Origin: a virus
Virus record (IMG/VR): IMGVR_UViG_3300042914_003763
Location: 1-64,000 of that record
Direction: 5' to 3' (one strand)
Length of the DNA: 64,000 nt
Positions 1 through 64,000 of the stretch are shown piece by piece (positions within the stretch are counted from its first letter, which is position 1; every line of letters begins with the position of its first letter). The notes under the pieces are model-generated. The model had not been told where the DNA came from. It did not search any database and was given only the letters and a program-made list of their open reading frames with translations. A program made the position numbers and the translations under genes.

Positions 1-398
1 TAAAAGACGATCGTCGTCAAGTTGTAACTGTAGCCAAGTAGTAGCTACACATTACGTGACGTTACGATCTATTAGATACCTGATAAGCCAGTTCTCACTA
101 GCCTAACCTGTTACGGTACGGTATCTCTCTTTCTTTGTGATATCAATATATCCCGGATACCCGTACAGTAGTTAACCTAGATCCACCATGTTTGAAGGAT
201 ATGTAAACAGCTGTAACCCTTATGTAGCAAGGGTTTTGGGTATCGCTTATATACGAATAAGCGCGTAGTGGGAATGAGAGATTAACAAATACACTAAATC
301 ATATTCCCCTAACCAAATCAACACTTATCAAATATATCAATTACAATATCAACATAACTGTTACATCAACTTATCACCTAGAAACACCAATTATCTTC
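1..398. other. Non-coding leader with hairpins
   Basis: I see no convincing gene here. The stretch holds a palindrome GACGATCGTC at 6-15, a hairpin TGTAGC/GCTACA at 29-49, a terminator-like hairpin at 215-235 and a 7-bp hairpin CGCTTAT/ATAAGCG at 244-263. The density of stems suggests the tail of a structured-RNA region or the 5' leader of the terminase transcript. No complete tRNA cloverleaf was found. Confidence 0.5.
215..238 (+). terminator. Hairpin AACCCTT/AAGGGTT followed by T-rich run
   Basis: A perfect 7-bp stem (215-221 with 229-235), a 7-nt loop and then a short T run. It would end transcripts arriving from the left of the window, before the terminase small-subunit gene. Confidence 0.5.
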
Positions 399-1103
399 AT
401 GGCATTCAATGAACAATATGAGTGGTTAAAGATAGAAAAAGAATATATCCAAGGAATTAAAACTCGTAACATTGAGACAGGTGAAATAACAATAACTTAC
501 CCGACACACCAAGATATATGTGACAAATACGGTATGCACCTAAAAACATTGCAGATACGTTCATCAAAAGAAAGATGGGGTATGCGCCGCAAACAGTATC
601 AAGCTAAACTCAAATACAAAAACAGCGATGTCAACTTTGAAGACATACTTGGTGAATCAGCTAAATTCGATGCTCTGATATTACAAGTAAACGAGAATGT
701 AGCATCACTTCTATTAGATAAACTTAAACCTTACCTCGAAATAATGAAAGCTAACGATGAAAATAATACTGAGTTAGCAGATAAATATTATGATGAAGAT
801 GGTAACTGTTCACTACCACCGTTAACAGTACGTGAACTTAAAGATATAGCGTTAACAGGTAAAGAGATAATTAATACAGTAAGAAATATACTTGGTGAAG
901 GTAACAACGTCAACTTACTAGATAACATCCGTGATCAAATACAACTTGATTACGATAACAAACGTAGACAACGTATCTTACCTAAATCACATATCAGACA
1001 ACAACTTAAACAAATGGATGAGATAGAAAAACAAGCTAGTGAACTTCAATTGAGAAAAGAAGAACTAAAAAAAATGTTAGATGAACGCAATAATAAACAA
1101 TAG
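399..1103 (+). CDS. Probable terminase small subunit
   Basis: 234 aa. Residues about 30-62 read as a helix-turn-helix of the type in small terminases ('HQDICDKYGMHLKTLQIRS' followed by KERWGMRR), i.e. a DNA-recognition domain that binds the packaging site. A helical middle follows, then a basic, glutamine- and lysine-rich coiled-coil C-terminus (about 180-234) suited to oligomerisation. The role is inferred from the HTH, the length and the position upstream of the large terminase. The two genes are unusually far apart (2.3 kb), separated by minus-strand genes. The ATG at 399 is the first in frame; no clear Shine-Dalgarno. Two copies of the dispersed AGATAGAAAAA motif lie inside (430, 1021). 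It could instead be an unrelated DNA-binding protein. Confidence 0.6.
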   Translation: MAFNEQYEWLKIEKEYIQGIKTRNIETGEITITYPTHQDICDKYGMHLKTLQIRSSKERWGMRRKQYQAKLKYKNSDVNFEDILGESAKFDALILQVNENVASLLLDKLKPYLEIMKANDENNTELADKYYDEDGNCSLPPLTVRELKDIALTGKEIINTVRNILGEGNNVNLLDNIRDQIQLDYDNKRRQRILPKSHIRQQLKQMDEIEKQASELQLRKEELKKMLDERNNKQ

Positions 1104-1130
1104 AATGAGAATAACAACGAATAAAACAAA

Positions 1131-1188
1131 GGCGCGACTTAACGTAATATCAAAGTGTATAAAATAACTCAGTAGTTAACATCGCGCC
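1131..1188. terminator. Inverted repeat GGCGCGA/TCGCGCC between convergent genes
   Basis: A 7-bp GC-rich inverted repeat (1131-1137 and 1182-1188) with a 44-nt loop lies between the plus-strand gene ending at 1103 and the minus-strand gene ending at 1203. The position fits a bidirectional terminator, but the loop is long and there is no strong T run. Confidence 0.35.
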
Positions 1189-1202
1189 ATCTCATTCATT
1201 AG

Positions 1203-1427
1203 CTAATTAATAAATTCAGCTTTGTAAATAACATAGCCTTCTATATCAGTTACTTCAACCATTTCACCTATTTGCGGTGGAGATGATAACAACCACGATC
1301 TAACTGAAATATACTTATCGTTAGGTAATTGAATTACAAACTTAGGTGGATGTTGTTTGTAGAATACTTCAATTGGTGTAGGAAACTCAACTTTGTATTC
1401 CTCATTATCGTAAATAAAGCTAACCAT
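1203..1427 (-). CDS. Small hypothetical protein
   Basis: 74 aa, not recognised. The sequence is beta-rich with alternating charged and aromatic residues (MVSFIYDNEEYKVEF...), like many small phage early proteins. It starts just downstream of a variant dispersed motif (TTTTTCTACCC at 1428) and lies alone between two non-coding stretches. Function unknown. Confidence 0.6.
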   Translation of the reverse strand: MVSFIYDNEEYKVEFPTPIEVFYKQHPPKFVIQLPNDKYISVRSWLLSSPPQIGEMVEVTDIEGYVIYKAEFIN

Positions 1428-1641
1428 TTTTTCTACCCTTTCTTAATCGCAGCTAATATAATTCTATCATGTTTGATGAAGTTAAGAAATGTTGTGGGAC
1501 GTGGAATGTCCTGGTGTAACATAGGCTAGTGTTTGTATGGTATGTCTTATTATTATTATTGTTATTAATAATAACTTATACCAAACTAATTGTTATTTAA
1601 TACTCGTTATTAGGATTGACTAATAGGAGTTAGTGAGTTGT

Positions 1642-1720
1642 ATCACCATCATGCCCGAAGTTAGTTGAAGTTTCTTGTTGTGTTATTACTATTATAACTA
1701 ACTAATCTAAATATGGTGAT
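1642..1720. promoter_or_regulatory. Nested symmetric inverted repeats
   Basis: ATCACCAT (1642-1649) pairs with ATGGTGAT (1713-1720), and AGTTAGTT (1659-1666) pairs with AACTAACT (1696-1703). Both spacers between outer and inner arms are exactly 9 nt. The symmetry suggests either a folded RNA with an internal loop or a protein-binding site. A dispersed-motif copy begins two bases after it. Confidence 0.45.
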
Positions 1721-1802
1721 GAGATAGAAAAATAAATAAGGGTCGAAGTAAATATATAAGCGCATTATAGTAGTGACAAGTCTAAGCAGTTCTAGAGTAA
1801 GA

Positions 1803-1828
1803 TAAGCGGCATTATAGGTTGCCGCTTA
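1803..1828 (-). terminator. Perfect 9-bp hairpin TAAGCGGCA/TGCCGCTTA
   Basis: Stem 1803-1811 with 1820-1828, 8-nt loop, directly downstream of the minus-strand operon that ends at 1839. The stem is GC-rich; the T run on the minus strand is weak (TCTTACT). Confidence 0.55.
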
Positions 1829-1838
1829 ATGTAATTAA

Positions 1839-2504
1839 CTACATTATCAACTTACGTTTAACTAATCTACTACTCTTAGGTTTAACATCGCCTATTTTAG
1901 ATATTGCATCTAGTTCTAAATCTTTAAGTCTACTAATACCGACTACTCCAATCCCACCCATTAACTTACCTTTAGTTGTATTATCGTCCCAATAATCTGA
2001 CTTACTATCAATATCAGAATAACATTTTGCTCCATCAATAAAACCACGTTCATATTTTTCTTGTAACATTAAGCTAAATAAACATTCAATTTCATTATCA
2101 CAATCTAATTCTTGTTGTTGTAACTTATTTAAGTCGTTATCACCATTAACTAATGTCTCTAATTGAGTTAGGCGGCGATCTAGTTGTTTAATTAAACTAC
2201 CTTCATTACCTAAATTAAAGTATGGTTCTAGTTGTTCAACAAATTCATTAATATCATAAGTACCATAATGGTCTATTTGTACATCATTACGGTAGATAGT
2301 GAAGTTGCAACTTGTTCCTTTATACTTAGATGAATAAGTAACTACAACGCTAATAGCAACAGGATTAGTTTTAGTTGGTTTAGTTTCATAACTAGCAACA
2401 ATACTATCACTAGTTTCATTAAACTCTGTAAATGGTAAGTGAGCTACTGCTGCTTTAAATTGCGCCAACTTGGAATTACTACGACTAACTTTGTTACGAA
2501 TCAT
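1839..2504 (-). CDS. Hypothetical protein
   Basis: 221 aa, not recognised. Residues about 20-90 are beta-rich (IVASYETKPTKTNPVAISVVV), followed by an acidic helical stretch with many leucines (about 95-140). The C-terminus is basic (KPKSSRLVKRKLIM). It is the last gene of a three-gene minus-strand set (2830-3369, 2522-2830, 1839-2504) with short spacers. A TTTTTCTACCT motif copy lies in its leader (2504-2514). Confidence 0.6.
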   Translation of the reverse strand: MIRNKVSRSNSKLAQFKAAVAHLPFTEFNETSDSIVASYETKPTKTNPVAISVVVTYSSKYKGTSCNFTIYRNDVQIDHYGTYDINEFVEQLEPYFNLGNEGSLIKQLDRRLTQLETLVNGDNDLNKLQQQELDCDNEIECLFSLMLQEKYERGFIDGAKCYSDIDSKSDYWDDNTTKGKLMGGIGVVGISRLKDLELDAISKIGDVKPKSSRLVKRKLIM

Positions 2505-2521
2505 TTTTCTACCTTATTGAA

Positions 2522-2830
2522 TTAGTTATTAAAAACATCGTTTCCTACATCAACTTTAACATTTTTACCTAACAGATCATAATCATTTAAGATTTCTTTT
2601 ACTAATGCAACAATTTCGTCTTTGTTATCACCATTATAGATAGTAGTAACACCACTCATCTTACATATAACAGTAACTTCAAACGTATTATCATTAGTAT
2701 CACTAACTTCAAGTTGTCTTAGTAGTGTTAGTAGTTGTTCCTTAATACTATTAAGATCGTAATCAAATAAGGTACAACTCTTGTTACCTAACCACAAGTT
2801 AATAGATACAGGGTATTTGAATACTTGCAT
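2522..2830 (-). CDS. Hypothetical protein
   Basis: 102 aa, not recognised. Mixed alpha/beta, acidic, with no membrane segment. Its start codon overlaps the stop of the ClpP-like gene by 1 nt, so the two are probably translationally coupled. It may act with that protein, but nothing in the sequence says how. Confidence 0.6.
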   Translation of the reverse strand: MQVFKYPVSINLWLGNKSCTLFDYDLNSIKEQLLTLLRQLEVSDTNDNTFEVTVICKMSGVTTIYNGDNKDEIVALVKEILNDYDLLGKNVKVDVGNDVFNN

Positions 2831-3369
2831 TATAATACCTCATTAACTAGTTGTAAGTCTAATGCTTGTTTCGCGCCGAAGAATATTTCTTCTTGCATCA
2901 TATCTTTAGTTATCTTAGTATGCTTACTGTAGATATCAACAAACTGTTGAAACAACATCTCACTGAATGTGCTGCTAACCCAAGTAGATGCTGATTGTAT
3001 TATGAAGTTAGTATTACTGGTACACTTTCTCTTGTCAGTACCAAGCAGTGGAATAATAGCAGTACTAGAAATAACTCCTGATGCAATAACAGTTATATCT
3101 AAACTACTATTTCTTAACACATCATACATCAACAAACCAGAAGTACAATGACCACCATTACTAGTTAAATACAACTTACAAGTCTTATCAACATAATCAC
3201 GTTTACTTTTTTCTATCTCATGTAATAAGTACATGAATCTGTAAGCACTTTTGTCATCAATGTCACCCGTGAAATACAAGTTACCATCTTGTATTTCTAC
3301 TATCGCAGTAGACGGTTCAAAGAAGTTGTTGTTAGTATCTGTTTGTGTTGTTGTCATATCGTAATTCAT
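2830..3369 (-). CDS. ClpP-like protein with altered catalytic residues
   Basis: 179 aa with the ClpP/crotonase-type fold signature: a GD hairpin near 35, 'YLTSNGGHCTSGLLMYDVL' at 67-85 (the ClpP oxyanion-strand region), 'ASGVISSTAIIPLLG' at 96-110 (nucleophile Ser about 102) and a C-terminal 'GAKQALDLQLVNEVL' like ClpP 'A.EA.EYGLVD'. By motif alignment the catalytic His position (IMIHQP in ClpP) is Gln125, and the Asp position seems to be Glu. It may therefore be inactive or structural, or use other residues. In phages, ClpP-like proteins often serve as head-maturation proteases, but here another gene (19356) fits that role better. Divergent from the large terminase gene, 31 bp away. Confidence 0.7.
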   Translation of the reverse strand: MNYDMTTTQTDTNNNFFEPSTAIVEIQDGNLYFTGDIDDKSAYRFMYLLHEIEKSKRDYVDKTCKLYLTSNGGHCTSGLLMYDVLRNSSLDITVIASGVISSTAIIPLLGTDKRKCTSNTNFIIQSASTWVSSTFSEMLFQQFVDIYSKHTKITKDMMQEEIFFGAKQALDLQLVNEVL

Positions 3370-3400
3370 TATCTAAGTTACTATGTAGCTATGCTATCAC

Positions 3401-5077
3401 ATGATCTACATGAGTAACAATCCACAAAGAGATGCAATAAGGAGAGAATTATTAGAGATAGAAAAAAAGTTAAACGATCTACAACTAAAACAACAAGATT
3501 ATGACTTACCCAAACTTGAATCACTTATTGAAGAACAAAGTTATATTGAAGCTTATGAAAGTAGTTATCAATTCCTACAACATAGCTGGTCTACATTTGA
3601 ACCATCAGATTTTCTACCTGCTAAACATCTTCATGCTATAAGTGAACATCTTGATGCTTGTTTAGCTGGTCAAATTAAAAAACTTATCATTAACTTACCA
3701 CCACGATTCAGTAAATCATCTTTAGTTAGTAAAGCATTTCCACCATACTGTTGGATTAAAGATCCTGGTAAACGTATTATCAACATAAGTTACTCCAAAA
3801 GATTAGCAGTAGGTGATTCACTTGTAAGCCGCAATATTATTGAAAGTGATTGGTATCAAAAAGGATTAAACACCGTATGGAAAGATATTAATAAATGGAA
3901 GTCAATATGGGAATTAAGTAAGGATCAGAACACTAAAGAAGATTACCGTAACACTTGGGATGGTAGACGTTTTGCTACTTCAACAGGTGGTACGTTAACG
4001 GGTGTAGGTGGTGACATCATATTAGTGGATGATCCACTTAATCCTGAAATGGCACACAGTAAGATTGAGCGTGATAATTGCAACGAATGGGCATCACAAA
4101 CATTACCATCACGACTTGATGATAAACAAAATGGTGTGATCATACTGATTCAACAAAGATTGCATGATCTTGATTTAACAGGTTATTTCCTTGAACAAGG
4201 AATATGGGAACATCTTTTTCTACCTAATGAATGGGAAGAATCACGGCGTTTTTGGACTAGTATTGGTTGGACTGATTGGCGTGTTAAGGAAAACGAATTA
4301 CTTGATCCAGTACGACACTCACAAGAAGTAACTGAACAACTTAAAGTTCAAATGGGAGAATATGGTTATGCGGGTCAGTATCAACAGAATCCTGTACCTC
4401 TAGGTGGTGGACTAATTAAACAAGAGTGGTGGAAGTATTGGTTTGTGTTACCTAACTACTTCGATAGTGCTTGTATTGCTATGGACTTATCTATTAAAGA
4501 TGGTAAGGATAATGATAATACAGCATTAGTTGCAATAGGAAAACGTGATAACAAGTTCTACATAATAGATGTTGTTTATGGAAAGATGGACATCGTTAAG
4601 CAAGTAGAAACTATAACTAACTTCTGTGATAAACATAACTGGATAAGAGCTAAGTTAATAGAAGACGCTGCTAATGGTAGTCCTGTATCTCGTATGTTAG
4701 ATAACAGAATAACAGGTCTTATTAAAGTAGCAAGTAAAGGTGTACCTAAAGATGTTCGTATTATGGCAATGATACCTGAGATTAATGCAGGTAATGTACT
4801 AATACCAGATCCTAAAATTCATAATTGGATAACACCATTATTAACAGAAGCTAATATGTTTCCTAAAGGTAAACATGACGATCTGTTAGATAGTATTCAG
4901 TATGGTTTAGACTACTTATTAGAACATAATACTTATTGTCGTATGCCAGTTGATATAATAACTGAAAGTGCTAATACAGTAAGTAGAAATCAAATAAGAG
5001 AACTTGTTGCATTAACAGATAGATTTAATAACCCTGTTAATGCAACAAGAGAATATATGAGAGGATTGTTTAATTAA
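3401..5077 (+). CDS. terL: Terminase large subunit
   Basis: 558 aa, full length for the family. It is the ATP-driven packaging motor and headful nuclease. The N-terminal ATPase shows a Walker A variant 'NLPPRFSKSSLVS' near residue 98 and Walker B 'DIILVDDP' near 204. The C-terminal RNase-H-like nuclease shows acidic residues in 'AMDLSIKDGKDND' (about 357), 'IEDAANG' (about 421) and 'KHDDLLDSI' (about 491). An ATG at 3410 is an equally good start; neither has a clear Shine-Dalgarno. Motif copies at 3456 and 4215 fall in conserved coding sequence. It is followed 12 bp later by the first MFFLSD gene. Confidence 0.95.
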   Translation: MIYMSNNPQRDAIRRELLEIEKKLNDLQLKQQDYDLPKLESLIEEQSYIEAYESSYQFLQHSWSTFEPSDFLPAKHLHAISEHLDACLAGQIKKLIINLPPRFSKSSLVSKAFPPYCWIKDPGKRIINISYSKRLAVGDSLVSRNIIESDWYQKGLNTVWKDINKWKSIWELSKDQNTKEDYRNTWDGRRFATSTGGTLTGVGGDIILVDDPLNPEMAHSKIERDNCNEWASQTLPSRLDDKQNGVIILIQQRLHDLDLTGYFLEQGIWEHLFLPNEWEESRRFWTSIGWTDWRVKENELLDPVRHSQEVTEQLKVQMGEYGYAGQYQQNPVPLGGGLIKQEWWKYWFVLPNYFDSACIAMDLSIKDGKDNDNTALVAIGKRDNKFYIIDVVYGKMDIVKQVETITNFCDKHNWIRAKLIEDAANGSPVSRMLDNRITGLIKVASKGVPKDVRIMAMIPEINAGNVLIPDPKIHNWITPLLTEANMFPKGKHDDLLDSIQYGLDYLLEHNTYCRMPVDIITESANTVSRNQIRELVALTDRFNNPVNATREYMRGLFN

Positions 5078-5089
5078 CTAATATAACTT

Positions 5090-5407
5090 ATGTTTTTTCT
5101 ATCTGATTTATCAACTTATGCTAGATCACTTGGAGCTAAAGATAAAAAGAAAAGAATACGTAAACGTGGAGTATTATTAATTAGTAATAAACTAATGCCT
5201 GGATATAAACCACATCAAACTACATATATTGGTAACAGTGAAAACAATAATAAGATATTACGAGTTCAATATCAACATAAAGATGGAGAAGAAAACAATT
5301 TAGCTTTCTTAGGTAAACCAAGATATCTTAATGTTAAAGAACGAGTACAGTTACTTAAACAAGGTTTTCTTAAAGGTGACTATAAACAAGATGGAACTAC
5401 ACATTAA
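5090..5407 (+). CDS. MFFLSD-tagged small basic protein
   Basis: 105 aa. It begins MFFLSD, then 'YARSLGAKDKKKR', the tag shared by at least a dozen proteins in this window; the codons of MFFLSD contain the dispersed motif TTTTTCTATCT. Unlike its relatives it has no glycine-zipper segment after the basic stretch, but a soluble-looking region with 'PHQTTYIGNS' and 'HKDGEENNLAFLGK'. Probably a virion-associated or capsid-packaged protein by analogy with the other tagged genes; this is inference. Confidence 0.7.
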   Translation: MFFLSDLSTYARSLGAKDKKKRIRKRGVLLISNKLMPGYKPHQTTYIGNSENNNKILRVQYQHKDGEENNLAFLGKPRYLNVKERVQLLKQGFLKGDYKQDGTTH

Positions 5408-5443
5408 GTTATCATATTAATGTAACGTCATAACAACTTAACT

Positions 5444-5737
5444 ATGACTACCTTATTACAAGAACTAAAGTTAGCACATAAAGAACAAATCAAAGTTAGT
5501 TTGTTTATTGAAGGAACAGCTTATCCTTATGATGATGTAATTATCAAAAGTATTAATCGTAGTACGATAACATTTGTTGCACCTTATGTTGATAATAAAG
5601 ATAAGACAACTAAATTAGAACAAACCACAGTTAAGAAAGAATTAGTTAATGGCGTTAGCTATGTTATTGCGACAGTAGATAACGATGATAAGTTAGATGA
5701 TGAAGATGGTTGGATTGTGTTGTTTGAAGATATGTAA
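5444..5737 (+). CDS. Hypothetical acidic protein
   Basis: 97 aa, not recognised. Beta-rich N-terminal half, acidic C-terminal end (DNDDKLDDEDGW). It could be a small head or neck protein given its place after the terminase block, but there is no motif to support this. A terminator follows at 5760. Confidence 0.55.
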   Translation: MTTLLQELKLAHKEQIKVSLFIEGTAYPYDDVIIKSINRSTITFVAPYVDNKDKTTKLEQTTVKKELVNGVSYVIATVDNDDKLDDEDGWIVLFEDM

Positions 5738-5759
5738 CTAACGTTAGATAGAAAAAAGA

Positions 5760-5788
5760 AATGCGTCGTTGAACAAATACGGCGCATT
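5760..5788 (+). terminator. Hairpin AATGCGTCGT/ACGGCGCATT
   Basis: A 10-bp stem with one wobble pair and a 9-nt loop. It is preceded by AGATAGAAAAA (5746) and followed by the partial complement ATTTTCTAT, so the dispersed motif and its complement frame the hairpin. Confidence 0.6.
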
Positions 5789-5816
5789 ACCAATTTTCTA
5801 TTTAGTTAAATAATAA

Positions 5817-5838
5817 AACACCCCGTTACAGAGGCGTT
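5817..5838 (-). terminator. Minus-strand terminator of the HU gene
   Basis: Read on the minus strand, AACGCC pairs with GGTGTT across a 10-nt loop, followed by TTATTATTT. It lies 11 bp downstream of the HU gene stop. Confidence 0.5.
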
Positions 5839-5848
5839 ATTTTCATTA

Positions 5849-6184
5849 TTATGCTGCTACTTCATTTTCAACTTGATTGCTATAACGCAATTTAGATTGA
5901 TAAGCTTTAGCTGCACGGAACTTAGGTGATCTATGTGCAGGTACAGTTACACTACCTTCAGGACGTAGCTTGGTTAGTTCATTAACAATTACACGTTCCT
6001 TAGCATCAATAGCTAAGAACTTACCAAAGTCTTTAATAGTAACAGATTCACCTGCTGCTACAGTTTCAGCAATAATGTTGAAAACTGATGCAATAGCATA
6101 TTCCAACTTGTAAACTGGTAAAACCTTACCGTACTTAACCTCAAGATTCTTGTTAACTAAGGTAGCTAGTTGTTTAACGTTCAT
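5849..6184 (-). CDS. HU/IHF-family DNA-binding protein
   Basis: 111 aa. The sequence matches the HU fold: N-terminal helices ('LATLVNKNLE' and following), then 'GESVTIKDFGKF' (the beta-strand/FG turn of HU) and, after a variable arm, 'VPAHRSPKFRAAKAYQSKL', which corresponds to the HU C-terminal signature ending in the final helix. HU proteins bend and compact DNA and support integration and replication; here it may assist the nearby integrase or condense phage DNA. It is monocistronic, with its own terminator. Confidence 0.85.
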   Translation of the reverse strand: MNVKQLATLVNKNLEVKYGKVLPVYKLEYAIASVFNIIAETVAAGESVTIKDFGKFLAIDAKERVIVNELTKLRPEGSVTVPAHRSPKFRAAKAYQSKLRYSNQVENEVAA

Positions 6185-6269
6185 GATTCAATTTCCTTAT
6201 AGTGTTTGATTATTGTTTCACTATAAGCTAGTATAGTATAGTTATTAGATTAATGACAACTAAATTAAG

Positions 6270-6356
6270 ATGAAATACAAAAAGAAATTACCAGATCATC
6301 TTAGACCTAGTAAGAGCAAGAAGCATAAGTCTGTTAAGTCAGGTAGAAAAAAATAA
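6270..6356 (+). CDS. Very small basic peptide
   Basis: 28 aa beginning MKYKKKLPDHLRPSKS and ending in SGRKK, with more than a third lysine/arginine. It has its own ATG and ends inside an AGGTAGAAAAA motif copy whose codons supply the final GRKK. It resembles the basic blocks of the tagged proteins without the tag. It may be a real short protein or chance; there is no Shine-Dalgarno. Confidence 0.4.
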   Translation: MKYKKKLPDHLRPSKSKKHKSVKSGRKK

Positions 6357-6421
6357 AGTTAAGTGATTACATCAAATTGAAGTTAGGTTTGTCATAGTGT
6401 TTATATCATTAGGTAACTAAG

Positions 6422-7366
6422 ATGGGTCACATTAAACTGTTTGAATACAACGCTAATCACATTGAATATGTACCAGGTCATGAGTTCTTTAATGGTACTC
6501 AGATGGCTAAATCTTGTGGGAAGGAAATTAAACATTGGTTAGAAAACTTACAAGCTGCCGAACTATCTTACGTATTAGCTAGAAAAAATGGAGAGGTCGT
6601 GATTCCGACTTCGCTTGAATGGCAAGGGTTTTCGACCACTCAGAAAATACGAGTAGCTAAACAAAATAAATACTGGAAGTATATTCGGATACATAAAGGG
6701 GGTGACACTCCATATCAAGGTACGTACCTTCATAAGCACATTGCAATTGCTTTTGCTCAATGGTGTAGTGCCGAATTTGCACTTCAAGTATCAGAATGGG
6801 TAGAACAATTAGCTACTCACGGTAAAGTAATTCTCAACCCAACCGAAGCTGCTGACTTTGAGAAGTTCAAACAACAACAACGTAGTAAACTTCAACTACC
6901 ATGTGAACCAGTAGATGAAATTGACTTACAGTTTCGTATATTAGATTGGGTTAACTTATGTGTCAATAACGCACGTTTCAATATCGAAGTTCCTATGTTG
7001 AATAGCAAAAACAAAGTGCGCCGTATTGACTTCATTAAGAACAACGGACGTAATGTAATAGCTTACGAACTGAAACTCAATAAGATAACACTTAATGATG
7101 TAACTGAAGCAATAGCTAATCGTGAATACTTTGAGTTGTTAAGCAATTACTTTAATCGTCCCATTACTTTTATTTTTCTATCTCCATTAGGTATCGCTGA
7201 TAATGCAACTACATTGTTACGAACTATGCCTAATATCAAGTTCCAAACTGTACATGAGTTATGTTATCAGTATTATCTTAAAGGTATTAACAACAAGTGG
7301 AAGAATAATGTTGTTAACTTAACTAACAATATGAACACTAATAGGTTTAGTTGCTTATTCAATTAG
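6422..7366 (+). CDS. KilA-N domain protein with nuclease-like C-terminus
   Basis: 314 aa. Residues about 1-145 are a KilA-N domain, with the diagnostic 'GTYLHKHIAIAFAQWCSAEF' and QVSEWVEQL. KilA-N domains bind nucleic acid and are common in phage antirepressors and regulators. Residues about 168-265 have the order D...(E/Q)xK seen in PD-(D/E)XK endonucleases ('RRIDFIKNNGRNVIAYELKL'), so the C-terminus may cleave DNA or be a degenerate nuclease fold. It sits between the HU and integrase genes, fitting a lysogeny or host-takeover role. It is convergent with the integrase gene. Confidence 0.75.
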   Translation: MGHIKLFEYNANHIEYVPGHEFFNGTQMAKSCGKEIKHWLENLQAAELSYVLARKNGEVVIPTSLEWQGFSTTQKIRVAKQNKYWKYIRIHKGGDTPYQGTYLHKHIAIAFAQWCSAEFALQVSEWVEQLATHGKVILNPTEAADFEKFKQQQRSKLQLPCEPVDEIDLQFRILDWVNLCVNNARFNIEVPMLNSKNKVRRIDFIKNNGRNVIAYELKLNKITLNDVTEAIANREYFELLSNYFNRPITFIFLSPLGIADNATTLLRTMPNIKFQTVHELCYQYYLKGINNKWKNNVVNLTNNMNTNRFSCLFN

Positions 7367-7367
7367 T

Positions 7368-7394
7368 GGGGCATTAAAAGTCACCCCCTTTTTT
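7368..7394 (+). terminator. Weak GGGG/CCCC hairpin with T6
   Basis: GGGG (7368-7371) can pair with CCCC (7384-7387), followed by six T residues that belong to a dispersed-motif copy (7390-7400). It lies between convergent genes. Confidence 0.45.
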
Positions 7395-7405
7395 CTATCT
7401 CTACA

Positions 7406-8656
7406 TTAAGTTATTAACTTCTTCAATCTTTGTACTTCATTACGAAGATATTGATTCTCTATTCTTAACCTATCTAACTCACTTATTTCATTCTTAACAT
7501 CTAACATCTTATCGAATGCTTTGTTATGTGTTGTATGATCCATCCACTTCTGATAAGTCTTAGTATGTTCTTCAACACTATGTCCCATCCACTTAGCTGC
7601 TATATCAACAGCTATTCCTAATTCACTAGCTCTAATAGCATAACGATGTCGTAAGTTATAAGCAGGTTGATTGAAACCATATCTTTGAAATGCTTGATTA
7701 AGTATGCTAATAATGTTTTCAAGTTTAGTTGATGCAGTAACAAATTGCATTACATCTAACAACTCAAACTTATCTACCCATTCTGGATGAATAGGATAAA
7801 CAATACGTTCACCTGTTTTAGTATCATCAGAAATATGTAATACATTACGGTGATTACTTTCAGAAGTAAACTTACTGTAACAATCTTCTGTTAGTAAGAA
7901 TAACTCACTAGGACGTAAACCATAAGTAGCTATCATTCCGAATGTCCATGCTACTTGTCTAGGCATACCATTGAAAGTAGCTTCAATATAACCATCAGTA
8001 GGTAATGTGCGTTTCTTAGGTTGATATTTACATCTGAATTGTTTCCAATCAATATCATCTTTGATTCCAACATGATCAGCTAAACATTTAATAACACGAA
8101 TTAGATCAGCACGTGGTTTGCTGTTAGGTTGTGTTGAATCAATCCAGTTACTAATATTTGATTCAGTTAACAGTTGATCATCAGGTATCTTTAAGAATAT
8201 ATCGGTGTAACTTTTTTCCCAAGTTGATAATGTTTTACGAGACTTCTCTCTTGTTTTCCAATATGATTCGGTAAATGCCTCCTTCACTTCAAACATAGTT
8301 TGGGGTTTAAGTTGTTCAACTTTTTTCTTCTGATAATCAGGTAGTAATAACCACCATTCTTTACCACCATATTTCAAATAGGAATCTACTTCGCGGCATT
8401 TGTTTTCAGCATCAATTACCCCTTGAATAGTGGTTTCATTGAATGGTATCCAATATCTTTTTGTAGTGTTTGGGTCTTCAATTACAGGTAATGTGCCACG
8501 TAAGTACAGACGTTTATTTTTTCTATCTATCAATAACTTTGCTTTACCACTACTGTTGAGACGATTGTTGGCATCAGTAATAGCTGTATCAATTTGTACA
8601 AGAAAATTATCTTGCTTACTACGTGACTCTTCACCAACATACTTCCTGTTAACCAT
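7406..8656 (-). CDS. int: Tyrosine recombinase / phage integrase
   Basis: 416 aa, the usual size. The catalytic domain shows the first Arg in 'TYGLRPSEL', 'HISDDTKTGERIVYPIHPEW' (beta-hairpin region that contributes Lys), 'NLRHRYAIRASELGI' (His-x-x-Arg type box) and 'WMGHSVEEHTKTYQKW' (second His and the nucleophile Tyr). The style is typical of integrases I recall from cyanobacteria and their phages. The N-terminal part includes an arm-binding/core-binding region, and a C-terminal coiled coil (ELDRLRIENQYLRNEVQRL) may mediate contacts. The start at 8656 faces attP, so Int binding upstream would also control its own expression. Confidence 0.93.
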   Translation of the reverse strand: MVNRKYVGEESRSKQDNFLVQIDTAITDANNRLNSSGKAKLLIDRKNKRLYLRGTLPVIEDPNTTKRYWIPFNETTIQGVIDAENKCREVDSYLKYGGKEWWLLLPDYQKKKVEQLKPQTMFEVKEAFTESYWKTREKSRKTLSTWEKSYTDIFLKIPDDQLLTESNISNWIDSTQPNSKPRADLIRVIKCLADHVGIKDDIDWKQFRCKYQPKKRTLPTDGYIEATFNGMPRQVAWTFGMIATYGLRPSELFLLTEDCYSKFTSESNHRNVLHISDDTKTGERIVYPIHPEWVDKFELLDVMQFVTASTKLENIISILNQAFQRYGFNQPAYNLRHRYAIRASELGIAVDIAAKWMGHSVEEHTKTYQKWMDHTTHNKAFDKMLDVKNEISELDRLRIENQYLRNEVQRLKKLIT

Positions 8657-8803
8657 AAGTTTTCTACAATTTCTTCTACACAGTTGTCAAATGTTTACTT
8701 ATCAATCAAGTTATCTGCTAAATATCAAGTGATAAGTTGAAAATGTTTTCCGAGATAGAAAAACACTATTGCAACGATTGTAGAAGAAATGTTTATTTTA
8801 GTC

Positions 8804-8864
8804 AACAGATTGCTAATCTGTTAGAGGCGCAAGCTTCTCATGGGTTCAAATCCCATCCTCTCCG
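8804..8864 (+). other. attP: attP core: 3' part of a tRNA-Ser(GCU) gene
   Basis: From the anticodon arm on, this folds as a class II tRNA: stem ACAGA/TCTGT with loop TTGCTAA (anticodon GCT, serine AGC/AGT), variable arm AGAGGC-GCAA-GCTTCT, T arm ATGGG-TTCAAAT-CCCAT, then acceptor strand CCTCTCC and discriminator G. The matching 5' acceptor GGAGAGG and the D arm are absent upstream, so it is not a functional tRNA gene. A 3' tRNA piece beside an integrase is the standard phage attachment core, restoring the host tRNA on integration. Confidence 0.8.
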
Positions 8865-8870
8865 TTGTTT

Positions 8871-8889
8871 GAGGTATTTAAAATACCTC
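8871..8889. terminator. Palindrome GAGGTATTT-A-AAATACCTC
   Basis: A perfect 9-bp palindrome 7 nt after the tRNA fragment, followed by TTCTTT. It may be the terminator captured with the tRNA 3' end, or a recombination-accessory site. Confidence 0.5.
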
Positions 8890-9028
8890 TTCTTTGGATT
8901 GCTTCTACATAACTTTCTACAACCAAAGGTATATGTTCCTATTCTGCAACAATTGGGACGTATACCTTTCTACATATTTTTCTACAGTGGTTACAATTAT
9001 AAGTATTAAGCCACCACGAAGTTCTTTC

Positions 9029-12000
9029 ATGTTAACTACTTACGTCCTCAATCAGAATAATATACTAAGTAATTACAGCAAGCCTAAACAAACACCACCT
9101 GTTAAATCGCAACTATCAAACAAACAGGTAGAAAAAATAGTAAGACAACAGGATATTGTTGTTAATAGATTTATAGATACGCTTGATAATAATATTCAAA
9201 ACTATCTAATTGGTAATATCGGTAAAAGTAGTATTAACTTTTTTCTACCTATTAAGAATGCACTATGGCAACTTTGGAATGAGTCATGGTTATTGGGACA
9301 AATTAATGCTGCTGAAGAATTACGTGCTGCTAAGTTTACTAGTAGTAGTGATGAGTTAATTAAATTTAACAATGCTGATGATTTATTACGTGCAGATCGT
9401 AAAAAAAGAAGAGAAGAAGCTAAACAAACTTATTTAATAGAAAAATTAAAAGGATTTAATGATAAATACAAAACAGGAAATGAATTTGATGATGATAAGA
9501 TAAGAAAATATGTTGAGTCAACAGGTATAAAAAATGTAACACCTGAATTAATAGCAAGATATAAAGATGAATTAGTAAAAGATGAGGAAGATTTATTTAA
9601 AAGATTAAAAAATAGCGAAACCCCTAAAACCGTTAAACAAAAGATAGACAAAAAAGAACGTGTTGCAAAAAAACAAATTAAAAAAGCAAGTAATGTGACT
9701 AATGATAAAAAAGAATTAACTAATGAAGAAAGAGAACAGCTTAAAGATAAATACTACGAAGGTAGACAGACTGAAAATGAACAAATAGGTAAAGTTAAAC
9801 CAGTTAAAGAACGTAAGGAAACTAAAGTAGATAACAAACAATATAAGTTTCCTAGTAACAAATCAAGTAACGAAGCTTATGAACAAGTACAACAGTTACG
9901 TGAACAACAAGAAGAAACACTTCCATCTAACCTTGAACAAACTAGTTTTGGACAAGCTTATCTAGATAAAAGATTAGATGTAATTAGTGGTTCATTGAAT
10001 CAACAGTTTGTTACGTCTTATAAAGATAAGTTAGTTAAAGTAGATAATAATAACAAAGTTATTGGTGGTATAATACCAGATTATTTTAACGATAATAGAT
10101 CAGATAAAGATAAGAGCTATGTTACTAAAATACGTCGTATGTATATTAGTGATACAAGAAATATAGATGAATATAAGCAAAAGGATAATGATTTAACTAG
10201 AATTATAAGTAGTTATAAAAAAGTTGAAGTTGTAGATAATACAGAGAGTTTAAAAAGAGATATAGGTAAATTAAGTCTTGAACTTCGTAATACACCTGTT
10301 AGGCAACGTCAGAAAATAGCTGATAAAATTAACGAATTAGAACAAGAATTAGCTAACGAAAATAAACGAATTAAAAAAGAAATAGATGAATCAGAAGATA
10401 AGAGTAAACAATTTGTTGTTATATCACAACAATATAAGGAGAAACTTAAACTAACTAAGGATACTTATTCAATTAAAGAATTAAATCAAATAAGAAGTGA
10501 TGTTCGTAAACAGATACGACAACAAGATCAGAACTTCTATAACACTAAACGTATTGCACTAACTGAACTTAATGCTGCATATAACTTAGGTAGATTAGAT
10601 TATTACCAGAATAACAATATTGATTATGTACGTTGGGAAGTTAGTGTTGAACACAAACGTAGAGAACTTAATAATGCTAACAAGAATGATGCTGGTACTA
10701 TAAGAAGTTACAATAGTACGTATTATGGTAATTTAGCTGGCAACTATAAAGGATCTGTATGTCCTGTATGTTGGGAACGTAACGGTAAAGAGTTCTCAAT
10801 TGATGAAGTAACAAGTAATCCTGAATTACAAATACCAGTTCATCCTTTTTGTGCTTGTATATTAGTACCAGTTACAGATAAAGATGATAATGATAAAGAT
10901 AGAAAAAAGAAAATTAAGTTAAAAAAATCAGAGTTATTAAATAATAGTGTATTGAAATGGGCTGCTGGTGCTGGTTTACTTATACTTGGTACTGCGGCGA
11001 TGTATGCTGCATTTCGTATGACAAGACGTAATCCAATACAACCTACCATAGCTGAACAAACACCTCAAGTAACTAAAATAATACCTAAAAAAGTTAAAGC
11101 ACCTGAATATATTAAACGAATAGCAGATGAAACTATAGAAACGATCATTGAAAATGAAGAACAGTTAATTAGAAAAGTTAAAGCTGCTAAGAACGTTAAG
11201 ATTAAACCGTCGCAACAACCACAAGTTGATAATGATACTAATGAAATAGTAGATGATGTTGCTAATCAAGTAGATGATTCACCAAGTCTTATTGATGTAG
11301 CTAGAGAAAACCAAGATGAGATATTAGAACAATTACCGCGTAACTTAGATGATATAGACAATGATGTTCCTATTCCATTAGACGAACTACAACCTAAAAG
11401 TAGTAAGCTACCTGAATTACGTAATCAATTAGATGAAGAATTTGTTTATGTAGATCCTGTTCCATTAAACATACCAACTAAAACTGTAGATATAAAACCT
11501 TACGAACAACAAGTTAACAGAGCAATTAATCAAGATTATTTAGATGAAGTAGGAGATGTACTTGATGATGCAATAAGACAGCGTAATAACTTTAATACTG
11601 TTAACCCTGCAAGTGTTGTTAGTATTCCAACTCGTAATGAATTAGATGAGATAACTGAACGATTACAAGGATATAAAGAATATGTACGTAGTGCATTAAC
11701 TAAGGAACAACGTAATGCAATAATAAAACAATACCGTAATGACATAAGGCAAGTTAATAATATCATTAATAAGTACGAACAAGATAATGTACTTATCTAC
11801 ACTGAAATAAGAACTCTAATGTCATTAAGAGAAGAAGGTATATCTAAACTTACTAATGTATTAGGTGAGGTAGATGATGACATAGCAACTATATTTGGTA
11901 GTACCAATATAGGAAGACAAATAAATCAAGAGTTGATTGATTTAGAAAGAATACTTATTAATAGATATGATGATTTAAACGTTAACTTAGGTGGTTATTA

Positions 12001-12460
12001 CAATAGAGCTAATGAAATTAAAAGTGAGATAGTTAATGCTAATCCCAACTTAATATTAGATTATTTAAAGAAAATAAAAGGTACTTTAACTACATCCCTT
12101 AGCAAGATTAGAACTAATGACTTTAATATTAATTATGTAGATAGAGTATTAAATGAATTAGAAGTTATATTCGGTAAAACAGGTAGAATAAGTGATAAGG
12201 ATTTCTTTTATTATTCAAGTAGATTAGATGAATTAACTAAAGAAGTTAAGACATTTGAAAAACAAATTACAAAAACACTATTAGATGTTGATTTAAAATC
12301 CCTAATTAAACAAATGTCTAATTCCCCTAACCCAGATAATGATTTATTGATTATGGCTATCGTATTATCTGATTACCGAAATATAATTAAAACAACTTAT
12401 AATAGGATTAATAGTTTGAATGTTAATCTAATAACTAAATTTAATTCGTCGCTTGATTAA
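9029..12460 (+). CDS. Minor head protein (SPP1 gp7 / Mu F-like) with long extension
   Basis: 1143 aa. I chose the ATG at 9029 because upstream in-frame codons run through the attP region. Residues about 500-630 carry the head-morphogenesis signature: 'LNAAYNLGRLDYYQNN', then 'CPVCWERNGKEFSIDEV' and 'PVHPFCACILVPV', i.e. the CxxC...HP.C.C metal-binding ending typical of SPP1 gp7/Mu gpF proteins. The first 450 residues are lysine- and glutamate-rich coiled coil. After the Cys motif there is one membrane-like segment ('WAAGAGLLILGTAAMYAAF', about 685) and a further 430 residues of acidic coiled coil. The family is usually 300-500 aa, so both extensions are unusual. Gp7-type proteins bind portal and DNA inside the head. 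Confidence 0.8.
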   Translation: MLTTYVLNQNNILSNYSKPKQTPPVKSQLSNKQVEKIVRQQDIVVNRFIDTLDNNIQNYLIGNIGKSSINFFLPIKNALWQLWNESWLLGQINAAEELRAAKFTSSSDELIKFNNADDLLRADRKKRREEAKQTYLIEKLKGFNDKYKTGNEFDDDKIRKYVESTGIKNVTPELIARYKDELVKDEEDLFKRLKNSETPKTVKQKIDKKERVAKKQIKKASNVTNDKKELTNEEREQLKDKYYEGRQTENEQIGKVKPVKERKETKVDNKQYKFPSNKSSNEAYEQVQQLREQQEETLPSNLEQTSFGQAYLDKRLDVISGSLNQQFVTSYKDKLVKVDNNNKVIGGIIPDYFNDNRSDKDKSYVTKIRRMYISDTRNIDEYKQKDNDLTRIISSYKKVEVVDNTESLKRDIGKLSLELRNTPVRQRQKIADKINELEQELANENKRIKKEIDESEDKSKQFVVISQQYKEKLKLTKDTYSIKELNQIRSDVRKQIRQQDQNFYNTKRIALTELNAAYNLGRLDYYQNNNIDYVRWEVSVEHKRRELNNANKNDAGTIRSYNSTYYGNLAGNYKGSVCPVCWERNGKEFSIDEVTSNPELQIPVHPFCACILVPVTDKDDNDKDRKKKIKLKKSELLNNSVLKWAAGAGLLILGTAAMYAAFRMTRRNPIQPTIAEQTPQVTKIIPKKVKAPEYIKRIADETIETIIENEEQLIRKVKAAKNVKIKPSQQPQVDNDTNEIVDDVANQVDDSPSLIDVARENQDEILEQLPRNLDDIDNDVPIPLDELQPKSSKLPELRNQLDEEFVYVDPVPLNIPTKTVDIKPYEQQVNRAINQDYLDEVGDVLDDAIRQRNNFNTVNPASVVSIPTRNELDEITERLQGYKEYVRSALTKEQRNAIIKQYRNDIRQVNNIINKYEQDNVLIYTEIRTLMSLREEGISKLTNVLGEVDDDIATIFGSTNIGRQINQELIDLERILINRYDDLNVNLGGYYNRANEIKSEIVNANPNLILDYLKKIKGTLTTSLSKIRTNDFNINYVDRVLNELEVIFGKTGRISDKDFFYYSSRLDELTKEVKTFEKQITKTLLDVDLKSLIKQMSNSPNPDNDLLIMAIVLSDYRNIIKTTYNRINSLNVNLITKFNSSLD

Positions 12461-12462
12461 TT

Positions 12463-14013
12463 ATGTTTTTTCTATCTGATCTATCTACATTTAAGAAACA
12501 AAAAGATGAAGAAAAGAAACCTAATCGTACTATTCAAAAAGTTAAAGGTATTGCGTTATTAGGAGGATCTGGTATTGTTGGTACTCAAGCTGTAAGAAGC
12601 GGTTTACCTAGATTAGTTGGTGCTAGGTTAGAACAACATGGTACAAGTCGTAAAGCTGCTGCAAATATTATTAAAGAAGGTTATTTAGATCCTGCTTATG
12701 GTGGTGCAGAAAGTGGTGTTACTGCATCAATGAAGTTACCAAAAGAGTTTATGGATAGAGCTAAAGGTTACACATTTATTAGCGGTAAGAACCCTAATCA
12801 TCCATTTTGGAATGAACGTAACCCATTAAGTCCTATATGGGATGTAATTAATAGAAAAGTACAAGTATTAGGTTATCGTGGATCTAAAGCAGGTAAATTA
12901 ACAGATAAAGATGTAGAAAAAGGGGCTAAGTTTATTGGTGGTACTCTATCTTCAATGCTGAATCCACTTGAGAAAAAATTAAATGATATGACTCCTGAAA
13001 AGTATTTAGAAGAAATCAAAAAAAAAGCCGAAAGTGGAAATCGTTTCTATAAGTCACGTTATGAACGATTGAAAAATAATTCAGATGAACTTAAAGCTGA
13101 AGTTAGAAGAACTCAAAAAGATATTAAAAAAGTAATTAAACAAACTAAAGATATAGCTAAGAGAAGTTATAAAGATCCCAGTAGAATTAAAGGTATTAAA
13201 AATACACAACTTAAATATAAAGAATTATTTAATGAATATAAAGATGAATTTAAAGAATATATTAAGAACAAAGATAACATTCTTAGAGTTAGTAGTTATG
13301 AAACAAATAAACTTTTAAAAGGATCTTCATATAAACGTACATTGGATAAATTTTTAAGTGATAAAGCTAAAAGTGGAGATAAAAAGGCAGCTAGATTACT
13401 TAAATTACAAGAGTCATTACAAGATCAAATTGGAACTCAAAAAACGTCTAAATATTTAGGTTTAGGTGCTGGTTGGACTCAAAAGCTAGTTAGTTCTCCT
13501 GCTCTTGGTGCTGTTGGTGTAGGTAAAACATTATATATTCCTGGTACAGATGATTATTTCAACAATACTGAAAGGTTTAAGTATGACATAGATGATCCAT
13601 TTGGTAACCCATTAAAAATGGGTAAGTCATTTCAATCAGAACAAGGTGGTTTTGGTGGTAATGCACTTAAAACAAAAGAAAAAGTAAGAGCATTTGGTAA
13701 TAGGTTTGCTGCAACTAAATATCTGTTAGAACAAGAAGGTAATGGTAATTTATTCAAAGGTGCTGGTAAGTTAATAGCAGCTAACCCTAAACGTGCATTA
13801 GCTGGTGCAGCAATATTAGGATTAGGTGGTGCTGGTAGTTATATGTTAGGTAAGAAAGGTATTAATTTAATTAAAGGTGGTCAACCTGATAAATTAAGAG
13901 ATAGAAAAAGCAAAGTAAAATCGTATGTTCGTAAAGGTAAATTAGTTAAAGGTTTTGAAAGATTGAATCCATTTTATAATAAAAATAAAGTCAAACGTCG
14001 TAAATCTAATTAA
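12463..14013 (+). CDS. MFFLSD-tagged protein with ADP-ribosyltransferase-like region
   Basis: 516 aa. Tag MFFLSDLSTFKKQKDEEKK at the start. Residues about 25-45 are a glycine-rich hydrophobic segment. At about 61-85, 'LEQHGTSRKAAANIIKEG' followed by a Gly-rich 'AYGGAESG' resembles the HGTS...A..I..G motif of PARP/KptA-type ADP-ribosyltransferases, with 'GYTFISG' as a possible downstream strand; I did not find an unambiguous catalytic Glu. A second glycine zipper lies at about 446-470, and the C-terminus carries the KSKVKSYVRKGKLVKGF motif seen in four neighbours. The T4 Alt enzyme is a known packaged and injected ADP-ribosyltransferase, so an analogous role is possible but inferred. Joined to the previous gene by a 2-nt spacer. 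Confidence 0.6.
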   Translation: MFFLSDLSTFKKQKDEEKKPNRTIQKVKGIALLGGSGIVGTQAVRSGLPRLVGARLEQHGTSRKAAANIIKEGYLDPAYGGAESGVTASMKLPKEFMDRAKGYTFISGKNPNHPFWNERNPLSPIWDVINRKVQVLGYRGSKAGKLTDKDVEKGAKFIGGTLSSMLNPLEKKLNDMTPEKYLEEIKKKAESGNRFYKSRYERLKNNSDELKAEVRRTQKDIKKVIKQTKDIAKRSYKDPSRIKGIKNTQLKYKELFNEYKDEFKEYIKNKDNILRVSSYETNKLLKGSSYKRTLDKFLSDKAKSGDKKAARLLKLQESLQDQIGTQKTSKYLGLGAGWTQKLVSSPALGAVGVGKTLYIPGTDDYFNNTERFKYDIDDPFGNPLKMGKSFQSEQGGFGGNALKTKEKVRAFGNRFAATKYLLEQEGNGNLFKGAGKLIAANPKRALAGAAILGLGGAGSYMLGKKGINLIKGGQPDKLRDRKSKVKSYVRKGKLVKGFERLNPFYNKNKVKRRKSN

Positions 14014-14023
14014 CTAATTAATT

Positions 14024-14683
14024 ATGTTTTTTCTATCTGATTATGATGTTTCAGAATACCGTAAATTAGGTGCTAAAGATAAAACTCCTCGTAAACGTAA
14101 TTGAAAAAAGATATTAGGTTATGGTGCATTAGGTATAGGCGGTTTAGCTGCATCTGGTTTGTTATTAAGAAGGGCAGGTAAAGATTTATATAAAGCCAAG
14201 AATGTTGCTAAAAGCGTTCAAGATAATATACCCACTGTTAATACAACACCTACTAACTTTCCCAAAGTACCTCAACAACCATCTAGTGGTGTGTATAAAG
14301 ATTGGAGTGAAGAAGCAGTAAAGAAAAACCTAGATAATCCTAATTATGTTTGGGAATTTAATAGCAGCGAACTAACTACATTTAAACGAGGACGAGATAG
14401 AAAAAAGAAAGCTAAACGTATGGGTTAGTAGGGTGCTAAAGTTCGTGTTGGTACTGGTAGTGCAATGGGAGCTACTACATTAGGTACAGCAAGTTAAGTT
14501 GTTGGTGGTAAAAAAGGCGCAATGATTGTTGCTTCTTTAGGTGGAGTATTGGGTACTGCCGGATCATATCTTGAACATCGTAATTCACCTTACTCACCAA
14601 TTGGTAAAAATAAATGGAAGAATTACAAACAATCATCGAGATGGTATGGTATTCCAACTGAAAAACTTGATTTAATAGGTTAA
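14024..14683 (+). pseudogene. MFFLSD-family gene with four in-frame stops
   Basis: One frame of 219 codons starting MFFLSDYDVSEYRKLGAKDK. It continues through glycine zippers to the family ending 'SPYSPIGKNKWKN' and IPTEKLDLIG. It is interrupted by TGA (14102-14104), TAG TAG (14426-14431) and TAA (14495-14497). Similarity to the paralogue at 15859-16264 continues across the stops with no frameshift. Either it is a recently decayed paralogue, or the stops are read through. All three stop types occur, which argues against one reassigned codon. Internal fragments such as 14159-14428 are unlikely to be separate genes. Confidence 0.65.
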
Positions 14684-14689
14684 TAATTA

Positions 14690-16264
14690 ATGTTTTTTCT
14701 ATCTGATGTTAAGTCTGTAGAGTTTGCTAAAAGTAAAACTAAAGTAAAATCATATGTTCGTAAGGGTCGTATTGTAAGACAACATGATCGTAAAGTTGAT
14801 ATTAAATCGGCATTACTGGGTGGCGGCATTGGAATATTAGGAGTTGGTACATTAACTGGTGCTTACTTATTAGGGAAAGGTAAAGTTAAACCTCAACAAT
14901 TTAAAGTTGATACAGATGAAATAGCTAATAAGATAATTAGCAAGTTACCTAAAGAAAATATTGTTAATGTAGATGATATTGTTAGTAGAGTTAGTGAAGC
15001 AACACCTAGACCTATAGCTAAAGTTAAAATTGTTAGACCTAAACAACCTGTACAACAAACACTAACTAAACAAGATGTTGAAGATGTAGTTAAAGGTGTG
15101 TTAGATAAACAACCTAAACCTAAAACTACTAATATTGATTATGAAGAGATAGCTAAACGATTAACAGCATCTTTACCTAAACAACAAATACAAACAACAA
15201 GTAGTGTTAGTAATGTTGTTGATAGTAATTTACCAGTATTACCATTGAAAAGAGTTAATCTACCTATTAAGATATATAAACTTAGTCCTAAGAAAATAGA
15301 AGAAGAGACAAAAAAAGCAAGTGAAATGTTAGATGATGAACTCGACATTAAAATTAATGAGTTATACGAAGAAATGAAACCATTTATTGATGTAGAAGAT
15401 CAAATTAACTCCAGTAAAAGATTAAAAGAGTTGATAGAAGAATATAAAAAATTAGATAAAGAAGCAAGGCAAAGAGAAAGATGGCTAACAGAACCTAAAA
15501 ATCTTATTAATAAAATTGGTTTAAGTAAAGTAATAGATAAAGATATATCATTAGATAAAATAGATTTTGTTTTAGAAGATGATCCAGAATATTTAGAAAA
15601 ATTAAAGAAACAATTAACTAGAATGAGTAAAATTAAAAATATTTATACTGAAGAATTAAAAAAAAGAAAAAAATTAACTAGAAATCCTAATGCGTATAGT
15701 GACAATGGAATTAGTAAATCTGTAGATGTAGATGCTCCTATAATTACTACTAGTCAAGAAGAGATTGATAGACTAAATGACTTCCTAAGTGACTTTTCCG
15801 CCGCTAATGACTTAGTTAAATTTTGCAAAAAAATGAATCAACTTAACGATTCACACCTATTTTTTCTATCTGACTTAGAAGTTACATTTGCTAGACGATT
15901 AGGAAGTAAGGATAAAGTTAAACGTATGAGTAGATTAGGTGCTGGTTTACGTATTGGAATACCAGCAACAATTGGTGCAGCTATAGGTGGAGTAGCAGGT
16001 AACATGATCAGTGTTCACAATGAAGGTATTAGATCACAACTTAACAATGTTAATCCTAATTACAAGAAAGCCGCAATAATTGGTAGTTTAGTTGGTGGTA
16101 CGTTAGTAGGTGGAGCAATGGCAGGTTCTAGTTATTTAGAACATAAAGCGTCACCATATTCACCAATTGGTAAGAAGAAATGGCGCAATTATCCTGTAGA
16201 ACCAAAAGTATATGGGATACCTGTTAAAAGTTTATCATTAATTAAAGGACTAGATCAACAATAA
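14690..16264 (+). CDS. Double-tagged membrane-type protein (fusion of two MFFLSD modules)
   Basis: 524 aa. Module 1 begins MFFLSDVKSVEFAKSK, then KVKSYVRKGRIVRQHDRK, then a glycine zipper 'ALLGGGIGILGVGTLTGAYL' (about 44-63) and a long lysine-rich coiled coil. Module 2 starts near residue 390 (nt 15859) with LFFLSDLEVTFARRLGSKDK, where CTA replaces the ATG that other copies have, followed by two glycine-rich segments and the ending 'SPYSPIGKKKWRNYP'. This looks like two ancestral genes joined in frame. Likely virion-associated and membrane-interacting. It begins 6 nt after the degraded paralogue. Confidence 0.7.
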   Translation: MFFLSDVKSVEFAKSKTKVKSYVRKGRIVRQHDRKVDIKSALLGGGIGILGVGTLTGAYLLGKGKVKPQQFKVDTDEIANKIISKLPKENIVNVDDIVSRVSEATPRPIAKVKIVRPKQPVQQTLTKQDVEDVVKGVLDKQPKPKTTNIDYEEIAKRLTASLPKQQIQTTSSVSNVVDSNLPVLPLKRVNLPIKIYKLSPKKIEEETKKASEMLDDELDIKINELYEEMKPFIDVEDQINSSKRLKELIEEYKKLDKEARQRERWLTEPKNLINKIGLSKVIDKDISLDKIDFVLEDDPEYLEKLKKQLTRMSKIKNIYTEELKKRKKLTRNPNAYSDNGISKSVDVDAPIITTSQEEIDRLNDFLSDFSAANDLVKFCKKMNQLNDSHLFFLSDLEVTFARRLGSKDKVKRMSRLGAGLRIGIPATIGAAIGGVAGNMISVHNEGIRSQLNNVNPNYKKAAIIGSLVGGTLVGGAMAGSSYLEHKASPYSPIGKKKWRNYPVEPKVYGIPVKSLSLIKGLDQQ

Positions 16265-16266
16265 TT

Positions 16267-17472
16267 ATGACAACTAAAAAATCTAAAGTTAAGAGTTATG
16301 TAAGAAAAGGAAAAGTAGTTAGATCATATGATCGTAATAAGAAGAAAGTTTCTTTAGCTATGCGTGCTGGTGCATTAACAGGACTAGTTGGAGGATTAGG
16401 TGCTACAGCATTATTAGCTAGAAAATATCCTAATATTGATATAAGTACACTTACTAACTTAGGTACGCAAGCTTCTATGTACGGCGCACTTGGTGGTGCT
16501 ATAGCTGGGAAAGCCATTGGTAACAGATTTTTTCTATCTCCTGAAGAACGTGAGATACAACAACAAAAACAAATAGAGTTAGAAAAAAAGATGATACCAT
16601 ATCAAGATAAAGACTTATCTGGTATTCAAGAGGGTATTTCAACAGGTACTAATTTAGCAATGTTAGGTGGTGCAGGATCATTACTTTACAGTGGTGCTAA
16701 GTTAGCTAAACAAATTAAAAAGAAATACCCTAATATTAGCCCATTAAAAGCATTGGAAGCTAGAATAGATCCTGCTGTATTACAAAGTTATGGTGGTAAA
16801 GCTTTTAAAGGTGCAGGTAAAGTGGCATTAACAGCAGGTGTAGTTGGTGCTGGTTTAGGCTACTTAGGTGGTCGTAAAAGTGCAGATAAGATTAACAAAA
16901 GATTGGGACGTGATGATATTAAAGAATCAAATAAAGAACGTGCAATTAAAATAGCTAAAGGTGTTGGTGCAGCAGCTATTGGTGCTGGTGTTTTAGCAGG
17001 ATTAAGTTATGGGATTGGTAAATTAAGTGCTAGTAATCCTGCATATCAACTTCAACGAGATAAGTTAAGAGCTATATCAGATCAGTTAGGTCAACAAAAT
17101 AGAATTAAAACTGAAGCTAAATTAAGAGAAAGTGCTAGTAAGTTAGTTGATGAATATCAATACTTATCTAGAAATAACAAAGATATTAAGTTATTAGGAG
17201 ATGGTACTAACCTTAACCCCGATGTTAATAGTTATGACATTATACGTGAACAAATTAAACGTAAAGGTGAACTTATTGGTAGAGGTATTGCTAGAAGATC
17301 AAAGCAAAATACTAATGCACTTATTAAATGGGAAAACTATTTAACCAATCCTAATAATTCAGGTAAGTTAGCAGCAGCTATCTATGCTCCTACTGGTGCA
17401 GTTGCAGGGTTAGGATTATATAAAACTAGTTATGGTGGGGATAAGTATCGTAAACGTAATAAGAATAAATAA
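16267..17472 (+). CDS. Multi-pass glycine-zipper protein with VKSYVRKG tag
   Basis: 401 aa. It begins with KSKVKSYVRKGKVVRSYDRN in place of MFFLSD. Five or six glycine-zipper segments follow ('GALTGLVGGLGATALL', 'MYGALGGAIAGKAIG', 'LAMLGGAGSLLYSGAKL', 'TAGVVGAGLGYLGG', 'GVGAAAIGAGVLAGLSYG', 'IYAPTGAVAGLGLY'). Repeated GxxxG/GxxxA helices pack in membranes and are common in pore-forming and phage ejection proteins. An in-frame dispersed motif gives FFLSPEER at about 88-95. Two bases separate it from the preceding gene. Candidate genome-ejection protein, by inference only. Confidence 0.65.
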   Translation: MTTKKSKVKSYVRKGKVVRSYDRNKKKVSLAMRAGALTGLVGGLGATALLARKYPNIDISTLTNLGTQASMYGALGGAIAGKAIGNRFFLSPEEREIQQQKQIELEKKMIPYQDKDLSGIQEGISTGTNLAMLGGAGSLLYSGAKLAKQIKKKYPNISPLKALEARIDPAVLQSYGGKAFKGAGKVALTAGVVGAGLGYLGGRKSADKINKRLGRDDIKESNKERAIKIAKGVGAAAIGAGVLAGLSYGIGKLSASNPAYQLQRDKLRAISDQLGQQNRIKTEAKLRESASKLVDEYQYLSRNNKDIKLLGDGTNLNPDVNSYDIIREQIKRKGELIGRGIARRSKQNTNALIKWENYLTNPNNSGKLAAAIYAPTGAVAGLGLYKTSYGGDKYRKRNKNK

Positions 17473-17475
17473 CAT

Positions 17476-18156
17476 ATGCAATTCGCACTCTTCAACAAGA
17501 AAGAAGTTAGAGTTAAGTCATTTACCAGAAAAGGTAAAGTAGTTAAAGGATATAACCGAATACAAGATGCACTAATTAAAAAGAATAGTAAAGGTAAGAA
17601 AGAACTTACTAATTTAAGTAAAGGATTAATTGGTGTTGGTACATTAGGAACATTAGCTTTAGGTTACAAAAATAGAAGATTAGTAGAAGATGTTTTACAT
17701 AAGGTAAAGAAGAAAATTAATAGTGATAAGTTATCTCAAGATGTAACGTTAGCAGTTGGTAAACCTTTTACTTCTGGTGTAGGACAAACCGCAGTTAATA
17801 TGTACAAGAATGCGCCGGATTTAACACCAGAAGAAACTAAAAAGTTAAAAGAAATGATAGAAAAAGGTATTAAAGCTCAAGGTAAATTAAATACAACTGC
17901 AACAGGTGATGAATTTTTTAAATTAAGAGACAGACGCGACTTACGTAATAAAAATAAACTAGAAAAACGTAAAGAAAATGCTAGAGGTTTAATAGGTGGT
18001 TATAAAAATTATAGTTTTGATGATGATTTATATACTCAAATAAATATAAACCGTCGTAATAATGGAAATAGAAAAAAACGTAAAGAGTTAGCTAATAAAT
18101 TACGTGAACAGTTAGGTGGTAACTTTAGAAGATTTAATAGATTAAGGTTCTTCTAA
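17476..18156 (+). CDS. Basic protein with VKSFTRKGK motif
   Basis: 226 aa, strongly basic. The start, MQFALFNKKEVRVKSFTRKG, contains the VKSYVRKG-type motif shared with neighbouring genes. One short hydrophobic glycine-rich segment (LSKGLIGVGTLGTLALGYK, about 54-72) is followed by a lysine/arginine-rich remainder. Convergent with, and overlapping by 4 nt, the minus-strand hydrolase gene. Likely part of the same virion-protein set; function unknown. Confidence 0.6.
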   Translation: MQFALFNKKEVRVKSFTRKGKVVKGYNRIQDALIKKNSKGKKELTNLSKGLIGVGTLGTLALGYKNRRLVEDVLHKVKKKINSDKLSQDVTLAVGKPFTSGVGQTAVNMYKNAPDLTPEETKKLKEMIEKGIKAQGKLNTTATGDEFFKLRDRRDLRNKNKLEKRKENARGLIGGYKNYSFDDDLYTQININRRNNGNRKKRKELANKLREQLGGNFRRFNRLRFF

Positions 18157-19001
18157 TCATAAAGATATTTGATTATAGGTAGAGTTACTAACTTATTAGT
18201 ACCTTTACCTTCTTGTAAATAAGCATTTAACATATGAGTATTAATATTATTAATAACAACTGCGTTCTTTGATTTAAGTGGTGCAAACCAATCATTATCG
18301 CCCATTATGTTAAGTGCTTTTTTAGTTGGATGTATTTTAAAATCAGAACTTGCTATTGTGGTAAGTTTAAGTTTGACACCTTTTTTATCTAACATAAATT
18401 GAATATCACGCGCCATATTAGATCCAGCACTGTATCCAATTATATTTATCTTCTTAGTTGGATTTTTCATATACCAACTATATATTTGTTCTGCTAACTT
18501 AACAGATTCATCATTACGTCCACTAAATAAAGGTGATGATATTTTTTTAAATGCCGTAGGGAAATATAATATTTGATTCTTAGGTGGTGTAAATGTAAAG
18601 TTATGATCTAATGCTACAAACTTATGATTTTTTCTAACTTTACTATTCATATCTTTTCTTATAGCAGTCATAATAGCTTCTGCTTGTTTTAAGGGTGATT
18701 CATCTCCTTTAGCTTTACCACTACCAAATCCACCAATAGTAAACGTAATATCTTTAACATTATCTGCTAACTTCTCACCAATATCAGGATTAGCTTTTAA
18801 GTTATTAGCTACAACATTTAAGTTATTAACATAACGTTTTCGTAATACAAGATAAGTAATAGCACTAACACCTAATGCGCCGCCAATTATTTTAGCTGTA
18901 TTAAGTAACGTATTATTTTTTCTATCTTGTTTACGTTTGTAGTTTCTTACTAACTTACCTCTTCTTACATAACCCTTAACATTAACATCTTGCTTAGGCA
19001 T
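18153..19001 (-). CDS. Membrane-anchored alpha/beta-hydrolase-like protein with VKGYVRRGK tag
   Basis: 282 aa. It begins MPKQDVNVKGYVRRGKLVRN, the tag seen in plus-strand neighbours, followed by a hydrophobic segment ('IIGGALGVSAITYLVL', about 37-52). The body fits an alpha/beta-hydrolase: 'INIIGYSAGSNMARDIQ' holds the GxSxG nucleophile elbow, 'NIMGDNDWFAP' a possible acid and 'NTHMLNAYL' a possible His. Substrate unknown (lipid or peptide ester are options). The minus orientation inside a plus-strand block suggests a separate unit with the XRE gene upstream. Confidence 0.65.
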   Translation of the reverse strand: MPKQDVNVKGYVRRGKLVRNYKRKQDRKNNTLLNTAKIIGGALGVSAITYLVLRKRYVNNLNVVANNLKANPDIGEKLADNVKDITFTIGGFGSGKAKGDESPLKQAEAIMTAIRKDMNSKVRKNHKFVALDHNFTFTPPKNQILYFPTAFKKISSPLFSGRNDESVKLAEQIYSWYMKNPTKKINIIGYSAGSNMARDIQFMLDKKGVKLKLTTIASSDFKIHPTKKALNIMGDNDWFAPLKSKNAVVINNINTHMLNAYLQEGKGTNKLVTLPIIKYLYD

Positions 19002-19016
19002 AGTACGGTATATCAG

Positions 19017-19256
19017 TTATATATCAGATAGAAAAAATATAGGTTGTTTGTTTAGTACCTTACTAAACTGAATTAGTGTTTCAACATCAACTGATTGTTT
19101 AGCACTTTCAATATAACTAATGTTACTGTTGTCACAAAACATTAGATTAGCTAATTCTATTTGTGTTAAGTTAGCTTCTAGTCTTGCTTGTTTAATACGT
19201 TTAGCTACTAATTGTCTGTATTTGTTTTCAACTCTTGTTTCTTTAGTTATTGACAT
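19017..19256 (-). CDS. XRE-family transcriptional regulator
   Basis: 79 aa, a single Cro/CI-type helix-turn-helix ('RLEANLTQIELANLMFCDNSN' region and 'ISYIESAKQSVDVETLIQF'). The last residues are PIFFLSDI, encoded by a dispersed-motif copy; XRE proteins often end this way (L..P.YFF), so the match may be partly natural. It lies 15 nt upstream of the hydrolase gene and is divergent from the protease gene across a palindrome, so it may regulate one or both. Confidence 0.85.
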   Translation of the reverse strand: MSITKETRVENKYRQLVAKRIKQARLEANLTQIELANLMFCDNSNISYIESAKQSVDVETLIQFSKVLNKQPIFFLSDI

Positions 19257-19289
19257 ATTGAGTGTATTTCAAATTAGTTACTACATCTA

Positions 19290-19315
19290 CTATACATAAG
19301 ATAACGTATGTATAG
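19290..19315. promoter_or_regulatory. Candidate operator CTATACATA-8nt-TATGTATAG
   Basis: A perfect 9-bp inverted repeat (19290-19298 and 19307-19315) in the 99-bp gap between the XRE regulator and the prohead protease gene. Size and position fit an operator for the regulator. Confidence 0.55.
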
Positions 19316-19355
19316 ATAACAAGCTTAGTTGTCTATGATTAATTAGCTATTTAAC

Positions 19356-20618
19356 ATGACAAAGTTAATCCATTTCGACAGTGGATTTATAGATAACAGT
19401 AATTATTCAACTAATGACGATGGTACTGTTACAACAGGAGGTTTAATCTTAGTAGAAGGAACTCATACTGATAGTAAGAAGAAAACACATATATTCAGTA
19501 GGAACAGATTATTCAAGATAGCTGAAAACACTAATGCGCTATTTGATAGTGGTGCTACTATTCCTGTACTTGATAATCACAATAAGTCTACTAAGGATAC
19601 ATTAGGATCGCTTGAAAGTGGTGTAAGACTAGAAGTAATAACTGAAGATAACCTACCTAACAAACGAGCTAAACATCTTATTGGTAAATTAGGTTTGTTT
19701 GTTGATGAAGTAGTTATCAAAGCTGCTGATGCAGTAGAAAAAGTTAGTAAGAATATTGTTAAAACAGTTAGCCCTGGACTTGATCTTGCTACTGAAACAA
19801 TACGCGAACTTTCATTAACACCACAACCCGCTATAGTAGGAATGTCTCTATATAGTGAAAATGCTAGTTACGGTAACTTCGGTAATAATTCTACTGCATT
19901 AACATTTGATGATCTTCGTAATGATAACGATCAAATGGAACAGTTAGAAGAACAATACGAATTACTAACTGAACAACTTTGGACTATTACTAAGAACATA
20001 CAAATGGCAGATGATGACTTACTTAATGGTGCAGATCCTAGTGAGTTACAAATGCAAGCTATTCAAGAATTTGTTGATCAGTTTGTTGAATTAATTGGTA
20101 TGAATCAAGATGAACAAGAAGAAGAGGAATACCAAGATCCACGTATGATGCAACAAGGTAGAGGTGTTAATCCTAATGTTGGTTACAGTAGTGATTTACC
20201 ATTAGCTGCATTTAGTATGGCGGATATGGAAGCTATATATAATTCTGAAAATGCAGAATTTGGCTATCGTCAAGCCGTAAGTGGTGTATTAAAAGCATTA
20301 AGACAACGTGGTACTACTGGTAAGACACTAGGTGAAATTGGTAGTAAGTTTGGAAGTAAAATGCTTAATGCTACTAAAGGTAAGTTAGCCGGTGTTGGTA
20401 GATTAGGTAAACGAATAGGTCAAACTATATCAGGATCTAGTGTTACTAAGAATCCTAAGTTATCTGATCGTCAACGTAAAGTAGCTACTAATGTAATTAC
20501 TAAGTCAGGTGGAAGAATGTTAACTAAATCAGGTAAGTTCATACCATCTAGTAATTTACAAACTAAAGCTAAACAATTAAGAACAAAAAATACTTTTGTT
20601 GTTGATAGTCCATTATAA
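19356..20618 (+). CDS. Prohead serine protease with tag-like C-terminal region
   Basis: 420 aa. Residues about 1-175 match phage prohead proteases: 'GATIPVLDNHNKSTKDTLGS' (catalytic His near 74), 'TVSPGLDLATETIRELSLTP' (Ser near 139) and PQPAIVG. The remaining 240 residues are acidic and then strongly basic. They contain 'LPLAAFSMADMEAIYNSENA' followed by EFGYR, resembling the start of the next gene and the EFGR element of the MFFLSD tag. The protease would cleave scaffold and head proteins during maturation, so EF(G/K)-type sites are plausible substrates. The order protease, scaffold, decoration, capsid is classical. Confidence 0.82.
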   Translation: MTKLIHFDSGFIDNSNYSTNDDGTVTTGGLILVEGTHTDSKKKTHIFSRNRLFKIAENTNALFDSGATIPVLDNHNKSTKDTLGSLESGVRLEVITEDNLPNKRAKHLIGKLGLFVDEVVIKAADAVEKVSKNIVKTVSPGLDLATETIRELSLTPQPAIVGMSLYSENASYGNFGNNSTALTFDDLRNDNDQMEQLEEQYELLTEQLWTITKNIQMADDDLLNGADPSELQMQAIQEFVDQFVELIGMNQDEQEEEEYQDPRMMQQGRGVNPNVGYSSDLPLAAFSMADMEAIYNSENAEFGYRQAVSGVLKALRQRGTTGKTLGEIGSKFGSKMLNATKGKLAGVGRLGKRIGQTISGSSVTKNPKLSDRQRKVATNVITKSGGRMLTKSGKFIPSSNLQTKAKQLRTKNTFVVDSPL

Positions 20619-20631
20619 ATAATTAACAATT

Positions 20632-21207
20632 ATGACTAGACCTATTGCTGCTTTCTCAATGGAAGATTACGAACGTTTAACTCGTAACGCTTATCAAGCT
20701 GCTGAATTTAAACGTGGTAAAGATAAAAAGAAACGTAAAAAACGTGGATTAGGATTTTATGCAGGTGTCGGTGCTGGTGGTTTAACTGGAGCAGGTGCTT
20801 TAGCGGCTGGTGCTAGATATGGAGGTGCTGAATTAGGTTCTCGTAAAGCAGGTAAAGAGTTATCTGATTTAAGAATGAAAACTGGACTTGGTGGATCTGT
20901 AGATCCTAATGAAAGTCAAAGATTAGCTCGTAAGATGCGAGGTGGTGCTAAAGGTCAATTAAATCGTGACGTTCAAGCAGTTAAAGATTTTGGTAGTAAA
21001 GTTAAGAACTACGATTATAAAGGTATTCCTGGTCGTGTAGGTGAAGCTGCTAAAAATGTTGCTGGTAAAGCTGGTAATGCTTGGATGAACTCTTATGGTA
21101 AGTTAGGTTTACTTGGTGGTGGACTTGCTACAGCAGGTACATTAGGTGCTTTAGGTGCTGCTGGTTATGGTGCTTACCGTATGATGAACAAAAAGAAAAA
21201 GAAATAG
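20632..21207 (+). CDS. Tag-variant basic glycine-zipper protein
   Basis: 191 aa. It starts MTRPIAAFSMEDYERL, then AAEFKRGKDKKKRKKRG: FSMED replaces FFLSD but EF(K/G)R and the KDKKKRK block are kept. Two glycine/alanine-rich hydrophobic segments follow ('AGVGAGGLTGAGALAAGARY' near 45-64 and 'LLGGGLATAGTLGALGAAGY' near 163-182), ending in KKKKK. Same predicted class as the MFFLSD proteins, and the nearest match to the protease's own C-terminal region. Confidence 0.68.
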   Translation: MTRPIAAFSMEDYERLTRNAYQAAEFKRGKDKKKRKKRGLGFYAGVGAGGLTGAGALAAGARYGGAELGSRKAGKELSDLRMKTGLGGSVDPNESQRLARKMRGGAKGQLNRDVQAVKDFGSKVKNYDYKGIPGRVGEAAKNVAGKAGNAWMNSYGKLGLLGGGLATAGTLGALGAAGYGAYRMMNKKKKK

Positions 21208-21216
21208 GTACTAATC

Positions 21217-21498
21217 ATGTTTTTTCTATCTGACTACAATATATCTGAATACGGTAGAAAAAAGGGTAGTTCAGATAAGATTCCTAGTTGGAGAAGGAAT
21301 CTAAGACGATTACGTGACTCAACTTTCAATCCTAATACTGCTAATGCTGCTGCTGTAGGTGCAACTCTTGGTTTAACAGGTGGAGCAATTGCTGGTAGCA
21401 CTCCTAGAGCTAATAAGATTGGTGCTATTGCAGGATTAGCAGCAGGTACTACAGCAGGTATTGTAAGCTCATATCGTAATAAACGTAAAAAATACTAA
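21217..21498 (+). CDS. MFFLSD-tagged small glycine-zipper protein
   Basis: 93 aa. MFFLSDYNISEYGRKKGSSDK, a short basic linker, then two glycine-rich segments (AAAVGATLGLTGGAIAGS and IGAIAGLAAGTTAGIVSS), ending in RNKRKKY. The start codon lies 10 bp after the previous stop. A compact example of the family: tag, basic block, zipper, basic tail. Confidence 0.7.
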   Translation: MFFLSDYNISEYGRKKGSSDKIPSWRRNLRRLRDSTFNPNTANAAAVGATLGLTGGAIAGSTPRANKIGAIAGLAAGTTAGIVSSYRNKRKKY

Positions 21499-21517
21499 TT
21501 CTCCAAGTGGAAATAAT

Positions 21518-22465
21518 ATGGAAACACAACAAGCAATTCAATATAATACTGACTTATTTAACGAAACTATTGCCAACTTTGAAAAGATGTATGAGTTGGG
21601 GCAAATTGATGGTGAAGAATTTGAAGGATTACGAATTAACGCATATCAAGAATATCAAGAACGTCTTGAAAATATTCTTGATATTGATGCAGAAGGTTAC
21701 GATGAACTTGAATACGGTGCTGATGATAGCGATTATGCTGAGTTCAGCGTTGGTAGTCAATATGGTGCTGCTTTACTAGAACTAGGTGAAGCTGTTGGTT
21801 TTGAAGATGTTGAATCTTACTGTTACGGTTTAGCTGAGGCAACTGGTTACGATCCTAATGATATCTACAGTATCTTGACTGGTGAACTCGACCCATCTGA
21901 TGAGTTCAGTATTGATGTAGCTAATGCAATTGATCCTGGTAATGAAGAATTAGAAGCTAACCTATTCATCGCTGGTGTTGAAGAACGTGGTGAAGATATT
22001 AATGATTACTTAAATGATGAAGATGAGTACGAAGAAGATGAAGATGAAGATGAAGAATACGACAGTGAAGCATCTTACCGTGTAGCTCAACTTGAATCTG
22101 AAATTGCCGAGTTCAAATCCGCCGCTACCATTAAAGATGAATTACAAATGATTGAACAACAAGCATGGGCTTTAGTTCAACAAGGTAAAGTAACTCCTAA
22201 TGTTGTACAAACAATGTTAGGTAATTTTTCTACCGATGGAGATCGTTACGCTCACTTTAGTTCCTTATGCGATCAGAAGGGTTTGAATCCTGCTATTGAA
22301 TTATACGGAATGAATTACGCATTACGTGTACTTGAAACAATGCCTGAAATTGCATCTTTTGGTTACGAAGTAGAAGAAGAAATCAGTGATGAAGAATTAG
22401 AAGAAGAAGATGCTATTTCTCAAATTGCGGCTGAAATGATCAAGTTTCGTAATCAAAACAAATAA
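21518..22465 (+). CDS. Capsid scaffold protein
   Basis: 315 aa, strongly acidic, with an Asp/Glu run near 167-185 (DEDEYEEDEDEDEEYDSE) and helical ends: the composition expected of a scaffold. It lies between protease and capsid genes. It contains 'ADDSDYAEFSVGS' (near 70) and 'EIAEFKSAATI' (near 200), which resemble the AEF-type elements of the tags and may be protease sites. No sequence-level family match is claimed. The role is inferred from position and charge. Confidence 0.65.
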   Translation: METQQAIQYNTDLFNETIANFEKMYELGQIDGEEFEGLRINAYQEYQERLENILDIDAEGYDELEYGADDSDYAEFSVGSQYGAALLELGEAVGFEDVESYCYGLAEATGYDPNDIYSILTGELDPSDEFSIDVANAIDPGNEELEANLFIAGVEERGEDINDYLNDEDEYEEDEDEDEEYDSEASYRVAQLESEIAEFKSAATIKDELQMIEQQAWALVQQGKVTPNVVQTMLGNFSTDGDRYAHFSSLCDQKGLNPAIELYGMNYALRVLETMPEIASFGYEVEEEISDEELEEEDAISQIAAEMIKFRNQNK

Positions 22466-22487
22466 TCAATAAGGTAATTAATTAAAT

Positions 22488-23363
22488 ATGGCTTACTGGT
22501 CACGTAATAATGGTTCATTCGCAGTTGATCCTGCAATCTTAGTTAACGTTGGTGCTGACATTAACGTTGCTAACCGTAATAGTCTTGTTACTTCTGATTA
22601 CATTAGTTTAAATAATGAAGCTAAATCTGAAGTACCTGCTGGTCTATTTGTTGCAACAATGACTAATGGTGTAGATCGTTTCTTACCTCGTTGTAAAACA
22701 AAAACAGCTGTTACTGCATCTAGCACAACTACTGTTACATTATCTCCTTACAACATCTTTGTTCCTGGCGATATCTTACATACAGTAGAACCTTACGTTA
22801 CTTTAACTATTACTACTGTTAGTGCAGCACAAACTGTTACTGTAACATTAGAAGGCGTTATTGCAACAGCAACAGCAACAACTAATAACACTACTACTAC
22901 TGCTAGTGAAGTAGTTAATGCTATTAACTCTACTCCTATCATAAAGGATCGAGTTTATGCTCTTAATGCAGCTAACGTTGTTTATATTTATGCTAAGAAT
23001 GGAATTAGCTTATATACCTTAACTACTGGTGGTACTGTTACATCAGCAGCATTAAGTAATAGTGGAGTTATGGCACATAACAATACTGCAATTGGAACTA
23101 TTCAATCAATTGCTTATGCTACTGGTATTGCTACATTAACTGCTGCTGCTACTGCTACTGTTCCTGTTGGTGCTAACTTAGGAGTAAGAGGTATTAGTGA
23201 GATTAAGGGATTACATATTCACGCTGTTGACTTTACTGTAATCAAATCTCAAGCATTAAGTTTATATGCTCATTCTGTTGGCGTACGAACTCAGTTATTA
23301 CCTTACTTTGATCACACTTTGATTACAGCGTTACCTAAGTTAACATTCGGAACTATATTCTAA
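22488..23363 (+). CDS. Probable capsid decoration / cement protein
   Basis: 291 aa, rich in Thr, Ala and Val beta-strands. An N-terminal region (about 45-75, 'EVPAGLFVATMTNGVDRFLP') resembles the start of phage head-decoration domains, and the middle contains a repetitive beta insertion (TVTVTLEGVIATATATTNN). Its position immediately before the major capsid gene supports decoration or cement. It could also be a minor capsid protein. Confidence 0.6.
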   Translation: MAYWSRNNGSFAVDPAILVNVGADINVANRNSLVTSDYISLNNEAKSEVPAGLFVATMTNGVDRFLPRCKTKTAVTASSTTTVTLSPYNIFVPGDILHTVEPYVTLTITTVSAAQTVTVTLEGVIATATATTNNTTTTASEVVNAINSTPIIKDRVYALNAANVVYIYAKNGISLYTLTTGGTVTSAALSNSGVMAHNNTAIGTIQSIAYATGIATLTAAATATVPVGANLGVRGISEIKGLHIHAVDFTVIKSQALSLYAHSVGVRTQLLPYFDHTLITALPKLTFGTIF

Positions 23364-23448
23364 TTCAATAAAAGATAGAAAAATAAAGGTTAGAGTCCCG
23401 CAATGTTTTGAGTTTGCAACATAAACAAACTTATTAACATTCATAATC

Positions 23449-24657
23449 ATGGGCGCAATTCAATCTTTTCTGACTGATAAATTACAAGCTAAATATGCTG
23501 AACAATTAGTTGACGATACAATGTTTCGGGTTAAGCAACGTTCTCGTTTGCTTGATCAATTCATGCCTATCAAGACTTTCGATAACAATAAATTCATTGG
23601 TTATTTAACTGAGAAGTTAATGCCAATTGCCTCTTTCATCACAAGAGATGGTCGTATTCCTACTGCTGCTCATGGTGGTTTCCAACGTATGGTTGGTGAA
23701 CTACAATTAGTAGGTTTAGCTCATCAATTTGATGGTAAAACTCAAGAAGAAATGCTTGAGTTAATGGAAGAAGCGCAATATAAGAATCAACCTATCATGT
23801 CTATGCCTAATATGAGTGGCACGGGTATGATTCGTGGACTTAACGATACTTTTGCTGAAACTATTTATAACAAGATTGAAGGATTAGTATTTGGTATAAC
23901 TGACGTATTAACAGCAATGAGTTGGGATGTAGTTTGTACTGGTGAAATCAACCGTACTGACGCTCGTACTGGTGTTTCTCTTGTAGTTAACTTCAAAGAT
24001 GATTCCGCTAGTTATACATCTAAACATTTTCCTACTGCGTTAGTGACAACAGGTAATACTGCTAATCCTAAATTAAATAAATGGGATGATTTAGAATATG
24101 CAGATGGTATTGGTTTATTACAAGATTGGGTACTTGATTATCAAGATACTAATGGTTTTAAACCTGATCTGATTGTAATGTCAGAACGTCGTTTAATCAA
24201 TTTGTGTCAACAAAAAACAACCATTGAAAAATCACGACAATTAGCAGGTTTTGGTGGTGTTGGTGCTGTTAGTATGAACACATTATCTCAAGTGTTAATT
24301 GCTTATGGTATTCCTCCAATTAAGACTTATGATGAATACTATCAAGTTCCTTACACCAATGCTCAAAACTCAACCGCAACTAGAGATAAATATGTTGATA
24401 ACGCACGTTTCTTACCTGAAAATCGTGTAGTAATGTTGAAGACTGACATGGGTGTTCAAGCAATGGGTCAAACTATTGAAATGAAACACTTCCAAAACAA
24501 CATCAACCAAACACGTCTATCTCAAGAAGGTAGTTCTATTTTGGTTATGGTTAACTCTCGTAGTCAACTTCCTTTGTTAGATACGATTGAATCTATGAGT
24601 GTTCTATTACCTGTAGTTATGAATCCTAAATACTTAGCAGGTCGCGTAGTAGTTTAA
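23449..24657 (+). CDS. Major capsid protein
   Basis: 402 aa. Features of gpE/HK97-fold major capsid proteins of this branch include an N-terminal helical segment, 'FITRDGRIPTAAHGGFQRM' (an E-loop-like region), 'LNDTFAETIYNKIEGLVFG', 'RTDARTGVSLVVNF' and a C-terminal 'VLPVVMNPKYLAGRVVV'. The order protease, scaffold, decoration, capsid fits. It has no internal dispersed motif but is flanked by copies at 23373 and 24662. A strong terminator follows, as expected for a highly expressed gene. Confidence 0.88.
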   Translation: MGAIQSFLTDKLQAKYAEQLVDDTMFRVKQRSRLLDQFMPIKTFDNNKFIGYLTEKLMPIASFITRDGRIPTAAHGGFQRMVGELQLVGLAHQFDGKTQEEMLELMEEAQYKNQPIMSMPNMSGTGMIRGLNDTFAETIYNKIEGLVFGITDVLTAMSWDVVCTGEINRTDARTGVSLVVNFKDDSASYTSKHFPTALVTTGNTANPKLNKWDDLEYADGIGLLQDWVLDYQDTNGFKPDLIVMSERRLINLCQQKTTIEKSRQLAGFGGVGAVSMNTLSQVLIAYGIPPIKTYDEYYQVPYTNAQNSTATRDKYVDNARFLPENRVVMLKTDMGVQAMGQTIEMKHFQNNINQTRLSQEGSSILVMVNSRSQLPLLDTIESMSVLLPVVMNPKYLAGRVVV

Positions 24658-24671
24658 TAACAGGTAGAAAA

Positions 24672-24712
24672 AATAACGCCGTATCTTGTAATGAGTACGG
24701 CGTTATTTAGTT
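24672..24712 (+). terminator. Strong terminator after the capsid gene
   Basis: A perfect 12-bp stem AATAACGCCGTA/TACGGCGTTATT (24672-24683, 24696-24707) with a 12-nt loop, then TAGTTTTTATT. It begins at the last base of a dispersed-motif copy (AGGTAGAAAAA, 24662-24672). Confidence 0.85.
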
Positions 24713-24735
24713 TTTATTGTTATGGAATTAAATAT

Positions 24736-25587
24736 ATGTTTTTTCTATCTGATATTAATGTTGAGTTTGGTAGACTTTTAGGTTCTAAAGATAAAAAGAA
24801 ACGTAAATCAAAATTTATTCGTAATATTGGACTAGGATTAGGAAGTACAGGTTTAATATTAGGATTAGGTTATTTAGGATTAAAAGGTAAAGGTAATAAA
24901 ATACCCCCAACTTTTAAATTAGATCCTAAGAATATATTAGAAACACCACCTAATGCGACAAGTTCTAATAAAGCGATTCAAGGCAATTTAAAGTTACAAG
25001 GTGTAGTAGGTAAAGATAATTTAAAAGAAAGAATTGATGATAGAAGAATGGCTGTAACAGGTTCAAGAACATTAAAAGATGCTAAATATTATATTAATAA
25101 CTTAAAGAAAAAATACGGTAATAAAAAAACTGCTCAAATGATGAGAGAAAATGCAACTAGGATAAAAAAAGATCGTATTGCGATAATAGGTTATTATTCT
25201 GCTAATAATAATGATGTAATTGAATTTGGTAGGAGAACTGGTAGTAAGGATAAGAAGAAAAGAAAAGTTTATAGATTAAGAAATGGGCGCATTTTGAAAC
25301 CTAATCAAATTGTTAATGCTAATGATGGTAAACACAAAAAAATAGTATTAGCAAGTAAAGTTGTTAACGGTGAACGTAAATATAAAGTAATTCGTTTTGG
25401 TGCTAAGGGATACGGACATAATTATTCACCAGAAGCTAGAAAAAACTACCTTAAACGTAGTGGTGGAATAAGAAATAAAAGTGGCGAATTAACTAAGGAT
25501 GATAAGTTTAGTAAAAACTATTGGGCTAGAAAAATACTATGGGGTCGTAATACTAAACCATCTGGCACTGGTAGGTTTGCTAAATGA
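24736..25587 (+). CDS. MFFLSD-tagged protein with a second internal tag
   Basis: 283 aa. The start is the ATG at 24736, just after the capsid terminator; upstream in-frame codons belong to the terminator. It begins MFFLSDINVEFGRLLGSKDK, then KKRK and a glycine zipper 'IGLGLGSTGLILGLGYLGLK'. Near residue 172 a second copy reads 'NDVIEFGRRTGSKDKKKRKV' without the FFLSD part. The EFGR-GSKDKKKRK element can therefore exist apart from the N-terminal hexapeptide. The C-terminus is basic. Overlaps the next gene by 4 nt (ATGA). Confidence 0.72.
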   Translation: MFFLSDINVEFGRLLGSKDKKKRKSKFIRNIGLGLGSTGLILGLGYLGLKGKGNKIPPTFKLDPKNILETPPNATSSNKAIQGNLKLQGVVGKDNLKERIDDRRMAVTGSRTLKDAKYYINNLKKKYGNKKTAQMMRENATRIKKDRIAIIGYYSANNNDVIEFGRRTGSKDKKKRKVYRLRNGRILKPNQIVNANDGKHKKIVLASKVVNGERKYKVIRFGAKGYGHNYSPEARKNYLKRSGGIRNKSGELTKDDKFSKNYWARKILWGRNTKPSGTGRFAK

Positions 25588-25982
25588 ATAACAATTACAC
25601 CAAACCATCATTAAGAGAACGCATTAAAAAAAGTATTAAAAATAGTAATGTTGGTGGTACTGCTGCTGGTAAATGGAGTGCTAGAAAAAGTCAAATACTA
25701 GTTAAAAGATATGAAGAAGCAGGTGGTAGTTACAAACGTAGAAAAAATAGTACACAACGTAGTTTGAAAAAATGGTCGTCCGAAGAGTGGACTACGAAAT
25801 CAGGTAAACCTAGTAGCGTAACAGGTGAACGTTATTTACCAAAGAAAGTCATTAAGAAACTATCACCACAGCAATACGGTAGTGCAACAAGAAGTAAACG
25901 TAATGCAACTAAAGAAGGGAAACAATTCGCACCTTATAGTGATAACTTAAATAGTATAATGAAACAAAACAAGATATATTAA
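25584..25982 (+). CDS. Small highly basic protein
   Basis: 132 aa, about a third lysine/arginine, low hydrophobicity, no zipper. Coupled to the preceding gene by an ATGA overlap. It includes SARKSQILVKRYEEAG and 'YKRRKNSTQRSLKKWSSEEW'. Composition suits a DNA-binding internal head protein. Not recognised. Confidence 0.6.
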   Translation: MNNNYTKPSLRERIKKSIKNSNVGGTAAGKWSARKSQILVKRYEEAGGSYKRRKNSTQRSLKKWSSEEWTTKSGKPSSVTGERYLPKKVIKKLSPQQYGSATRSKRNATKEGKQFAPYSDNLNSIMKQNKIY

Positions 25983-26002
25983 CTTTTTTATCTTTATTAA
26001 TT

Positions 26003-26488
26003 ATGGCAATAAGACTTCCAATCGCAGTAAAGAACGCATTTCGTTCAAGAACAGGTAAAGTTTTTACAGCACCCAAAGTTTTAGGACGTAAAAATATTGT
26101 ACGTAAACCTTTAAGATTACCAACTGTAGGTAATACACAACCTTACAGTAATAACTTAATTAATAGAACTGGTAAGAACGTAACAACTTATGCAACTAAA
26201 AGTGCTGCTAGACGTGCAGCTAAACAACAATCATTTCAACAAAGTAGAAATAACTTTAAAGCAGTAGGAATAGGTGAACGTCTAAGTAACTTGCGTAATA
26301 AAATAGCACCACCTAAACCTCCTCAACCAAAGGGTCTTAGTAAGCAAGCATTTAATGCACCTAAAGTTGGTGAGTCATTTGGTGCATATAACAAACGAAC
26401 TGCATTCCCTAAACCATTAAAAGCAGCAGGTAAGAGAACATTCGGTCAAATGATAGCTAAACCTAGATTCGGTAGTATGTCTAAATGA
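26003..26488 (+). CDS. Basic protein with protamine-like composition
   Basis: 161 aa, rich in Lys, Arg, Ala and Pro (PPKPPQPKGLSKQAF), without membrane segments. It ends the head-gene block. A dispersed-motif copy follows at 26501, then base composition changes. Probably a virion internal or head-completion protein; function unknown. Confidence 0.58.
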   Translation: MAIRLPIAVKNAFRSRTGKVFTAPKVLGRKNIVRKPLRLPTVGNTQPYSNNLINRTGKNVTTYATKSAARRAAKQQSFQQSRNNFKAVGIGERLSNLRNKIAPPKPPQPKGLSKQAFNAPKVGESFGAYNKRTAFPKPLKAAGKRTFGQMIAKPRFGSMSK

Positions 26489-26543
26489 TTAATTACTTAT
26501 TTTTTCTATCTCTTAATGGTATTTATTTGCGTCGTTATCACTT

Positions 26544-27815
26544 ATGACAATAACTAAACAACAACTTACAGATAAATATAATGAAGTTTATAGTGCAGAT
26601 AATGGTGTTAACAAAACATTTAATCAGTTAACTAAAGATGAGAAAGTAGAAGCATTACTTCAATTTATAACTGATAGTAGTGGAGGTGGTGATGCAAGTG
26701 CAGCTAACCAAGTTATAGGAAATACATCACTAACAAGTATTAACGGTAAGTTGCCTGCATTAGTCAATGGCAAAGTTCCGGTAGATATTGCCAGTCTTAG
26801 TGTAACTGTTAATAACGCAAATTTAGAGATTTCTAATGACGTAGGAAATCCTGTACCTGTTAGCGGCACATTTTGGCAAGCAACACAACCTGTAAGTGCT
26901 AGTAGTCTGCCTTTACCAGGCGGTGCTGCTACTAGTAGTTTACAAACTACCGCCAATACATCTTTGTCTAGTATAGACACCAAAACTCCGGTACTAGGAC
27001 AAGCGTTAGCTGCTGCTAGTACCCCAGTTGTTTTACCTGCTACCCAAATTACAGCTTTAACTCCGCCAACATCTGTGGGTATCAGTGGTACATTACCAGC
27101 ATTTACATCTACACCTACTTTTAATATAGGGACTGCACCTAATCTCACATTTACTAATACTAGCTTCACCGCAAACGCAGGTACTAATTTAAACACATCT
27201 CTGTTGGCACTAGAGTCTGGTGGCAATTTAGCAAGCATTAACACCAAATTACCTAGTAACCTAACTGTCACAGCTACTCGACTACTGGTGGATGGTAGTG
27301 GGGTAACTCAACCTGTGTCATTGACTGCCTTGCCAGCTTTGCCCGTCGGCACTAATAACATAGGGTCACTAACCAACATTACAGGCACAATTAGTTTACC
27401 CACGGGTGCTGCTACAGCAGCAAATCAGACCACTGGCAATACATCATTAAGTAGTATTGACGGCAAACTCCCCTCGACATTAGGGACAAAAACTTCTTCC
27501 GCTTCTCTATCTGTAAGTCCCGCTTTTGCGGCAACATCAACATTAACAAACGTAGCCAGTAGTGCGACATCTGTAACATTATTGGCGGCTAACAACAACA
27601 GAAAAACAGTGATAATACTAAATGACTCAACAGCAGACTTATATGTAACGCTAAACGCTAGTGCAGCAAGCACGACAAACTACTCGCTATTTTTAGCTGC
27701 TAAAGTAGGCAATACTCCATCATCTGCTATTTTTGGAGGAGATGACTACTCAGGTGAAATCAGAGGTATCTGGTCAAGTGCAAACGGATTTGCAAGGATT
27801 ACGGAGGTTGTGTAA
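26544..27815 (+). CDS. Tail-fibre-like repetitive protein
   Basis: 423 aa. After a helical N-terminus (KQQLTDKYNEVYSADNG) it is built of imperfect short repeats of the type 'SLSSIDGKLP', with many Thr/Ser/Ala/Val, and ends in a beta-rich domain ('NDSTADLYVTLNASAAS', 'GIWSSANGFARITEVV'). This layout is seen in fibre or baseplate-attached proteins that carry a receptor-binding domain. Codon use and GC content look higher than in neighbours, and no dispersed motif occurs between 26511 and 29923, so recent acquisition is likely. Overlaps the next gene by 1 nt. Confidence 0.6.
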   Translation: MTITKQQLTDKYNEVYSADNGVNKTFNQLTKDEKVEALLQFITDSSGGGDASAANQVIGNTSLTSINGKLPALVNGKVPVDIASLSVTVNNANLEISNDVGNPVPVSGTFWQATQPVSASSLPLPGGAATSSLQTTANTSLSSIDTKTPVLGQALAAASTPVVLPATQITALTPPTSVGISGTLPAFTSTPTFNIGTAPNLTFTNTSFTANAGTNLNTSLLALESGGNLASINTKLPSNLTVTATRLLVDGSGVTQPVSLTALPALPVGTNNIGSLTNITGTISLPTGAATAANQTTGNTSLSSIDGKLPSTLGTKTSSASLSVSPAFAATSTLTNVASSATSVTLLAANNNRKTVIILNDSTADLYVTLNASAASTTNYSLFLAAKVGNTPSSAIFGGDDYSGEIRGIWSSANGFARITEVV

Positions 27816-28729
27816 TGGGAATTGTTATAAATAATCCGAGTAGTGCTACAAGGGATAACCGCAACTATATTATTAATAGTGACTTCAAAGTAGCTCAGGC
27901 GGCTACTTCAGCAACAATTACAGCCGGGAACGCCATCCCTACAGCTTCTTTAGGGTATCCAGTTCTTGACTGCTGGTTTGCTTATTCTGTAGGAGCTAAT
28001 TCAACTTTATCGCAAGAAGGAAACTTATCTGCAAAAAGACTGCAAATACAGACTAACGCTAATACAGCAGCTATGGGAATAGGGCAAAGAATAGAATCCG
28101 CCGACGCTGTTAATTTAGCAACAAAAACAGTAACTTTATCCTTTGAATGTTCTCATAGCAATTTAACTTCTTTAACAATTACAGCGAGCAGACCTACGAC
28201 ATCTGCTGACACTTTCGGAACTATTGCTAGTCCCACAAAAACTCAAATTGCTACTACAACAATCTCTATTACCAACGCTTCAACTAGATTTTCCTGGAGT
28301 TTTACTTGTCCTCAAGAAGTAGAAAGAGGTCTAGAAGTTTTATTTACATTTGGTTCTAATGCTTCTTCTGGAACTTTCCAATTAGCAAATGTAAAATTAG
28401 AAGAAAGTTCTTCAGCTACTAGTTTTATTCCTACAATCTATGTAGAAGAATTAAGAAAGTGTCAGAGATATTTTATAAGAATGTCTGACCATTTATATAG
28501 TTATTACACCGCCGCTGGTCAAAATCTAACTACCGAAAGTCTACACCTAAATATGTTTGGGACTACTAGAATTAGAAATCTAATTTCCTCAAATCCCACT
28601 TTTGGCACTTCATCAATTACTGTAAGTGCAGGAATTAGTGCCGACTCCACTAGAGCCACCTATACAAGCCCAGCGGCGGGATTCTATGGAGGCAGTCCCA
28701 TATACACAGTATCAGCTTACATTCCTTAA
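27815..28729 (+). CDS. Tail fibre / carbohydrate-binding tail protein
   Basis: 304 aa. The opening 'RNYIINSDFKVAQAATS' followed by a jelly-roll-like beta region ('LDCWFAYSV', 'TKTVTLSFECSHSNLTS', 'FQLANVKLEESSSATSF') is a widespread layout in phage and host surface-binding proteins ('NLLINGDF...Q...' type). The C-terminus (RYFIRMSDHLYSYYTAAGQ) is also typical. Likely a host-recognition protein. Coupled to the preceding fibre gene. Confidence 0.68.
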   Translation: MGIVINNPSSATRDNRNYIINSDFKVAQAATSATITAGNAIPTASLGYPVLDCWFAYSVGANSTLSQEGNLSAKRLQIQTNANTAAMGIGQRIESADAVNLATKTVTLSFECSHSNLTSLTITASRPTTSADTFGTIASPTKTQIATTTISITNASTRFSWSFTCPQEVERGLEVLFTFGSNASSGTFQLANVKLEESSSATSFIPTIYVEELRKCQRYFIRMSDHLYSYYTAAGQNLTTESLHLNMFGTTRIRNLISSNPTFGTSSITVSAGISADSTRATYTSPAAGFYGGSPIYTVSAYIP

Positions 28730-28743
28730 ATAAAAGCAAAAAT

Positions 28744-29172
28744 ATGAACTTCTCTTATCAACTATTGGCAAACGATTCTGATTCAATATTGAGGTCAGAT
28801 GGAGCAATTATCCCCAAAGGAAATAATGGTGACTGGCAACTTTACGAAATTTGGTTAAAGGAAGGCAATACTCCTGACGCTGCTGACGTTGTAGCTGTTC
28901 TTCCTAATTGGGATGAACTTTACTGTAGTCTTTTGGTTGGTAGCTTAAAACCTTTATATTTAAGTTTAAAAGAGGCAGCTAAAACTAATAATATTGTTTC
29001 TGTTGATTACGTAAATCTTATTATGGTTATTTCCAGCATTCGCACAGAACAAGCATTGAAAGAATGTTTTGATGAGTTAATTAATGATGGATATTCAACG
29101 AGTCCAGACCACATTACTGCATGGAATACTGCATTAATTAATTTTGGTTTCAGTTCATCTGTACAACTTTAA
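28744..29172 (+). CDS. Tail-fibre-associated protein
   Basis: 142 aa. 'ILRSDGAIIPKGNNGDWQLY' and 'IWLKEGNTPDAAD' match a small domain common in phage tail-fibre chaperone or C-terminal fibre proteins (S/R-DGA.IP....D..Y..WL.EGNTP). The remainder is helical. It follows the two fibre genes and probably belongs to the same acquired unit. Confidence 0.6.
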   Translation: MNFSYQLLANDSDSILRSDGAIIPKGNNGDWQLYEIWLKEGNTPDAADVVAVLPNWDELYCSLLVGSLKPLYLSLKEAAKTNNIVSVDYVNLIMVISSIRTEQALKECFDELINDGYSTSPDHITAWNTALINFGFSSSVQL

Positions 29173-29261
29173 TTGGCTGAATTTGGTGTTGTATTGGTTA
29201 ATGAAATTGAAGAGTTAATTTAGTATAATTAAACTAATAACTTTAACTCAATTTAACAACT

Positions 29262-29615
29262 ATGACAATCTCATCTTCATTTAAGCGCGAAAAACTAAAT
29301 CCTACTTTATCTAAAGCATTATCATTTACTGGTGCTATTGCTGAAGGTACGAATGAATTTATTGTTGATATTAACTTAACTATTACTAAAGATGATGCAA
29401 GTACAGTAACTAAGACTGTTCAACGTATTGTATTACCACTTATTATTCTCAATAATGAATTAACTGTTGTACCTAAACAATACGTGTTTCCAGGTAATGC
29501 AACAATTTATTCTAGTGGTGGTGTAACACCAGCATTAACTTCCGCAACATCTGGTAATAAATCTGATTTAAACACATTTCTAACTCAAGCTGGTGATGCA
29601 CCAGAAAACTCATAA
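29262..29615 (+). CDS. Hypothetical virion protein
   Basis: 117 aa, beta-rich, not recognised. No charge or membrane feature. It lies in an unbroken plus-strand series with the next gene, 3 bp away. Base composition returns to that of the main genome here. Confidence 0.55.
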   Translation: MTISSSFKREKLNPTLSKALSFTGAIAEGTNEFIVDINLTITKDDASTVTKTVQRIVLPLIILNNELTVVPKQYVFPGNATIYSSGGVTPALTSATSGNKSDLNTFLTQAGDAPENS

Positions 29616-29618
29616 CAT

Positions 29619-30032
29619 ATGCCTAATCCAACTGATCAATATTACATCATTGCTGAATTTCTTCATAATAGTAATAGATATGCTCCATCAACAAGACCTT
29701 ATTTATATGGTGAATTAAGTAACTTACCAAAACATATATTGGAAAATCGTAACTTTATAGTTGCTGTTAGTGAAGCTACTATTACATCAGAGCTAATTAG
29801 AGATAATACCGTTGAATTAACAGTTAATGACAGTGAAACTAAGTTACTACAAGAACGAGTAACTATTCAACTTAAAGAAGTACAAGAACCTGAACTAATA
29901 AAAGAAGTAGTTAATGAAGTAGAGATAGAAAAAAGTGAAAGTAATGAAGAAAAAATTGAAGTTAGTGAAGTAGAAGTACCTGAAGTTGAAGTAGTTAAAT
30001 CTAAGTTAAGTCGTAAACCTAAGAAGATTTAA
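29619..30032 (+). CDS. Hypothetical protein with acidic C-terminus
   Basis: 137 aa. N-terminal half globular; the C-terminal 45 residues are an Asp/Glu/Val/Lys repeat (EIEKSESNEEKIEVSEVEVP). A motif copy at 29923 encodes EIEKS within it. Not recognised; possibly a head-tail joining or structural protein. Confidence 0.55.
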   Translation: MPNPTDQYYIIAEFLHNSNRYAPSTRPYLYGELSNLPKHILENRNFIVAVSEATITSELIRDNTVELTVNDSETKLLQERVTIQLKEVQEPELIKEVVNEVEIEKSESNEEKIEVSEVEVPEVEVVKSKLSRKPKKI

Positions 30033-30034
30033 TT

Positions 30035-30271
30035 ATGTTTTTTCTATCTGACTTTCAAGAGAACTTAGAGTTCAGTAAAGGTAGAAAAAAAGGATCAAGA
30101 GATAGAAAAAAAAGGGTGAGACGCAAAGAAGATAAAAACAATTTACGTAAAAATATAAATACAGGAACAAGTACAGTTCGCACTGGTATTCACACAGCAA
30201 AAGAAGCTAGAGGTGTTAGTCGTGAGGTACGCGGTTGGTTATCACTTGCTAATAAATTAGGGATTATTTAA
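30035..30271 (+). CDS. MFFLSD-tagged short basic protein
   Basis: 78 aa. MFFLSDFQENLEFSKGRKKG, then SRDRKKRVRRK, with three dispersed-motif copies in the first 80 nt (30039, 30079, 30100). It lacks the zipper; the C-terminus is 'STVRTGIHTAKEARGVSREV'. Directly followed by another tagged gene, a tandem arrangement. Confidence 0.65.
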   Translation: MFFLSDFQENLEFSKGRKKGSRDRKKRVRRKEDKNNLRKNINTGTSTVRTGIHTAKEARGVSREVRGWLSLANKLGII

Positions 30272-30273
30272 TT

Positions 30274-30736
30274 ATGTTTTTTTTTATCTGACTATCAAAG
30301 TATTGGATTCAAAAGAGGTAAAGATAAGAAGAAACGTAAAAGCAAAGTGGGTAGTATGATGATTCCGGCTATTCCTGGTGGGGCAGCAATTGGTATGTTA
30401 CCTGCTGCTGGTTATGCCGCACTTCAACTAGCACGTAAAAAACCAGTTAATATGAAAACATTAGGTTATACATTAGGTGCTGGTGCAGGAATTGGTGCTA
30501 TCGGTGGTGCAATAGCAGGAGATAGACTTGATAAAAAAATGAAAACCGGACGATATGAACGATTAAGACGTGGCGACACCATCAATGCTAAAACTTATGT
30601 TAAAGGTGGTTGGTTTGGTTTAGGTCTTAGTAAAGGTAAACCGCTCAAAGTTAAATCAACTGGTAACGATCAAAAAGACGCTATTAAATTAGCTAAAACA
30701 TTTTATAATCGTGAAAAGAAAGCTGGTAGAATGTAA
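30274..30736 (+). pseudogene. MFFLSD gene with a T9 frameshift
   Basis: The start reads ATG followed by nine T residues and ATCTGAC. Read normally, a stop (TGA, 30289-30291) comes after four codons. With one T fewer the frame is MFFLSDYQSIGFKRGKDKK and continues to 30736 with two glycine zippers ('IPAIPGGAAIGMLPAAGY', 'LGAGAGIGAIGGAIAGDRL'). The intact copy at 32251 has T8 at the same place. Either ribosomal or RNA-polymerase slippage on T9 restores the frame, or the gene is off (phase variation), or the base call is wrong. Confidence 0.65.
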
Positions 30737-30753
30737 TACTAAACAGTAATATA

Positions 30754-31350
30754 GTGACATACACACCAATTTACGTAACAAAGGAAGCGATAGCAGAGAA
30801 GTTACGTTATCGCTTACCTATTAGACCTAGTAGTATTACAGATCCGATATATCAACAAAACCCAACATCAATACCAGTTAGTGATGTACTTGTTGATATT
30901 GTAATTGAACAGAAAGAGAACTTTGTTAATTTGATATTACAACAGATATATGAATTACCATTAAACAACCAACAACCTATTATTACAGATATTGTTGAAA
31001 GTTTAGTGATAGCAGAACTATTACGTATTCACTTTCAAGGACAAGGAATAAGTCAATTAGGTGGTGATCTTGCTGGTACTGGAAGTGACTTAAAGTTGTA
31101 TGCTTATGGGTTGTTACAAATGCTTACTGCTGGTATGAACATCTACATACCAGGACAACCACCTGTACCAGAAATACCAGGTAAACCGCCACAACCAATT
31201 GTACTAGTTAATGAAGTAAGACGTGTTAACTATCAGAACTTAGATACGATAACTAATGCACCAGTTTATGTTAGCAAGTTAACTAGTGATAACGTAACTA
31301 ATGCGTTAGTAGATGTTGACTTCATAAGTGGTTATAAGGATAGGTATTAA
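30754..31350 (+). CDS. Head-tail connector / adaptor-like protein
   Basis: 198 aa from a GTG start at 30754; no ATG gives a better frame. 'PIYVTKEAIAEKLRYRLPI' resembles the start of small connector proteins (gp6/gp36-type), and the remainder is helical with a proline-rich loop (PGQPPVPEIPGKPPQP). It begins the connector-tail block, ahead of tail-tube genes. The role is from position and weak similarity. Confidence 0.55.
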   Translation: MTYTPIYVTKEAIAEKLRYRLPIRPSSITDPIYQQNPTSIPVSDVLVDIVIEQKENFVNLILQQIYELPLNNQQPIITDIVESLVIAELLRIHFQGQGISQLGGDLAGTGSDLKLYAYGLLQMLTAGMNIYIPGQPPVPEIPGKPPQPIVLVNEVRRVNYQNLDTITNAPVYVSKLTSDNVTNALVDVDFISGYKDRY

Positions 31351-31875
31351 ATGTTTTTTCTATCTAATTTATCAGAGTACGGCAGAGGTAAAGATAAACG
31401 ACCACGTAAGAAACGTAATATGGTTATTGGAGCAATAGGTGGTACTGCTATAGGTGCTGGTATTGGTTATGCTAGTAAACCTAGTAAATATAAATTAACT
31501 GGAATTAAAAGATATAATGATATTGAGAAAGAATATAAAAAATCTATTATTGAAACCACAAAAGATATTAATAATCCAGATTTTGATAAAAGTTATAATC
31601 AACAACGTCTTGCTAATATGCAAAAAGAATTAATAGAATGGCAAAATAATAAAAATAAAATTATTAAAGGTTACGCTCAACATACAAAAGGATCTGAAAC
31701 AATGAAAAAATTTGATTTCATGCACAATCAGAAACAATTAGATAAGTTAGGTAAACTATCTAATAAAATAGGTTCTAAACGTGCATTAATTGGATCAGGT
31801 ATTGGATTAGCAGCAGGTTTAGGTGGTACTTATCTATATAACAAGTTAAGAAGTAACAATGAAAATAAACGTTGA
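31351..31875 (+). CDS. MFFLSN-tagged glycine-zipper protein
   Basis: 174 aa. MFFLSNLSEYGRGKDKRPRK, then zipper 'MVIGAIGGTAIGAGIGYASK', a lysine-rich helical middle and a second zipper 'LIGSGIGLAAGLGGTYLYNK' near the end. The start codon follows the previous stop directly. A cassette between connector and tail genes. Confidence 0.7.
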   Translation: MFFLSNLSEYGRGKDKRPRKKRNMVIGAIGGTAIGAGIGYASKPSKYKLTGIKRYNDIEKEYKKSIIETTKDINNPDFDKSYNQQRLANMQKELIEWQNNKNKIIKGYAQHTKGSETMKKFDFMHNQKQLDKLGKLSNKIGSKRALIGSGIGLAAGLGGTYLYNKLRSNNENKR

Positions 31876-32245
31876 TAAGTTAGATAAGTTTGTTACTAAC
31901 TTTAAACAAACACAAGATAAAGTTAATAATCTCAGTAGAGATGCTATTCCTGTAATAAAACAAGAATTACCTAAAACATTACCTAACGTTAACATTGAAA
32001 CTTCAAGTAATATTAACTTAGGTAATAAGTTACCTTATGTAAGTCAACAAAGTAAACAAATTAAAAAGTTAATTGAAACAAATAGTGTTATTCCTATTGC
32101 ATTACCTAAAGCAGTTAGTCAACCTAAGTTAGTTAGTAATAATATTGCAATAAGAAGTAGTAATAAGAAACAACCGTTAACTAAAGTAGGTTATAGTAGT
32201 GCTAAGATAACCATTAATTGGTTGTTTAATATTAACAACAATTAA
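31859..32245 (+). CDS. Hypothetical basic protein
   Basis: 128 aa, overlapping the end of the previous gene by 17 nt. Rich in Lys, Asn, Ser and Val, without zipper or tag. Helical N-terminus (MKINVDKLDKFVTNFKQTQD). Not recognised. Confidence 0.5.
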   Translation: MKINVDKLDKFVTNFKQTQDKVNNLSRDAIPVIKQELPKTLPNVNIETSSNINLGNKLPYVSQQSKQIKKLIETNSVIPIALPKAVSQPKLVSNNIAIRSSNKKQPLTKVGYSSAKITINWLFNINNN

Positions 32246-32250
32246 CAACT

Positions 32251-32598
32251 ATGTTTTTTTTATCTGATATTGATTCAAGTAATTATGGGAGAGGTAAAGA
32301 TAGAAAAAAGAGAAAACAAAAAATGAGTAAGTTAGGTGCAGGGTTACGATTGGCTACTGCTAGTACAGTAGGAGCAGGAATGGGTACATTAGCTAGTTTA
32401 CCTTGGAGAATTAAATATGGTAATAAAGCTAATTTAATTGGTGCAGGAATTGGTGCTGGTATATTAGGAGGTGCAGCTTATTTAGATCATAGTAATAGTC
32501 CTTATTCGCCTATAGGTAAAAAGAAACATAAACCATTTTCAGATAATCATCCTATGAGAAAATTAATGTTTCAAGATATGAGTCGTATTGATGACTAA
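32251..32598 (+). CDS. MFFLSD-tagged glycine-zipper protein, SPYSPIGKKK type
   Basis: 115 aa. MFFLSDIDSSNYGRGKDRKK, two glycine-rich segments and the ending 'YLDHSNSPYSPIGKKKHK', shared with module 2 of the 14690 gene and with the broken copy at 14024. The start has T8 (CTA changed to TTA) and keeps Leu, so the peptide is conserved here although the DNA motif is lost. A DRKKR-coding motif copy lies at 32298. Confidence 0.7.
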   Translation: MFFLSDIDSSNYGRGKDRKKRKQKMSKLGAGLRLATASTVGAGMGTLASLPWRIKYGNKANLIGAGIGAGILGGAAYLDHSNSPYSPIGKKKHKPFSDNHPMRKLMFQDMSRIDD

Positions 32599-33064
32599 CA
32601 ATACTTATGGCGCATTAGATACAGCACATGACATATTACAAGACACCAACTTACTTTGTTTAGGTAACTATATTAAAGATGAACTTAATCGGCGCAATAC
32701 ATTAGCTAACACAATTATAGTAAGAACAGTTTATAATTATGATGCTTACAATATTCCAGTAAGCGATCTACCTGTACTAAAGTTATCAAGACAAAGTTCA
32801 TTCTATTTACCTAATAACAAACGTAAGTCTAGTATTGAATTACAATACGGTCTTGCATTACCAGAACATGAAAGATTATTACCGTATTTGAATTGGGTAG
32901 ATTACAATATTAATCAGATCCTTAGTGTAATAACGCAACTCAAAAGTATATTTATAGAAGAAACAAGTAAAAGGTGTCAGTATCGTACACTAATAAGTGA
33001 AATGGGAATACCTGTTTACTCATTCTTGCGATTTAGTTTTACAATAACAGAAGGAAGCTATTAG
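32591..33064 (+). CDS. Probable tail completion / neck protein
   Basis: 157 aa. I use the ATG at 32591 (overlapping the tagged gene by 8 nt) rather than the TTG just before it. Mixed alpha/beta with no membrane segment. Its place between connector and tail-tube genes suggests a tail terminator or neck protein; there is no motif. Confidence 0.5.
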   Translation: MTNNTYGALDTAHDILQDTNLLCLGNYIKDELNRRNTLANTIIVRTVYNYDAYNIPVSDLPVLKLSRQSSFYLPNNKRKSSIELQYGLALPEHERLLPYLNWVDYNINQILSVITQLKSIFIEETSKRCQYRTLISEMGIPVYSFLRFSFTITEGSY

Positions 33065-33121
33065 TTATAATACGCCGCATAATTAACTTCATTCATTTTT
33101 CTACCTCTAACTAATTAACAT

Positions 33122-33913
33122 ATGTCAATTCTCAAACGCAATGAAACCTTCAAAGGTGTAGCTGAATTAGCAATTATCAGATTGTCTGATGGTGCATTAC
33201 TTAATATCCCTAAACCACTTAACGTAGTCATTGATAACCAAATTGATCAGCGTATTCAAATGACGCAGAACAGTCAAGGTGAAATGACTCGTGCCAATAG
33301 TTACATTAAGGGTCGTACTCCAACAATCAGACTTGTTTACTCTCACATTCAACCTGAATTACTTCAATTCAAAACAGGTAGATTGTATGAAAGTCAAACT
33401 AAATCAATGGATGTAGTTAAATCTTATCTCGTTACTACTGGTACTTTTGCAGGTGAAACATCTGTTAGTAAATCTGGTCATGCTGTACTTGAAGATGCAC
33501 CAAGTAAGGCATCCATTATTCGTAATAACTTGAGTGTTCAGTTAGTTCAACAACCTTACGATACCTTTAATGCTACTACTAATGATACGTTTGCTATTGG
33601 TGCTAATTTAGCAGTTAAGTTCAGCACTAACTTAGTAACAGCAAAAGAAATTGTTACATTAACTACTACCGAATCACTAACTGTAACTGGTATTGGTGAT
33701 GATATAATTGGGGCGCATAAAATAATTGCAATGTTAGTTACTACTGAAAATCAACTAGTTAGTTTCAAAGCTGAAAACTGTTCTTGTTCTTTTGAAGGTA
33801 GTGCTATTGACTTTGGTGCAGATCAAATGGAAATTCCTTGGTTTATCAATGATGTTCCTGGTGCTTGTTTCCCTTATACATTAGACTATACTAGTAAGTA
33901 TGTTGGTTGTTAA
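33122..33913 (+). CDS. Major tail tube protein
   Basis: 263 aa, beta-rich. The order, tube, two small chaperone genes and then tape measure, is characteristic of long-tailed phages. It has a long central beta insertion and a C-terminal 'WFINDVPGACFPYTLDY'. A motif copy lies in its leader (33096). Role from context; the family match is weak. Confidence 0.65.
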   Translation: MSILKRNETFKGVAELAIIRLSDGALLNIPKPLNVVIDNQIDQRIQMTQNSQGEMTRANSYIKGRTPTIRLVYSHIQPELLQFKTGRLYESQTKSMDVVKSYLVTTGTFAGETSVSKSGHAVLEDAPSKASIIRNNLSVQLVQQPYDTFNATTNDTFAIGANLAVKFSTNLVTAKEIVTLTTTESLTVTGIGDDIIGAHKIIAMLVTTENQLVSFKAENCSCSFEGSAIDFGADQMEIPWFINDVPGACFPYTLDYTSKYVGC

Positions 33914-33932
33914 TTAATTACGGTAATACAAA

Positions 33933-34394
33933 ATGACAGTTCATACCATTGAATATAAAGATGAGAAGGGTAATGTAATAGGAACTGACATTATTACAGT
34001 TCCTAAGAGATCAAAACTTAAAGAGATATTAGTATTACAACAAGCATTAATTGAGGGAATGTATCAGCACATTGATCCCATTAAAGTAAAATGTGTTTAT
34101 TCAGGTAGTTTATTACTTGATGATGCTGTATGGGGTAATGTAGAAAAATTAGCTAAGTTAATACCTGTTATCGGTAAAGAAGGTGGTATTGATTTAGATA
34201 AACTTGAAAGTGACATTCCTCAATTAATCAAACTATTCTTTTCTCAAAGTTGTGATGATGTAGGAAACATTACCGTTGATTTAGAAGATAATTCGTTTTT
34301 TCTACCTTCTGTACTATCGGAGTTATATAGATTTAACTTCCCTAAGTTCATAAAAGAGATGTTCGACAAAGGACAAGTAGTGAAACAGGAATAA
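33933..34394 (+). CDS. Tail assembly chaperone 1
   Basis: 153 aa, helical and acidic at the C-terminus, directly between the tail tube and tape-measure genes: the position of gpG-like chaperones. The dispersed motif (34307) encodes FFLPS. Many such genes use a programmed -1 frameshift into the following small gene; I could not find a convincing slippery heptamer. Confidence 0.55.
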   Translation: MTVHTIEYKDEKGNVIGTDIITVPKRSKLKEILVLQQALIEGMYQHIDPIKVKCVYSGSLLLDDAVWGNVEKLAKLIPVIGKEGGIDLDKLESDIPQLIKLFFSQSCDDVGNITVDLEDNSFFLPSVLSELYRFNFPKFIKEMFDKGQVVKQE

Positions 34395-34423
34395 ACCAAC
34401 AACCAATAAGCGGTAATTCCGAT

Positions 34424-34639
34424 ATGGAAGAATTAGCTGCATTAATTGAAATATATAAAACAGTTGATGCAGCTTTTCTCATTAGGGATAAACTAACTCA
34501 TCTTGAAATACAAGACTTGATTAAAGAAACAAATGAGTTACGTAAAGATTCAAAACTTAAAGATGCAGAAGAGATAGAAAAAAACTATGCGAAATTAAAA
34601 GAAGAAGATCCAACTATAAGTCAATTCATGAATTACTAA
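34424..34639 (+). CDS. Tail assembly chaperone 2 candidate
   Basis: 71 aa, helical and charged (ETNELRKDSKLKDAEEIEKN). It lies in the -1 frame relative to the preceding gene, and that frame is open from about 34346, so a gpG/gpGT-type fusion is possible. Its stop is followed one nucleotide later by the tape-measure ATG. Confidence 0.45.
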   Translation: MEELAALIEIYKTVDAAFLIRDKLTHLEIQDLIKETNELRKDSKLKDAEEIEKNYAKLKEEDPTISQFMNY

Positions 34640-34640
34640 T

Positions 34641-37600
34641 ATGTCTCAATTAATGAATGATTATCAACAAGAAGTAGCCCTTAAATTTGAAGGAGAAGAT
34701 AATCTTAGTAAAGTTGTTGATAATATTTCTGAGCGTATTAGTAATATGCAAACTAAGGTTATGGCTGCTAACCTTGGACTTGGAGGATTGAAAAAAGTTA
34801 CAGGTGATAATGTAACTACATTAGAAAAATTTGGAAAACAAATTGCAGCTACAGATAAATTATTAATGAAAGCATTCAATGTAGCAACTTTCGCTAAAAT
34901 CGGCGCAGTATTAGCTGATGGTATTAAGAATGCAACAAGAGAATTATCAGGTTTTTCTACAGGAATTAAAGCATTTACCGCTTCAGGATACACAACTCAA
35001 ATAATTGATGATTTCACTAAGGTTCGAGATGCAATCTTAGGTAGTAAAGAAGCAGTAGATCAATTCAGTTTGCAAGCTTTAACTGCTTATAATCGCTACA
35101 AGAAAGCACAAACTGAAGTAGAAGTATTATTCAGTAAAGGTAGTGAATTTATTGGTGATTTAAGTAAGAACATTCAAAATCTTGTTAATAACGATCTCAA
35201 AAATGCTATAAGTTCGATTGATGCGTTAGGTGCAGCATATCAAGCGGCATCTGCTAGTTTCACAGAAGCAAGTGAAAATACGGCTGTGATGACAGCAGGT
35301 TTGAAGTTAGCTAAAGCTGGTGGTGCTGACACTGGTGCGACAATGAAAGTGTTGACACAAACAATACGTGCTTATAATATGTCAGCTACAGACTCCAATA
35401 AAGTAGCAGCAGTATTGAATAAAACTATTCAGTTAGGTATCACAACGATGCCTGAACTTGCTAATGGTTTTGCACAATCAGCCGTAACAGCTAACGCCGC
35501 AAAAGTTAAATTAGAAGAATTAGCAGCAGGCGTAGCAGCACTAACTCTACAAGGTTTTGATACTCCTAGTGCATTAACTGGATTAGAAGCATTATTCAGA
35601 AACATCATTAACAAAACACCTCAAGCAGAAGCGGCATTACGTAGTTTGAGAGATGAAGTAGGTAAACCAATTAGATTCGATATTGCTGAAATTAAGACTA
35701 AAGGTTTTGCCAAGGCATTAGATGATTTAAATAAAGCGGCTAAAGGTAACGCTGAAACATTAGCAACTATTATCCCAGAAGCCACTGCTTACAATACAGC
35801 ATTAGCGTTAATGAGTAATAATGCTCAACAATTAAAAGATAATAGTAAATCAATGTTTGAGATTACTGAAACAGGTAAAAAAGCTAGAGAAACATTAGAT
35901 GAAGTATTTGGCATTAAGATATCATCACAAGCTGAAAAGTTTGATGCAATTATTAATCGTATAACAGAACAATTTATTCAGTTCGGTGAACAAATAGCAC
36001 CATTCTTTCAAGTTGGTGTAGATGTGTTAGAAAAAACTGTTAGTGCTTTATCTTCTATCTCTCCAGAAATGAAGAAGATAATTGCACAATGGATAATATT
36101 TCAAATGGGCGCAGGTCAAGTTACTAATGCAATTGGACAATTAGTAGGTGCAGCAACTCAAGCGTTTATGATATTCCAAGGTTGGAGGATTTTTACAGGT
36201 TTGTTTAATGGTGAATTACTCAAACAAGTAAAGATAGTACAAGAACTTGCTAAAGCTAATATTGGTTTATTACCTGTAGTTAAACAAGTAATAGGAATAG
36301 ATCAACAACATCTGTTACTAGGACAAGAACTTAATTTACAACAACTTAATAGATTTCAAATTATAGGTAAGTTACGTGAACAAAATTTAGGACTAATTGC
36401 ACAAGCTAAACAGTTAATAGGAATAGATCAATCACATCTACTAGTAGGGCAACAATCATTAACATTAGATGAACAACGAGAAGAAATATTAAATAGGTTA
36501 GTTGAACAAAATAAAGACTATAAAAAAGTATCTAAAGAATTAAGTAACATAGAAAAAGAACATTTAGATATTACAACTAAAGTTAAAGAAGCAGAAGATA
36601 AGTTATCTGAATCATATACTAAGTTAGCTAAAGATAAATACGATAAATCAAAGTTAGAAAAAGAACTTAATTCATCTACTGCTAAATCGGCAGATGAACA
36701 ATATCAGTTAGCAGAACGTTATCAACAACAACAAGAACTTATAGCTAAATCTGAAGCTGAATTAGCAGTTAACAAGAAAAATAAACTTGACTTAGATGAA
36801 AAAGCAGCTAAGTTACAACAAGAAGTTGCTGATAAAACCGCTAAAGCTGAAAAAATCTCACAAACAGTTAAAGATAATACGCTCAAAATACAAAAGGCGC
36901 AGACGTTAGCAGAAGAATTACAACGTAAAGCTGTTGAAGCTAGAACATTAGCTGATTTAGCATCTAGTCAAGCTCAAACAGCTAAAGCAGCCGCAGATGC
37001 AGCAGGTGGAACTAATGCAACACTTAACGCAGCAGCAGAAGTAGCATTAGCTAACGCAACAACTCTTGAAACAGCAGCAGAGGTAGCTAACACAACAGCT
37101 ACTAACGCTAATAATGCAGCAAGAACTTTAGGTACAACATTAGCAACAGAACAAGGTATTGCTGAAGGTAGATTAATTAAAATTAGAACATTAGCAGGAG
37201 AACAAATAGTTAAAAATACATTACTTAACCGAATGTTAGGTTTTTCATTTAAAGACTTAATTCCCAAAATGGATGACGTTAAAAAGACAAGTGGCAACTT
37301 ATGGACTAACTTAAATAAACCAATTAATTTTAGTGGAATTAAAGATGGCGTTAGTAGTTTATTTAGTAAGCTTAGTGGAATGTTACCTATTGTTGGACAA
37401 ATAGGAACTAAGTTATTAACATTCGCACCAATACTATTACCAGTAGCAGGAGCAGCAGCATTACTATATGATCAATTCGCTGGTACTTCTGCTCAAGTTA
37501 GAAAACTGCAAGAAGATTTAACTAAGATAAATAAAGAACTAGAAGTATCAAAACTTAAAACACTACAAGACTTAGATAGTAAAGGTAAGTTGAGTTATGA

Positions 37601-40600
37601 AATGAAGAAACAACTTATTATGATGGAACACAATAATGAGTTAGCTAAACTTAATGGATTTGAAAATACAAAGTTAGTAGGTATATGGGAAAACATTGGT
37701 AATGCAATAGGTGCTGCATTTAATGGAGTAATTGGTTTTGGTAAAGCTATATTTGATATGTTTGATAAAATATTACCTATTTTCAGTTTATATAAAGCAA
37801 TACGGTATGATCAAGTTATTTCTACCTTTAGTGAAATTGAAGCACAGATAGAAAAAACAAGTGCTGCGACTTTAAAATTTGCTGAAGTTAATAGCAAATT
37901 AAAACAAGGATTCACTGATATTGAAAAAGTAAACAAGAAAATACGTGAAGGTAAATCACTTGAACCAGATGATATAACTAAGTTAAAAAATCAAGCTGAA
38001 GAACGACTTAAATTAATTGATGATGAGATAGCAGCTAATGATAGACGACTTGAAGCATTAAAAGAAAAGTTAAAAGATTATGATGCACTTGATCCCGAAA
38101 AACAAAAACAAGCTGCTGCTGAAGATCAAGACTTAGCTAGCCGTAGAGATGTACTTGAAGCACAAAATGAAAATTTAAAGAAGCAACGACAAATAAATGC
38201 TGATACAAGTAAAGCAAATATAGAATACTTACAACAACGTAATATATTTGTTAAACGGTTACAAGAAGCTAATCCTAATAAAAACGATCCTAATAATAAG
38301 AAAAATGACTTCTTAGATGAAGACTTTGAAGGTCAAGTTGGCAATAAAGTTAACTCGTTACAAGTAAGAATGCGCCGTAGTTTTAGGCAATCAAATGAAG
38401 ACTTACAAGAGTATGCTAAGAAAGTTGAAGCTACATTAGATGGTACTAATAAATATATAGATAGAGAAGGTAAAGAAGTTAAACTTGATGTTACTCAATT
38501 AGGACAATATGTTCAAGACTTTGATAAGAATGTAGAAACAACAGTAGCAGGAATAGGTCAGTTATATGAAGGTAATTATATTAATGCTAAGGAAGCTAAT
38601 GAAAAGTTACAAGCAGTATTGAATCAACAAGTAGGTGATACTAAAAAGAAAGTTAAAGATTTGTTTTCAACAGAACAATTACAAGAGTATTATGCTCAGA
38701 TAATTGAATACAGTAAGAATGCCAGTAAAAAACAAATAGACCTATTAAGTAAAGATGCTGAAATACAACAACAATTAATATCAGCAGGTGTTAAATCACA
38801 AATTGATGGCAGTAAGGAAATTAGAAAGATACAACAACAACAACTTAAAGCACAGATAGATGACTTAGAAAAAACATTACAATTACAACTTGATATTGCA
38901 CCAGCATTAAAACAAGAGTTAGAAAAACAATTAAAACTACTAAAAGCACAATTTAATGCGGCGGATAAAGAAGATCAACGTAAGTCAATAGATGAACGTT
39001 ATCAACAACAACAAGTTGCGTTAGATAAAGAAGTAGCCGCATTTAAGTTAAGTCGTGCCAAGTTTGTTTCTACAGAAAAAGAAAGTATTGTTAAGTTAGA
39101 GCAACTACAAAAACAACAACTATTACAACAACAAAATAAATTACAAGAACAACTTAAACTTGTTGGTAATGATAAAGAAGAACGTACTAAGTTAGAAACA
39201 GAGTTATTGAACTTACAACTACAGTATCAACAAATTGTTACTAGTAGTTTACAACGTGAATTTGACAAACGTAATAAGCAATTAAGTAATGATATAGAAA
39301 GACAGAAACTCGAATACGGTAAGTTAACAAGAACGTTATCTAGTACAACAGATAGCTTACAAGAAGAATTGAAGATTATTGAAGCTAGAAACAAATCTAT
39401 TCTTGCAGCTAATCAATATGAAACAAGTAGATTACAAAACCAACTTCGTGTTACTGCTGATATTGAAAAACGTGCCGATATTGAAGTACAACTAGTTGAA
39501 TTAAAAAACAAGAATAGTGAAGTAACATTAGCACAAGAAGCTAAGTCATTACAATATCAACAGAAGTTAGTAGATTTAGGTTTCCAAAAACAACAAATAG
39601 AACTTGATATTAATAAGTTACAAAATGAATCACAACGTAAGTTACTAGAACTAGAACTAAAACGTGCTTTAGAACAAAAGCAAAGTAAAGAAGAAATTGA
39701 AACACTACAAACTAAATTAGATATCAATATTGAAGAATCTAAATCATTAGAAAGTAAAAGTAAGTTACAACAAGAAGTTAGACGTAATCAATTAGAAATA
39801 AACAACTTAACTAAACAAGATTTAGAGTACAAATTAGCATTAACTAGAGAAGGTGGTGAATTAGATGTTGAAATAGCTAAACAAAATCGTGTATTAGCAA
39901 CTTATGAAAAACAAGCACAACAAGCTAAAGTAAGTGCTGAATTAGCTGAAATATCTGCTAACAAACAACTTGTACAAAATAACTTAATACTGAAGTCATA
40001 CGAAAACAGAATTAACTTAACACAGAAACAACTTGATTTAGAGCAACAACAACAAAATAATACTCAACGTATGTTTAAGTTAGCTGGCGATCTTGCAACA
40101 ACAGATTATCAGAAACAAGAGTTTGCTAAGTTAGCAGCACGTCAAGAGTTAATGGCGTTAGACAAGAAACAAGAGATAGAAAAACAATTATTAGAGATAC
40201 AAATAAAAAGTAATAACTTAGCTTTACAAAGACAAGAGATAGAACAAAAGACAGCAGAACTAAAATTAGCAGCGGAACTTAAAGTACAAATAGCTGAAAC
40301 AAAAAAAGTCTTAGCTAGTAAAACTGCTACCAATGAAGATAAAGCAGCAGCATCGGCGCAACTTGAAGCTAAACAATTTGCATACGAAGCTAAGTTAGCA
40401 GAACGTCCACTACTAGAACAACAACGACAGTTAAGTAAGTTTGATGATAATATCAAGCGTTATCAGTTACAACAAAATCAAAGTAATGAAGTACAAGATA
40501 AGTCAGTTGCTTATGCTAAGACTACTTTTGGTATTGGTGACGATATGGAAATATATCGAGCTATCAGAAATAACTTAGCATCTGTAATTGATGATGTAAC

Positions 40601-40913
40601 TAATGAGATTAATAATAAAGACCTTAACTATAACAAAATTTTTTCTAACTCTAATGTAGTTGTACCAGTTGCACCTAAGTTAACTTACGATACTGTAGGT
40701 AAGAATAACATAGTACCATTAAGTAACAACACTAATACAATTAGTAATGATAAACAAGTTGTAATTAACTTCACTAACACTAATGATGTAACTATTGAAG
40801 GTAATGCAAGTAGTAAAGAAGTTACTAACGGTATTAAAGATGCTAATGATGATGCAATTAAAAAGTTGTACGATGTATTTAGGAAAACAAATGTTGAATT
40901 AGGAAATAAGTAA
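34641..40913 (+). CDS. Tape measure protein
   Basis: 2090 aa. N-terminal domain 'LKFEGEDNLSKVVDNISERI' followed by the typical gly/ala-rich assembly region (residues about 200-330 include 'ASFTEASENTAVMTAGLKLA'), a hydrophobic region near 930-960 ('LLTFAPILLPVAGAAALLYD') and long glutamine/lysine coiled coils to about 1950. Tape measures set tail length; at the usual 0.15 nm per residue this predicts a tail near 300 nm. The C-terminal 'DEGNASSKEV'-like segment ends in LGNK, whose codons are part of a 21-bp direct repeat (see 40893). Confidence 0.9.
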   Translation: MSQLMNDYQQEVALKFEGEDNLSKVVDNISERISNMQTKVMAANLGLGGLKKVTGDNVTTLEKFGKQIAATDKLLMKAFNVATFAKIGAVLADGIKNATRELSGFSTGIKAFTASGYTTQIIDDFTKVRDAILGSKEAVDQFSLQALTAYNRYKKAQTEVEVLFSKGSEFIGDLSKNIQNLVNNDLKNAISSIDALGAAYQAASASFTEASENTAVMTAGLKLAKAGGADTGATMKVLTQTIRAYNMSATDSNKVAAVLNKTIQLGITTMPELANGFAQSAVTANAAKVKLEELAAGVAALTLQGFDTPSALTGLEALFRNIINKTPQAEAALRSLRDEVGKPIRFDIAEIKTKGFAKALDDLNKAAKGNAETLATIIPEATAYNTALALMSNNAQQLKDNSKSMFEITETGKKARETLDEVFGIKISSQAEKFDAIINRITEQFIQFGEQIAPFFQVGVDVLEKTVSALSSISPEMKKIIAQWIIFQMGAGQVTNAIGQLVGAATQAFMIFQGWRIFTGLFNGELLKQVKIVQELAKANIGLLPVVKQVIGIDQQHLLLGQELNLQQLNRFQIIGKLREQNLGLIAQAKQLIGIDQSHLLVGQQSLTLDEQREEILNRLVEQNKDYKKVSKELSNIEKEHLDITTKVKEAEDKLSESYTKLAKDKYDKSKLEKELNSSTAKSADEQYQLAERYQQQQELIAKSEAELAVNKKNKLDLDEKAAKLQQEVADKTAKAEKISQTVKDNTLKIQKAQTLAEELQRKAVEARTLADLASSQAQTAKAAADAAGGTNATLNAAAEVALANATTLETAAEVANTTATNANNAARTLGTTLATEQGIAEGRLIKIRTLAGEQIVKNTLLNRMLGFSFKDLIPKMDDVKKTSGNLWTNLNKPINFSGIKDGVSSLFSKLSGMLPIVGQIGTKLLTFAPILLPVAGAAALLYDQFAGTSAQVRKLQEDLTKINKELEVSKLKTLQDLDSKGKLSYEMKKQLIMMEHNNELAKLNGFENTKLVGIWENIGNAIGAAFNGVIGFGKAIFDMFDKILPIFSLYKAIRYDQVISTFSEIEAQIEKTSAATLKFAEVNSKLKQGFTDIEKVNKKIREGKSLEPDDITKLKNQAEERLKLIDDEIAANDRRLEALKEKLKDYDALDPEKQKQAAAEDQDLASRRDVLEAQNENLKKQRQINADTSKANIEYLQQRNIFVKRLQEANPNKNDPNNKKNDFLDEDFEGQVGNKVNSLQVRMRRSFRQSNEDLQEYAKKVEATLDGTNKYIDREGKEVKLDVTQLGQYVQDFDKNVETTVAGIGQLYEGNYINAKEANEKLQAVLNQQVGDTKKKVKDLFSTEQLQEYYAQIIEYSKNASKKQIDLLSKDAEIQQQLISAGVKSQIDGSKEIRKIQQQQLKAQIDDLEKTLQLQLDIAPALKQELEKQLKLLKAQFNAADKEDQRKSIDERYQQQQVALDKEVAAFKLSRAKFVSTEKESIVKLEQLQKQQLLQQQNKLQEQLKLVGNDKEERTKLETELLNLQLQYQQIVTSSLQREFDKRNKQLSNDIERQKLEYGKLTRTLSSTTDSLQEELKIIEARNKSILAANQYETSRLQNQLRVTADIEKRADIEVQLVELKNKNSEVTLAQEAKSLQYQQKLVDLGFQKQQIELDINKLQNESQRKLLELELKRALEQKQSKEEIETLQTKLDINIEESKSLESKSKLQQEVRRNQLEINNLTKQDLEYKLALTREGGELDVEIAKQNRVLATYEKQAQQAKVSAELAEISANKQLVQNNLILKSYENRINLTQKQLDLEQQQQNNTQRMFKLAGDLATTDYQKQEFAKLAARQELMALDKKQEIEKQLLEIQIKSNNLALQRQEIEQKTAELKLAAELKVQIAETKKVLASKTATNEDKAAASAQLEAKQFAYEAKLAERPLLEQQRQLSKFDDNIKRYQLQQNQSNEVQDKSVAYAKTTFGIGDDMEIYRAIRNNLASVIDDVTNEINNKDLNYNKIFSNSNVVVPVAPKLTYDTVGKNNIVPLSNNTNTISNDKQVVINFTNTNDVTIEGNASSKEVTNGIKDANDDAIKKLYDVFRKTNVELGNK
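40893..40913 (+). repeat. Left copy of a 21-bp direct repeat flanking a tagged gene
   Basis: This stretch runs from G40893 to A40913 and contains GAATTAGGAAATAAGTAA. It matches 41679-41699 at 20 of 21 positions. It covers the tape-measure C-terminal codons and stop. Confidence 0.75.
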
Positions 40914-40932
40914 ACCAATCATTAATATACAT

Positions 40933-41670
40933 ATGTTATTTTTTCTATCTGATTATAAATATTCTAATTATGCTAGAACATTAGGTGCTAAAGATAAGAA
41001 AAAGAGAAAAAGTAATTTGTTACGTAACGTAGCTATAGGTGCTGGTGGATTAGCATTAGCTGGCGGACTAGGTTATTTAGCATTACGAGGAAAAGGTAAA
41101 CCAAGCGGTGGATCTAATTCGCTTAGTGGTGCTAGTTCACCATCATCATCTACTACACCTTCTGTATCAAATAATAGAGCATTAAATGATGTTGATGTTA
41201 AAATTGAAGCACCTAAAATTAAACAATCTAAACCACAAATAGAGTCTCAATCAAGAATAACACCTCAGAGTGAACCCACTAAACCATATCCAACTAGAAG
41301 TTTCACACAAGATGAATTATTACAACGTGGTAACTTGAAAGCTAGATATAATTCAGATCCTTTATATACAAATAAGAAGGTAGGTTTATATGGTAGCTTA
41401 ACTAAAAAACAACTTAATTCAAGACGTATTGCAGAGAGAAGACAAAAAATTGCAAATGAGTTAATTACTTCTCCTAATAAAAATAATTATACAGGTATTA
41501 ATAGCAATAGGTATAGTTACGTTCAGAGACCTGGTAAATCAACATTGTATGGATCTAAAGATTCTTACGATACACAAATAAGAAAATCAATATCTAAAGA
41601 TATTAAGTCACTGAACAAATCCTACATAGATAGTAATTACAAAACATACCGTAACTACATTAACTTATAA
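40933..41670 (+). CDS. MLFFLSD-tagged glycine-zipper protein
   Basis: 245 aa. Start MLFFLSDYKYSNYARTLGAK, then DKKKRK, zipper 'NVAIGAGGLALAGGLGYLAL', a low-complexity Ser/Pro linker, then a basic domain (RYNSDPLYTNKKVGLYGSLT, about 135-155). It lies between the tape-measure gene and the next tail gene and is flanked by a 21-bp direct repeat, so it looks like an inserted cassette. Confidence 0.72.
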   Translation: MLFFLSDYKYSNYARTLGAKDKKKRKSNLLRNVAIGAGGLALAGGLGYLALRGKGKPSGGSNSLSGASSPSSSTTPSVSNNRALNDVDVKIEAPKIKQSKPQIESQSRITPQSEPTKPYPTRSFTQDELLQRGNLKARYNSDPLYTNKKVGLYGSLTKKQLNSRRIAERRQKIANELITSPNKNNYTGINSNRYSYVQRPGKSTLYGSKDSYDTQIRKSISKDIKSLNKSYIDSNYKTYRNYINL

Positions 41671-41678
41671 TGATAGTA

Positions 41679-41699
41679 GTTAAATTAGGAAATAAGTAA
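41679..41699 (+). repeat. Right copy of the 21-bp direct repeat
   Basis: AAATTAGGAAATAAGTAA plus three upstream bases; the last A begins the ATG of the next gene (TAATG). It provides the AGGA ribosome-binding site of that gene. Only one base differs from the copy at 40893 (G to A). Confidence 0.75.
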
Positions 41700-42322
41700 T
41701 GTTACAATTTAGTATTTCAATACCACTATTTAAAGCATACGTTCGTAATGAATACTTGTTTAACTTAGAAGAGCAACATAGTAACATAACACCTGTAGTT
41801 GCATTTGGTTGTACATCACTAAATGGTCGCGCTATTGGTTTTCATATTATGACTAACGGTGGAGCGCAAGTAGCACGTATTCCTGTTAGTGGATTAGTAC
41901 ATAAAGAAGATGCCCCTAACTTACCATTAGATTGGTTACAGTTATGGGATTGTTTCAGTTATCAAGTACAAGCAGTAACTTACGATTACCTTAGTGAAAT
42001 GAAATGTAAGGTACTACTTAAAGATCGTAATTGGTATGAAGGTCAATATATGTTTACTTTAGATTGGATAGGTGGTGATTATGCAGAAGAAGCTAGTGAA
42101 TATAAATGCGGTCATGTTATTGCATTAGATAACGGATGTTTTGCTATTCAACCTAACAACAGGATATTCTGGTTAGGTGATCCTAGTTTCATAACACAAC
42201 CGCTAACTGCTAATCCTGGTTACAAAGTTAATACATATAACTGGAAGTGTGAAAATAGTGGTTCTAAGTGGTTAACTGAAAATAGTGATAGGTTTTTCTA
42301 TGAGGTAGAAACAAAAGAGTAG
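41699..42322 (+). CDS. Tail protein, unknown role
   Basis: 207 aa, beta-rich, with 'PVVAFGCTSLNGRAIGFHI' and 'WLGDPSFITQPLTANPGYKV'. The location right after the tape measure (past the inserted cassette) fits a distal-tail or tail-tip protein. Not recognised by sequence. RBS AGGA comes from the direct repeat. Confidence 0.55.
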   Translation: MLQFSISIPLFKAYVRNEYLFNLEEQHSNITPVVAFGCTSLNGRAIGFHIMTNGGAQVARIPVSGLVHKEDAPNLPLDWLQLWDCFSYQVQAVTYDYLSEMKCKVLLKDRNWYEGQYMFTLDWIGGDYAEEASEYKCGHVIALDNGCFAIQPNNRIFWLGDPSFITQPLTANPGYKVNTYNWKCENSGSKWLTENSDRFFYEVETKE

Positions 42323-42360
42323 TTATAATAAAGATAAGGTACATTTAATTAACTACTCAA

Positions 42361-42396
42361 CTCTCTTAGTTGTATAACTAAGGGAGTTTTATTTTT
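42361..42396 (+). terminator. Terminator CTCTCTTAGTT/AACTAAGGGAG with T-rich tail
   Basis: An 11-bp stem with one wobble and a 4-nt loop GTAT (42361-42386), then TTTTATTTTT. It ends the tail transcription unit before the antirepressor-like gene. Confidence 0.8.
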
Positions 42397-42466
42397 GCTA
42401 ACCACACACAAAACAAAATTGGTAGTTATAATAGAGAGGTAATTAATTAGATACGGTAACACTACT

Positions 42467-43303
42467 ATGAGTATCGAGAAAGTTAAACCAGTTGTTGACG
42501 ACGGTATTGAGTTTTATATCTCAAGTGATGAAACTGCTTCTGGGATGAGTATTAGCGGTTTATCTGCATTTATAACGGTAGATCGCCGAGTAATAGGACG
42601 TTTGGTAGAAAAAATTAATTCTACTGAGGATGGGCTTGTAGAGCTACCTGAATGTCTGAAACCCTTTCAGGGTAATGCTTTGAGTCCGGGCTTAGAAGGA
42701 ATCAACAGAGCTAAAATTATACCCTCAACAACGTGTGAAGCTATAATTTTCTATTATGCTTATGAATCTGATAATATTTCAGATGAAGTTAAACAAGCTG
42801 CTAAATTTGCCCATCGTAAATTTGCACAACTTGGTTTACATCAACACATTAAAAATATATCTGGATGTATTGAAAAAAGAAATGAAGACTTATTATTAGC
42901 TGAATTTAGATATATTAGAACTGAATTAGAATCTGTTAAATCATTAAGTAGAGAATTAATCGTGATTAGAAATACCACTACTGCATTTATGCCAGGTTGT
43001 AAAGACTTATTAGATGAAATAGTTGAATCAACAGGCGATGATAACTTGTATTTACCTACTGAAGATGGTGCATTATCAATTGAAGGTTGGTTACACAATA
43101 AAGGTATAACTCTAACATCAACTAAATTTAGACAGTTAGCTCACATAACAGCAGCAACGTTCAAGTCAATGACTAAACAAGATCCAAGTAAAGCACATTT
43201 CAAACTTGTTAATGGTAAAACTAAATATAATGTAAGTGTTTATGAACCACAACACTTTGCAATTATTCAAATGTGTTTTAACAAAATATTACATGATGAC
43301 TAA
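42467..43303 (+). CDS. Antirepressor-like / DNA-binding regulator
   Basis: 278 aa. 'ASGMSISGLSAFITVDRRVI' is an HTH-like stretch, and 'STTCEAIIFYYAYES' followed by 'AAKFAHRKFAQLGLHQHIKN' resembles a domain I recall from many cyanobacterial and cyanophage hypothetical proteins with antirepressor-like roles. The C-terminus (about 195-275) is a second small domain. It stands alone between two terminators, fitting a separately regulated switch protein. The assignment is by recall, not search. Confidence 0.55.
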   Translation: MSIEKVKPVVDDGIEFYISSDETASGMSISGLSAFITVDRRVIGRLVEKINSTEDGLVELPECLKPFQGNALSPGLEGINRAKIIPSTTCEAIIFYYAYESDNISDEVKQAAKFAHRKFAQLGLHQHIKNISGCIEKRNEDLLLAEFRYIRTELESVKSLSRELIVIRNTTTAFMPGCKDLLDEIVESTGDDNLYLPTEDGALSIEGWLHNKGITLTSTKFRQLAHITAATFKSMTKQDPSKAHFKLVNGKTKYNVSVYEPQHFAIIQMCFNKILHDD

Positions 43304-43305
43304 GA

Positions 43306-43366
43306 GATAGAAAAAAGGATAAAAATAAGGCGTGTTTCAAGCGATTCACGTCTTATTTTTCTATCT
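43306..43366. terminator. Bidirectional terminator enclosed by the dispersed motif
   Basis: AGATAGAAAAA (43306-43316) faces TTTTTCTATCT (43356-43366). Inside is a 14-bp stem AAAAATAAGGCGTG/CACGTCTTATTTTT with one G-T wobble and a 12-nt loop. It separates convergent genes ending at 43303 and 43431. Confidence 0.75.
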
Positions 43367-43430
43367 ATATTTAATTACTTAACCCTTATCTCTTCAACTT
43401 TCCATTCATTAAACAGGAATAAACCTAATA

Positions 43431-43682
43431 CTAACAATCATCATCAAACTCCTTAATTGTTTTGTCAAACATAAGTTTATCAGCAAAATCAGATATCTCT
43501 TTCATATCACTATTAAGATTCAACCAATAGTTATACATACTTGTAAATGCTTCCAAATCTACTTCTAGTAAATTAAGTGCATATTGTATTTTAATCTTAT
43601 TACAACAATAAGCAATACAAACTAAATTTAATATTTCATCTGTACTTATTGTTCTGTTATTTTTACATAACTGTTCAAACAT
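43431..43682 (-). CDS. Small hypothetical protein
   Basis: 83 aa, starting MFEQLCKNNRT. GGAGG lies 5 nt upstream of the ATG at 43682, which favours this start over the ATG one codon earlier. Helical and acidic at the end (EFDDDC). Not recognised. Confidence 0.6.
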   Translation of the reverse strand: MFEQLCKNNRTISTDEILNLVCIAYCCNKIKIQYALNLLEVDLEAFTSMYNYWLNLNSDMKEISDFADKLMFDKTIKEFDDDC

Positions 43683-43742
43683 CATTACCTCCAATCTTAT
43701 TAGTCACAAAATCCATTAGTTCATTCACTTTTTTCTACCTTT

Positions 43743-44423
43743 CTATTTAATTTTTGTAACTACGTCTACTAAATCAACTATACGCCATTTATTACTCTTG
43801 GCATTAACTTGATACACAACTTGATTATCTAAATCTAATCCAGTTAACCATCCTGTAGCATAAGCACTTGTGTCAATATCCCACCAGCCACGTCCAGAAG
43901 CCACGTTACCAGGCTTAACTTTACTAAAGGTACTTGTTATCGTATGACCTATTACGACCTGCTTATCGTCAAAGTAGGGTGTGTTAATTGAATGGAATGG
44001 TTGTCGTATGCGCCGGAAGTCGTCTGGTTCTTGTTGTTCAAATGTCTTAGCGGGATCTAATCCTGCATGACAAATAAAGTAATCACCTAAGTCAATATAA
44101 AGTGGTAGTTGTTGCATGAACGCTAAGTGAATATCCCATAACTCAGGATGCTTATAACAGTATTGATCTCTAGTTCTGTTACAATAATATTCCTTCTTTT
44201 TTTTACCTGCTTCAATCATCATCCATTCATGATTACCTTGAACCGAATGAAAGTTAGATGTTGTTCTTACTAATTCAACTACTTCAGGACTACCTTTACC
44301 ACGATCTATTAAATCACCAACAAAGTATATTTCATCATCGTTAGTAGGGTTAACAAGATCCAATAACCTACATAAAGTAATGAAATAACCGTGTACATCT
44401 CCAATAACAATACGACGTTTCAT
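43743..44423 (-). CDS. Metallophosphoesterase / protein phosphatase
   Basis: 226 aa, full length for the bacteriophage lambda-type PPP phosphatase family. Metal and catalytic motifs GDVHG (about 8-12), GDLIDRG (about 36-42) and GNHEW (about 61-65) are all present, with a later 'ICHAGLDP' and 'VIGHTITS' supplying the remaining His ligands. Predicted to hydrolyse phosphoserine/threonine/tyrosine or nucleotides. Possibly alters host signalling. Divergent from the gene at 44516. Confidence 0.9.
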   Translation of the reverse strand: MKRRIVIGDVHGYFITLCRLLDLVNPTNDDEIYFVGDLIDRGKGSPEVVELVRTTSNFHSVQGNHEWMMIEAGKKKKEYYCNRTRDQYCYKHPELWDIHLAFMQQLPLYIDLGDYFICHAGLDPAKTFEQQEPDDFRRIRQPFHSINTPYFDDKQVVIGHTITSTFSKVKPGNVASGRGWWDIDTSAYATGWLTGLDLDNQVVYQVNAKSNKWRIVDLVDVVTKIK

Positions 44424-44485
44424 AATACAACAGTAATAACAGTTAAATCGTACTTACTTAACATATCTATTATTCCTTTAACTAC

Positions 44486-44515
44486 AATAAGATAATGTAA
44501 CTATATTATCTTATT
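44486..44515. promoter_or_regulatory. Perfect 11-bp inverted repeat abutting a start codon
   Basis: AATAAGATAAT (44486-44496), 8 nt, ATTATCTTATT (44505-44515); the ATG of the next gene begins at 44516. In RNA this hairpin would occlude the initiation region; as DNA it could be an operator in the divergent promoter region with the phosphatase gene. Confidence 0.6.
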
Positions 44516-45025
44516 ATGACTTGTAACTACGTTAACACTAATATTCGTAAACTATATTTTGAATGTCAAGAAACAATACTAAATCAATTTAATATTGATA
44601 CTAAGAATAGAGCTACTATTAATAGTGTTAGTTATTTAATGTTACCCGTTGATGGTAATAACTATACTAGAAATATAACTGATACAACAGGTAAGCAAGA
44701 TACATTTAGTAGTGCTAGTATCACACCTAAGTTAGTAACAGTTAGTTTTACAGTTAATGTAGAAGATCAACAATGGAAGATGAAACGTTGTTTAAGTTAT
44801 TTAGCTAAGTCTAGTATTAGTAGTAGTTACACTACGTTTATTCCTGTAACTTGCTTAGATTATGTAAGACCTGAAATAGAAGATGATATTATGACATCAA
44901 GGAAAGGAATACTTAATGTTGAATCAGGTGGTGGTACTAGTGGCACTGATGGAACAGGTAAACCACTTTATGTAACGCCTTATTCAATTACCTTTACAGA
45001 GATAGAAAAAAGATTAGTAATGTAG
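44516..45025 (+). CDS. Hypothetical tail-region protein
   Basis: 169 aa, beta-rich in the first half with a Gly/Ser/Thr linker (GGGTSGTDGTGK) near the C-terminus. Not recognised. Position suggests a tail-tip component. The last codons overlap a dispersed-motif copy (45000-45010, giving EIEKR). Confidence 0.55.
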   Translation: MTCNYVNTNIRKLYFECQETILNQFNIDTKNRATINSVSYLMLPVDGNNYTRNITDTTGKQDTFSSASITPKLVTVSFTVNVEDQQWKMKRCLSYLAKSSISSSYTTFIPVTCLDYVRPEIEDDIMTSRKGILNVESGGGTSGTDGTGKPLYVTPYSITFTEIEKRLVM

Positions 45026-45061
45026 TAGTATATCAATTAGGAACTAGTTATTACAGTTCAA

Positions 45062-45109
45062 AGAGCTATCAAGTTGACATAATAGTTAGACTTATATTAA
45101 GATAGCTCT
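45062..45109 (+). promoter_or_regulatory. Promoter-like TTGACA within a 9-bp inverted repeat
   Basis: TTGACA (45074-45079) and TATTAA (45095-45100) lie between AGAGCTATC (45062-45070) and GATAGCTCT (45101-45109), a perfect 9-bp inverted repeat. The tRNA-like element begins at 45114. The repeat could be an operator or form a hairpin at the transcript 5' end. The -10 is imperfect and its 15-bp spacer is short. Confidence 0.5.
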
Positions 45110-45113
45110 ATAT

Positions 45114-45217
45114 GCAGAAGTGACAGAGTGCTTAAATGTTGATACTAGCTAGACGTGGGAAGTGAAACTAGATATTCCATACTTAACACACCGTACGTTG
45201 GAATCGTACCTTCTGCA
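45114..45217 (+). tRNA. tRNA-Ser-like element with atypical anticodon arm
   Basis: Perfect 7-bp acceptor GCAGAAG/CTTCTGC, then TG, a 3-bp D stem ACA/TGT with a serine-type loop, and a perfect T stem GTACG/CGTAC (loop TTGGAAT, not the usual TTCAA). Discriminator A. The interior cannot be folded into a standard 5-bp anticodon arm plus variable arm; instead GATACTAG pairs with CTAGATATT around a 19-nt loop. At 104 nt it is longer than normal. It may be a degenerate tRNA, one with a small insertion, or a mimic. Anticodon not assigned. Confidence 0.5.
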
Positions 45218-45218
45218 A

Positions 45219-45332
45219 TTCACGTTATGCGTGAACTAGAGATACACTAGATTAATTGGGACGATTAACGTCCTGGTAACAATGTATCAATTAGGATGTA
45301 GCCGATGGACGTAAGTTCAACATCCCGTTACC
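45219..45332 (+). ncRNA. Cluster of hairpins downstream of the tRNA-like element
   Basis: TTCACG/CGTGAA (45219-45235), GGACG/CGTCC (45259-45273), then a two-level structure with GGTAAC (45275-45280) pairing GTTACC (45327-45332) and enclosing GGATGT/ACATCC (45294-45325). All stems are perfect. This looks like folded RNA, but it does not match any family I recognise. Confidence 0.4.
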
Positions 45333-45403
45333 TGTATGGTCGTGGCAATTCCGGTAAAGACGTTCGATGAGTGAATAACTCAACCTTTTACTTAGTTATG
45401 TAG

Positions 45404-45432
45404 TTGACATACTCTAACTCAATAACTATAAT
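45404..45432 (+). promoter_or_regulatory. Consensus sigma-70-type promoter
   Basis: TTGACA (45404-45409), a 17-bp spacer and TATAAT (45427-45432), matching the bacterial housekeeping consensus at every position. It would drive the RNA structure at 45443 and the tRNA-Asp. Confidence 0.8.
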
Positions 45433-45442
45433 TACCAATAAA

Positions 45443-45499
45443 GCGTAGGTACTCTTTGATATAAAGTTAGTAATACTAGCAGAATATTAGACCCTACGC
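45443..45499 (+). ncRNA. Structured RNA closed by GCGTAGG/CCTACGC
   Basis: The closing 7-bp stem (45443-45449 with 45493-45499) encloses CTTT-GATAT-AAAG and TAGTAATACTA, small hairpins that would form a multi-branch junction. It lies just after the consensus promoter. No known family assigned. Confidence 0.4.
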
Positions 45500-45579
45500 G
45501 ATGATTAAAACAGTGATGGTAAAAAAATCAGTAGAGTTATCGTTAATGTGCTTTATGCTCCGTGTAACCCTACTATTAT

Positions 45580-45650
45580 GGGACTATAGTGTAATGGTAA
45601 CACAAGGTTCTGTCTAAACCTTATTGCAAGTTCAATCCTTGCTAATCTCA
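45580..45650 (+). tRNA. tRNA-Asp (anticodon GUC)
   Basis: Cloverleaf: acceptor GGGACTA/TAATCTC with one mismatch and one wobble, D stem GTGT/ACAC, anticodon stem AGGTT/AACCT with loop CTGTCTA (anticodon GTC at 45612-45614), T stem GCAAG/CTTGC with loop TTCAATC, discriminator A. U at position 37 is unusual, since a purine is normal there. Lies between a consensus promoter and a terminator, so it is probably expressed. Confidence 0.8.
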
Positions 45651-45676
45651 TTAAACATCAAGCTAAAACAACAATT

Positions 45677-45711
45677 AACTCCAGTAGCAATTAAGTCACT
45701 GGAGTTTTTAG
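45677..45711 (+). terminator. Terminator AACTCCAGT/ACTGGAGTT plus T run
   Basis: A 9-bp stem (45677-45685 and 45698-45706), 12-nt loop, followed by TTTAG. Ends the tRNA transcript. Confidence 0.8.
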
Positions 45712-45737
45712 TTATTGAAAAATGGTACATCTTTCGT

Positions 45738-46007
45738 TTACCTATTATTAACTTGCACCTCTCTTATTTCAACTTCACTACCATCAATAACAGTAATAGT
45801 GTAGTTACCATTATCATGATAAACACAACTAACTATCTTAACATCACCTGTTAACTTATCAAGTTGTACTATACGTTCTTCTTGTAGTAAGTTACCATCA
45901 TAGATATAACTTATTGTTTGTTTGAGAAACTGACTTTCCCAATTGATAGTAGTGGTAAGTCCTAACTCATTAGTAACTGTAGTTTCTCTATCATTAACGT
46001 ATTTCAT
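45738..46007 (-). CDS. Small hypothetical protein
   Basis: 89 aa (MKYVNDRETTVTNELGLTTT...), beta-rich and acidic at the end. Its start codon shares CATG with the start of the divergent tail gene. Convergent with the tRNA transcript. Not recognised. Confidence 0.55.
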   Translation of the reverse strand: MKYVNDRETTVTNELGLTTTINWESQFLKQTISYIYDGNLLQEERIVQLDKLTGDVKIVSCVYHDNGNYTITVIDGSEVEIREVQVNNR

Positions 46008-48762
46008 GTGGCAACTTACTTCTCCTAACTTATCTTACTTTGAATATTATGCTAACAGTGCTAATAACTTATCTATTCTTAAACCTAATACTTCGTTTAC
46101 TGGAAGTGGTTTATTAACTAAACTATTTCAAGAACTAACTCAAGTTAATACAAGTGTTACTGTTGGATCTGAATTTAATACATATAATTTTACTACAACT
46201 AATATTCCATTAACAGTTACAAGTAATAATACTACCTTTAAGTTAGCTAGTGATTACAGTAATCCGTTACCAGACGAATTTACTTTCAATAATAATGTAG
46301 TTACTATTTACAGTTCGAGTACATTAAATACTGTTAGTTACATTAATAAACCACCTATTGATACGTTAGCTGTTAGAACAATACCATCTTTTTTCTACAA
46401 TTTACCTGCTATTGGTGGATTTAGTATAACAGACAGTTGGCAGGATCATCCTACTGCTAATTTAGTATTTATAACTAAACCTAACCTATTACAAGAATAT
46501 CGTACAATTTTCAAAACTGGTGCATTAGTAGATATATACGGATATAGTTTTCTTGTAAATAGTTATAGTGAAGATGTAAGTAAAGAAGATTATTCAGCAA
46601 CAGTATCGGTTAGTCTACGTGGTAAGTGGGAGATGTATATGAATCTACCCATTGAACTTAATCCTAATCCTGGTGTATTAAAAGATAACTTTCAAGATCC
46701 AGAATGTCAGATAGGTTATAACCCAATTAATAGTAATAATTATACATCTATTAATGCTATAGCAGGTAAAATTGGAGCAAGAATTTCAGGTTTAAATACT
46801 CCAATTAAAGTTCCTACTAATACACCTGATAGCATAACTACAACTCTTTCAGGAGAGATAGAAAAATGGTTAGATATTAAAAGTAGTGTAATTGATTATT
46901 CAGACGGTAATACTATTCAAGTACGTAATATTAATACAGTACAAACCCATTATATTAACGATGGTATGTTGTTGTCTAACTTCAATACAACAATAAATCG
47001 TAAACCAATTGCGCCGTTAAGTTCAGGTAATATTAGTATTAATAACATTAATTACACAGCACTTGTTCCAACAACAATAACAAGTAAACCTATTTTTTCT
47101 ACCTTTGAAGATAATAATTTAATACCTAAACCTACATTACAAAATTATGTTGTTTCTGATGTATTTGATAATAGTGGTAATAAGATTGTAGATGTAAATG
47201 AACCAACTCAAACTTTACCACCACGTTATCAACAACGTAAAGTTAAAAGAAGAACTTACAATAAAGGTGATCTTGATGCTCCTTTTTGTCCTCCTAATGT
47301 AATTAAGTTAACTGATTTATCTCTTAACTTTGATAAGAGTGGTGTAACTAAAACCATAGTTATAGTAACAGAAGAAGATGGTTTTCCTATTACTGAAATA
47401 ACAAGACGTTATGGTTTTGCATATAGGGCTGTAGATATAACAAAAGTGATTACTGTTAATGGTAACGATTTAAAACCTATCTTAGAGGAAGATTATCCCG
47501 CAAATTGGTGGGTTTTAATTGAAGAAAAAGTAACTACTTATTTATATGATGACGGTTTAAGTGCTGATACCGGAACTGGTTATTTACTTGGCTACGACAT
47601 TGTAGGTAGTAGGTTATTACGTCCTGAAGTGGAAGGTGATGATATTTATACACAAAAATATTATCTTGAATTTAATTATAAAAGCGGTAGTCCTAAACCT
47701 ACTGACTTTGAAACAGCTAAATATAATACTTATGTGTTTAGATATATACCTTTATATGGCGCAAAAAGATATTTGTTAAACGCACATCGTGATCACTATA
47801 AGAACTTTGAAAATGAAGAGAAATTTTACAAAAAGTGTAACAAAGATGGTTCTAGTAGTTGGGAAGTACGTCCTGATTATGTTGAACCTATGTTCGCTAT
47901 TAGTGAAGCAGAGGAAATAAGTTGCTATTTACAAGTTAGTAACCCTAAAAACTTATTACGTGATGTTAAAGCAAATCCACCTGAACCATATTACCCACCA
48001 CTCATTACAGGTGAAGAATCATATCGTCGTAGTTTCATTAACATATTAGAATCTAAAAATACAACTAAAGCTATCTTTACAGTTGATAGTATACCAGAAC
48101 AAGATCGGTACATAACTTTTAACTCTACTTTTTCATCACAAGAACCTGGATTTGGTGCAGTTCTAGAAGAAACAAGTACAAGTCAAACTGATGGAATACC
48201 ACCTGTTCACACAAAAAAACCTAAACCTTATGAACTCGTAGAATCTAAGAAAGAAGATAAACCTAAAGAACAAAAACAGTTTAGATATGTACTATTCACA
48301 AGTCCATATAACGGTGGATTCCCACGTACAGGTAGTTTCAGTTTTGAAAAAGCTAATAGTGTAGATGAAGTAATTCGTGCTGTAAATAATCAACTTAAAA
48401 TTGATGATATTCGTAATACTCTAAGTAGTAGTTGTACTATCCCATTAAATATGAGTATTAAGAGTGGTGATAAAGTTGTATTAAGTGTGGAAGGAACAAC
48501 ATATAAACGTAGGGTAATCTCAGTTCAACATAACTTTGTATTTGAAGGTATTAATACAGTTACTAGATTACCTCTTGTTACTGGTACTACTCAATTAACA
48601 ATGGGAATAGATAGGGATAATATTAACGTTAGTAGCATTAAAGAAGTTATCCCTAAACCTAATAGTAATAACAGTAATAGTAGTGGTATATTAGATATAA
48701 TTAAAAAAGATATAACGTTGGGATCACTATTACCAAGTGCATTACCGGGACGTGGACGATGA
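46006..48762 (+). CDS. Large tail-tip / hub-like protein
   Basis: 918 aa. I start at the ATG 46006 (MWQLTSPNLSYFEYY), because upstream in-frame codons overlap the minus-strand gene. Residues about 1-170 look like a tail-tip domain; 'EIEKWLDIKSSVIDYSD' precedes 'NTTINRKPIAPLSSGN'; the C-terminus has 'MSIKSGDKVVLSVEGTTYKR' as in hub proteins. Position after the tail genes supports a hub or receptor-contacting role. Not assigned to a precise family. Confidence 0.55.
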   Translation: MWQLTSPNLSYFEYYANSANNLSILKPNTSFTGSGLLTKLFQELTQVNTSVTVGSEFNTYNFTTTNIPLTVTSNNTTFKLASDYSNPLPDEFTFNNNVVTIYSSSTLNTVSYINKPPIDTLAVRTIPSFFYNLPAIGGFSITDSWQDHPTANLVFITKPNLLQEYRTIFKTGALVDIYGYSFLVNSYSEDVSKEDYSATVSVSLRGKWEMYMNLPIELNPNPGVLKDNFQDPECQIGYNPINSNNYTSINAIAGKIGARISGLNTPIKVPTNTPDSITTTLSGEIEKWLDIKSSVIDYSDGNTIQVRNINTVQTHYINDGMLLSNFNTTINRKPIAPLSSGNISINNINYTALVPTTITSKPIFSTFEDNNLIPKPTLQNYVVSDVFDNSGNKIVDVNEPTQTLPPRYQQRKVKRRTYNKGDLDAPFCPPNVIKLTDLSLNFDKSGVTKTIVIVTEEDGFPITEITRRYGFAYRAVDITKVITVNGNDLKPILEEDYPANWWVLIEEKVTTYLYDDGLSADTGTGYLLGYDIVGSRLLRPEVEGDDIYTQKYYLEFNYKSGSPKPTDFETAKYNTYVFRYIPLYGAKRYLLNAHRDHYKNFENEEKFYKKCNKDGSSSWEVRPDYVEPMFAISEAEEISCYLQVSNPKNLLRDVKANPPEPYYPPLITGEESYRRSFINILESKNTTKAIFTVDSIPEQDRYITFNSTFSSQEPGFGAVLEETSTSQTDGIPPVHTKKPKPYELVESKKEDKPKEQKQFRYVLFTSPYNGGFPRTGSFSFEKANSVDEVIRAVNNQLKIDDIRNTLSSSCTIPLNMSIKSGDKVVLSVEGTTYKRRVISVQHNFVFEGINTVTRLPLVTGTTQLTMGIDRDNINVSSIKEVIPKPNSNNSNSSGILDIIKKDITLGSLLPSALPGRGR

Positions 48763-48935
48763 CACAAGAAGAACTATTACAGAAACTCAAAGATGAACTA
48801 AAAAAGTTATTGCAACGCAAAGTAACTGTAACAGAGGTAGAAAAAAATTATGTAGTTGATATAAAAGGGACTCAAATTAAAGTCCCTAAGATAAACAATA
48901 ATGTTGTTAGTAGTAATAAGTTAAACAGTAAGTAA
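48759..48935 (+). CDS. Small coiled-coil protein
   Basis: 58 aa (MTQEELLQKLKDELKKLLQR...). Its ATG overlaps the previous TGA (ATGA), so it is probably co-translated. A dispersed-motif copy (48835) encodes EVEKN. N-terminal half a charged helix; function unknown. Confidence 0.6.
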   Translation: MTQEELLQKLKDELKKLLQRKVTVTEVEKNYVVDIKGTQIKVPKINNNVVSSNKLNSK

Positions 48936-48941
48936 AACAAT

Positions 48942-48973
48942 AGCGGCGTAACAGTTGTAGTTGATTCGCCGCT
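48942..48973. terminator. Hairpin AGCGGCG/CGCCGCT
   Basis: A 7-bp GC-rich stem with an 18-nt loop between convergent genes, followed on the plus strand by a T-rich motif copy (48989-48999). Likely bidirectional. Confidence 0.6.
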
Positions 48974-48985
48974 TAGTTAATTATC

Positions 48986-49300
48986 TTATTTTTCTACCTT
49001 TATTTCACTAACAGTTTTCTTCATTTCACTAGCAATACGATATGCTATTTCATCAATACTTAAATTCTCAATATCATCAATAGGTATTTCCTCTATTTCT
49101 ATATCACTAAACATTTCTTCTAGTTCAGCTTTACGTTGTTCTAGTACAGTTACATCGTATGACAATTTAATGCACTTAATAAATGTGATTGCTGTTGCAA
49201 TAACTAGTTTAGATAATCCACTTACTTTAATGTAAGTCTTATTAGCTATAACTTTAGCTTTGAGTTTAGTTAAATTAGTCTTGAATTGCTCTAGAGACAT
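48986..49300 (-). CDS. Small membrane-associated protein
   Basis: 104 aa. One hydrophobic stretch near 28-45 (LSKLVIATAITFIKCIKL) and an acidic second half with 'MFSDIEIEEIPIDDIENL'. Not recognised; a holin or spanin-type role is possible but there is no direct evidence. Confidence 0.5.
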   Translation of the reverse strand: MSLEQFKTNLTKLKAKVIANKTYIKVSGLSKLVIATAITFIKCIKLSYDVTVLEQRKAELEEMFSDIEIEEIPIDDIENLSIDEIAYRIASEMKKTVSEIKVEK

Positions 49301-49405
49301 TAGCTGTTCCCTTAATGATGTACTTTACTTTGATATTATAGCGTTAGTCTAGTTAATCTTATTACTAGAGTACCTGCCGGAAAAGAGATAGAAAATAAAG
49401 GACGA

Positions 49406-49993
49406 TTAATCAGCTAATGAAACATTTAATATTTTTTCTATCTCTTGTTGTATTCCCCATACATCATTATCTTGTTGTGAATATGGAGTTATATTATTAC
49501 GTGCTAATTGAATTAATTGTTTAATTAAATAACTGTGATTAGTATTACGTTTTTGAAGTTTATATTCTAAGTTTCGTACTTGATCTCTTAACTCATCATT
49601 CTTTTCTTCTAGTTCTGTTACTTTAGATTCAAGTTCATCTATTCTCTTATCGTAATTACTACTACCATTACAAAGTAACTCATATACTTTAGCTAATACG
49701 TCACTTGATATATGTTGTAAGTCAACTTCTTCTATATCATTAATTAACTTTTTACGTAATTGATTAACTCTTAACTCCTCTAATTGTTTAGGTGTTGGTA
49801 AATAAATATGAGGATTATCTAACCAATTGTATTTATTTTTAGGTCTAATTAAATTACCAGTTTCCTTATTGAACTTATTACTACCACATATTATTTGTGT
49901 CTTAGTAACATGAGTTACTGTAATCAAACGTGTGCTAACTCTAGTTGCATAAACAACAGTATCACCAACTATTACATTATCTAAGTTATTCAT
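49406..49993 (-). CDS. Coiled-coil protein
   Basis: 195 aa. N-terminal beta region, then a long coiled coil ('RIDELESKVTELEEKNDELR'). A clean Shine-Dalgarno (TTTAGGAGACGTAAATG) supports the start. A motif copy lies near the 3' end (49433). Not recognised. Confidence 0.62.
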   Translation of the reverse strand: MNNLDNVIVGDTVVYATRVSTRLITVTHVTKTQIICGSNKFNKETGNLIRPKNKYNWLDNPHIYLPTPKQLEELRVNQLRKKLINDIEEVDLQHISSDVLAKVYELLCNGSSNYDKRIDELESKVTELEEKNDELRDQVRNLEYKLQKRNTNHSYLIKQLIQLARNNITPYSQQDNDVWGIQQEIEKILNVSLAD

Positions 49994-50055
49994 TTACGTC
50001 TCCTAAATTAAACTACTACAATGAATAGATAGAACAAACAATAACACATTACGGT

Positions 50056-53000
50056 ATGACTTATACAAGTTACGCTTCTGGGAGATCAACCTTACCAATA
50101 TCAGGTAACACTTTTGTAGTTACTAACAATGGTAACTTAGGTGTAACAGGAACTTATTATGTAGGACTAATAGCAGAGAATCGTGTTGGTTTATCACTAA
50201 CATCAACATTAACTGCTGTTACGTTAACTACAACAAGTAAATTAACTATTACATTACCTACAATATTAGCTGGTGAAGACTGGCAAAACATTATTATTGG
50301 TGCATCATTAACTAATGATGTTACTACTTTAACTCAAATAGCTAGTGTGAGTAAAGTAGATTTTTCTACCCCTCTTGTATTAACTACTAATCAAGTATTC
50401 AAATTAACGTTAGTTGAACGTACTGTAGCTAATCCTGCGGCATTACCTGTAACACCAGAACAAGGTTTATGTCGTTACATTACATCACTTAACTACTATT
50501 ACAAGTATGACAAGTATAGTGATAAGACTGTTGATAACCTTAATGTACTTAACGCTACAACTGGTAGATGGTTACGAATTGGATCAATAAGTACATATCA
50601 AAGTAACACTAGTTCAAGTGGTGGTTGTGATGTTGATGTAAGAACACCTAACTTAACTGTTGTTACTCCTAATTACTTGTGTGATGGTAGTACAGGAGAG
50701 GGTGTTTTATATTGGTTACGTAATGATGGAGATGATGACATTCCTAGTGGTACTAGAATTAGTTGTCTTATTAGATTAGGAGATGAAGATTACTCTCAAC
50801 GTTTCAGCGGAATGTTTGAGTTAGAAATAATGGGTTATGTTAACTTAACCAGTGCTGTTCTTGATATAACAGCGAGTAGTAATCCAATAACTTATGATCC
50901 TAAAGTTGAATGGTTAACATTAACTGAAGATTTACAACCTAATAATGCAGTAGTAATTAAAGTATCACCTCAATTTCGTGCCGAACAATTAAGTGGTGCA
51001 ATTCCATATAATGCTGCTATTAGTGCTTACTTACAGTTTTCACCAACTACAGGTATTTACACACCTGGAGTATTTGGTAACTTGATTTATCAAGATAGAA
51101 ATAAATGGCGCATTGTTCCTAATACTGGTTTATCACTATTACGATTAGCTGGTAGTGGTATTGTTGCTAAACAGGAACTTAATGCTCTTGGTGATTACAT
51201 TGTTACAGGACTTACTGCTAATACTGCTAACCAGAATATTTTTCTATCTAGTAACGGTACTGCTTTTGTTAATGCAGCTAATACATTAGATGGTGTTGCT
51301 AAACGTTGTAAGGTCAGTACAGTTAATGGCACTGGTATTGTAACTAGTTATGGTAATGTTAACTTAGATAACACTAAACAACTAACAGTAACAGTTAATT
51401 ATCCTACTGCAATAAGAAGTGATTATCCTGATACGTTAATAGCAGGATTAAATAAAGGTAAGTTTAATGCAAGTAAAGTTGTTATATATATTAAGAACAG
51501 TAGTAACCAGTATTTCAAAATAGAAAAAATTATAACTCCTAATGTAACAAGTGATAGTTGGACTGTTGATTATAGTGAGTTCTCAAGTGCGGCGTTACCA
51601 TCTGTAGATAATAACTTTGGATTGTACAAACCTACTTCAGTTACACCAACTACTACTACTGTTGCATCTACTTTTACAAGTGGTAGTTACGAAGTGTTAA
51701 TTGCGTTTGTTTATAGTGGAGTAGTTACAGTAATTGATCATAGTGTTAGCGAGTTGTATGAAATTACTGCTGATCTACAAACTATATTTGAAACAGTAGC
51801 TACAGTATGGTATAGCGATAATGGTATTCCAAGTAATTCATTAGGTGAAAACGGCGCATATTATCTTAACTATGATACTGCTAATATTTATAAGAAAGTT
51901 AATGATACTTGGGTGTTAGATGGTAATATTAGCGTTAGTACACCATCATTTGGAACTATTGCCGTTAGTGGTCAGAGTAATGTAGTAGCTGATAATAGTA
52001 ACGACACCTTAACTCTTGTAGCAGGAACAGGTATTACATTAACTACTAATGCAACAACTGATGCTATTACTATTACTGGAACTAGTGTTAGTAATACATT
52101 TAGCACTATTGTAGTAGCAGGACAATCTAACATAGTTGCTGATAGTGGAACTGATACATTAACTATTGAAGCTGGGAGTGGTATTACTTTAACTACTAAT
52201 GCAACTACAGATACATTGACTATCGCTAGTAATGTAGCTAACAATACTTTTTCTACCTTATCTGTACCAGGACAAAGTGATATAGTTGCCGATACTTCTT
52301 CTGATACTTTAACTATAGTTGCTGGTAGTGGTATTACTTTAACTACTAATCCTACAACCGATACGTTAACTATCACAGGTAGTAGTGTTAGTAATACGTT
52401 TAGTACAATTGCAGTTAGTGGTCAATCTAATGTAGTAGCTGACAGTGCTAATGATACTCTTACATTAGTTGCTGGTACAGGAATGACTATTACAACTGAT
52501 GCAACTAGTGATACTATTACGTTAGCTACTAGTGGAACTAGCGCAACTGTTAATGTTGGTACTGTAACTACACTTAACCCTAATCAATCTCCTACTGTAA
52601 CTAATACTGGAACTACAAGTGCTGCTGTATTAGCATTTGGATTACCATCTGCTCCAACTACATCTATTGGAACTGTTAGTACATTAAGTGCTGGATCTAG
52701 TGCTACAGTTACTAATACAGGAAGTAACGGTAATGTTGTACTTAACTTTGGTATTCCACAAGGAGCAACTGGAAATGTAAGTTCTACTCCTAATTTAACA
52801 TTAAGTGAAGTATCTGTAGCACCGGCGACTTTAACAAATGAATTAAAAGTTTTTAACAAGAATAATGCTTTATTTCTTAAATTAGAAAGTGATGGGGCTG
52901 AATCAGAAATAGCTCTTAAAAAATCAAGAAAAGATATTAGTATTATATCAAGTTCTTTATTTAATGCAGCCCATCAACAAACTACATTTACGGCTAGTCC

Positions 53001-53313
53001 TGGATTTATTTGTTATGGGATTGCTACAGATAAACCTGCTAGAATAAGATTGTATAATAATACAACTAAACAAGCCGCAGATGTTGGTAGGATTATTCCT
53101 TCTACATTACAAGCTGCTTTAGATTTTAATGCTAGTGGTGCTGGTTTATTGTTAGATGTTGTAACCACTGTGTCACTATTAACTATTCCTTTATCGCCAA
53201 TAGTTAATATTGCAACATTACCAAGTTCAACATCTATTCCAATTACAATAACCAATCTTTCTGGATCAACAGGAACAGTACAAGTAACTTTAACAATAAT
53301 GGAGATTGAATAA
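50056..53313 (+). CDS. Long tail fibre with four 50-residue repeats
   Basis: 1085 aa. N-terminal beta region (about 1-330), a middle domain, four consecutive 50-residue repeats at about 632-831 (see repeat entry), then 'TVTTLNPNQSPTVTNTG' and 'STLSAGSSATVTNTGSNGN' of the lambda-Stf type, and a C-terminal 'SLLTIPLSPIVNIATLPSST' beta tail. Host-recognition fibre. The stop and next start overlap in TAATG. Confidence 0.8.
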   Translation: MTYTSYASGRSTLPISGNTFVVTNNGNLGVTGTYYVGLIAENRVGLSLTSTLTAVTLTTTSKLTITLPTILAGEDWQNIIIGASLTNDVTTLTQIASVSKVDFSTPLVLTTNQVFKLTLVERTVANPAALPVTPEQGLCRYITSLNYYYKYDKYSDKTVDNLNVLNATTGRWLRIGSISTYQSNTSSSGGCDVDVRTPNLTVVTPNYLCDGSTGEGVLYWLRNDGDDDIPSGTRISCLIRLGDEDYSQRFSGMFELEIMGYVNLTSAVLDITASSNPITYDPKVEWLTLTEDLQPNNAVVIKVSPQFRAEQLSGAIPYNAAISAYLQFSPTTGIYTPGVFGNLIYQDRNKWRIVPNTGLSLLRLAGSGIVAKQELNALGDYIVTGLTANTANQNIFLSSNGTAFVNAANTLDGVAKRCKVSTVNGTGIVTSYGNVNLDNTKQLTVTVNYPTAIRSDYPDTLIAGLNKGKFNASKVVIYIKNSSNQYFKIEKIITPNVTSDSWTVDYSEFSSAALPSVDNNFGLYKPTSVTPTTTTVASTFTSGSYEVLIAFVYSGVVTVIDHSVSELYEITADLQTIFETVATVWYSDNGIPSNSLGENGAYYLNYDTANIYKKVNDTWVLDGNISVSTPSFGTIAVSGQSNVVADNSNDTLTLVAGTGITLTTNATTDAITITGTSVSNTFSTIVVAGQSNIVADSGTDTLTIEAGSGITLTTNATTDTLTIASNVANNTFSTLSVPGQSDIVADTSSDTLTIVAGSGITLTTNPTTDTLTITGSSVSNTFSTIAVSGQSNVVADSANDTLTLVAGTGMTITTDATSDTITLATSGTSATVNVGTVTTLNPNQSPTVTNTGTTSAAVLAFGLPSAPTTSIGTVSTLSAGSSATVTNTGSNGNVVLNFGIPQGATGNVSSTPNLTLSEVSVAPATLTNELKVFNKNNALFLKLESDGAESEIALKKSRKDISIISSSLFNAAHQQTTFTASPGFICYGIATDKPARIRLYNNTTKQAADVGRIIPSTLQAALDFNASGAGLLLDVVTTVSLLTIPLSPIVNIATLPSSTSIPITITNLSGSTGTVQVTLTIMEIE
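51949..52548 (+). repeat. Four 150-bp tandem repeats in the fibre gene
   Basis: Units start at 51949, 52099, 52249 and 52399, each exactly 150 bp. Each encodes F(G/S)T then ...(S/A/P)GQS(N/D)(V/I)VAD, then DTLT and TTxxTT segments. The regular length suggests stacked beta-helix or fibre rungs. Unit 3 carries a dispersed-motif copy (52248-52258) where the others do not. Confidence 0.85.
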
Positions 53314-54110
53314 TGCCTAATGCAGTAATTACATCAACTACATTCAGTGCCGATGGTACTCAAGCATCTATCATAAATCAACTTAATACAGCAATGTTAA
53401 CGGCTGGGTTTACTCAGATTGATAGTTTTGTGACGGCAGGTAACGAACAAAGGGTATGGCAATTTGATGCAGATCCTGCTGATACCTTATATGGTAAAAT
53501 GACAATTCACGGGGGTTTCAGTGCTACTACCACTTTACGAGTAAGAGGATATTCTTCATATACACCTGCCACAGATTCAGGACTGAATGAAAGCACTACA
53601 TCATCAACAGGTGCAGCAGCTTTAACTTCAACCTACACTTTGTACATCTGCAATCATCCCGAAGTAAGAGGTGTAATCATGATGGAAGGTTCAACATTCA
53701 GGAAGTTTTTTGGTTATATGCGACCATCGGTTAAACCACCTGCTTGGGGTGATTTTACTTATGGTTTTATGGATTCAGGTACAAACCCTTATGTTTCTTC
53801 ATCTCTACAGACAATATCATCTTTAAGACCTGCTACGGTTAGTGTTTCAATTGGTACTGTCGGATATATTAACAATACTACACCAAACATAGAAATATGG
53901 AATGGGAGACCTTTTATAACCAACTGCTTGCTATCGGACATCACAAATACAAAACCTATCGCTTTTTTTAGCAATGATATTATCTCTGTAGGTATGTCAG
54001 GAATGAATATTTTAAATGAATTTTTTAATCCTATAACTAACTCTACCTATACTATCTTTGATAATCCAGGAGCTTCATCCAGAATGGCAATAAAAACAGC
54101 AGGAGCGTAA
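53313..54110 (+). CDS. Tail-tip receptor-binding candidate
   Basis: 265 aa, beta-rich. 'NTAMLTAGFTQIDSF' and 'TLYGKMTIHGGFSATTTLRV' resemble small fibre-tip proteins found in cyanophages. Coupled to the long fibre gene, likely at the distal end. Lacks the dispersed motif. Family assignment uncertain. Confidence 0.55.
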   Translation: MPNAVITSTTFSADGTQASIINQLNTAMLTAGFTQIDSFVTAGNEQRVWQFDADPADTLYGKMTIHGGFSATTTLRVRGYSSYTPATDSGLNESTTSSTGAAALTSTYTLYICNHPEVRGVIMMEGSTFRKFFGYMRPSVKPPAWGDFTYGFMDSGTNPYVSSSLQTISSLRPATVSVSIGTVGYINNTTPNIEIWNGRPFITNCLLSDITNTKPIAFFSNDIISVGMSGMNILNEFFNPITNSTYTIFDNPGASSRMAIKTAGA

Positions 54111-54111
54111 T

Positions 54112-54309
54112 ATGGAAGGTTTGTTTTATCTAAATTCTTATGTTGTAGGTGTTATAAGAAGAACAGCAAATCCATTCTTGAATACATATACGTCAGCAAT
54201 TAGAAAACAGACAGGAACTTTTTCATTAATAGGTACGGGAGGTGGTGAATCTACATCTGTAACTGTACCAACTACAGGGCAAATTTATCCACGAACGATA
54301 AATATTTAA
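54112..54309 (+). CDS. Small tail-tip-region protein
   Basis: 65 aa, beginning MEGLFYLNSYVVGVIRRTAN. It follows the previous gene by one nucleotide, and a terminator is downstream. Not recognised. Confidence 0.55.
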   Translation: MEGLFYLNSYVVGVIRRTANPFLNTYTSAIRKQTGTFSLIGTGGGESTSVTVPTTGQIYPRTINI

Positions 54310-54317
54310 TGAGTGTC

Positions 54318-54340
54318 AGTGGGTGAAATTCCCACTTTTT
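54318..54340 (+). terminator. Terminator AGTGGG/CCCACT with T5
   Basis: A 6-bp stem (54318-54323 and 54331-54336), 7-nt loop, then a T run. Ends the fibre transcription unit. Confidence 0.7.
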
Positions 54341-54345
54341 AATAT

Positions 54346-55998
54346 ATGAACGAACGTAAACTAATAGATGAAATTAAGCTATCACTTCAACAAGAAGTTA
54401 TTGCTGGTTATTGGAATGGTAAAGTATTTGTTAGTGATGACAAGAAAACATATACTAACATTATTTCTAACTCTCAACCTATTGGAGTAGGTTTCATAGT
54501 ACCTTATGAGGGTAGATGGTTACTTGTTGTTGGTAATAGTAATAGTGAAGGTAGAAAAAATATTATTAATAGTAAGAGAAGTAGACGTAAACCTTTGATA
54601 GAGGAATTAGTCTATCCTGTTATTACTTTATTTAATATTGATCAAACTTTTGAAAACTCATTTGAAAAAGAAACTAGATGGGTATATTTAGGTGGGAATA
54701 AACCAAGTAATAGATTAGCAGTTAGAAATGGAGAGGATGTGGAGTTTATAAATATTCCTTTTGAGATAGAGGGAGAAGTTACAACAGCAATAAGAGGTTT
54801 TATATCAAGTAAAGATATTTATTTTAAATATAATGTTGGAATGCTAATCACTTTTTTATCAATTATAAATAAACAGAAAATAATGACAACAATAGAATTA
54901 ACTGGAGGTACAGATGTAGGAATGTGTGAGATATATAAAGGTGACGGGTTATGGGAATCAAGTCAATTTATCTCACGAAATCAAATGCACCCCGTCACAG
55001 TAAATGGAGAATTTTTAACATTTTCTCGTTCAGAACAAAATGGATCTGTTTACGCAACTTGGAACGGTAACTTTTCTTGGGAAAGAACAAGTCCATCTCC
55101 ATTGTTTCCCAACCAATTTCCACCATCCTATACAGATACAGTTATTGCGTCCTTACCTGTTTTGAACTTTAAAGAGGATTACTTTTTACAAGATTTAAGT
55201 TTCGTGATAGAGGCTGAGGGCGGCATTCCTTTGAACAATAAAATATATACAGAGGAGACAAACAACATCACTTTAGTTAACAAAAAAACTGGAGCATCAC
55301 GAGCTATTAACTCTGATGATTATATTCGTATAGCTAGTTATTTTACTGATGAAATAACAGATACAAGTGGTGTAATTACCGCTTTATCGAGATATCTGCC
55401 AAATTTGCAACCTGAATACATGATAGGTATGCCAATACTTTTTTATTATGATGATCATTTACATTATGGATTCATAGAAAATGCTGTTATAGTAACTGGA
55501 TTTTCATCCAATGGACGGGAATTTGTAGATCAAGGATTGAGAGTAACAATGTCATTTACTAAAAAAGTAAAACGTCCTTGTAGCTTCATTGGATTAATAG
55601 GACACAATGGTTCTTTCTTCAATTATTTCTATAAAAATAGCCCAGGGTTTATAAGATTAAGACCAGATTTTATAGGTTTTGATAATATAGAAGTTTTTTG
55701 TGGCCAATACGAAAAATTTACAAACATAAATGATAGTCACTTACTTCATTTAGATTGTACTAGGATAGTACATTTAGATACATTAAAAGGTAATAAAATC
55801 TATTCAGTTATATCACCTAGAAAAGATTTAGAAGGAAAAATATTAGGAGAGTTAAAGGATACTGTCTACATAGAAGTCTGGAAGATAACAGAAGACGGTA
55901 AAATACTGTATTCTGACTTGATAACAGCTAATTATAACAACCTCAAAGAATCTCGATTTGATTTTAAAAATATTTATGCACACAATTATGTGTTGTAA
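54346..55998 (+). CDS. Large hypothetical virion protein
   Basis: 550 aa, mixed beta/alpha, not recognised. The middle includes 'FITRDG'-like turns only by chance; no catalytic motif. A motif copy (54549) encodes GRKN. Likely a tail or baseplate protein from position between the fibre and portal genes. Confidence 0.5.
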   Translation: MNERKLIDEIKLSLQQEVIAGYWNGKVFVSDDKKTYTNIISNSQPIGVGFIVPYEGRWLLVVGNSNSEGRKNIINSKRSRRKPLIEELVYPVITLFNIDQTFENSFEKETRWVYLGGNKPSNRLAVRNGEDVEFINIPFEIEGEVTTAIRGFISSKDIYFKYNVGMLITFLSIINKQKIMTTIELTGGTDVGMCEIYKGDGLWESSQFISRNQMHPVTVNGEFLTFSRSEQNGSVYATWNGNFSWERTSPSPLFPNQFPPSYTDTVIASLPVLNFKEDYFLQDLSFVIEAEGGIPLNNKIYTEETNNITLVNKKTGASRAINSDDYIRIASYFTDEITDTSGVITALSRYLPNLQPEYMIGMPILFYYDDHLHYGFIENAVIVTGFSSNGREFVDQGLRVTMSFTKKVKRPCSFIGLIGHNGSFFNYFYKNSPGFIRLRPDFIGFDNIEVFCGQYEKFTNINDSHLLHLDCTRIVHLDTLKGNKIYSVISPRKDLEGKILGELKDTVYIEVWKITEDGKILYSDLITANYNNLKESRFDFKNIYAHNYVL

Positions 55999-56083
55999 TA
56001 ATAACATTATTAATTTTGTGTCATATGATTACAGTTATCATCCTGCATAATAGTAATAGATAACATATTAAATTAATGTAACT

Positions 56084-57439
56084 GTGAATAACTTATTTCT
56101 AACTTCCAAGATTACAGCATTAACAACAGGAGTAGTACAAACTTTAAGCAATCCTAATAAACATACAATAAAAGAATATAAGGAAACATTACGTAATCCT
56201 TGGTTACGTGCTTGCATTAGAATGAAAGGTCAACGTGCTGCTAACTCAATAGGAGAATACCAATTTAAGAATAAAGAGATAGAAAAATGGGTTAAAAATA
56301 ACATTAACAACGTACATGGTAACTTACGTGAATTAGTTGGTGTGTTAGCTAGTGGTGCTAGTGCATTTGGACATATGGCAGTTGAAACAGCTAAGGAACG
56401 TAAGTACGGTAATAAGTTCCGTAAAATTGAATGGCACTTAGGTGGATTTAACGTATTAGATCCTGAACGAGTACATTATGCAGGTAACTATGGCGCAATT
56501 AGTTATGTTAAATATCAAGATGCTGTTAGAGAATTATATATACCTTATGAAAAATGTCTTCATATTACTAACTCAGGAACATTAGACTTTAATAATGGTA
56601 GTGTTTATGGCGATCCAGATTGTGAAGTAGCTTTTCCTTACGTTAAGTTGTATAACATTATAATGTCTGAAATGGCTATTAGTGCTAAGACATTAGCTAC
56701 TGGTATTATTGTTGGATTAGCAGATGGAGATAATACAGTTTACTTGTATGACAATAACGGTGATCCGTTACGTGATAGTAATAACAACTTAATCAAACGT
56801 AATGCAGTACAACATCTAGCTGATCAACTAAAACAACTAGAAAATAGAAGTCATATTGTTACGGATAAGAAAAATAGTGTTGTACCATTACAAATACCAG
56901 CAGGTGAACAGTTCTGGACAATTAGCGAGAATATGTTGAAACGTAATATATTTGCTAGTTGCGGTGTTCCAGTAATGGTATTTGATGAAGGTAGTAGTGC
57001 AATAGCTACTGCAACATTAAGTGTGAAACAAGAAACAACTCTTGATACCACTATTGCTGATATAGTGGCGCAAATTAAGGATCAATTGATAGAAAAAGTT
57101 ATACGTCCGTTGATTGTTGCTAATTTTGGTAAGCAATCCGACTATGGCGATTTCGTAGTTCAAGCAAGCGCAGATCCAGCACAAGACAGCTTAATAACCA
57201 GCAACTTGATGACAGCATTCAGTCTTGGATTGTTACAATCAAGTGATATTGATGCAGTTAACGCATTACGTGAAAGGTTGAAACTACCACCTGTAACACC
57301 CGAACAACAGCAACAACAAGCACAAATGACAGCTATGTTACAACAATTGCAACAACCTGCTGCACCTGAAGCTGACCCTAATAGTCAACCTCAAGAACAA
57401 CAGGATGAAAGTTATGATCAGCAATATCTAGCAGCGTAA
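56084..57439 (+). CDS. Portal protein
   Basis: 451 aa from a GTG start at 56084; the nearby ATG at 56076 runs straight into a stop. 'RNPWLRACIRMKGQRAAN', 'ASGASAFGHMAVE', 'SCGVPVMVFDEGSSAIATAT' and 'EKVIRPLIVANFG' match the portal family of the Mu gp29/DUF935 group in order and spacing. A Gln/Pro-rich C-terminus (QQQQQAQMTAMLQQLQQ) follows. Portals normally sit beside the terminase and gp7-type genes; here it lies about 51 kb downstream, after the fibres. Confidence 0.75.
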   Translation: MNNLFLTSKITALTTGVVQTLSNPNKHTIKEYKETLRNPWLRACIRMKGQRAANSIGEYQFKNKEIEKWVKNNINNVHGNLRELVGVLASGASAFGHMAVETAKERKYGNKFRKIEWHLGGFNVLDPERVHYAGNYGAISYVKYQDAVRELYIPYEKCLHITNSGTLDFNNGSVYGDPDCEVAFPYVKLYNIIMSEMAISAKTLATGIIVGLADGDNTVYLYDNNGDPLRDSNNNLIKRNAVQHLADQLKQLENRSHIVTDKKNSVVPLQIPAGEQFWTISENMLKRNIFASCGVPVMVFDEGSSAIATATLSVKQETTLDTTIADIVAQIKDQLIEKVIRPLIVANFGKQSDYGDFVVQASADPAQDSLITSNLMTAFSLGLLQSSDIDAVNALRERLKLPPVTPEQQQQQAQMTAMLQQLQQPAAPEADPNSQPQEQQDESYDQQYLAA

Positions 57440-57555
57440 TCAAGAGATAGAGAAAATAAGGTGCATTTAGAGGATGCTGCTATTTAATCATTATTTGTAA
57501 TTGCTTATCATAACTACTCCCGTATTGTTTCTTTACATTCTTGTAACCAGATGTT

Positions 57556-57873
57556 TTAATCTTCATCTGTGTATTCTATTTCGACATTTTCTTCAGAATT
57601 ATGTTCTTGTAACTCGATGTAACTTGTTACACTATTATTTTCCAAATTAAATTCAATTACTTCAAGTAAGTCTTTTTTGTGATAGATAAAGCAACCATGA
57701 TTCTCTGTGTAAATAATAATCCACTCATCATCAACTTCACTAACAAACGATCTGACCCAACAACCTCTACTACCATCAACGTGCATCCAATGTACTTGAT
57801 TAGTAAAGTCATCATAAGTTAAATTACTTTCCTTATGCCTTGCAAAATCCGTAACGTCTAAATAACTCATCAT
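57556..57873 (-). CDS. Hypothetical protein
   Basis: 105 aa, acidic C-terminus. 'NLTYDDFTNQVHWMHVDGSR' is its only distinctive stretch. Last gene of a minus-strand operon; overlaps its neighbour by 4 nt (ATGA). Confidence 0.6.
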   Translation of the reverse strand: MMSYLDVTDFARHKESNLTYDDFTNQVHWMHVDGSRGCWVRSFVSEVDDEWIIIYTENHGCFIYHKKDLLEVIEFNLENNSVTSYIELQEHNSEENVEIEYTDED

Positions 57874-58091
57874 AAATACTTTTTCACTCCTAACTTACCT
57901 TCTTTTCCATGACCATTACTAACGTTATATAACTGATAAACCTTATTATCATTACGATAAATACCACAACGTTCGTATTTAATTAACAAATCATCTAACG
58001 CAACAAATAGATAACTTACATCACCTTCATACAATGTGTATTCTTGGTTGAATACGTCATCTAAAACTTCACTAACAGTTGTTACAATCAT
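57870..58091 (-). CDS. Small hypothetical protein
   Basis: 73 aa, beta-rich, not recognised. ATGA overlap with the downstream gene indicates coupled translation. Confidence 0.58.
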   Translation of the reverse strand: MIVTTVSEVLDDVFNQEYTLYEGDVSYLFVALDDLLIKYERCGIYRNDNKVYQLYNVSNGHGKEGKLGVKKYL

Positions 58092-58121
58092 AGTTTTTAT
58101 AATAGATAGAAAAATAATGGT

Positions 58122-58145
58122 GCGGCGTTCAATCTAATTCGCCGC
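58122..58145. terminator. Hairpin GCGGCG/CGCCGC
   Basis: A 6-bp stem, 12-nt loop, between minus-strand genes; preceded by a dispersed-motif copy (58104). Confidence 0.5.
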
Positions 58146-58156
58146 TTACTTGTGAA

Positions 58157-58465
58157 TTACTTAACTACTTTAATGCTGTTATCTTTCAACAACAACATTA
58201 CTTCATCTAACTTACTTTTTTCTACCTCTATTAAGATAGTTGTAGTTGTTTGTTTTTTCTTCCATAACTTAAACGCTGATTCAAACTCAATTCTAAAATT
58301 AACAGCATCATTAACAAAGTAACCTAACTCTGTTAATTCGTATTCTTCATCGTCATTAAGTACCCATATATTAGGATACTTATCACAATCCCATAATATA
58401 TCTGCTGGTAATTCAAATGTATCGTCATTCCAAAACTGTTTAATTTCACTACCTAATACTTTCAT
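58157..58465 (-). CDS. Hypothetical protein
   Basis: 102 aa, acidic beta/alpha. Preceded by a good Shine-Dalgarno (TTAGGAGATTAG). A motif copy (58217) encodes EVEKS. Not recognised. Confidence 0.6.
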   Translation of the reverse strand: MKVLGSEIKQFWNDDTFELPADILWDCDKYPNIWVLNDDEEYELTELGYFVNDAVNFRIEFESAFKLWKKKQTTTTILIEVEKSKLDEVMLLLKDNSIKVVK

Positions 58466-58505
58466 AACTAATCTCCTAATTTAATTAATGTATCTCTAAT
58501 CGTAA

Positions 58506-58724
58506 TTAGTCTTCTTGTGGTGTCGGTACAAATTTATAATTTAACTTCAATAAATTTTGCATAGTAGCATAACCAGGACTACCATTATGTTCTTTGTAAT
58601 CGGGTATTGCTAATGAATGTTCGTTATATCTAACACCATTAGCACCTGTTTCAGTAACATCAACATACAATATTAAGTTACCACTACTTTCACGTCTCCA
58701 TTGCATTAATTTACTGTGGGACAT
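58506..58724 (-). CDS. Small hypothetical protein
   Basis: 72 aa. 'LQWRRESSGNLILYVDV' is not exact; the readable features are a basic N-terminus and 'GYATMQNLLKLNYKFV'. Overlaps the upstream gene by 14 nt. Confidence 0.55.
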   Translation of the reverse strand: MSHSKLMQWRRESSGNLILYVDVTETGANGVRYNEHSLAIPDYKEHNGSPGYATMQNLLKLNYKFVPTPQED

Positions 58725-58974
58725 AATACACTCCTACAATTACGTTATTGTTATACATATTGTCATAAGTTAAGTTAGTAACTTGTAGTTGTAATTCTTG
58801 ATTAGCAATTGAAAGATTAGTTGCTAACTTAACAAAGTGTTTAGCTAGATTAGCTAATTCTTCCTTACTACACTTACCACTGTCAATATGATCAAGTAAC
58901 TTAACTTCATTAATCTTTGTTTGTAACTTTGACTTAGCTAAGATATCATCCATGATTAGTAACTCCTTGTTCAA
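58711..58974 (-). CDS. Small helical protein
   Basis: 87 aa, mostly helix, leucine-rich (LAKHFVKLATNLSIANQELQ). Overlaps the RuvC gene by 29 nt, so it belongs to the same operon. Not recognised. Confidence 0.55.
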   Translation of the reverse strand: MNKELLIMDDILAKSKLQTKINEVKLLDHIDSGKCSKEELANLAKHFVKLATNLSIANQELQLQVTNLTYDNMYNNNVIVGVYYVPQ

Positions 58975-59425
58975 TTAGATAACACATTCCTATAGCAGCA
59001 CTATCACTACTATGATCAGATAGAAAAATAGACTTATCAACTTTAAAATAATTAGCAGCGTTACTAGCTACTAATTCTTTATCAGCTTTACCATCTCCTG
59101 TTACTTGTTTCTTTATATGAGTAGCACTATATGAAATTATAGTAGCACCAACTTTAGCAGCATTAAGTTTAATAACACCTAATGCTTGACTAATGTTAGT
59201 ACCATTAACACCTCTACCAATGAAACAAGGTTCTTCATACACAAATACTTCAGGTTTGTACTTATTAAATAACTCGCCGTACTTGTTATCTATATTAAGT
59301 AACTTATCCTGAAGTAATTTGTGTTTACTAACTACATCACCTACTTCTAATATAGTTAAGGTTGTTGTGTCAATAACACAGTAACTATTATTTATAACAC
59401 CACAATCAGTTCCGATTAATATCAT
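58946..59425 (-). CDS. ruvC: RuvC-like Holliday-junction resolvase
   Basis: 159 aa, the RuvC length. Acidic catalytic positions fit: Asp in 'LIGTDCG' (about 7), Glu in 'VYEEPCF' (about 66), and DHSSDS (about 137-142) giving the DHxxD pair. 'VTGDGKADKELV' is also typical. It resolves recombination and replication intermediates, possibly before packaging. A dispersed-motif copy (59018) lies in the codons of KSIFLSDHSSDS, right beside the catalytic pair. Confidence 0.82.
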   Translation of the reverse strand: MILIGTDCGVINNSYCVIDTTTLTILEVGDVVSKHKLLQDKLLNIDNKYGELFNKYKPEVFVYEEPCFIGRGVNGTNISQALGVIKLNAAKVGATIISYSATHIKKQVTGDGKADKELVASNAANYFKVDKSIFLSDHSSDSAAIGMCYLIEQGVTNHG

Positions 59426-59465
59426 AATGATATTACAATAAGGTAATTGTTAATATCATAACAAT
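59417..59465. promoter_or_regulatory. Two adjacent palindromes upstream of RuvC
   Basis: TAATATCAT-A-ATGATATTA (59417-59435) overlaps the ruvC start codon, and ATTGTTA-ATATCA-TAACAAT (59446-59465) lies beside it. Candidate operator pair for the minus-strand operon. Confidence 0.5.
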
Positions 59466-59510
59466 ATTAATCAATCAATCTTCTAACGCTCATTGTAATA
59501 CTTTATTAAA

Positions 59511-59576
59511 TTACTCTACTTTATCAATAGTTCCATTAAGTGCGGCGATCAACTCTTCTACTGTTATTAGTTTCAT
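59511..59576 (-). CDS. 21-residue peptide after DHFR
   Basis: MKLITVEELIAALNGTIDKV plus E. TAA of DHFR is followed immediately by this ATG, and GAGGAG in the DHFR end acts as its Shine-Dalgarno. Could be a real small protein or a translational accident. Confidence 0.4.
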   Translation of the reverse strand: MKLITVEELIAALNGTIDKVE

Positions 59577-60071
59577 TTATTTTCTCCTCACATAGTCAAC
59601 ATAACTGTAACCATCATTCATTACTGTTTTTTCTATCTCCCATTCGCTATTCACGAATCGAAAATAAGTATCAGCATCGGGAAAATCTTGAAAAATATGA
59701 GTAATATACATCTTCTCCACATGAGGTAGAAAAATATTGTATATCTGTGAACCACCAATTACAAACACATCTTTCTTGAAACTTTTAGCAAGTTGTAATG
59801 CAGTAGCAGGATTATTAACATAGTACAACTTACCAAAGTCATCAGTGCTAACATCGTAGTTCAAAGCTGATGATGTGAGTACGATATTGATACGATTAGC
59901 GAGTCTCTGACCACCCAAATCGCCATCAAAAGTTCTTTTACCTACAATGACAACGGTATCAGTTGTAAGCTGCTTGAATCGTCTCTTATCGTCTCTATTG
60001 TTCCACACCAAACCACCATTAGCACCAAGTTCACCGTTATGTCCAATTGCTGCTATTAAGTTAATCGTCAT
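59577..60071 (-). CDS. folA: Dihydrofolate reductase
   Basis: 164 aa, the standard length. Signature features: 'LIAAIGHNGELGANGGLVWN', 'DDKRRFKQLTTDTVVIVGKRT' with the active-site Asp in NNRDD, 'VFVIGGSQIYNIFL', and 'MYITHIFQDFPDADTYF'. It reduces dihydrofolate to tetrahydrofolate with NADPH for thymidine synthesis. Overlaps the upstream gene by 11 nt. Paired here with a ThyX gene 3.5 kb away. Confidence 0.95.
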   Translation of the reverse strand: MTINLIAAIGHNGELGANGGLVWNNRDDKRRFKQLTTDTVVIVGKRTFDGDLGGQRLANRINIVLTSSALNYDVSTDDFGKLYYVNNPATALQLAKSFKKDVFVIGGSQIYNIFLPHVEKMYITHIFQDFPDADTYFRFVNSEWEIEKTVMNDGYSYVDYVRRK

Positions 60072-60345
60072 TTTCTTTTTCTACCTCATACATATCAAAT
60101 AAACTTTTTACGTAAAGTAAACCACGTAAATAACCTTCAGTTTCTACAGCATTAATTGTTAGATGATGATCGTTCTTTAGTTCATCAATTAAACGTCTAG
60201 TGTTTTCAATTTCACAATATAATTCTCCATTAACATCTTCGTAGATATCACCTTGTCTAATTAGACTCGCTGTTTTATTTCTAACTAATTGATCAACTTT
60301 CTTATTGATATAAGATTCTAATTCTTGTAGTAAGTTATCTTTCAT
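60061..60345 (-). CDS. Hypothetical protein
   Basis: 94 aa, helical and charged, with 'YEVEKENDD' at its end encoded partly by a motif copy (60076). Overlaps the DHFR start. Not recognised. Confidence 0.6.
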   Translation of the reverse strand: MKDNLLQELESYINKKVDQLVRNKTASLIRQGDIYEDVNGELYCEIENTRRLIDELKNDHHLTINAVETEGYLRGLLYVKSLFDMYEVEKENDD

Positions 60346-60347
60346 AA

Positions 60348-60561
60348 TTAACCTCTTCTAATATAATCACGCCAAGATTCATCATTAAACTTTAAGTCAA
60401 CTCGTAATTGTTTAACTTGTAGTTCTAAGTTGTTAATTCTATTATCTTTTGCTTCAATTCTATTAACAAAGTATTCATACATGATTAACAACAGTTTCTT
60501 TTCTTGTTCTGTTAATTCAACATTAATACGTTCTTTAAGCCAACGTTGAAAGTTTTTTCAT
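60348..60561 (-). pseudogene. Small coiled-coil gene broken by an A-run frameshift
   Basis: From the ATG at 60561 the frame stops after eight codons. With one A fewer in the A6 run (60553-60558, minus strand) it reads MKNFQRWLKERINVELTEQE and continues to 60348 with a coiled coil (NNLELQVKQLRVDLKF). An in-frame ATG at 60482 would give 44 aa. Possible frameshift, slippage, or sequence error. Confidence 0.5.
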
Positions 60562-60578
60562 GTCTGATGTTCACTACT

Positions 60579-60851
60579 TTACCAAGTTAATCCTAAGTTA
60601 TCAGCATTACCTCTACAAGTAAAGTTAGGATTATTATGACAAATCCAACTCTTACTAACTTGTAGTTGTAGTTCTGGTGATTGTTGTTTTAAAGCTTCAC
60701 TACATTCAATATAAAGTTTACAAGTTACTGCACAATCTGAACATGACTTTGGTAGTAGTGGTAGTTCTCTATTATCATAATTTAACATCCTCATAAAGTA
60801 TTCTTCATTGTATTCAGTTTTTGGAGTGATATTACATTTAATTTTTTTCAT
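60579..60851 (-). CDS. Cysteine-rich small protein
   Basis: 90 aa from the ATG at 60851 (a start at 60878 would overlap Dam by 23 nt). Cysteines in 'SCSDCAVTCKLYIEC' and 'WICHNNPNFTC' suggest a zinc site. A dispersed-motif copy lies at the start (60851). Not recognised. Confidence 0.6.
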   Translation of the reverse strand: MKKIKCNITPKTEYNEEYFMRMLNYDNRELPLLPKSCSDCAVTCKLYIECSEALKQQSPELQLQVSKSWICHNNPNFTCRGNADNLGLTW

Positions 60852-60855
60852 TTTT

Positions 60856-61632
60856 CTATCTCTTAATTCTATAAACAATCATTTCTTTAACAGGTGTTCT
60901 ATCACCATTACAACTAATACTTCGTGGTGCAATAACATCACTAACTATGAAATCAGCATCACTATATAACTTAACTAACGTATCATCATAACTATTACTA
61001 GCTATAACAGTACAGTTAAGTTGGGATAACCAATTAACTAATCGTAGTTGATCTTCCCATTTGAAGTCTTGTTGTGCATATTTAGTGAATACATTATAGT
61101 AAGGTGGATCTACATATACAAAATCATCATCATTAATCTCAAGTTGTTCAAAATCACTACAAGAGAAACAATAGGTAGAAAAAAGATTAGTGTAGTTAGT
61201 GAAGTCTTGTAGCAACTTAACTGTTTTGTATTTACCGTATGGTACATTAAATTCTCCTTTGTTATTGAATCTACAAAGACCATTGAAACAATGTTTGTTT
61301 AGATAGTAAAACAATAACGCCGCATCTTTAGTTAAGTAGTTATTTTCTTCTATCCAAATATTAAACTGATTACGCCAAGTGTAATAGTAACTTTCATCAT
61401 TAACAAACAAATCTAAGTTAATATCTAGTTGTTGTTGTATTTGTTTATAGAGGTTAATTAAGTGAGGATTAACGTCATTAAGTAATGCAACTTCTGGTTC
61501 AATATGTAATGTAACAGCACTAGCACCACAAAACGGTTCAACTAATCGTTTATAGCTACCAGCATAATAATGTTCTGCTATATGATTAGCAAGGTGTCCT
61601 TTTGATCCACACCATTTTAACAAGGGTTTCAT
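60856..61632 (-). CDS. dam: DNA adenine methyltransferase (D12/Dam class)
   Basis: 258 aa. Motifs: 'LLKWCGSKGHLANHI' near the start (AdoMet FxG-type), 'VEPFCGASAV', 'LNDVNPHLINLY', and catalytic DPPY in 'FVYVDPPYYNVF'. 'FNGLCRFNNKGEFNVPYGKY' is classical Dam. Predicted to methylate adenine, probably in GATC or a related site, protecting phage DNA or marking replication. RBS GGAGAG lies in the small gene upstream. A motif copy (61173) encodes FSTY. Confidence 0.92.
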   Translation of the reverse strand: MKPLLKWCGSKGHLANHIAEHYYAGSYKRLVEPFCGASAVTLHIEPEVALLNDVNPHLINLYKQIQQQLDINLDLFVNDESYYYTWRNQFNIWIEENNYLTKDAALLFYYLNKHCFNGLCRFNNKGEFNVPYGKYKTVKLLQDFTNYTNLFSTYCFSCSDFEQLEINDDDFVYVDPPYYNVFTKYAQQDFKWEDQLRLVNWLSQLNCTVIASNSYDDTLVKLYSDADFIVSDVIAPRSISCNGDRTPVKEMIVYRIKR

Positions 61633-61634
61633 AA

Positions 61635-61787
61635 CTACTCTCCATAAGGAAATAACACTAACAATGGTAAGCTACAGATGGTCGCAATAGTAAAGCTGTA
61701 ATAATCACCAGCTAACCATCTGTCACATAAACCAAATGCAAAACCACCAGATAGAAAAATAAATGCTGCGAGTTTAATGTAAGTCAT
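61635..61787 (-). CDS. Small membrane protein
   Basis: 50 aa: 'KLAAFIFLSGGFAFGLC', then 'YYSFTIATICSLPLLVLF', two predicted membrane helices. It ends 2 nt before dam and provides its ribosome-binding site. The motif copy (61749) encodes FIFLSGG. Possible holin-like or host-membrane role; no further evidence. Confidence 0.65.
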   Translation of the reverse strand: MTYIKLAAFIFLSGGFAFGLCDRWLAGDYYSFTIATICSLPLLVLFPYGE

Positions 61788-62115
61788 CTGTAAATACCCG
61801 ATCAAATAATTTATTTATGTTGTGTAAGTCAAATGATCCTTCATTTGTTATATTGAAACCTTCATACTTAACATAAGTTAAATCCATAAAAAGATTTATA
61901 CCTACATCAATAGCTAAATTATATTCAACATCTATAACAGGTTCTTGCCAACAATGAATAATTATACTATCAACTTCTTTAATATCATGTTTATCTAAAT
62001 AACTAAACAAACATTCAACGATATTACGTAACTTCTGTATTGTTTCATTATCATAACTAGTCGTTAGTTCTTGTATTCTGTTGTTACAATACCGTAATGC
62101 TTCACTTGTCAACAT
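61774..62115 (-). CDS. Hypothetical protein
   Basis: 113 aa, acidic alpha/beta (ALRYCNNRIQELTTSYDNET). Overlaps the small membrane gene by 14 nt. Not recognised. Confidence 0.6.
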   Translation of the reverse strand: MLTSEALRYCNNRIQELTTSYDNETIQKLRNIVECLFSYLDKHDIKEVDSIIIHCWQEPVIDVEYNLAIDVGINLFMDLTYVKYEGFNITNEGSFDLHNINKLFDRVFTDDLH

Positions 62116-62126
62116 AACTATAACTC

Positions 62127-62885
62127 CTAATCTGGTATTCGTTTATTGCGCCGCACAAAGTCTAAAGCCGTTAGTAATCTATTATATGTTTTTTCTACCT
62201 CTTTCAGTCTATCTTCTGATATTTCATCGTTGTGTTCACTTGCAAACTGTATTTGTATAACACCATAATAATTGTTCTTTTCACCATTAACAGGAATAAG
62301 TCTAGTGTAAACAGCTTCTAATCCTATGCTATTAAGATATTGCTTGCAACCATTATCAACGTTAACATCTGAAATAGCATTACGAGTAAACTTATCTGAT
62401 TGGTAAGTTAATAACTCATCTTCTATTCCAGTTACATCAATATTCTTATAGCGTTTACGTAATGATGTTATACCAGTTTTAAGTGACTCATATGCCAGAC
62501 TTAACTTAGTGAAATGAAAACTCCCAACACTAGTACCATTATGAAACAATCCTACTACAACACGATCTGCATCAGTTAACGCTCTTAACTCAATTAATAT
62601 TTGTTCTATTTTCTTCTTCTGTTGAACCGAATCCTTATTGATGTAAGCTATTATGTTACCAGTTGTTGTTTTAAGTAATCTTATTTTACTAATATGATTT
62701 TGTATCACTACTACACTAGCTAGTAGTAACAATAATAAGTTAATAAAACTAATAGTACCTGTTTCTTTATATATTTTAATAGTATCTGTAATTAATTCTA
62801 TTTCTACATTAGTATTAGGTTCTTTAGTTGTACTTGTTGTTTGAGCAATGAACATAAAATATGATGTACGATATTGAATTACCAT
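62127..62885 (-). CDS. Membrane-anchored GAF-like protein
   Basis: 252 aa. Hydrophobic segment near 46-63 ('FINLLLLLLASVVVIQ'), then a coil, then 'DADRVVVGLFHNGTSVGSFH', the strand-turn typical of a GAF-like sensory domain, to about 220. A motif copy lies near the 3' end (62190). May sense a host signal at the membrane; inference. Confidence 0.55.
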   Translation of the reverse strand: MVIQYRTSYFMFIAQTTSTTKEPNTNVEIELITDTIKIYKETGTISFINLLLLLLASVVVIQNHISKIRLLKTTTGNIIAYINKDSVQQKKKIEQILIELRALTDADRVVVGLFHNGTSVGSFHFTKLSLAYESLKTGITSLRKRYKNIDVTGIEDELLTYQSDKFTRNAISDVNVDNGCKQYLNSIGLEAVYTRLIPVNGEKNNYYGVIQIQFASEHNDEISEDRLKEVEKTYNRLLTALDFVRRNKRIPD

Positions 62886-62927
62886 ACATCATATTTTAAC
62901 TGATTACCGTAATACTACTACAATAGT

Positions 62928-63416
62928 TTATACATCGTTATTGTGTTCATCTTTCGTCTCATTACTTAACTTAATAAGAGAAGATAACACTGAATTAAAT
63001 ATTTCACGTTTCTCTTCTATTTGACCACCAGCGATAACTTCGTGTAAATCAAAGTCCTTCGATTCAATACCGAACTCTTTTACATAACTATTCACGTAAT
63101 TAGCCCGATTTAAGTTGGAATATAACCATTTCAACAAATCAAAGGTATAAATATTTGATTCAATTTCAATATCTAAATCCTTTAATTCATTGATACTACT
63201 ATCAGCAATCAAACTAAGTACATCAACAATATAATTATACACATAGTCATCAGGCATCATGTCACCATGAGCTACACGACATAATTCTTGTAATTTAGGA
63301 TCGGCATCATCTTTTCGCTTGTAGGTAGAAAAATTTTCAGTTCGTTCTAACGGTTCAAACTGATCAACATAACGTGCTGCTAATTCTCGTACTGCATCCA
63401 CATTGTAATCTGACAT
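62928..63416 (-). CDS. Hypothetical protein
   Basis: 162 aa from the ATG at 63416 (MSDYNVDAVREL), chosen because GAGGAATTATG places a Shine-Dalgarno 5 nt upstream; the longer frame to 63452 has none. Helical and acidic; 'LAARYVDQFEPLERTENF' is the clearest stretch. Two motif copies lie at or near the 5' end (63323, 63425). Not recognised. Confidence 0.62.
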   Translation of the reverse strand: MSDYNVDAVRELAARYVDQFEPLERTENFSTYKRKDDADPKLQELCRVAHGDMMPDDYVYNYIVDVLSLIADSSINELKDLDIEIESNIYTFDLLKWLYSNLNRANYVNSYVKEFGIESKDFDLHEVIAGGQIEEKREIFNSVLSSLIKLSNETKDEHNNDV

Positions 63417-63485
63417 AATTCCTCTTTTTCTATCTCTAATAGCCACCAACAACAGTAATTGGAAACTTAATGAACGGATGACTAA

Positions 63486-64000
63486 TTACCAATTTAAAGC
63501 ACTACTTACAATTGGTAATTCTGTAATGAACAATTGTTTAACTTCATTAGCTAAATCGTAATGTTCTTTCTGTGTGCCAGATTCAGGGTTAGCACGAACA
63601 TTTAAATAATGAATCCAACTCCTGATTGTACCATTCATATACATCTTAGTTGTACTACTCATTGGTAATATACGTCTCGCTGATTCTTTAGCAATACCTT
63701 TATCTAATGCTTCATTATAGGTAGAAAAAAGTAATTGGTTTATGTAATTAACATTATCATCAAACCACTGTTTTGTTTCTACCTCTAAATCATCAATACT
63801 ATTCTGACGGTTTTTCACATCTTGACGACGTGGAATAGTTGGTTCAACTGTGAGAACTTTGGCGTATCGTTGTGAAAACTCTTGAAACGAAAAAGATTTA
63901 TGTCTAATTATTTGTGCTGATATATCTCTCGATGTAGTTAATTCAACACACATATTACCCATTTCAAATATAGACCAGTGTTGATGCTCAATACAATATC
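63486..64000 (-). CDS. thyX: Flavin-dependent thymidylate synthase (partial)
   Basis: The gene runs off the right edge; codons remain open to base 64000, giving '[18 protein letters not shown]' before the conserved part. The ThyX signature is present as [14 protein letters not shown] (family form RHRxxS...S.RY), and 'SRDISAQII' precedes it. It methylates dUMP using folate and FAD. The start is outside the window. The first ATG inside (63962) is not the start. A motif copy (63719) encodes LFSTY. Confidence 0.92.

What the first reader, a model, noticed from the sequence alone, without database searches (positions are those of the whole stretch)
5090..41670. MFFLSD tag family: candidate capsid-targeted internal proteins
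At least a dozen loci (5090, 12463, 14024, 14690 twice, 21217, 24736, 30035, 30274, 31351, 32251, 40933) share MFFLSD, then an (E/N)(F/Y)(G/A/K)R-like element, then G(S/A)KDKKKRK. Most continue into glycine-zipper segments. All lie between structural genes. T4 internal proteins use an N-terminal capsid-targeting sequence, so a similar packaging signal is plausible.
Basis: partly seen in the sequence, partly recalled or inferred. Interest (0 to 1): 0.9.

Follow-up and report, generated by a model that had tools for sequence, protein, structure and literature searches.

The report
Phage head-protein tag overwritten by DNA word
A cyanobacterial virus puts the same short tag on about a dozen small, strongly basic proteins that probably go inside its head and are trimmed there; the tag's first letters, MFFLSD, also spell out an 11-base DNA word of unknown function that this virus repeats about once per thousand bases across its whole genome.

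Summary
Twelve FFLS(D/N) starts, followed by (S/V/A)(T/E/N)(F/Y)(A/G/K)R and usually a basic KDKKKRK-like stretch, lie between 5.1 and 41.0 kb; none lies in the rest of the 117-kb phage.

The tag has two layers. (1) The part around (F/Y)(A/G)R...KDKKKRK is a protein motif. It recurs in a second, syntenic phage lineage (MCP 46-49% identical) with different codons and prefixes (MYILSD, MFILND, MFLMTD, MQLLSD), inside fused ORFs, and without the prefix. (2) MFFLSD is written with invariant codons because it coincides with TTTTTTCTATCT. TTTTCTAYCT occurs 122 times in this genome (about 4 expected), on both strands, in and between genes. The second lineage lacks it and has its own word, TTTTCTTAC (87 copies in 112 kb).

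Best explanation: a prohead-targeting and processing element. Tagged proteins are basic (net +11 to +60), most have glycine-zipper helices, and the scaffold is acidic (-69). A related site, A-x-F|(S/A/G), is enriched in the head protease and scaffold of three lineages. Packaging and cleavage are inferred, not shown.

It differs from T4's targeting sequence: copies also occur inside and at the end of proteins, and the predicted cut follows F/Y, not E. The function of the DNA word is unknown.

The parts
5090..5164 (+). tag MFFLSDLSTYARSLGAKDKKKRIRK, N-terminus of ORF 5090-5407
12463..12528 (+). degenerate tag MFFLSDLSTFKKQKDEEKKPNR, ORF 12463-14013 (C-terminal VKSYVRKGK element)
14375..14428 (+). 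C-terminal copy of the basic element, ELTTFKRGRDRKKKAKRMG, without MFFLSD (start approximate)
14690..14779 (+). tag MFFLSDVKSVEFAK followed by VKSYVRKGR instead of KDKKKRK, ORF 14690-16264
15857..15934 (+). internal tag LFFLSDLEVTFARRLGSKDKVKRMSR inside ORF 14690-16264 (fusion of two tagged units)
20632..20739 (+). variant tag PIAAFSMEDY...AAEFKRGKDKKKRK without the DNA word, ORF 20632-21207
21217..21288 (+). tag MFFLSDYNISEYGRKKGSSDKIPS, ORF 21217-21498; lineage-2 counterpart MQLLSD..ADFARTPGSKDKKPRK
24736..24810 (+). tag MFFLSDINVEFGRLLGSKDKKKRKS in ORF 24691-25587
25213..25266 (+). second, internal copy DVIEFGRRTGSKDKKKRK, directly before a domain also present in the CL131 portal protein; kept in lineage 2
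30035..30118 (+). tag MFFLSDFQENLEFSKGRKKGSRDRKKRV, ORF 30035-30271; lineage-2 counterpart MFLMTD..TANFKRGRDKVKRK
30275..30340 (+). tag frame (M)FFLSDYQSIGFKRGKDKKKRK out of frame with its ATG at 30274 (extra T); a following 222-base segment is absent in L007
31351..31416 (+). tag MFFLSNLSEYGRGKDKRPRKKR, ORF 31351-31875; sequence after 31468 differs in L007
32251..32319 (+). tag MFFLSDIDSSNYGRGKDRKKRKQ, ORF 32251-32598
40933..41013 (+). tag MLFFLSDYKYSNYARTLGAKDKKKRKS after the tape measure gene; lineage-2 counterpart MFILNDVDLSNYGRGRDRTKRKS at the same place
19356..20618 (+). putative head maturation protease; H75, S139 conserved; contains GNF|G, AAF|S and AEF|G
21518..22465 (+). acidic putative scaffold (net charge -69) with AEF|S, AEF|K, GNF|S, AHF|S and ASF|G, several at positions shared with lineage 2 and Pam2
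23449..24657 (+). major capsid protein (phrog_29), untagged; used to find relatives
439..63737 (.). dispersed DNA word TTTTCTAYCT: 71 of its 122 genome copies lie in the window, both strands, genic and intergenic; its copies at tag starts encode FFLS

Best explanation
Two signals are superposed. (a) The protein tag, (S/V/A)(T/E/N)(F/Y)|(A/G/K)(R/K) plus a basic KDKKKRK-like (or VKSYVRKGK) stretch, usually behind a short hydrophobic M-x-x-(L/M)-(S/N/T)-D start, marks small basic proteins with glycine-zipper helices for the prohead. I infer that the basic region draws them into the acidic scaffold core, that the phage head protease cuts after F/Y during maturation (as at the A-x-F sites of scaffold and protease), and that the trimmed proteins stay with the DNA and leave with it as ejection or membrane-pore proteins. 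Shown: the motif, its location, charge, conservation across two lineages, module turnover behind it, and the A-x-F enrichment. Inferred: entry into the head, cleavage, ejection. (b) In the window's lineage only, the start is rewritten as MFFLSD because it holds a copy of a genome-wide dispersed DNA word, TTTTTCTAYCT, of unknown function.
For: Tag in both lineages, only among structural genes. Net charge +11 to +60 in 22 of 22 tagged proteins against -69 to 0 in 13 untagged ones; a hydrophobic Gly/Ala-rich stretch in about 18 of 22. 28 tag sites give P3 S/A/V, P2 E/T/N, P1 F/Y, P1' A/G/K, P2' R/K (compiled by hand). A-x-F-(A/S/G) in protease plus scaffold exceeds all 500 shuffles in window (5 vs 0.4), lineage 2 (6 vs 0.6) and Pam2 (5 vs 0.8), not in MCP/tape-measure/terminase controls; several sites sit at homologous positions. 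Protease assignment: phrog_976 for 13 of 13 members, best E 5.7e-5. Segments behind tags replaced or deleted in L007. Word: 122 copies vs about 4; codons TTT 24/24, TCT 12/12, CTA 10/12; window word 2 copies, own word 87 copies in a 112-kb lineage-2 record.
Against: No virion proteomics for this phage or lineage 2. AlphaFold of the protease failed (pLDDT 30), and its window member alone matches phrog_976 only at E 0.02. A-x-F is a short motif that I noticed in these sequences before counting it. The tag profile prefers S at P3 and allows Y at P1 and K at P1', so it is not identical to A-x-F|(A/S/G). One tagged gene lies after the tape measure gene, in the tail part of the cluster, and one lineage-2 protein starts directly at MARKLGSKDKKKRK.
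Confidence: 0.55

Rival explanations
1. The tag is a targeting and docking peptide that is not cleaved: the basic stretch binds scaffold, portal or packaged DNA, and (F/Y)(A/G)R is part of the binding surface.
For: Copies inside and at the C-terminus of proteins and a copy beginning at MARKLGSKDKKKRK fit a binding module; the basic stretch is the most regular part.
Against: The shared small-x-aromatic-small pattern with protease and scaffold sites at conserved positions has no explanation in this model.
Confidence: 0.2
2. MFFLSD is only a translated DNA word; its only function is nucleic-acid level (DNA-binding site, or an element near the start codon), and the proteins merely share a basic, glycine-rich composition.
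For: Invariant codons, 122 dispersed copies on both strands in several frames, word absent from lineage 2.
Against: Lineage 2 without the word keeps M-x-x-(L/M)-(S/N/T)-D starts and the (F/Y)(A/G)R..KDKKKRK part with different codons, so there is a protein-level tag too.
Confidence: 0.12
3. The tagged proteins act at the host membrane late in infection (lysis or membrane remodelling) and are not virion components; the glycine-zipper helices are the functional part.
For: Short Gly/Ala-rich helices with basic flanks.
Against: Genes interleaved with head and tail genes; one tagged protein carries a domain that in phage CL131 is part of the portal protein, which was detected in CL131 virions (PMC6293099); motif shared with protease and scaffold.
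Confidence: 0.08
4. The DNA word is a recombination hotspot that shuffles cargo behind the tag, so tag and word are parts of one module-exchange device.
For: Cargo behind tags is replaced between close relatives.
Against: Ten exchange breakpoints lie 71-814 bases from the nearest word (median about 400) against a random median of 332; lineage 2 has no word at tag starts.
Confidence: 0.05

Closest known systems
T4 internal proteins with the capsid targeting sequence (CTS)
   Same: One short shared peptide on otherwise diverse small proteins encoded in a virion-gene region; T4 internal proteins are described as highly diverse with only the CTS conserved, targeted to the scaffolding core (PMC3012670).
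   Different: Copies occur inside and at the C-terminus of proteins; predicted cut after F/Y rather than E; a basic stretch and glycine zipper follow; no sequence homology found; virion location untested.
Giant-phage head proteins cut by a prohead protease at A-X-E (Salmonella phage SPN3US gp245)
   Same: Several head proteins cut at one short motif with a small residue at P3; two substrates have propeptides of only 20 and 24 residues; the protease also cuts itself; serine favoured at P1' (PMC10052503).
   Different: Aromatic rather than Glu at P1; siphovirus-like cyanophage; cleavage only predicted here.
HIP1 (GCGATCGC) of cyanobacteria and their phages
   Same: Short word dispersed over a whole genome, in genes and between them; phage CL131 carries HIP1 at high density.
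   Different: The new word is not a palindrome, is AT-rich, and differs between related phages; no host genome with it was found.
Neisseriaceae DNA uptake sequences (DUS) and their dialects
   Same: Non-palindromic short word at roughly one per kb, with related lineages using distinct words (compare PMC3630211).
   Different: In phage genomes; no uptake machinery or receptor known; no host genome shares it.
Stoperators of Cluster A mycobacteriophages
   Same: Asymmetric phage-borne sites distributed across the genome and bound by a phage protein (PMC9283540, PMC6550527).
   Different: No strand preference here (near-equal copies on both strands), most copies inside genes, more copies; no repressor identified.

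Membership tests
T4 capsid targeting sequence | Same short peptide on several otherwise unrelated phage proteins | tested here: met
   12 starts plus variants in the window, 5-11 per lineage-2 record
T4 capsid targeting sequence | Located at the N-terminus | tested here: not met
   Internal copies at 15857, 25213 and in fused lineage-2 ORFs, C-terminal copy ending at 14428
T4 capsid targeting sequence | Ends in the gp21 site (hydrophobic-x-Glu; recalled from the literature) | tested here: not met
   28 of 28 tag sites have F or Y at the presumed P1
T4 capsid targeting sequence | Directs proteins into the prohead and is removed by the prohead protease | not testable with these tools
   needs virion mass spectrometry
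Substrates of a phage head maturation protease | A head maturation protease is encoded beside them | tested here: met
   19356-20618; all 13 aligned homologs match phrog_976, best E 5.7e-5; conserved H75 and S139
Substrates of a phage head maturation protease | A common site in protease, scaffold and cargo | tested here: inconclusive
   A-x-F-(A/S/G) enriched in protease plus scaffold of three lineages but not in controls; tag sites similar, not identical
Substrates of a phage head maturation protease | Cleavage observed | not testable with these tools
   no proteomic data for this phage
HIP1 | Palindrome GCGATCGC | tested here: not met
   TTTTCTAYCT is not a palindrome
HIP1 | Abundant in host genomes | tested here: inconclusive
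   Paired-word scan of 84,980 species genomes gave 80 scattered stretches and no genome standing out; the host may be unsequenced
DNA uptake sequence | Non-palindromic short word at about 1 per kb with exact-copy excess | tested here: met
   122 in 117 kb; one-mismatch neighbours near background, 86 vs 56
DNA uptake sequence | Mediates DNA uptake through a receptor | not testable with these tools
   no receptor known
Stoperators | Mostly one orientation relative to transcription (recalled from the literature) | tested here: not met
   Near-equal copies on both strands, also in the region where nearly all genes are on the minus strand (30 forward, 34 reverse)

The most novel reading that the evidence does not exclude
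Related cyanophages carry lineage-specific, non-palindromic 9-12-base recognition words dispersed at about one per kb on both strands (TTTTCTAYCT; TTTTCTTAC; weakly CTTTTTCTG in Pam2-like phages), read by a phage-encoded DNA-binding function that has diverged with them. In one lineage the word has overwritten the start of a prohead-targeting tag without destroying it, so one stretch of sequence serves a DNA code and a protein code at once.
Probability: 0.4. Interest if true: 0.85.

Novelty: new variant of a known kind. Interest (0 to 1): 0.66.

Why it matters
If the tag packages proteins, it gives a modular way to identify and perhaps load head cargo in phages of filamentous cyanobacteria, whose virion genes are mostly unannotated, and it predicts a protease specificity (after F/Y) that one mass-spectrometry run can test. 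The DNA word is a separate, measurable genome feature that differs between related phages and has no known reader. It also warns that an apparent peptide tag can be fixed by a nucleotide constraint.

Tried and rejected
A DNA-pattern scan for the exact MFFLSD tag found only the near-identical contigs; distant relatives appeared only with an alignment of the basic half. A broad tag alignment had no usable stretch. The protease AlphaFold model was useless (pLDDT 30), so no fold search was run. No PDB relative of the protease and no credible Pfam match. A genome scan with the protease found no prophages. Host identification by the word failed. Word as recombination hotspot: breakpoints not near words. 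Word as mobile repeat with decaying copies: one-mismatch neighbours near background, information confined to about 11 bases. Word only as ribosome-binding site: about 9 reverse copies lie just upstream of starts, but most copies are inside genes on both strands. The Pam2 virion protein list is in a supplement not readable here.

Full report
WHAT IS THERE. The window is bases 1-64,000 of a 117,113-base IMG/VR virus record. It is a tailed phage with terminase at 3401, major capsid protein at 23449 and tape measure protein at 34641. Its nearest isolated relatives are phages of filamentous cyanobacteria: Pseudanabaena phages Pam2 and PA-SR01 (protease about 35-37% identical, capsid protein 27%), Nodularia phages and Aphanizomenon phage CL131 (one shared domain). 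The 30274 copy is frameshifted by one T. The 14024 ORF is closed by a TGA that is TGG in a relative. The 24736 copy lies 15 codons inside its longest ORF. No tag occurs in the other 53 kb.

TWO LAYERS. At the 12 sites FFLS is encoded by TTT TTT (24 of 24), TCT (12 of 12) and CTA (10 of 12), although the genome uses TTT 73%, TCT 21% and CTA 12%. The basic half varies freely in its codons. The reason is that TTTTCTAYCT is the most over-represented word family of the genome: 122 copies against about 4 expected. They are evenly spread, near-equal on the two strands, with information confined to about 11 bases. Of these, 39 are intergenic or partial (32%, in a genome 12% non-coding), and the genic ones lie in several frames, sense and antisense. 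Spacing is somewhat more regular than random (CV 0.81 against 0.99, 0.7% of simulations as low). One-mismatch neighbours are near background, 86 against 56.

A SECOND LINEAGE SEPARATES THE LAYERS. An alignment of four tag units found relatives carrying the tag. One record of 68.7 kb is syntenic with the window and has a capsid protein about 46-49% identical. It holds the window's word once and has 11 tag matches. Its tags begin MYILSD, MFILND, MFLMTD, MFLMSD, MQLLSD or MFILSD, with diverse codons, then STFARRLGSKDKKKRE, SNYGRGRDRTKRK, TANFKRGRDKVKRK and similar. Window/lineage-2 pairs at matching positions include 40933/MFILND, 30035/MFLMTD, 21217/MQLLSD and 14690/MFLMSD. So the tag is real at protein level; in the window's lineage its start has in addition become uniform at DNA level. 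Lineage 2 has its own word, TTTTCTTAC: 50 copies in 68.7 kb against 1.6 expected and 87 in a 111.6-kb record, against 1 for the reversed control pattern. The window's word has 57 copies in the 50-kb close relative (control 1) and 1-3 in the other records. Pam2-like phages show a weaker CTTTTTCTG excess, 21-32 against controls of 3-7.

HOW IT PROBABLY WORKS. Twenty-eight tag sites from both lineages give S/A/V - E/T/N - F/Y | A/G/K - R/K (the set was compiled by hand). The protease gene (phrog_976 in 13 of 13 members, best E 5.7e-5; the window member alone only 0.02) and the acidic scaffold carry a similar A-x-F-(S/A/G) pattern more often than in any of 500 shuffles in window, lineage 2 and Pam2. 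Capsid, tape measure and terminase proteins of the same phages do not. Several sites are at homologous positions, for example AEFSVGS in window and lineage 2, and GNFS...R-x-A-x-FS in the scaffolds. Tagged proteins have net charge +11 to +60; untagged structural proteins 0 or below; the scaffold -69. Close relatives replace or delete segments behind tags at 20632, 30274 and 31351 while the tag stays. The simplest reading is a prohead-core targeting and processing element on a changing set of internal, possibly membrane-active ejection proteins. The processing parallel is SPN3US, whose protease cuts after A-X-E and removes propeptides as short as 20 residues (PMC10052503). The targeting parallel is the T4 CTS (PMC3012670). 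The phage is not filed under T4 CTS, because N-terminal-only position and the Glu site were tested and not met.

LIMITS. No virion data exist here for this phage. CL131 virion proteomics detected its portal protein (PMC6293099), which contains a domain that in the window follows an internal tag copy; this ties that cargo domain to virions, but only in another phage. The structure prediction failed. The A-x-F motif was noticed before it was counted, so its enrichment is descriptive rather than a blind test. The word's reader and function are unknown. No sequenced host with it was found, but that scan used a paired pattern and the host may not be in the set. Gene calls used for the coding statistics are a crude ORF set.

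Noticed in passing
window 439-63737 and the rest of the 117-kb record: TTTTCTAYCT dispersed word, 122 copies in the genome, both strands; absent or rare in other phages tested except the near-identical relatives.
   Followed up: yes
record behind L291 (G005) and L273 (G001): Second lineage uses a different dispersed word, TTTTCTTAC (87 copies in 111.6 kb, 45/42 by strand); Pam2-like phages show a weaker CTTTTTCTG excess.
   Followed up: partly
word copies near start codons across the genome: About 9 copies lie reversed 9-15 bases upstream of starts (AGRTAGAAAA, like a ribosome-binding site) and about 12 lie forward 17-42 bases upstream.
   Followed up: partly
full record 102726-102775 (outside the window): Two inverted copies of the word flank a short palindrome-like loop, a possible hairpin.
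   Followed up: no
12463 (C-term), 14690, 16267, 17476, 18153(-) and lineage-2 counterparts: A second shared basic element, V-K-S-x-x-R-K-G-K-x-V-(R/K), sometimes placed directly after the F/Y-x-K site in place of KDKKKRK.
   Followed up: partly
window 24691-25587 against L006 and L007: The internal tag is followed by a frameshift in L006/L007 (KDKKKEKFID stop) but stays open in the window and L008.
   Followed up: no
window 30274-30290: T-run of nine at the tag start puts MFFLSD out of frame with its ATG; sequencing error, mutation or slippage not resolved.
   Followed up: no
window 25584-25982: Small basic protein matching DUF5872 (PF19197) beside the tagged 24691 gene.
   Followed up: no
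window 26955-27316: Region before the putative tail-fibre gene is strongly diverged (78%) between otherwise about 99% identical contigs.
   Followed up: no

What the first reader, a model, noticed from the sequence alone, without database searches (positions are those of the whole stretch)
8804..8864. attP core from tRNA-Ser(GCU): the phage is likely temperate
A partial tRNA (anticodon arm to discriminator) next to an integrase is the usual sign of a tRNA-targeted attachment site. The host gene should end with the same roughly 60 bp.
Basis: partly seen in the sequence, partly recalled or inferred. Interest (0 to 1): 0.72.

Follow-up and report, generated by a model that had tools for sequence, protein, structure and literature searches.

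The report
tRNA-serine attachment site of a cyanophage
This large phage, probably of cyanobacteria, carries the back half of a serine tRNA gene beside its integrase, flanked by paired repeats where the enzyme probably binds: the usual kit for inserting into a host tRNA gene, here well preserved but ordinary in kind.

Summary
Window 8804-8864(+) is tRNA-Ser(GCU) from position 26 to the discriminator, without its 5' half or CCA, 148 bp upstream of a divergent tyrosine integrase (7406-8656, minus). It occurs once in a 117,113-bp contig with a 127-bp terminal repeat, so it is attP of a free phage, not a prophage end. New here: seven TTCTACA sites, six in three pairs spaced exactly 12 bp, flank the core like lambda arm sites; a hairpin terminator follows the core; an HU-like gene lies 1.2 kb beyond the integrase; the integrase model matches lambda Int best. 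Of 51 distant relatives, 31 carry a tRNA T-arm within 400 bp of the integrase, against one in 376 kb elsewhere. The host is probably a cyanobacterium, judged by gene kinship. The host tRNA was not found: the exact 26-nt 3' end occurs in 27 contigs of the bacterial collection, none labelled cyanobacterial. No duplicated prophage ends were found in relatives. 'Temperate' is likely but inferred: an anti-repressor is present, no repressor was recognised, and T7-like cyanophages with integrase and attP integrate without stable lysogeny. New member of a known kind.

The parts
8804..8864 (+). attP core: 3' part of tRNA-Ser(GCU), position 26 to discriminator 73, no CCA; anticodon 8812-8814; variable arm 8823-8838; T arm 8840-8856; acceptor 3' strand 8857-8863
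   Evidence: single copy in the record
7406..8656 (-). tyrosine recombinase (integrase), 416 aa; R248, K280, R336, H359, Y368 invariant; beta-beta-beta-alpha N-terminal unit as in arm-binding domains
   Evidence: phrog_1 integrase 4.4e-14; invariant columns; model pLDDT 89.1, first PDB match lambda integrase tetramer 1z1g_A, E 6.4e-7
8662..8680 (+). putative arm-type pair (TTCTACA at 8662 and 8674, 12-bp spacing), integrase side of the core
8779..8785 (-). single inverted putative arm-type site
8903..8921 (+). putative arm-type pair (8903 and 8915, 12-bp spacing), far side of the core
8968..8986 (+). putative arm-type pair (8968 and 8980, 12-bp spacing), far side of the core
8871..8896 (+). 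hairpin (stem-loop 8871-8889) plus T-rich tail: likely terminator for the tRNA rebuilt on integration
   Evidence: (z -3.92)
5849..6184 (-). HU/IHF-like DNA-binding protein; its part as DNA-bending accessory factor is inferred
   Evidence: PF00216 3.9e-11, 43.5 bits against cut-off 22.4; phrog_379

Best explanation
This is the attP site of a lambda-type tyrosine integrase that targets a host tRNA-Ser(GCU) gene, in a circular-mapping phage of about 117 kb that probably infects cyanobacteria. Integrase probably binds the paired TTCTACA arm sites on both sides, with DNA bending (perhaps by the phage's HU-like protein), brings attP to the host tRNA gene and exchanges strands at the 5' end of the shared sequence, in or near the anticodon arm. 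One junction joins the host's 5' tRNA half to the phage's 3' half followed by the phage hairpin terminator, giving a working tRNA; the other joins the integrase side to the displaced host 3' half. Shown: tRNA fragment, integrase, repeats, hairpin, single copy, recurrence in relatives. Inferred: binding, crossover place, host gene, lysogeny.
For: Core anatomy. TTCTACA occurs 32 times in the whole record, 7 of them within 325 bp round the core and the only pairs at 10-13-bp spacing; random placement of the window's 22 sites gave no such cluster in 20,000 trials; no random stretch of the window (up to 400 drawn) scored as high. Integrase relatives lie in cyanobacterial plasmids (3 of 3 plasmid records) and cyanophage PSS2 (3 of 3 phage records, all PSS2). 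31 of 51 relatives in viral contigs have a strict tRNA T-arm within 400 bp of the integrase ORF (31 in 38.0 kb) against 1 in 375.8 kb elsewhere in the same loci. Of 26 of those 31 examined (5 near-copies left out), 10 have a repeat with 10-13-bp-spaced pairs round the core at 0.3% or less of random stretches. L047/L072 has the same fragment type upstream of its integrase, with repeats. A hairpin terminator follows the tRNA end in 11 of 27 sites, window included, against 2-14% of random stretches.
Against: No host gene with this core is in hand (scan limited to the exact 26-nt 3' end). 20 of 51 relatives show no strict T-arm; 8 of these have one flank cut by the contig end to under 400 bp. PSS2's published site shows no such repeats in my test. 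No record searched held a second tRNA copy marking prophage ends. The integrase misses Pfam's cut-off (PF00589 15.6 against 27.1 bits).
Confidence: 0.93

Rival explanations
1. The site is a working attP, but the phage is essentially lytic: it integrates rarely and transiently, as T7-like cyanophages do.
For: S-TIP37 and P-SSP7 integrate at tRNA-Leu through int and attP without stable lysogens (PMC8776855, passages). No CI-like repressor appears in the families printed for the ORFs scanned against PHROGs (of the 48 families only 25 were printed).
Against: An anti-repressor gene (record 64893-65633, phrog_130 2.9e-36) is more usual in phages with a repressor circuit. Repressors are often unrecognisable. 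This is a different phage and integrase lineage.
Confidence: 0.25
2. The fragment is a decayed phage-encoded tRNA gene, not an attachment site.
For: The phage carries another tRNA gene (Asp), and phages do lose tRNA genes.
Against: Cut exactly at the anticodon arm, all three remaining helices intact, beside the integrase and inside an array of paired repeats; the same arrangement recurs in distant relatives with other tRNAs.
Confidence: 0.03
3. The contig is an integrated prophage and this is its attR (displaced 3' fragment).
For: A displaced fragment would look the same as an attP core (established knowledge; no call).
Against: 127-bp direct terminal repeat, one core copy, phage genes on both sides.
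Confidence: 0.02

Closest known systems
Cyanophage P-SS2 (PMC2784084, passages read)
   Same: Large siphophage with an integrase and, beside it, a putative attP of 53 bp of which 36 bp match a host tRNA; integrases are distant kin (27% over 45% of the query).
   Different: tRNA-Met there, tRNA-Ser(GCU) here; integrases fall in different parts of the tree; no paired repeats found round the P-SS2 site.
Mycobacteriophages Pixie and CrimD attP (PMC3203893, passages read)
   Same: Core flanked by paired arm-type sites; Pixie has a pair, a triple and one inverted site round a tRNA-Lys core; CrimD has a stem-loop terminator between core and P3.
   Different: Other hosts, integrase lineage, arm sequence and tRNA.
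T7-like cyanophages P-SSP7 and S-TIP37 (PMC8776855, passages read)
   Same: Integrase plus attP equal to part of a cyanobacterial tRNA gene; integration shown.
   Different: tRNA-Leu, attP downstream of int, T7-like phages; no stable lysogeny.
Metagenomic phages linked to hosts by integrase plus partial tRNA (PMC3861242, passages read)
   Same: The same reasoning, with 39-46-bp tRNA matches.
   Different: Exact host matches were found there; not here.

Membership tests
Lambda-type tyrosine integrase with tRNA attP | Tyrosine recombinase catalytic residues and fold | tested here: met
   R248, K280, R336, H359, Y368 invariant in 23 sequences, Y333 nearly so in place of the usual box-II His (roles recalled); lambda Int first in PDB by fold
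Lambda-type tyrosine integrase with tRNA attP | N-terminal arm-binding domain and arm-type sites on both sides of the core | tested here: met
   beta-beta-beta-alpha unit at residues 41-95 of the model; three 12-bp-spaced pairs. Binding not tested
Lambda-type tyrosine integrase with tRNA attP | Core identical to the 3' end of a host tRNA gene | tested here: inconclusive
   Fragment is a regular tRNA-Ser(GCU) 3' part; host gene not found
Lambda-type tyrosine integrase with tRNA attP | Prophage with duplicated ends | not tested
   Not for this phage; tRNA regions of five relatives used as probes showed no second tRNA copy
Temperate phage | Repressor or immunity circuit | tested here: inconclusive
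   Anti-repressor found, weak BstA-like hit, no repressor among printed families
Temperate phage | Stable, inducible lysogen | not testable with these tools
   Needs a host
tRNA-dependent lysogeny (PMC10865867, passages) | Short core (about 10 bp) that does not rebuild the tRNA, plus a phage tRNA gene of the same isotype | tested here: not met
   61-base tRNA 3' part; only tRNA gene called in the record is Asp
P-SS2-type integrase and tRNA-Met site | tRNA-Met core and grouping with the P-SS2 integrase | tested here: not met
   tRNA-Ser(GCU); window integrase on a long lone branch outside the 18-row group with P-SS2

The most novel reading that the evidence does not exclude
The integrase belongs to a broad cyanobacterial lineage that has repeatedly switched tRNA targets (Ser, His, Gly, Leu, Arg, Met, Ala, Phe, Lys by my reading) while keeping one layout: tRNA 3' part, 10-13-bp-spaced arm pairs with fast-changing sequence and, in many, a terminator that replaces the host tRNA's own. 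The window integrase, apart from the other two Ser(GCU) integrases in the tree, would have reached the same gene independently.
Probability: 0.45. Interest if true: 0.45.

Novelty: new member of a known kind. Interest (0 to 1): 0.3.

Why it matters
It gives an uncultured 117-kb phage a precise, testable integration site and an integrase with candidate arm sites, which could become an integration tool for cyanobacteria. Lysogeny in unicellular cyanobacteria is described as apparently rare (PMC6157547, passages), so a defined site helps to look for it. The mechanism itself is textbook.

Tried and rejected
Blastn of the core region in plasmids and phages gave only short partial matches. Exact or lightly relaxed core in viral contigs: 0; a looser tRNA-Ser(GCU) pattern gave 17, of which L047 proved informative and L034 and L037 hold 3' fragments near contig ends without a related integrase.

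Near kin of the phage: integrase, terminase and DNA polymerase as single queries gave 0, 0 and 2 distant loci. Shared structural proteins among 35 of the 51 integrase records: 3 of 35 for the 939-aa protein, 3 of 35 for the terminase.

Prophage ends: probes L075 (8 records), L080 (10), L096 (3), L084 (3), L093 (7): no second tRNA copy, only one 14-base match in L096's record.

Rejected: tRNA-dependent lysogeny (core too long, no phage tRNA-Ser); decayed tRNA gene; prophage end. tRNA identities of relatives were read by eye; L063 and L066 stayed unassigned, L060 was left out of the count. The tree dropped 3 of 51 relatives with short or broken ORFs (L061, L077, L089). The arm test used 26 of 31 loci; L082, L085, L093, L095, L103 were left out as near-copies. 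In the terminator test L075 has an obvious palindrome that my rule missed.

Full report
OBSERVATION. Bases 8804-8864 are the 3' part of a tRNA-Ser(GCU), from position 26 to the discriminator base, with anticodon arm, variable arm, T arm and acceptor 3' strand and no CCA. The 5' part is missing, so ARAGORN ignores it and no Rfam family reaches its cut-off there. The structure is real: z -4.08, 0 of 200 shuffles as good; complement matching RF04351, E 1.6e-7, below that family's gathering score; and 8 of 9 in-silico joins to foreign tRNA-Ser 5' parts are called tRNA-Ser(gct), the ninth being a join cut too short. The core occurs once in the record.

GENOME. The window is part of a virus record of 117,113 bases whose first and last 127 bases are identical, as expected of a circular or circularly permuted genome assembled once round. 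GC is about 32%. Terminase, head protease, DNA polymerase, primase/helicase, exonuclease, ribonucleotide reductase, thymidylate synthase and dihydrofolate reductase are recognisable. Two large proteins match phages of Nodularia, Planktothrix and Aphanizomenon (11 records, all of the first two; 12 of 19 records). The integrase matches three cyanobacterial plasmids (3 of 3 records) and cyanophage PSS2 (3 of 3). A cyanobacterial host is therefore likely, though all these matches are remote (about 25-32% identity).

ATTACHMENT SITE. The motif TTCTACA occurs 32 times in the record and 7 times within 325 bp round the core: three direct pairs at exactly 12-bp spacing (8662/8674, 8903/8915, 8968/8980) and one inverted single (8779). 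No other pair at 10-13 bp was found in the record (the 10-13 test covered the plus strand, the minus strand was tested at 12 bp). No random stretch of the window scored as high, and random placement of the window's 22 sites gave no such cluster in 20,000 trials. This is the layout of arm-type integrase sites as described for mycobacteriophage Pixie (PMC3203893, passages). Directly after the core lies a hairpin with a T-rich tail (8871-8896), as in CrimD's attP. An HU-like protein is encoded at 5849-6184.

INTEGRASE. Pfam's integrase model stays below cut-off, but PHROGs names it, the catalytic residues are invariant in the 23 aligned sequences, and the AlphaFold model (pLDDT 89.1) has lambda integrase as its first PDB match, aligned over 371 columns (TM 0.43-0.49 with rmsd 13.2, so the domain arrangement differs). 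Residues 41-95 form three strands and a helix, the plan of arm-binding domains (recalled).

RELATIVES. A profile scan of viral contigs found 51 relatives. Strict tRNA T-arms occur 31 times in the 38.0 kb within 400 bp of the integrase ORFs, one in each of 31 loci, and once in 375.8 kb elsewhere. By eye the targets include Ser(GCU), Ser(CGA), His, Gly, Leu, Arg, Met, Ala, Phe and Lys. In several the tRNA likeness begins at or near the anticodon loop, which suggests the exchange point. 10 of 26 examined show paired repeats at 10-13-bp spacing round the core, with a different sequence in most loci. 11 of 27 sites including the window have a terminator behind the tRNA end. The tree leaves the window integrase on a long branch, apart from the other two Ser(GCU) integrases, so the shared target may be convergent. 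L047/L072 shares with the window an integrase of this family, a Ser(GCU) core and a remote relative of the 939-aa protein.

WHAT COULD NOT BE SHOWN. The host tRNA. No cyanobacterial chromosome could be reached. Prophages with duplicated ends: none found with the tRNA regions of five relatives as probes; records may be fragments.

TEMPERATE OR NOT. For: integrase, complete attP, an anti-repressor (record 64893-65633), a weak BstA-like hit. Against: no recognised repressor; and in T7-like cyanophages integrase and attP mediate integration without stable lysogeny, whose authors warn against equating the two (PMC8776855, passages). I put integration ability at about 0.9 and classical lysogeny at about 0.7.

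NOVELTY. Integrase plus partial tRNA is a known sign, used before to assign hosts to metagenomic phages (PMC3861242, passages) and described for P-SS2 (PMC2784084, passages). My searches for print on cyanophage attachment sites returned P-SS2 and S-LBS1 among few cyanophage papers; in what I saw of them (listings; passages of the papers cited here) no tRNA-Ser(GCU) attP of a cyanophage was described. This is a new, well-preserved member of a known kind.

Noticed in passing
L030:893-1633 (record 64893-65633, minus), just beyond the window: Anti-repressor (Ant family) gene, phrog_130 2.9e-36; hints at a repressor circuit not yet recognised.
   Followed up: partly
L030:3382-4239 (record 67382-68239, plus): Plus-strand gene among minus-strand genes with a weak match to BstA abortive-infection proteins (phrog_6287, 1.5e-4); BstA as a prophage defence is recalled.
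   Followed up: no
window 6422-7366: KilA-N domain protein (PF04383 8.8e-18) next to the integrase, possible regulator.
   Followed up: no
window 45579-45651: Intact tRNA-Asp(GTC) gene, the only complete tRNA gene called in the record.
   Followed up: no
window 8777-8805 (minus): Promoter-like site (10 of 12 consensus matches) between core and integrase, reading towards the integrase and overlapping an arm site; could allow integrase to repress itself.
   Followed up: no
L069 and L050: In the tree the integrase of viral contig IMGVR_UViG_3300034280_001497 lies very close to that of a 17-kb Microcystis plasmid, suggesting that the same mobile element or phage-plasmid is in both collections.
   Followed up: no
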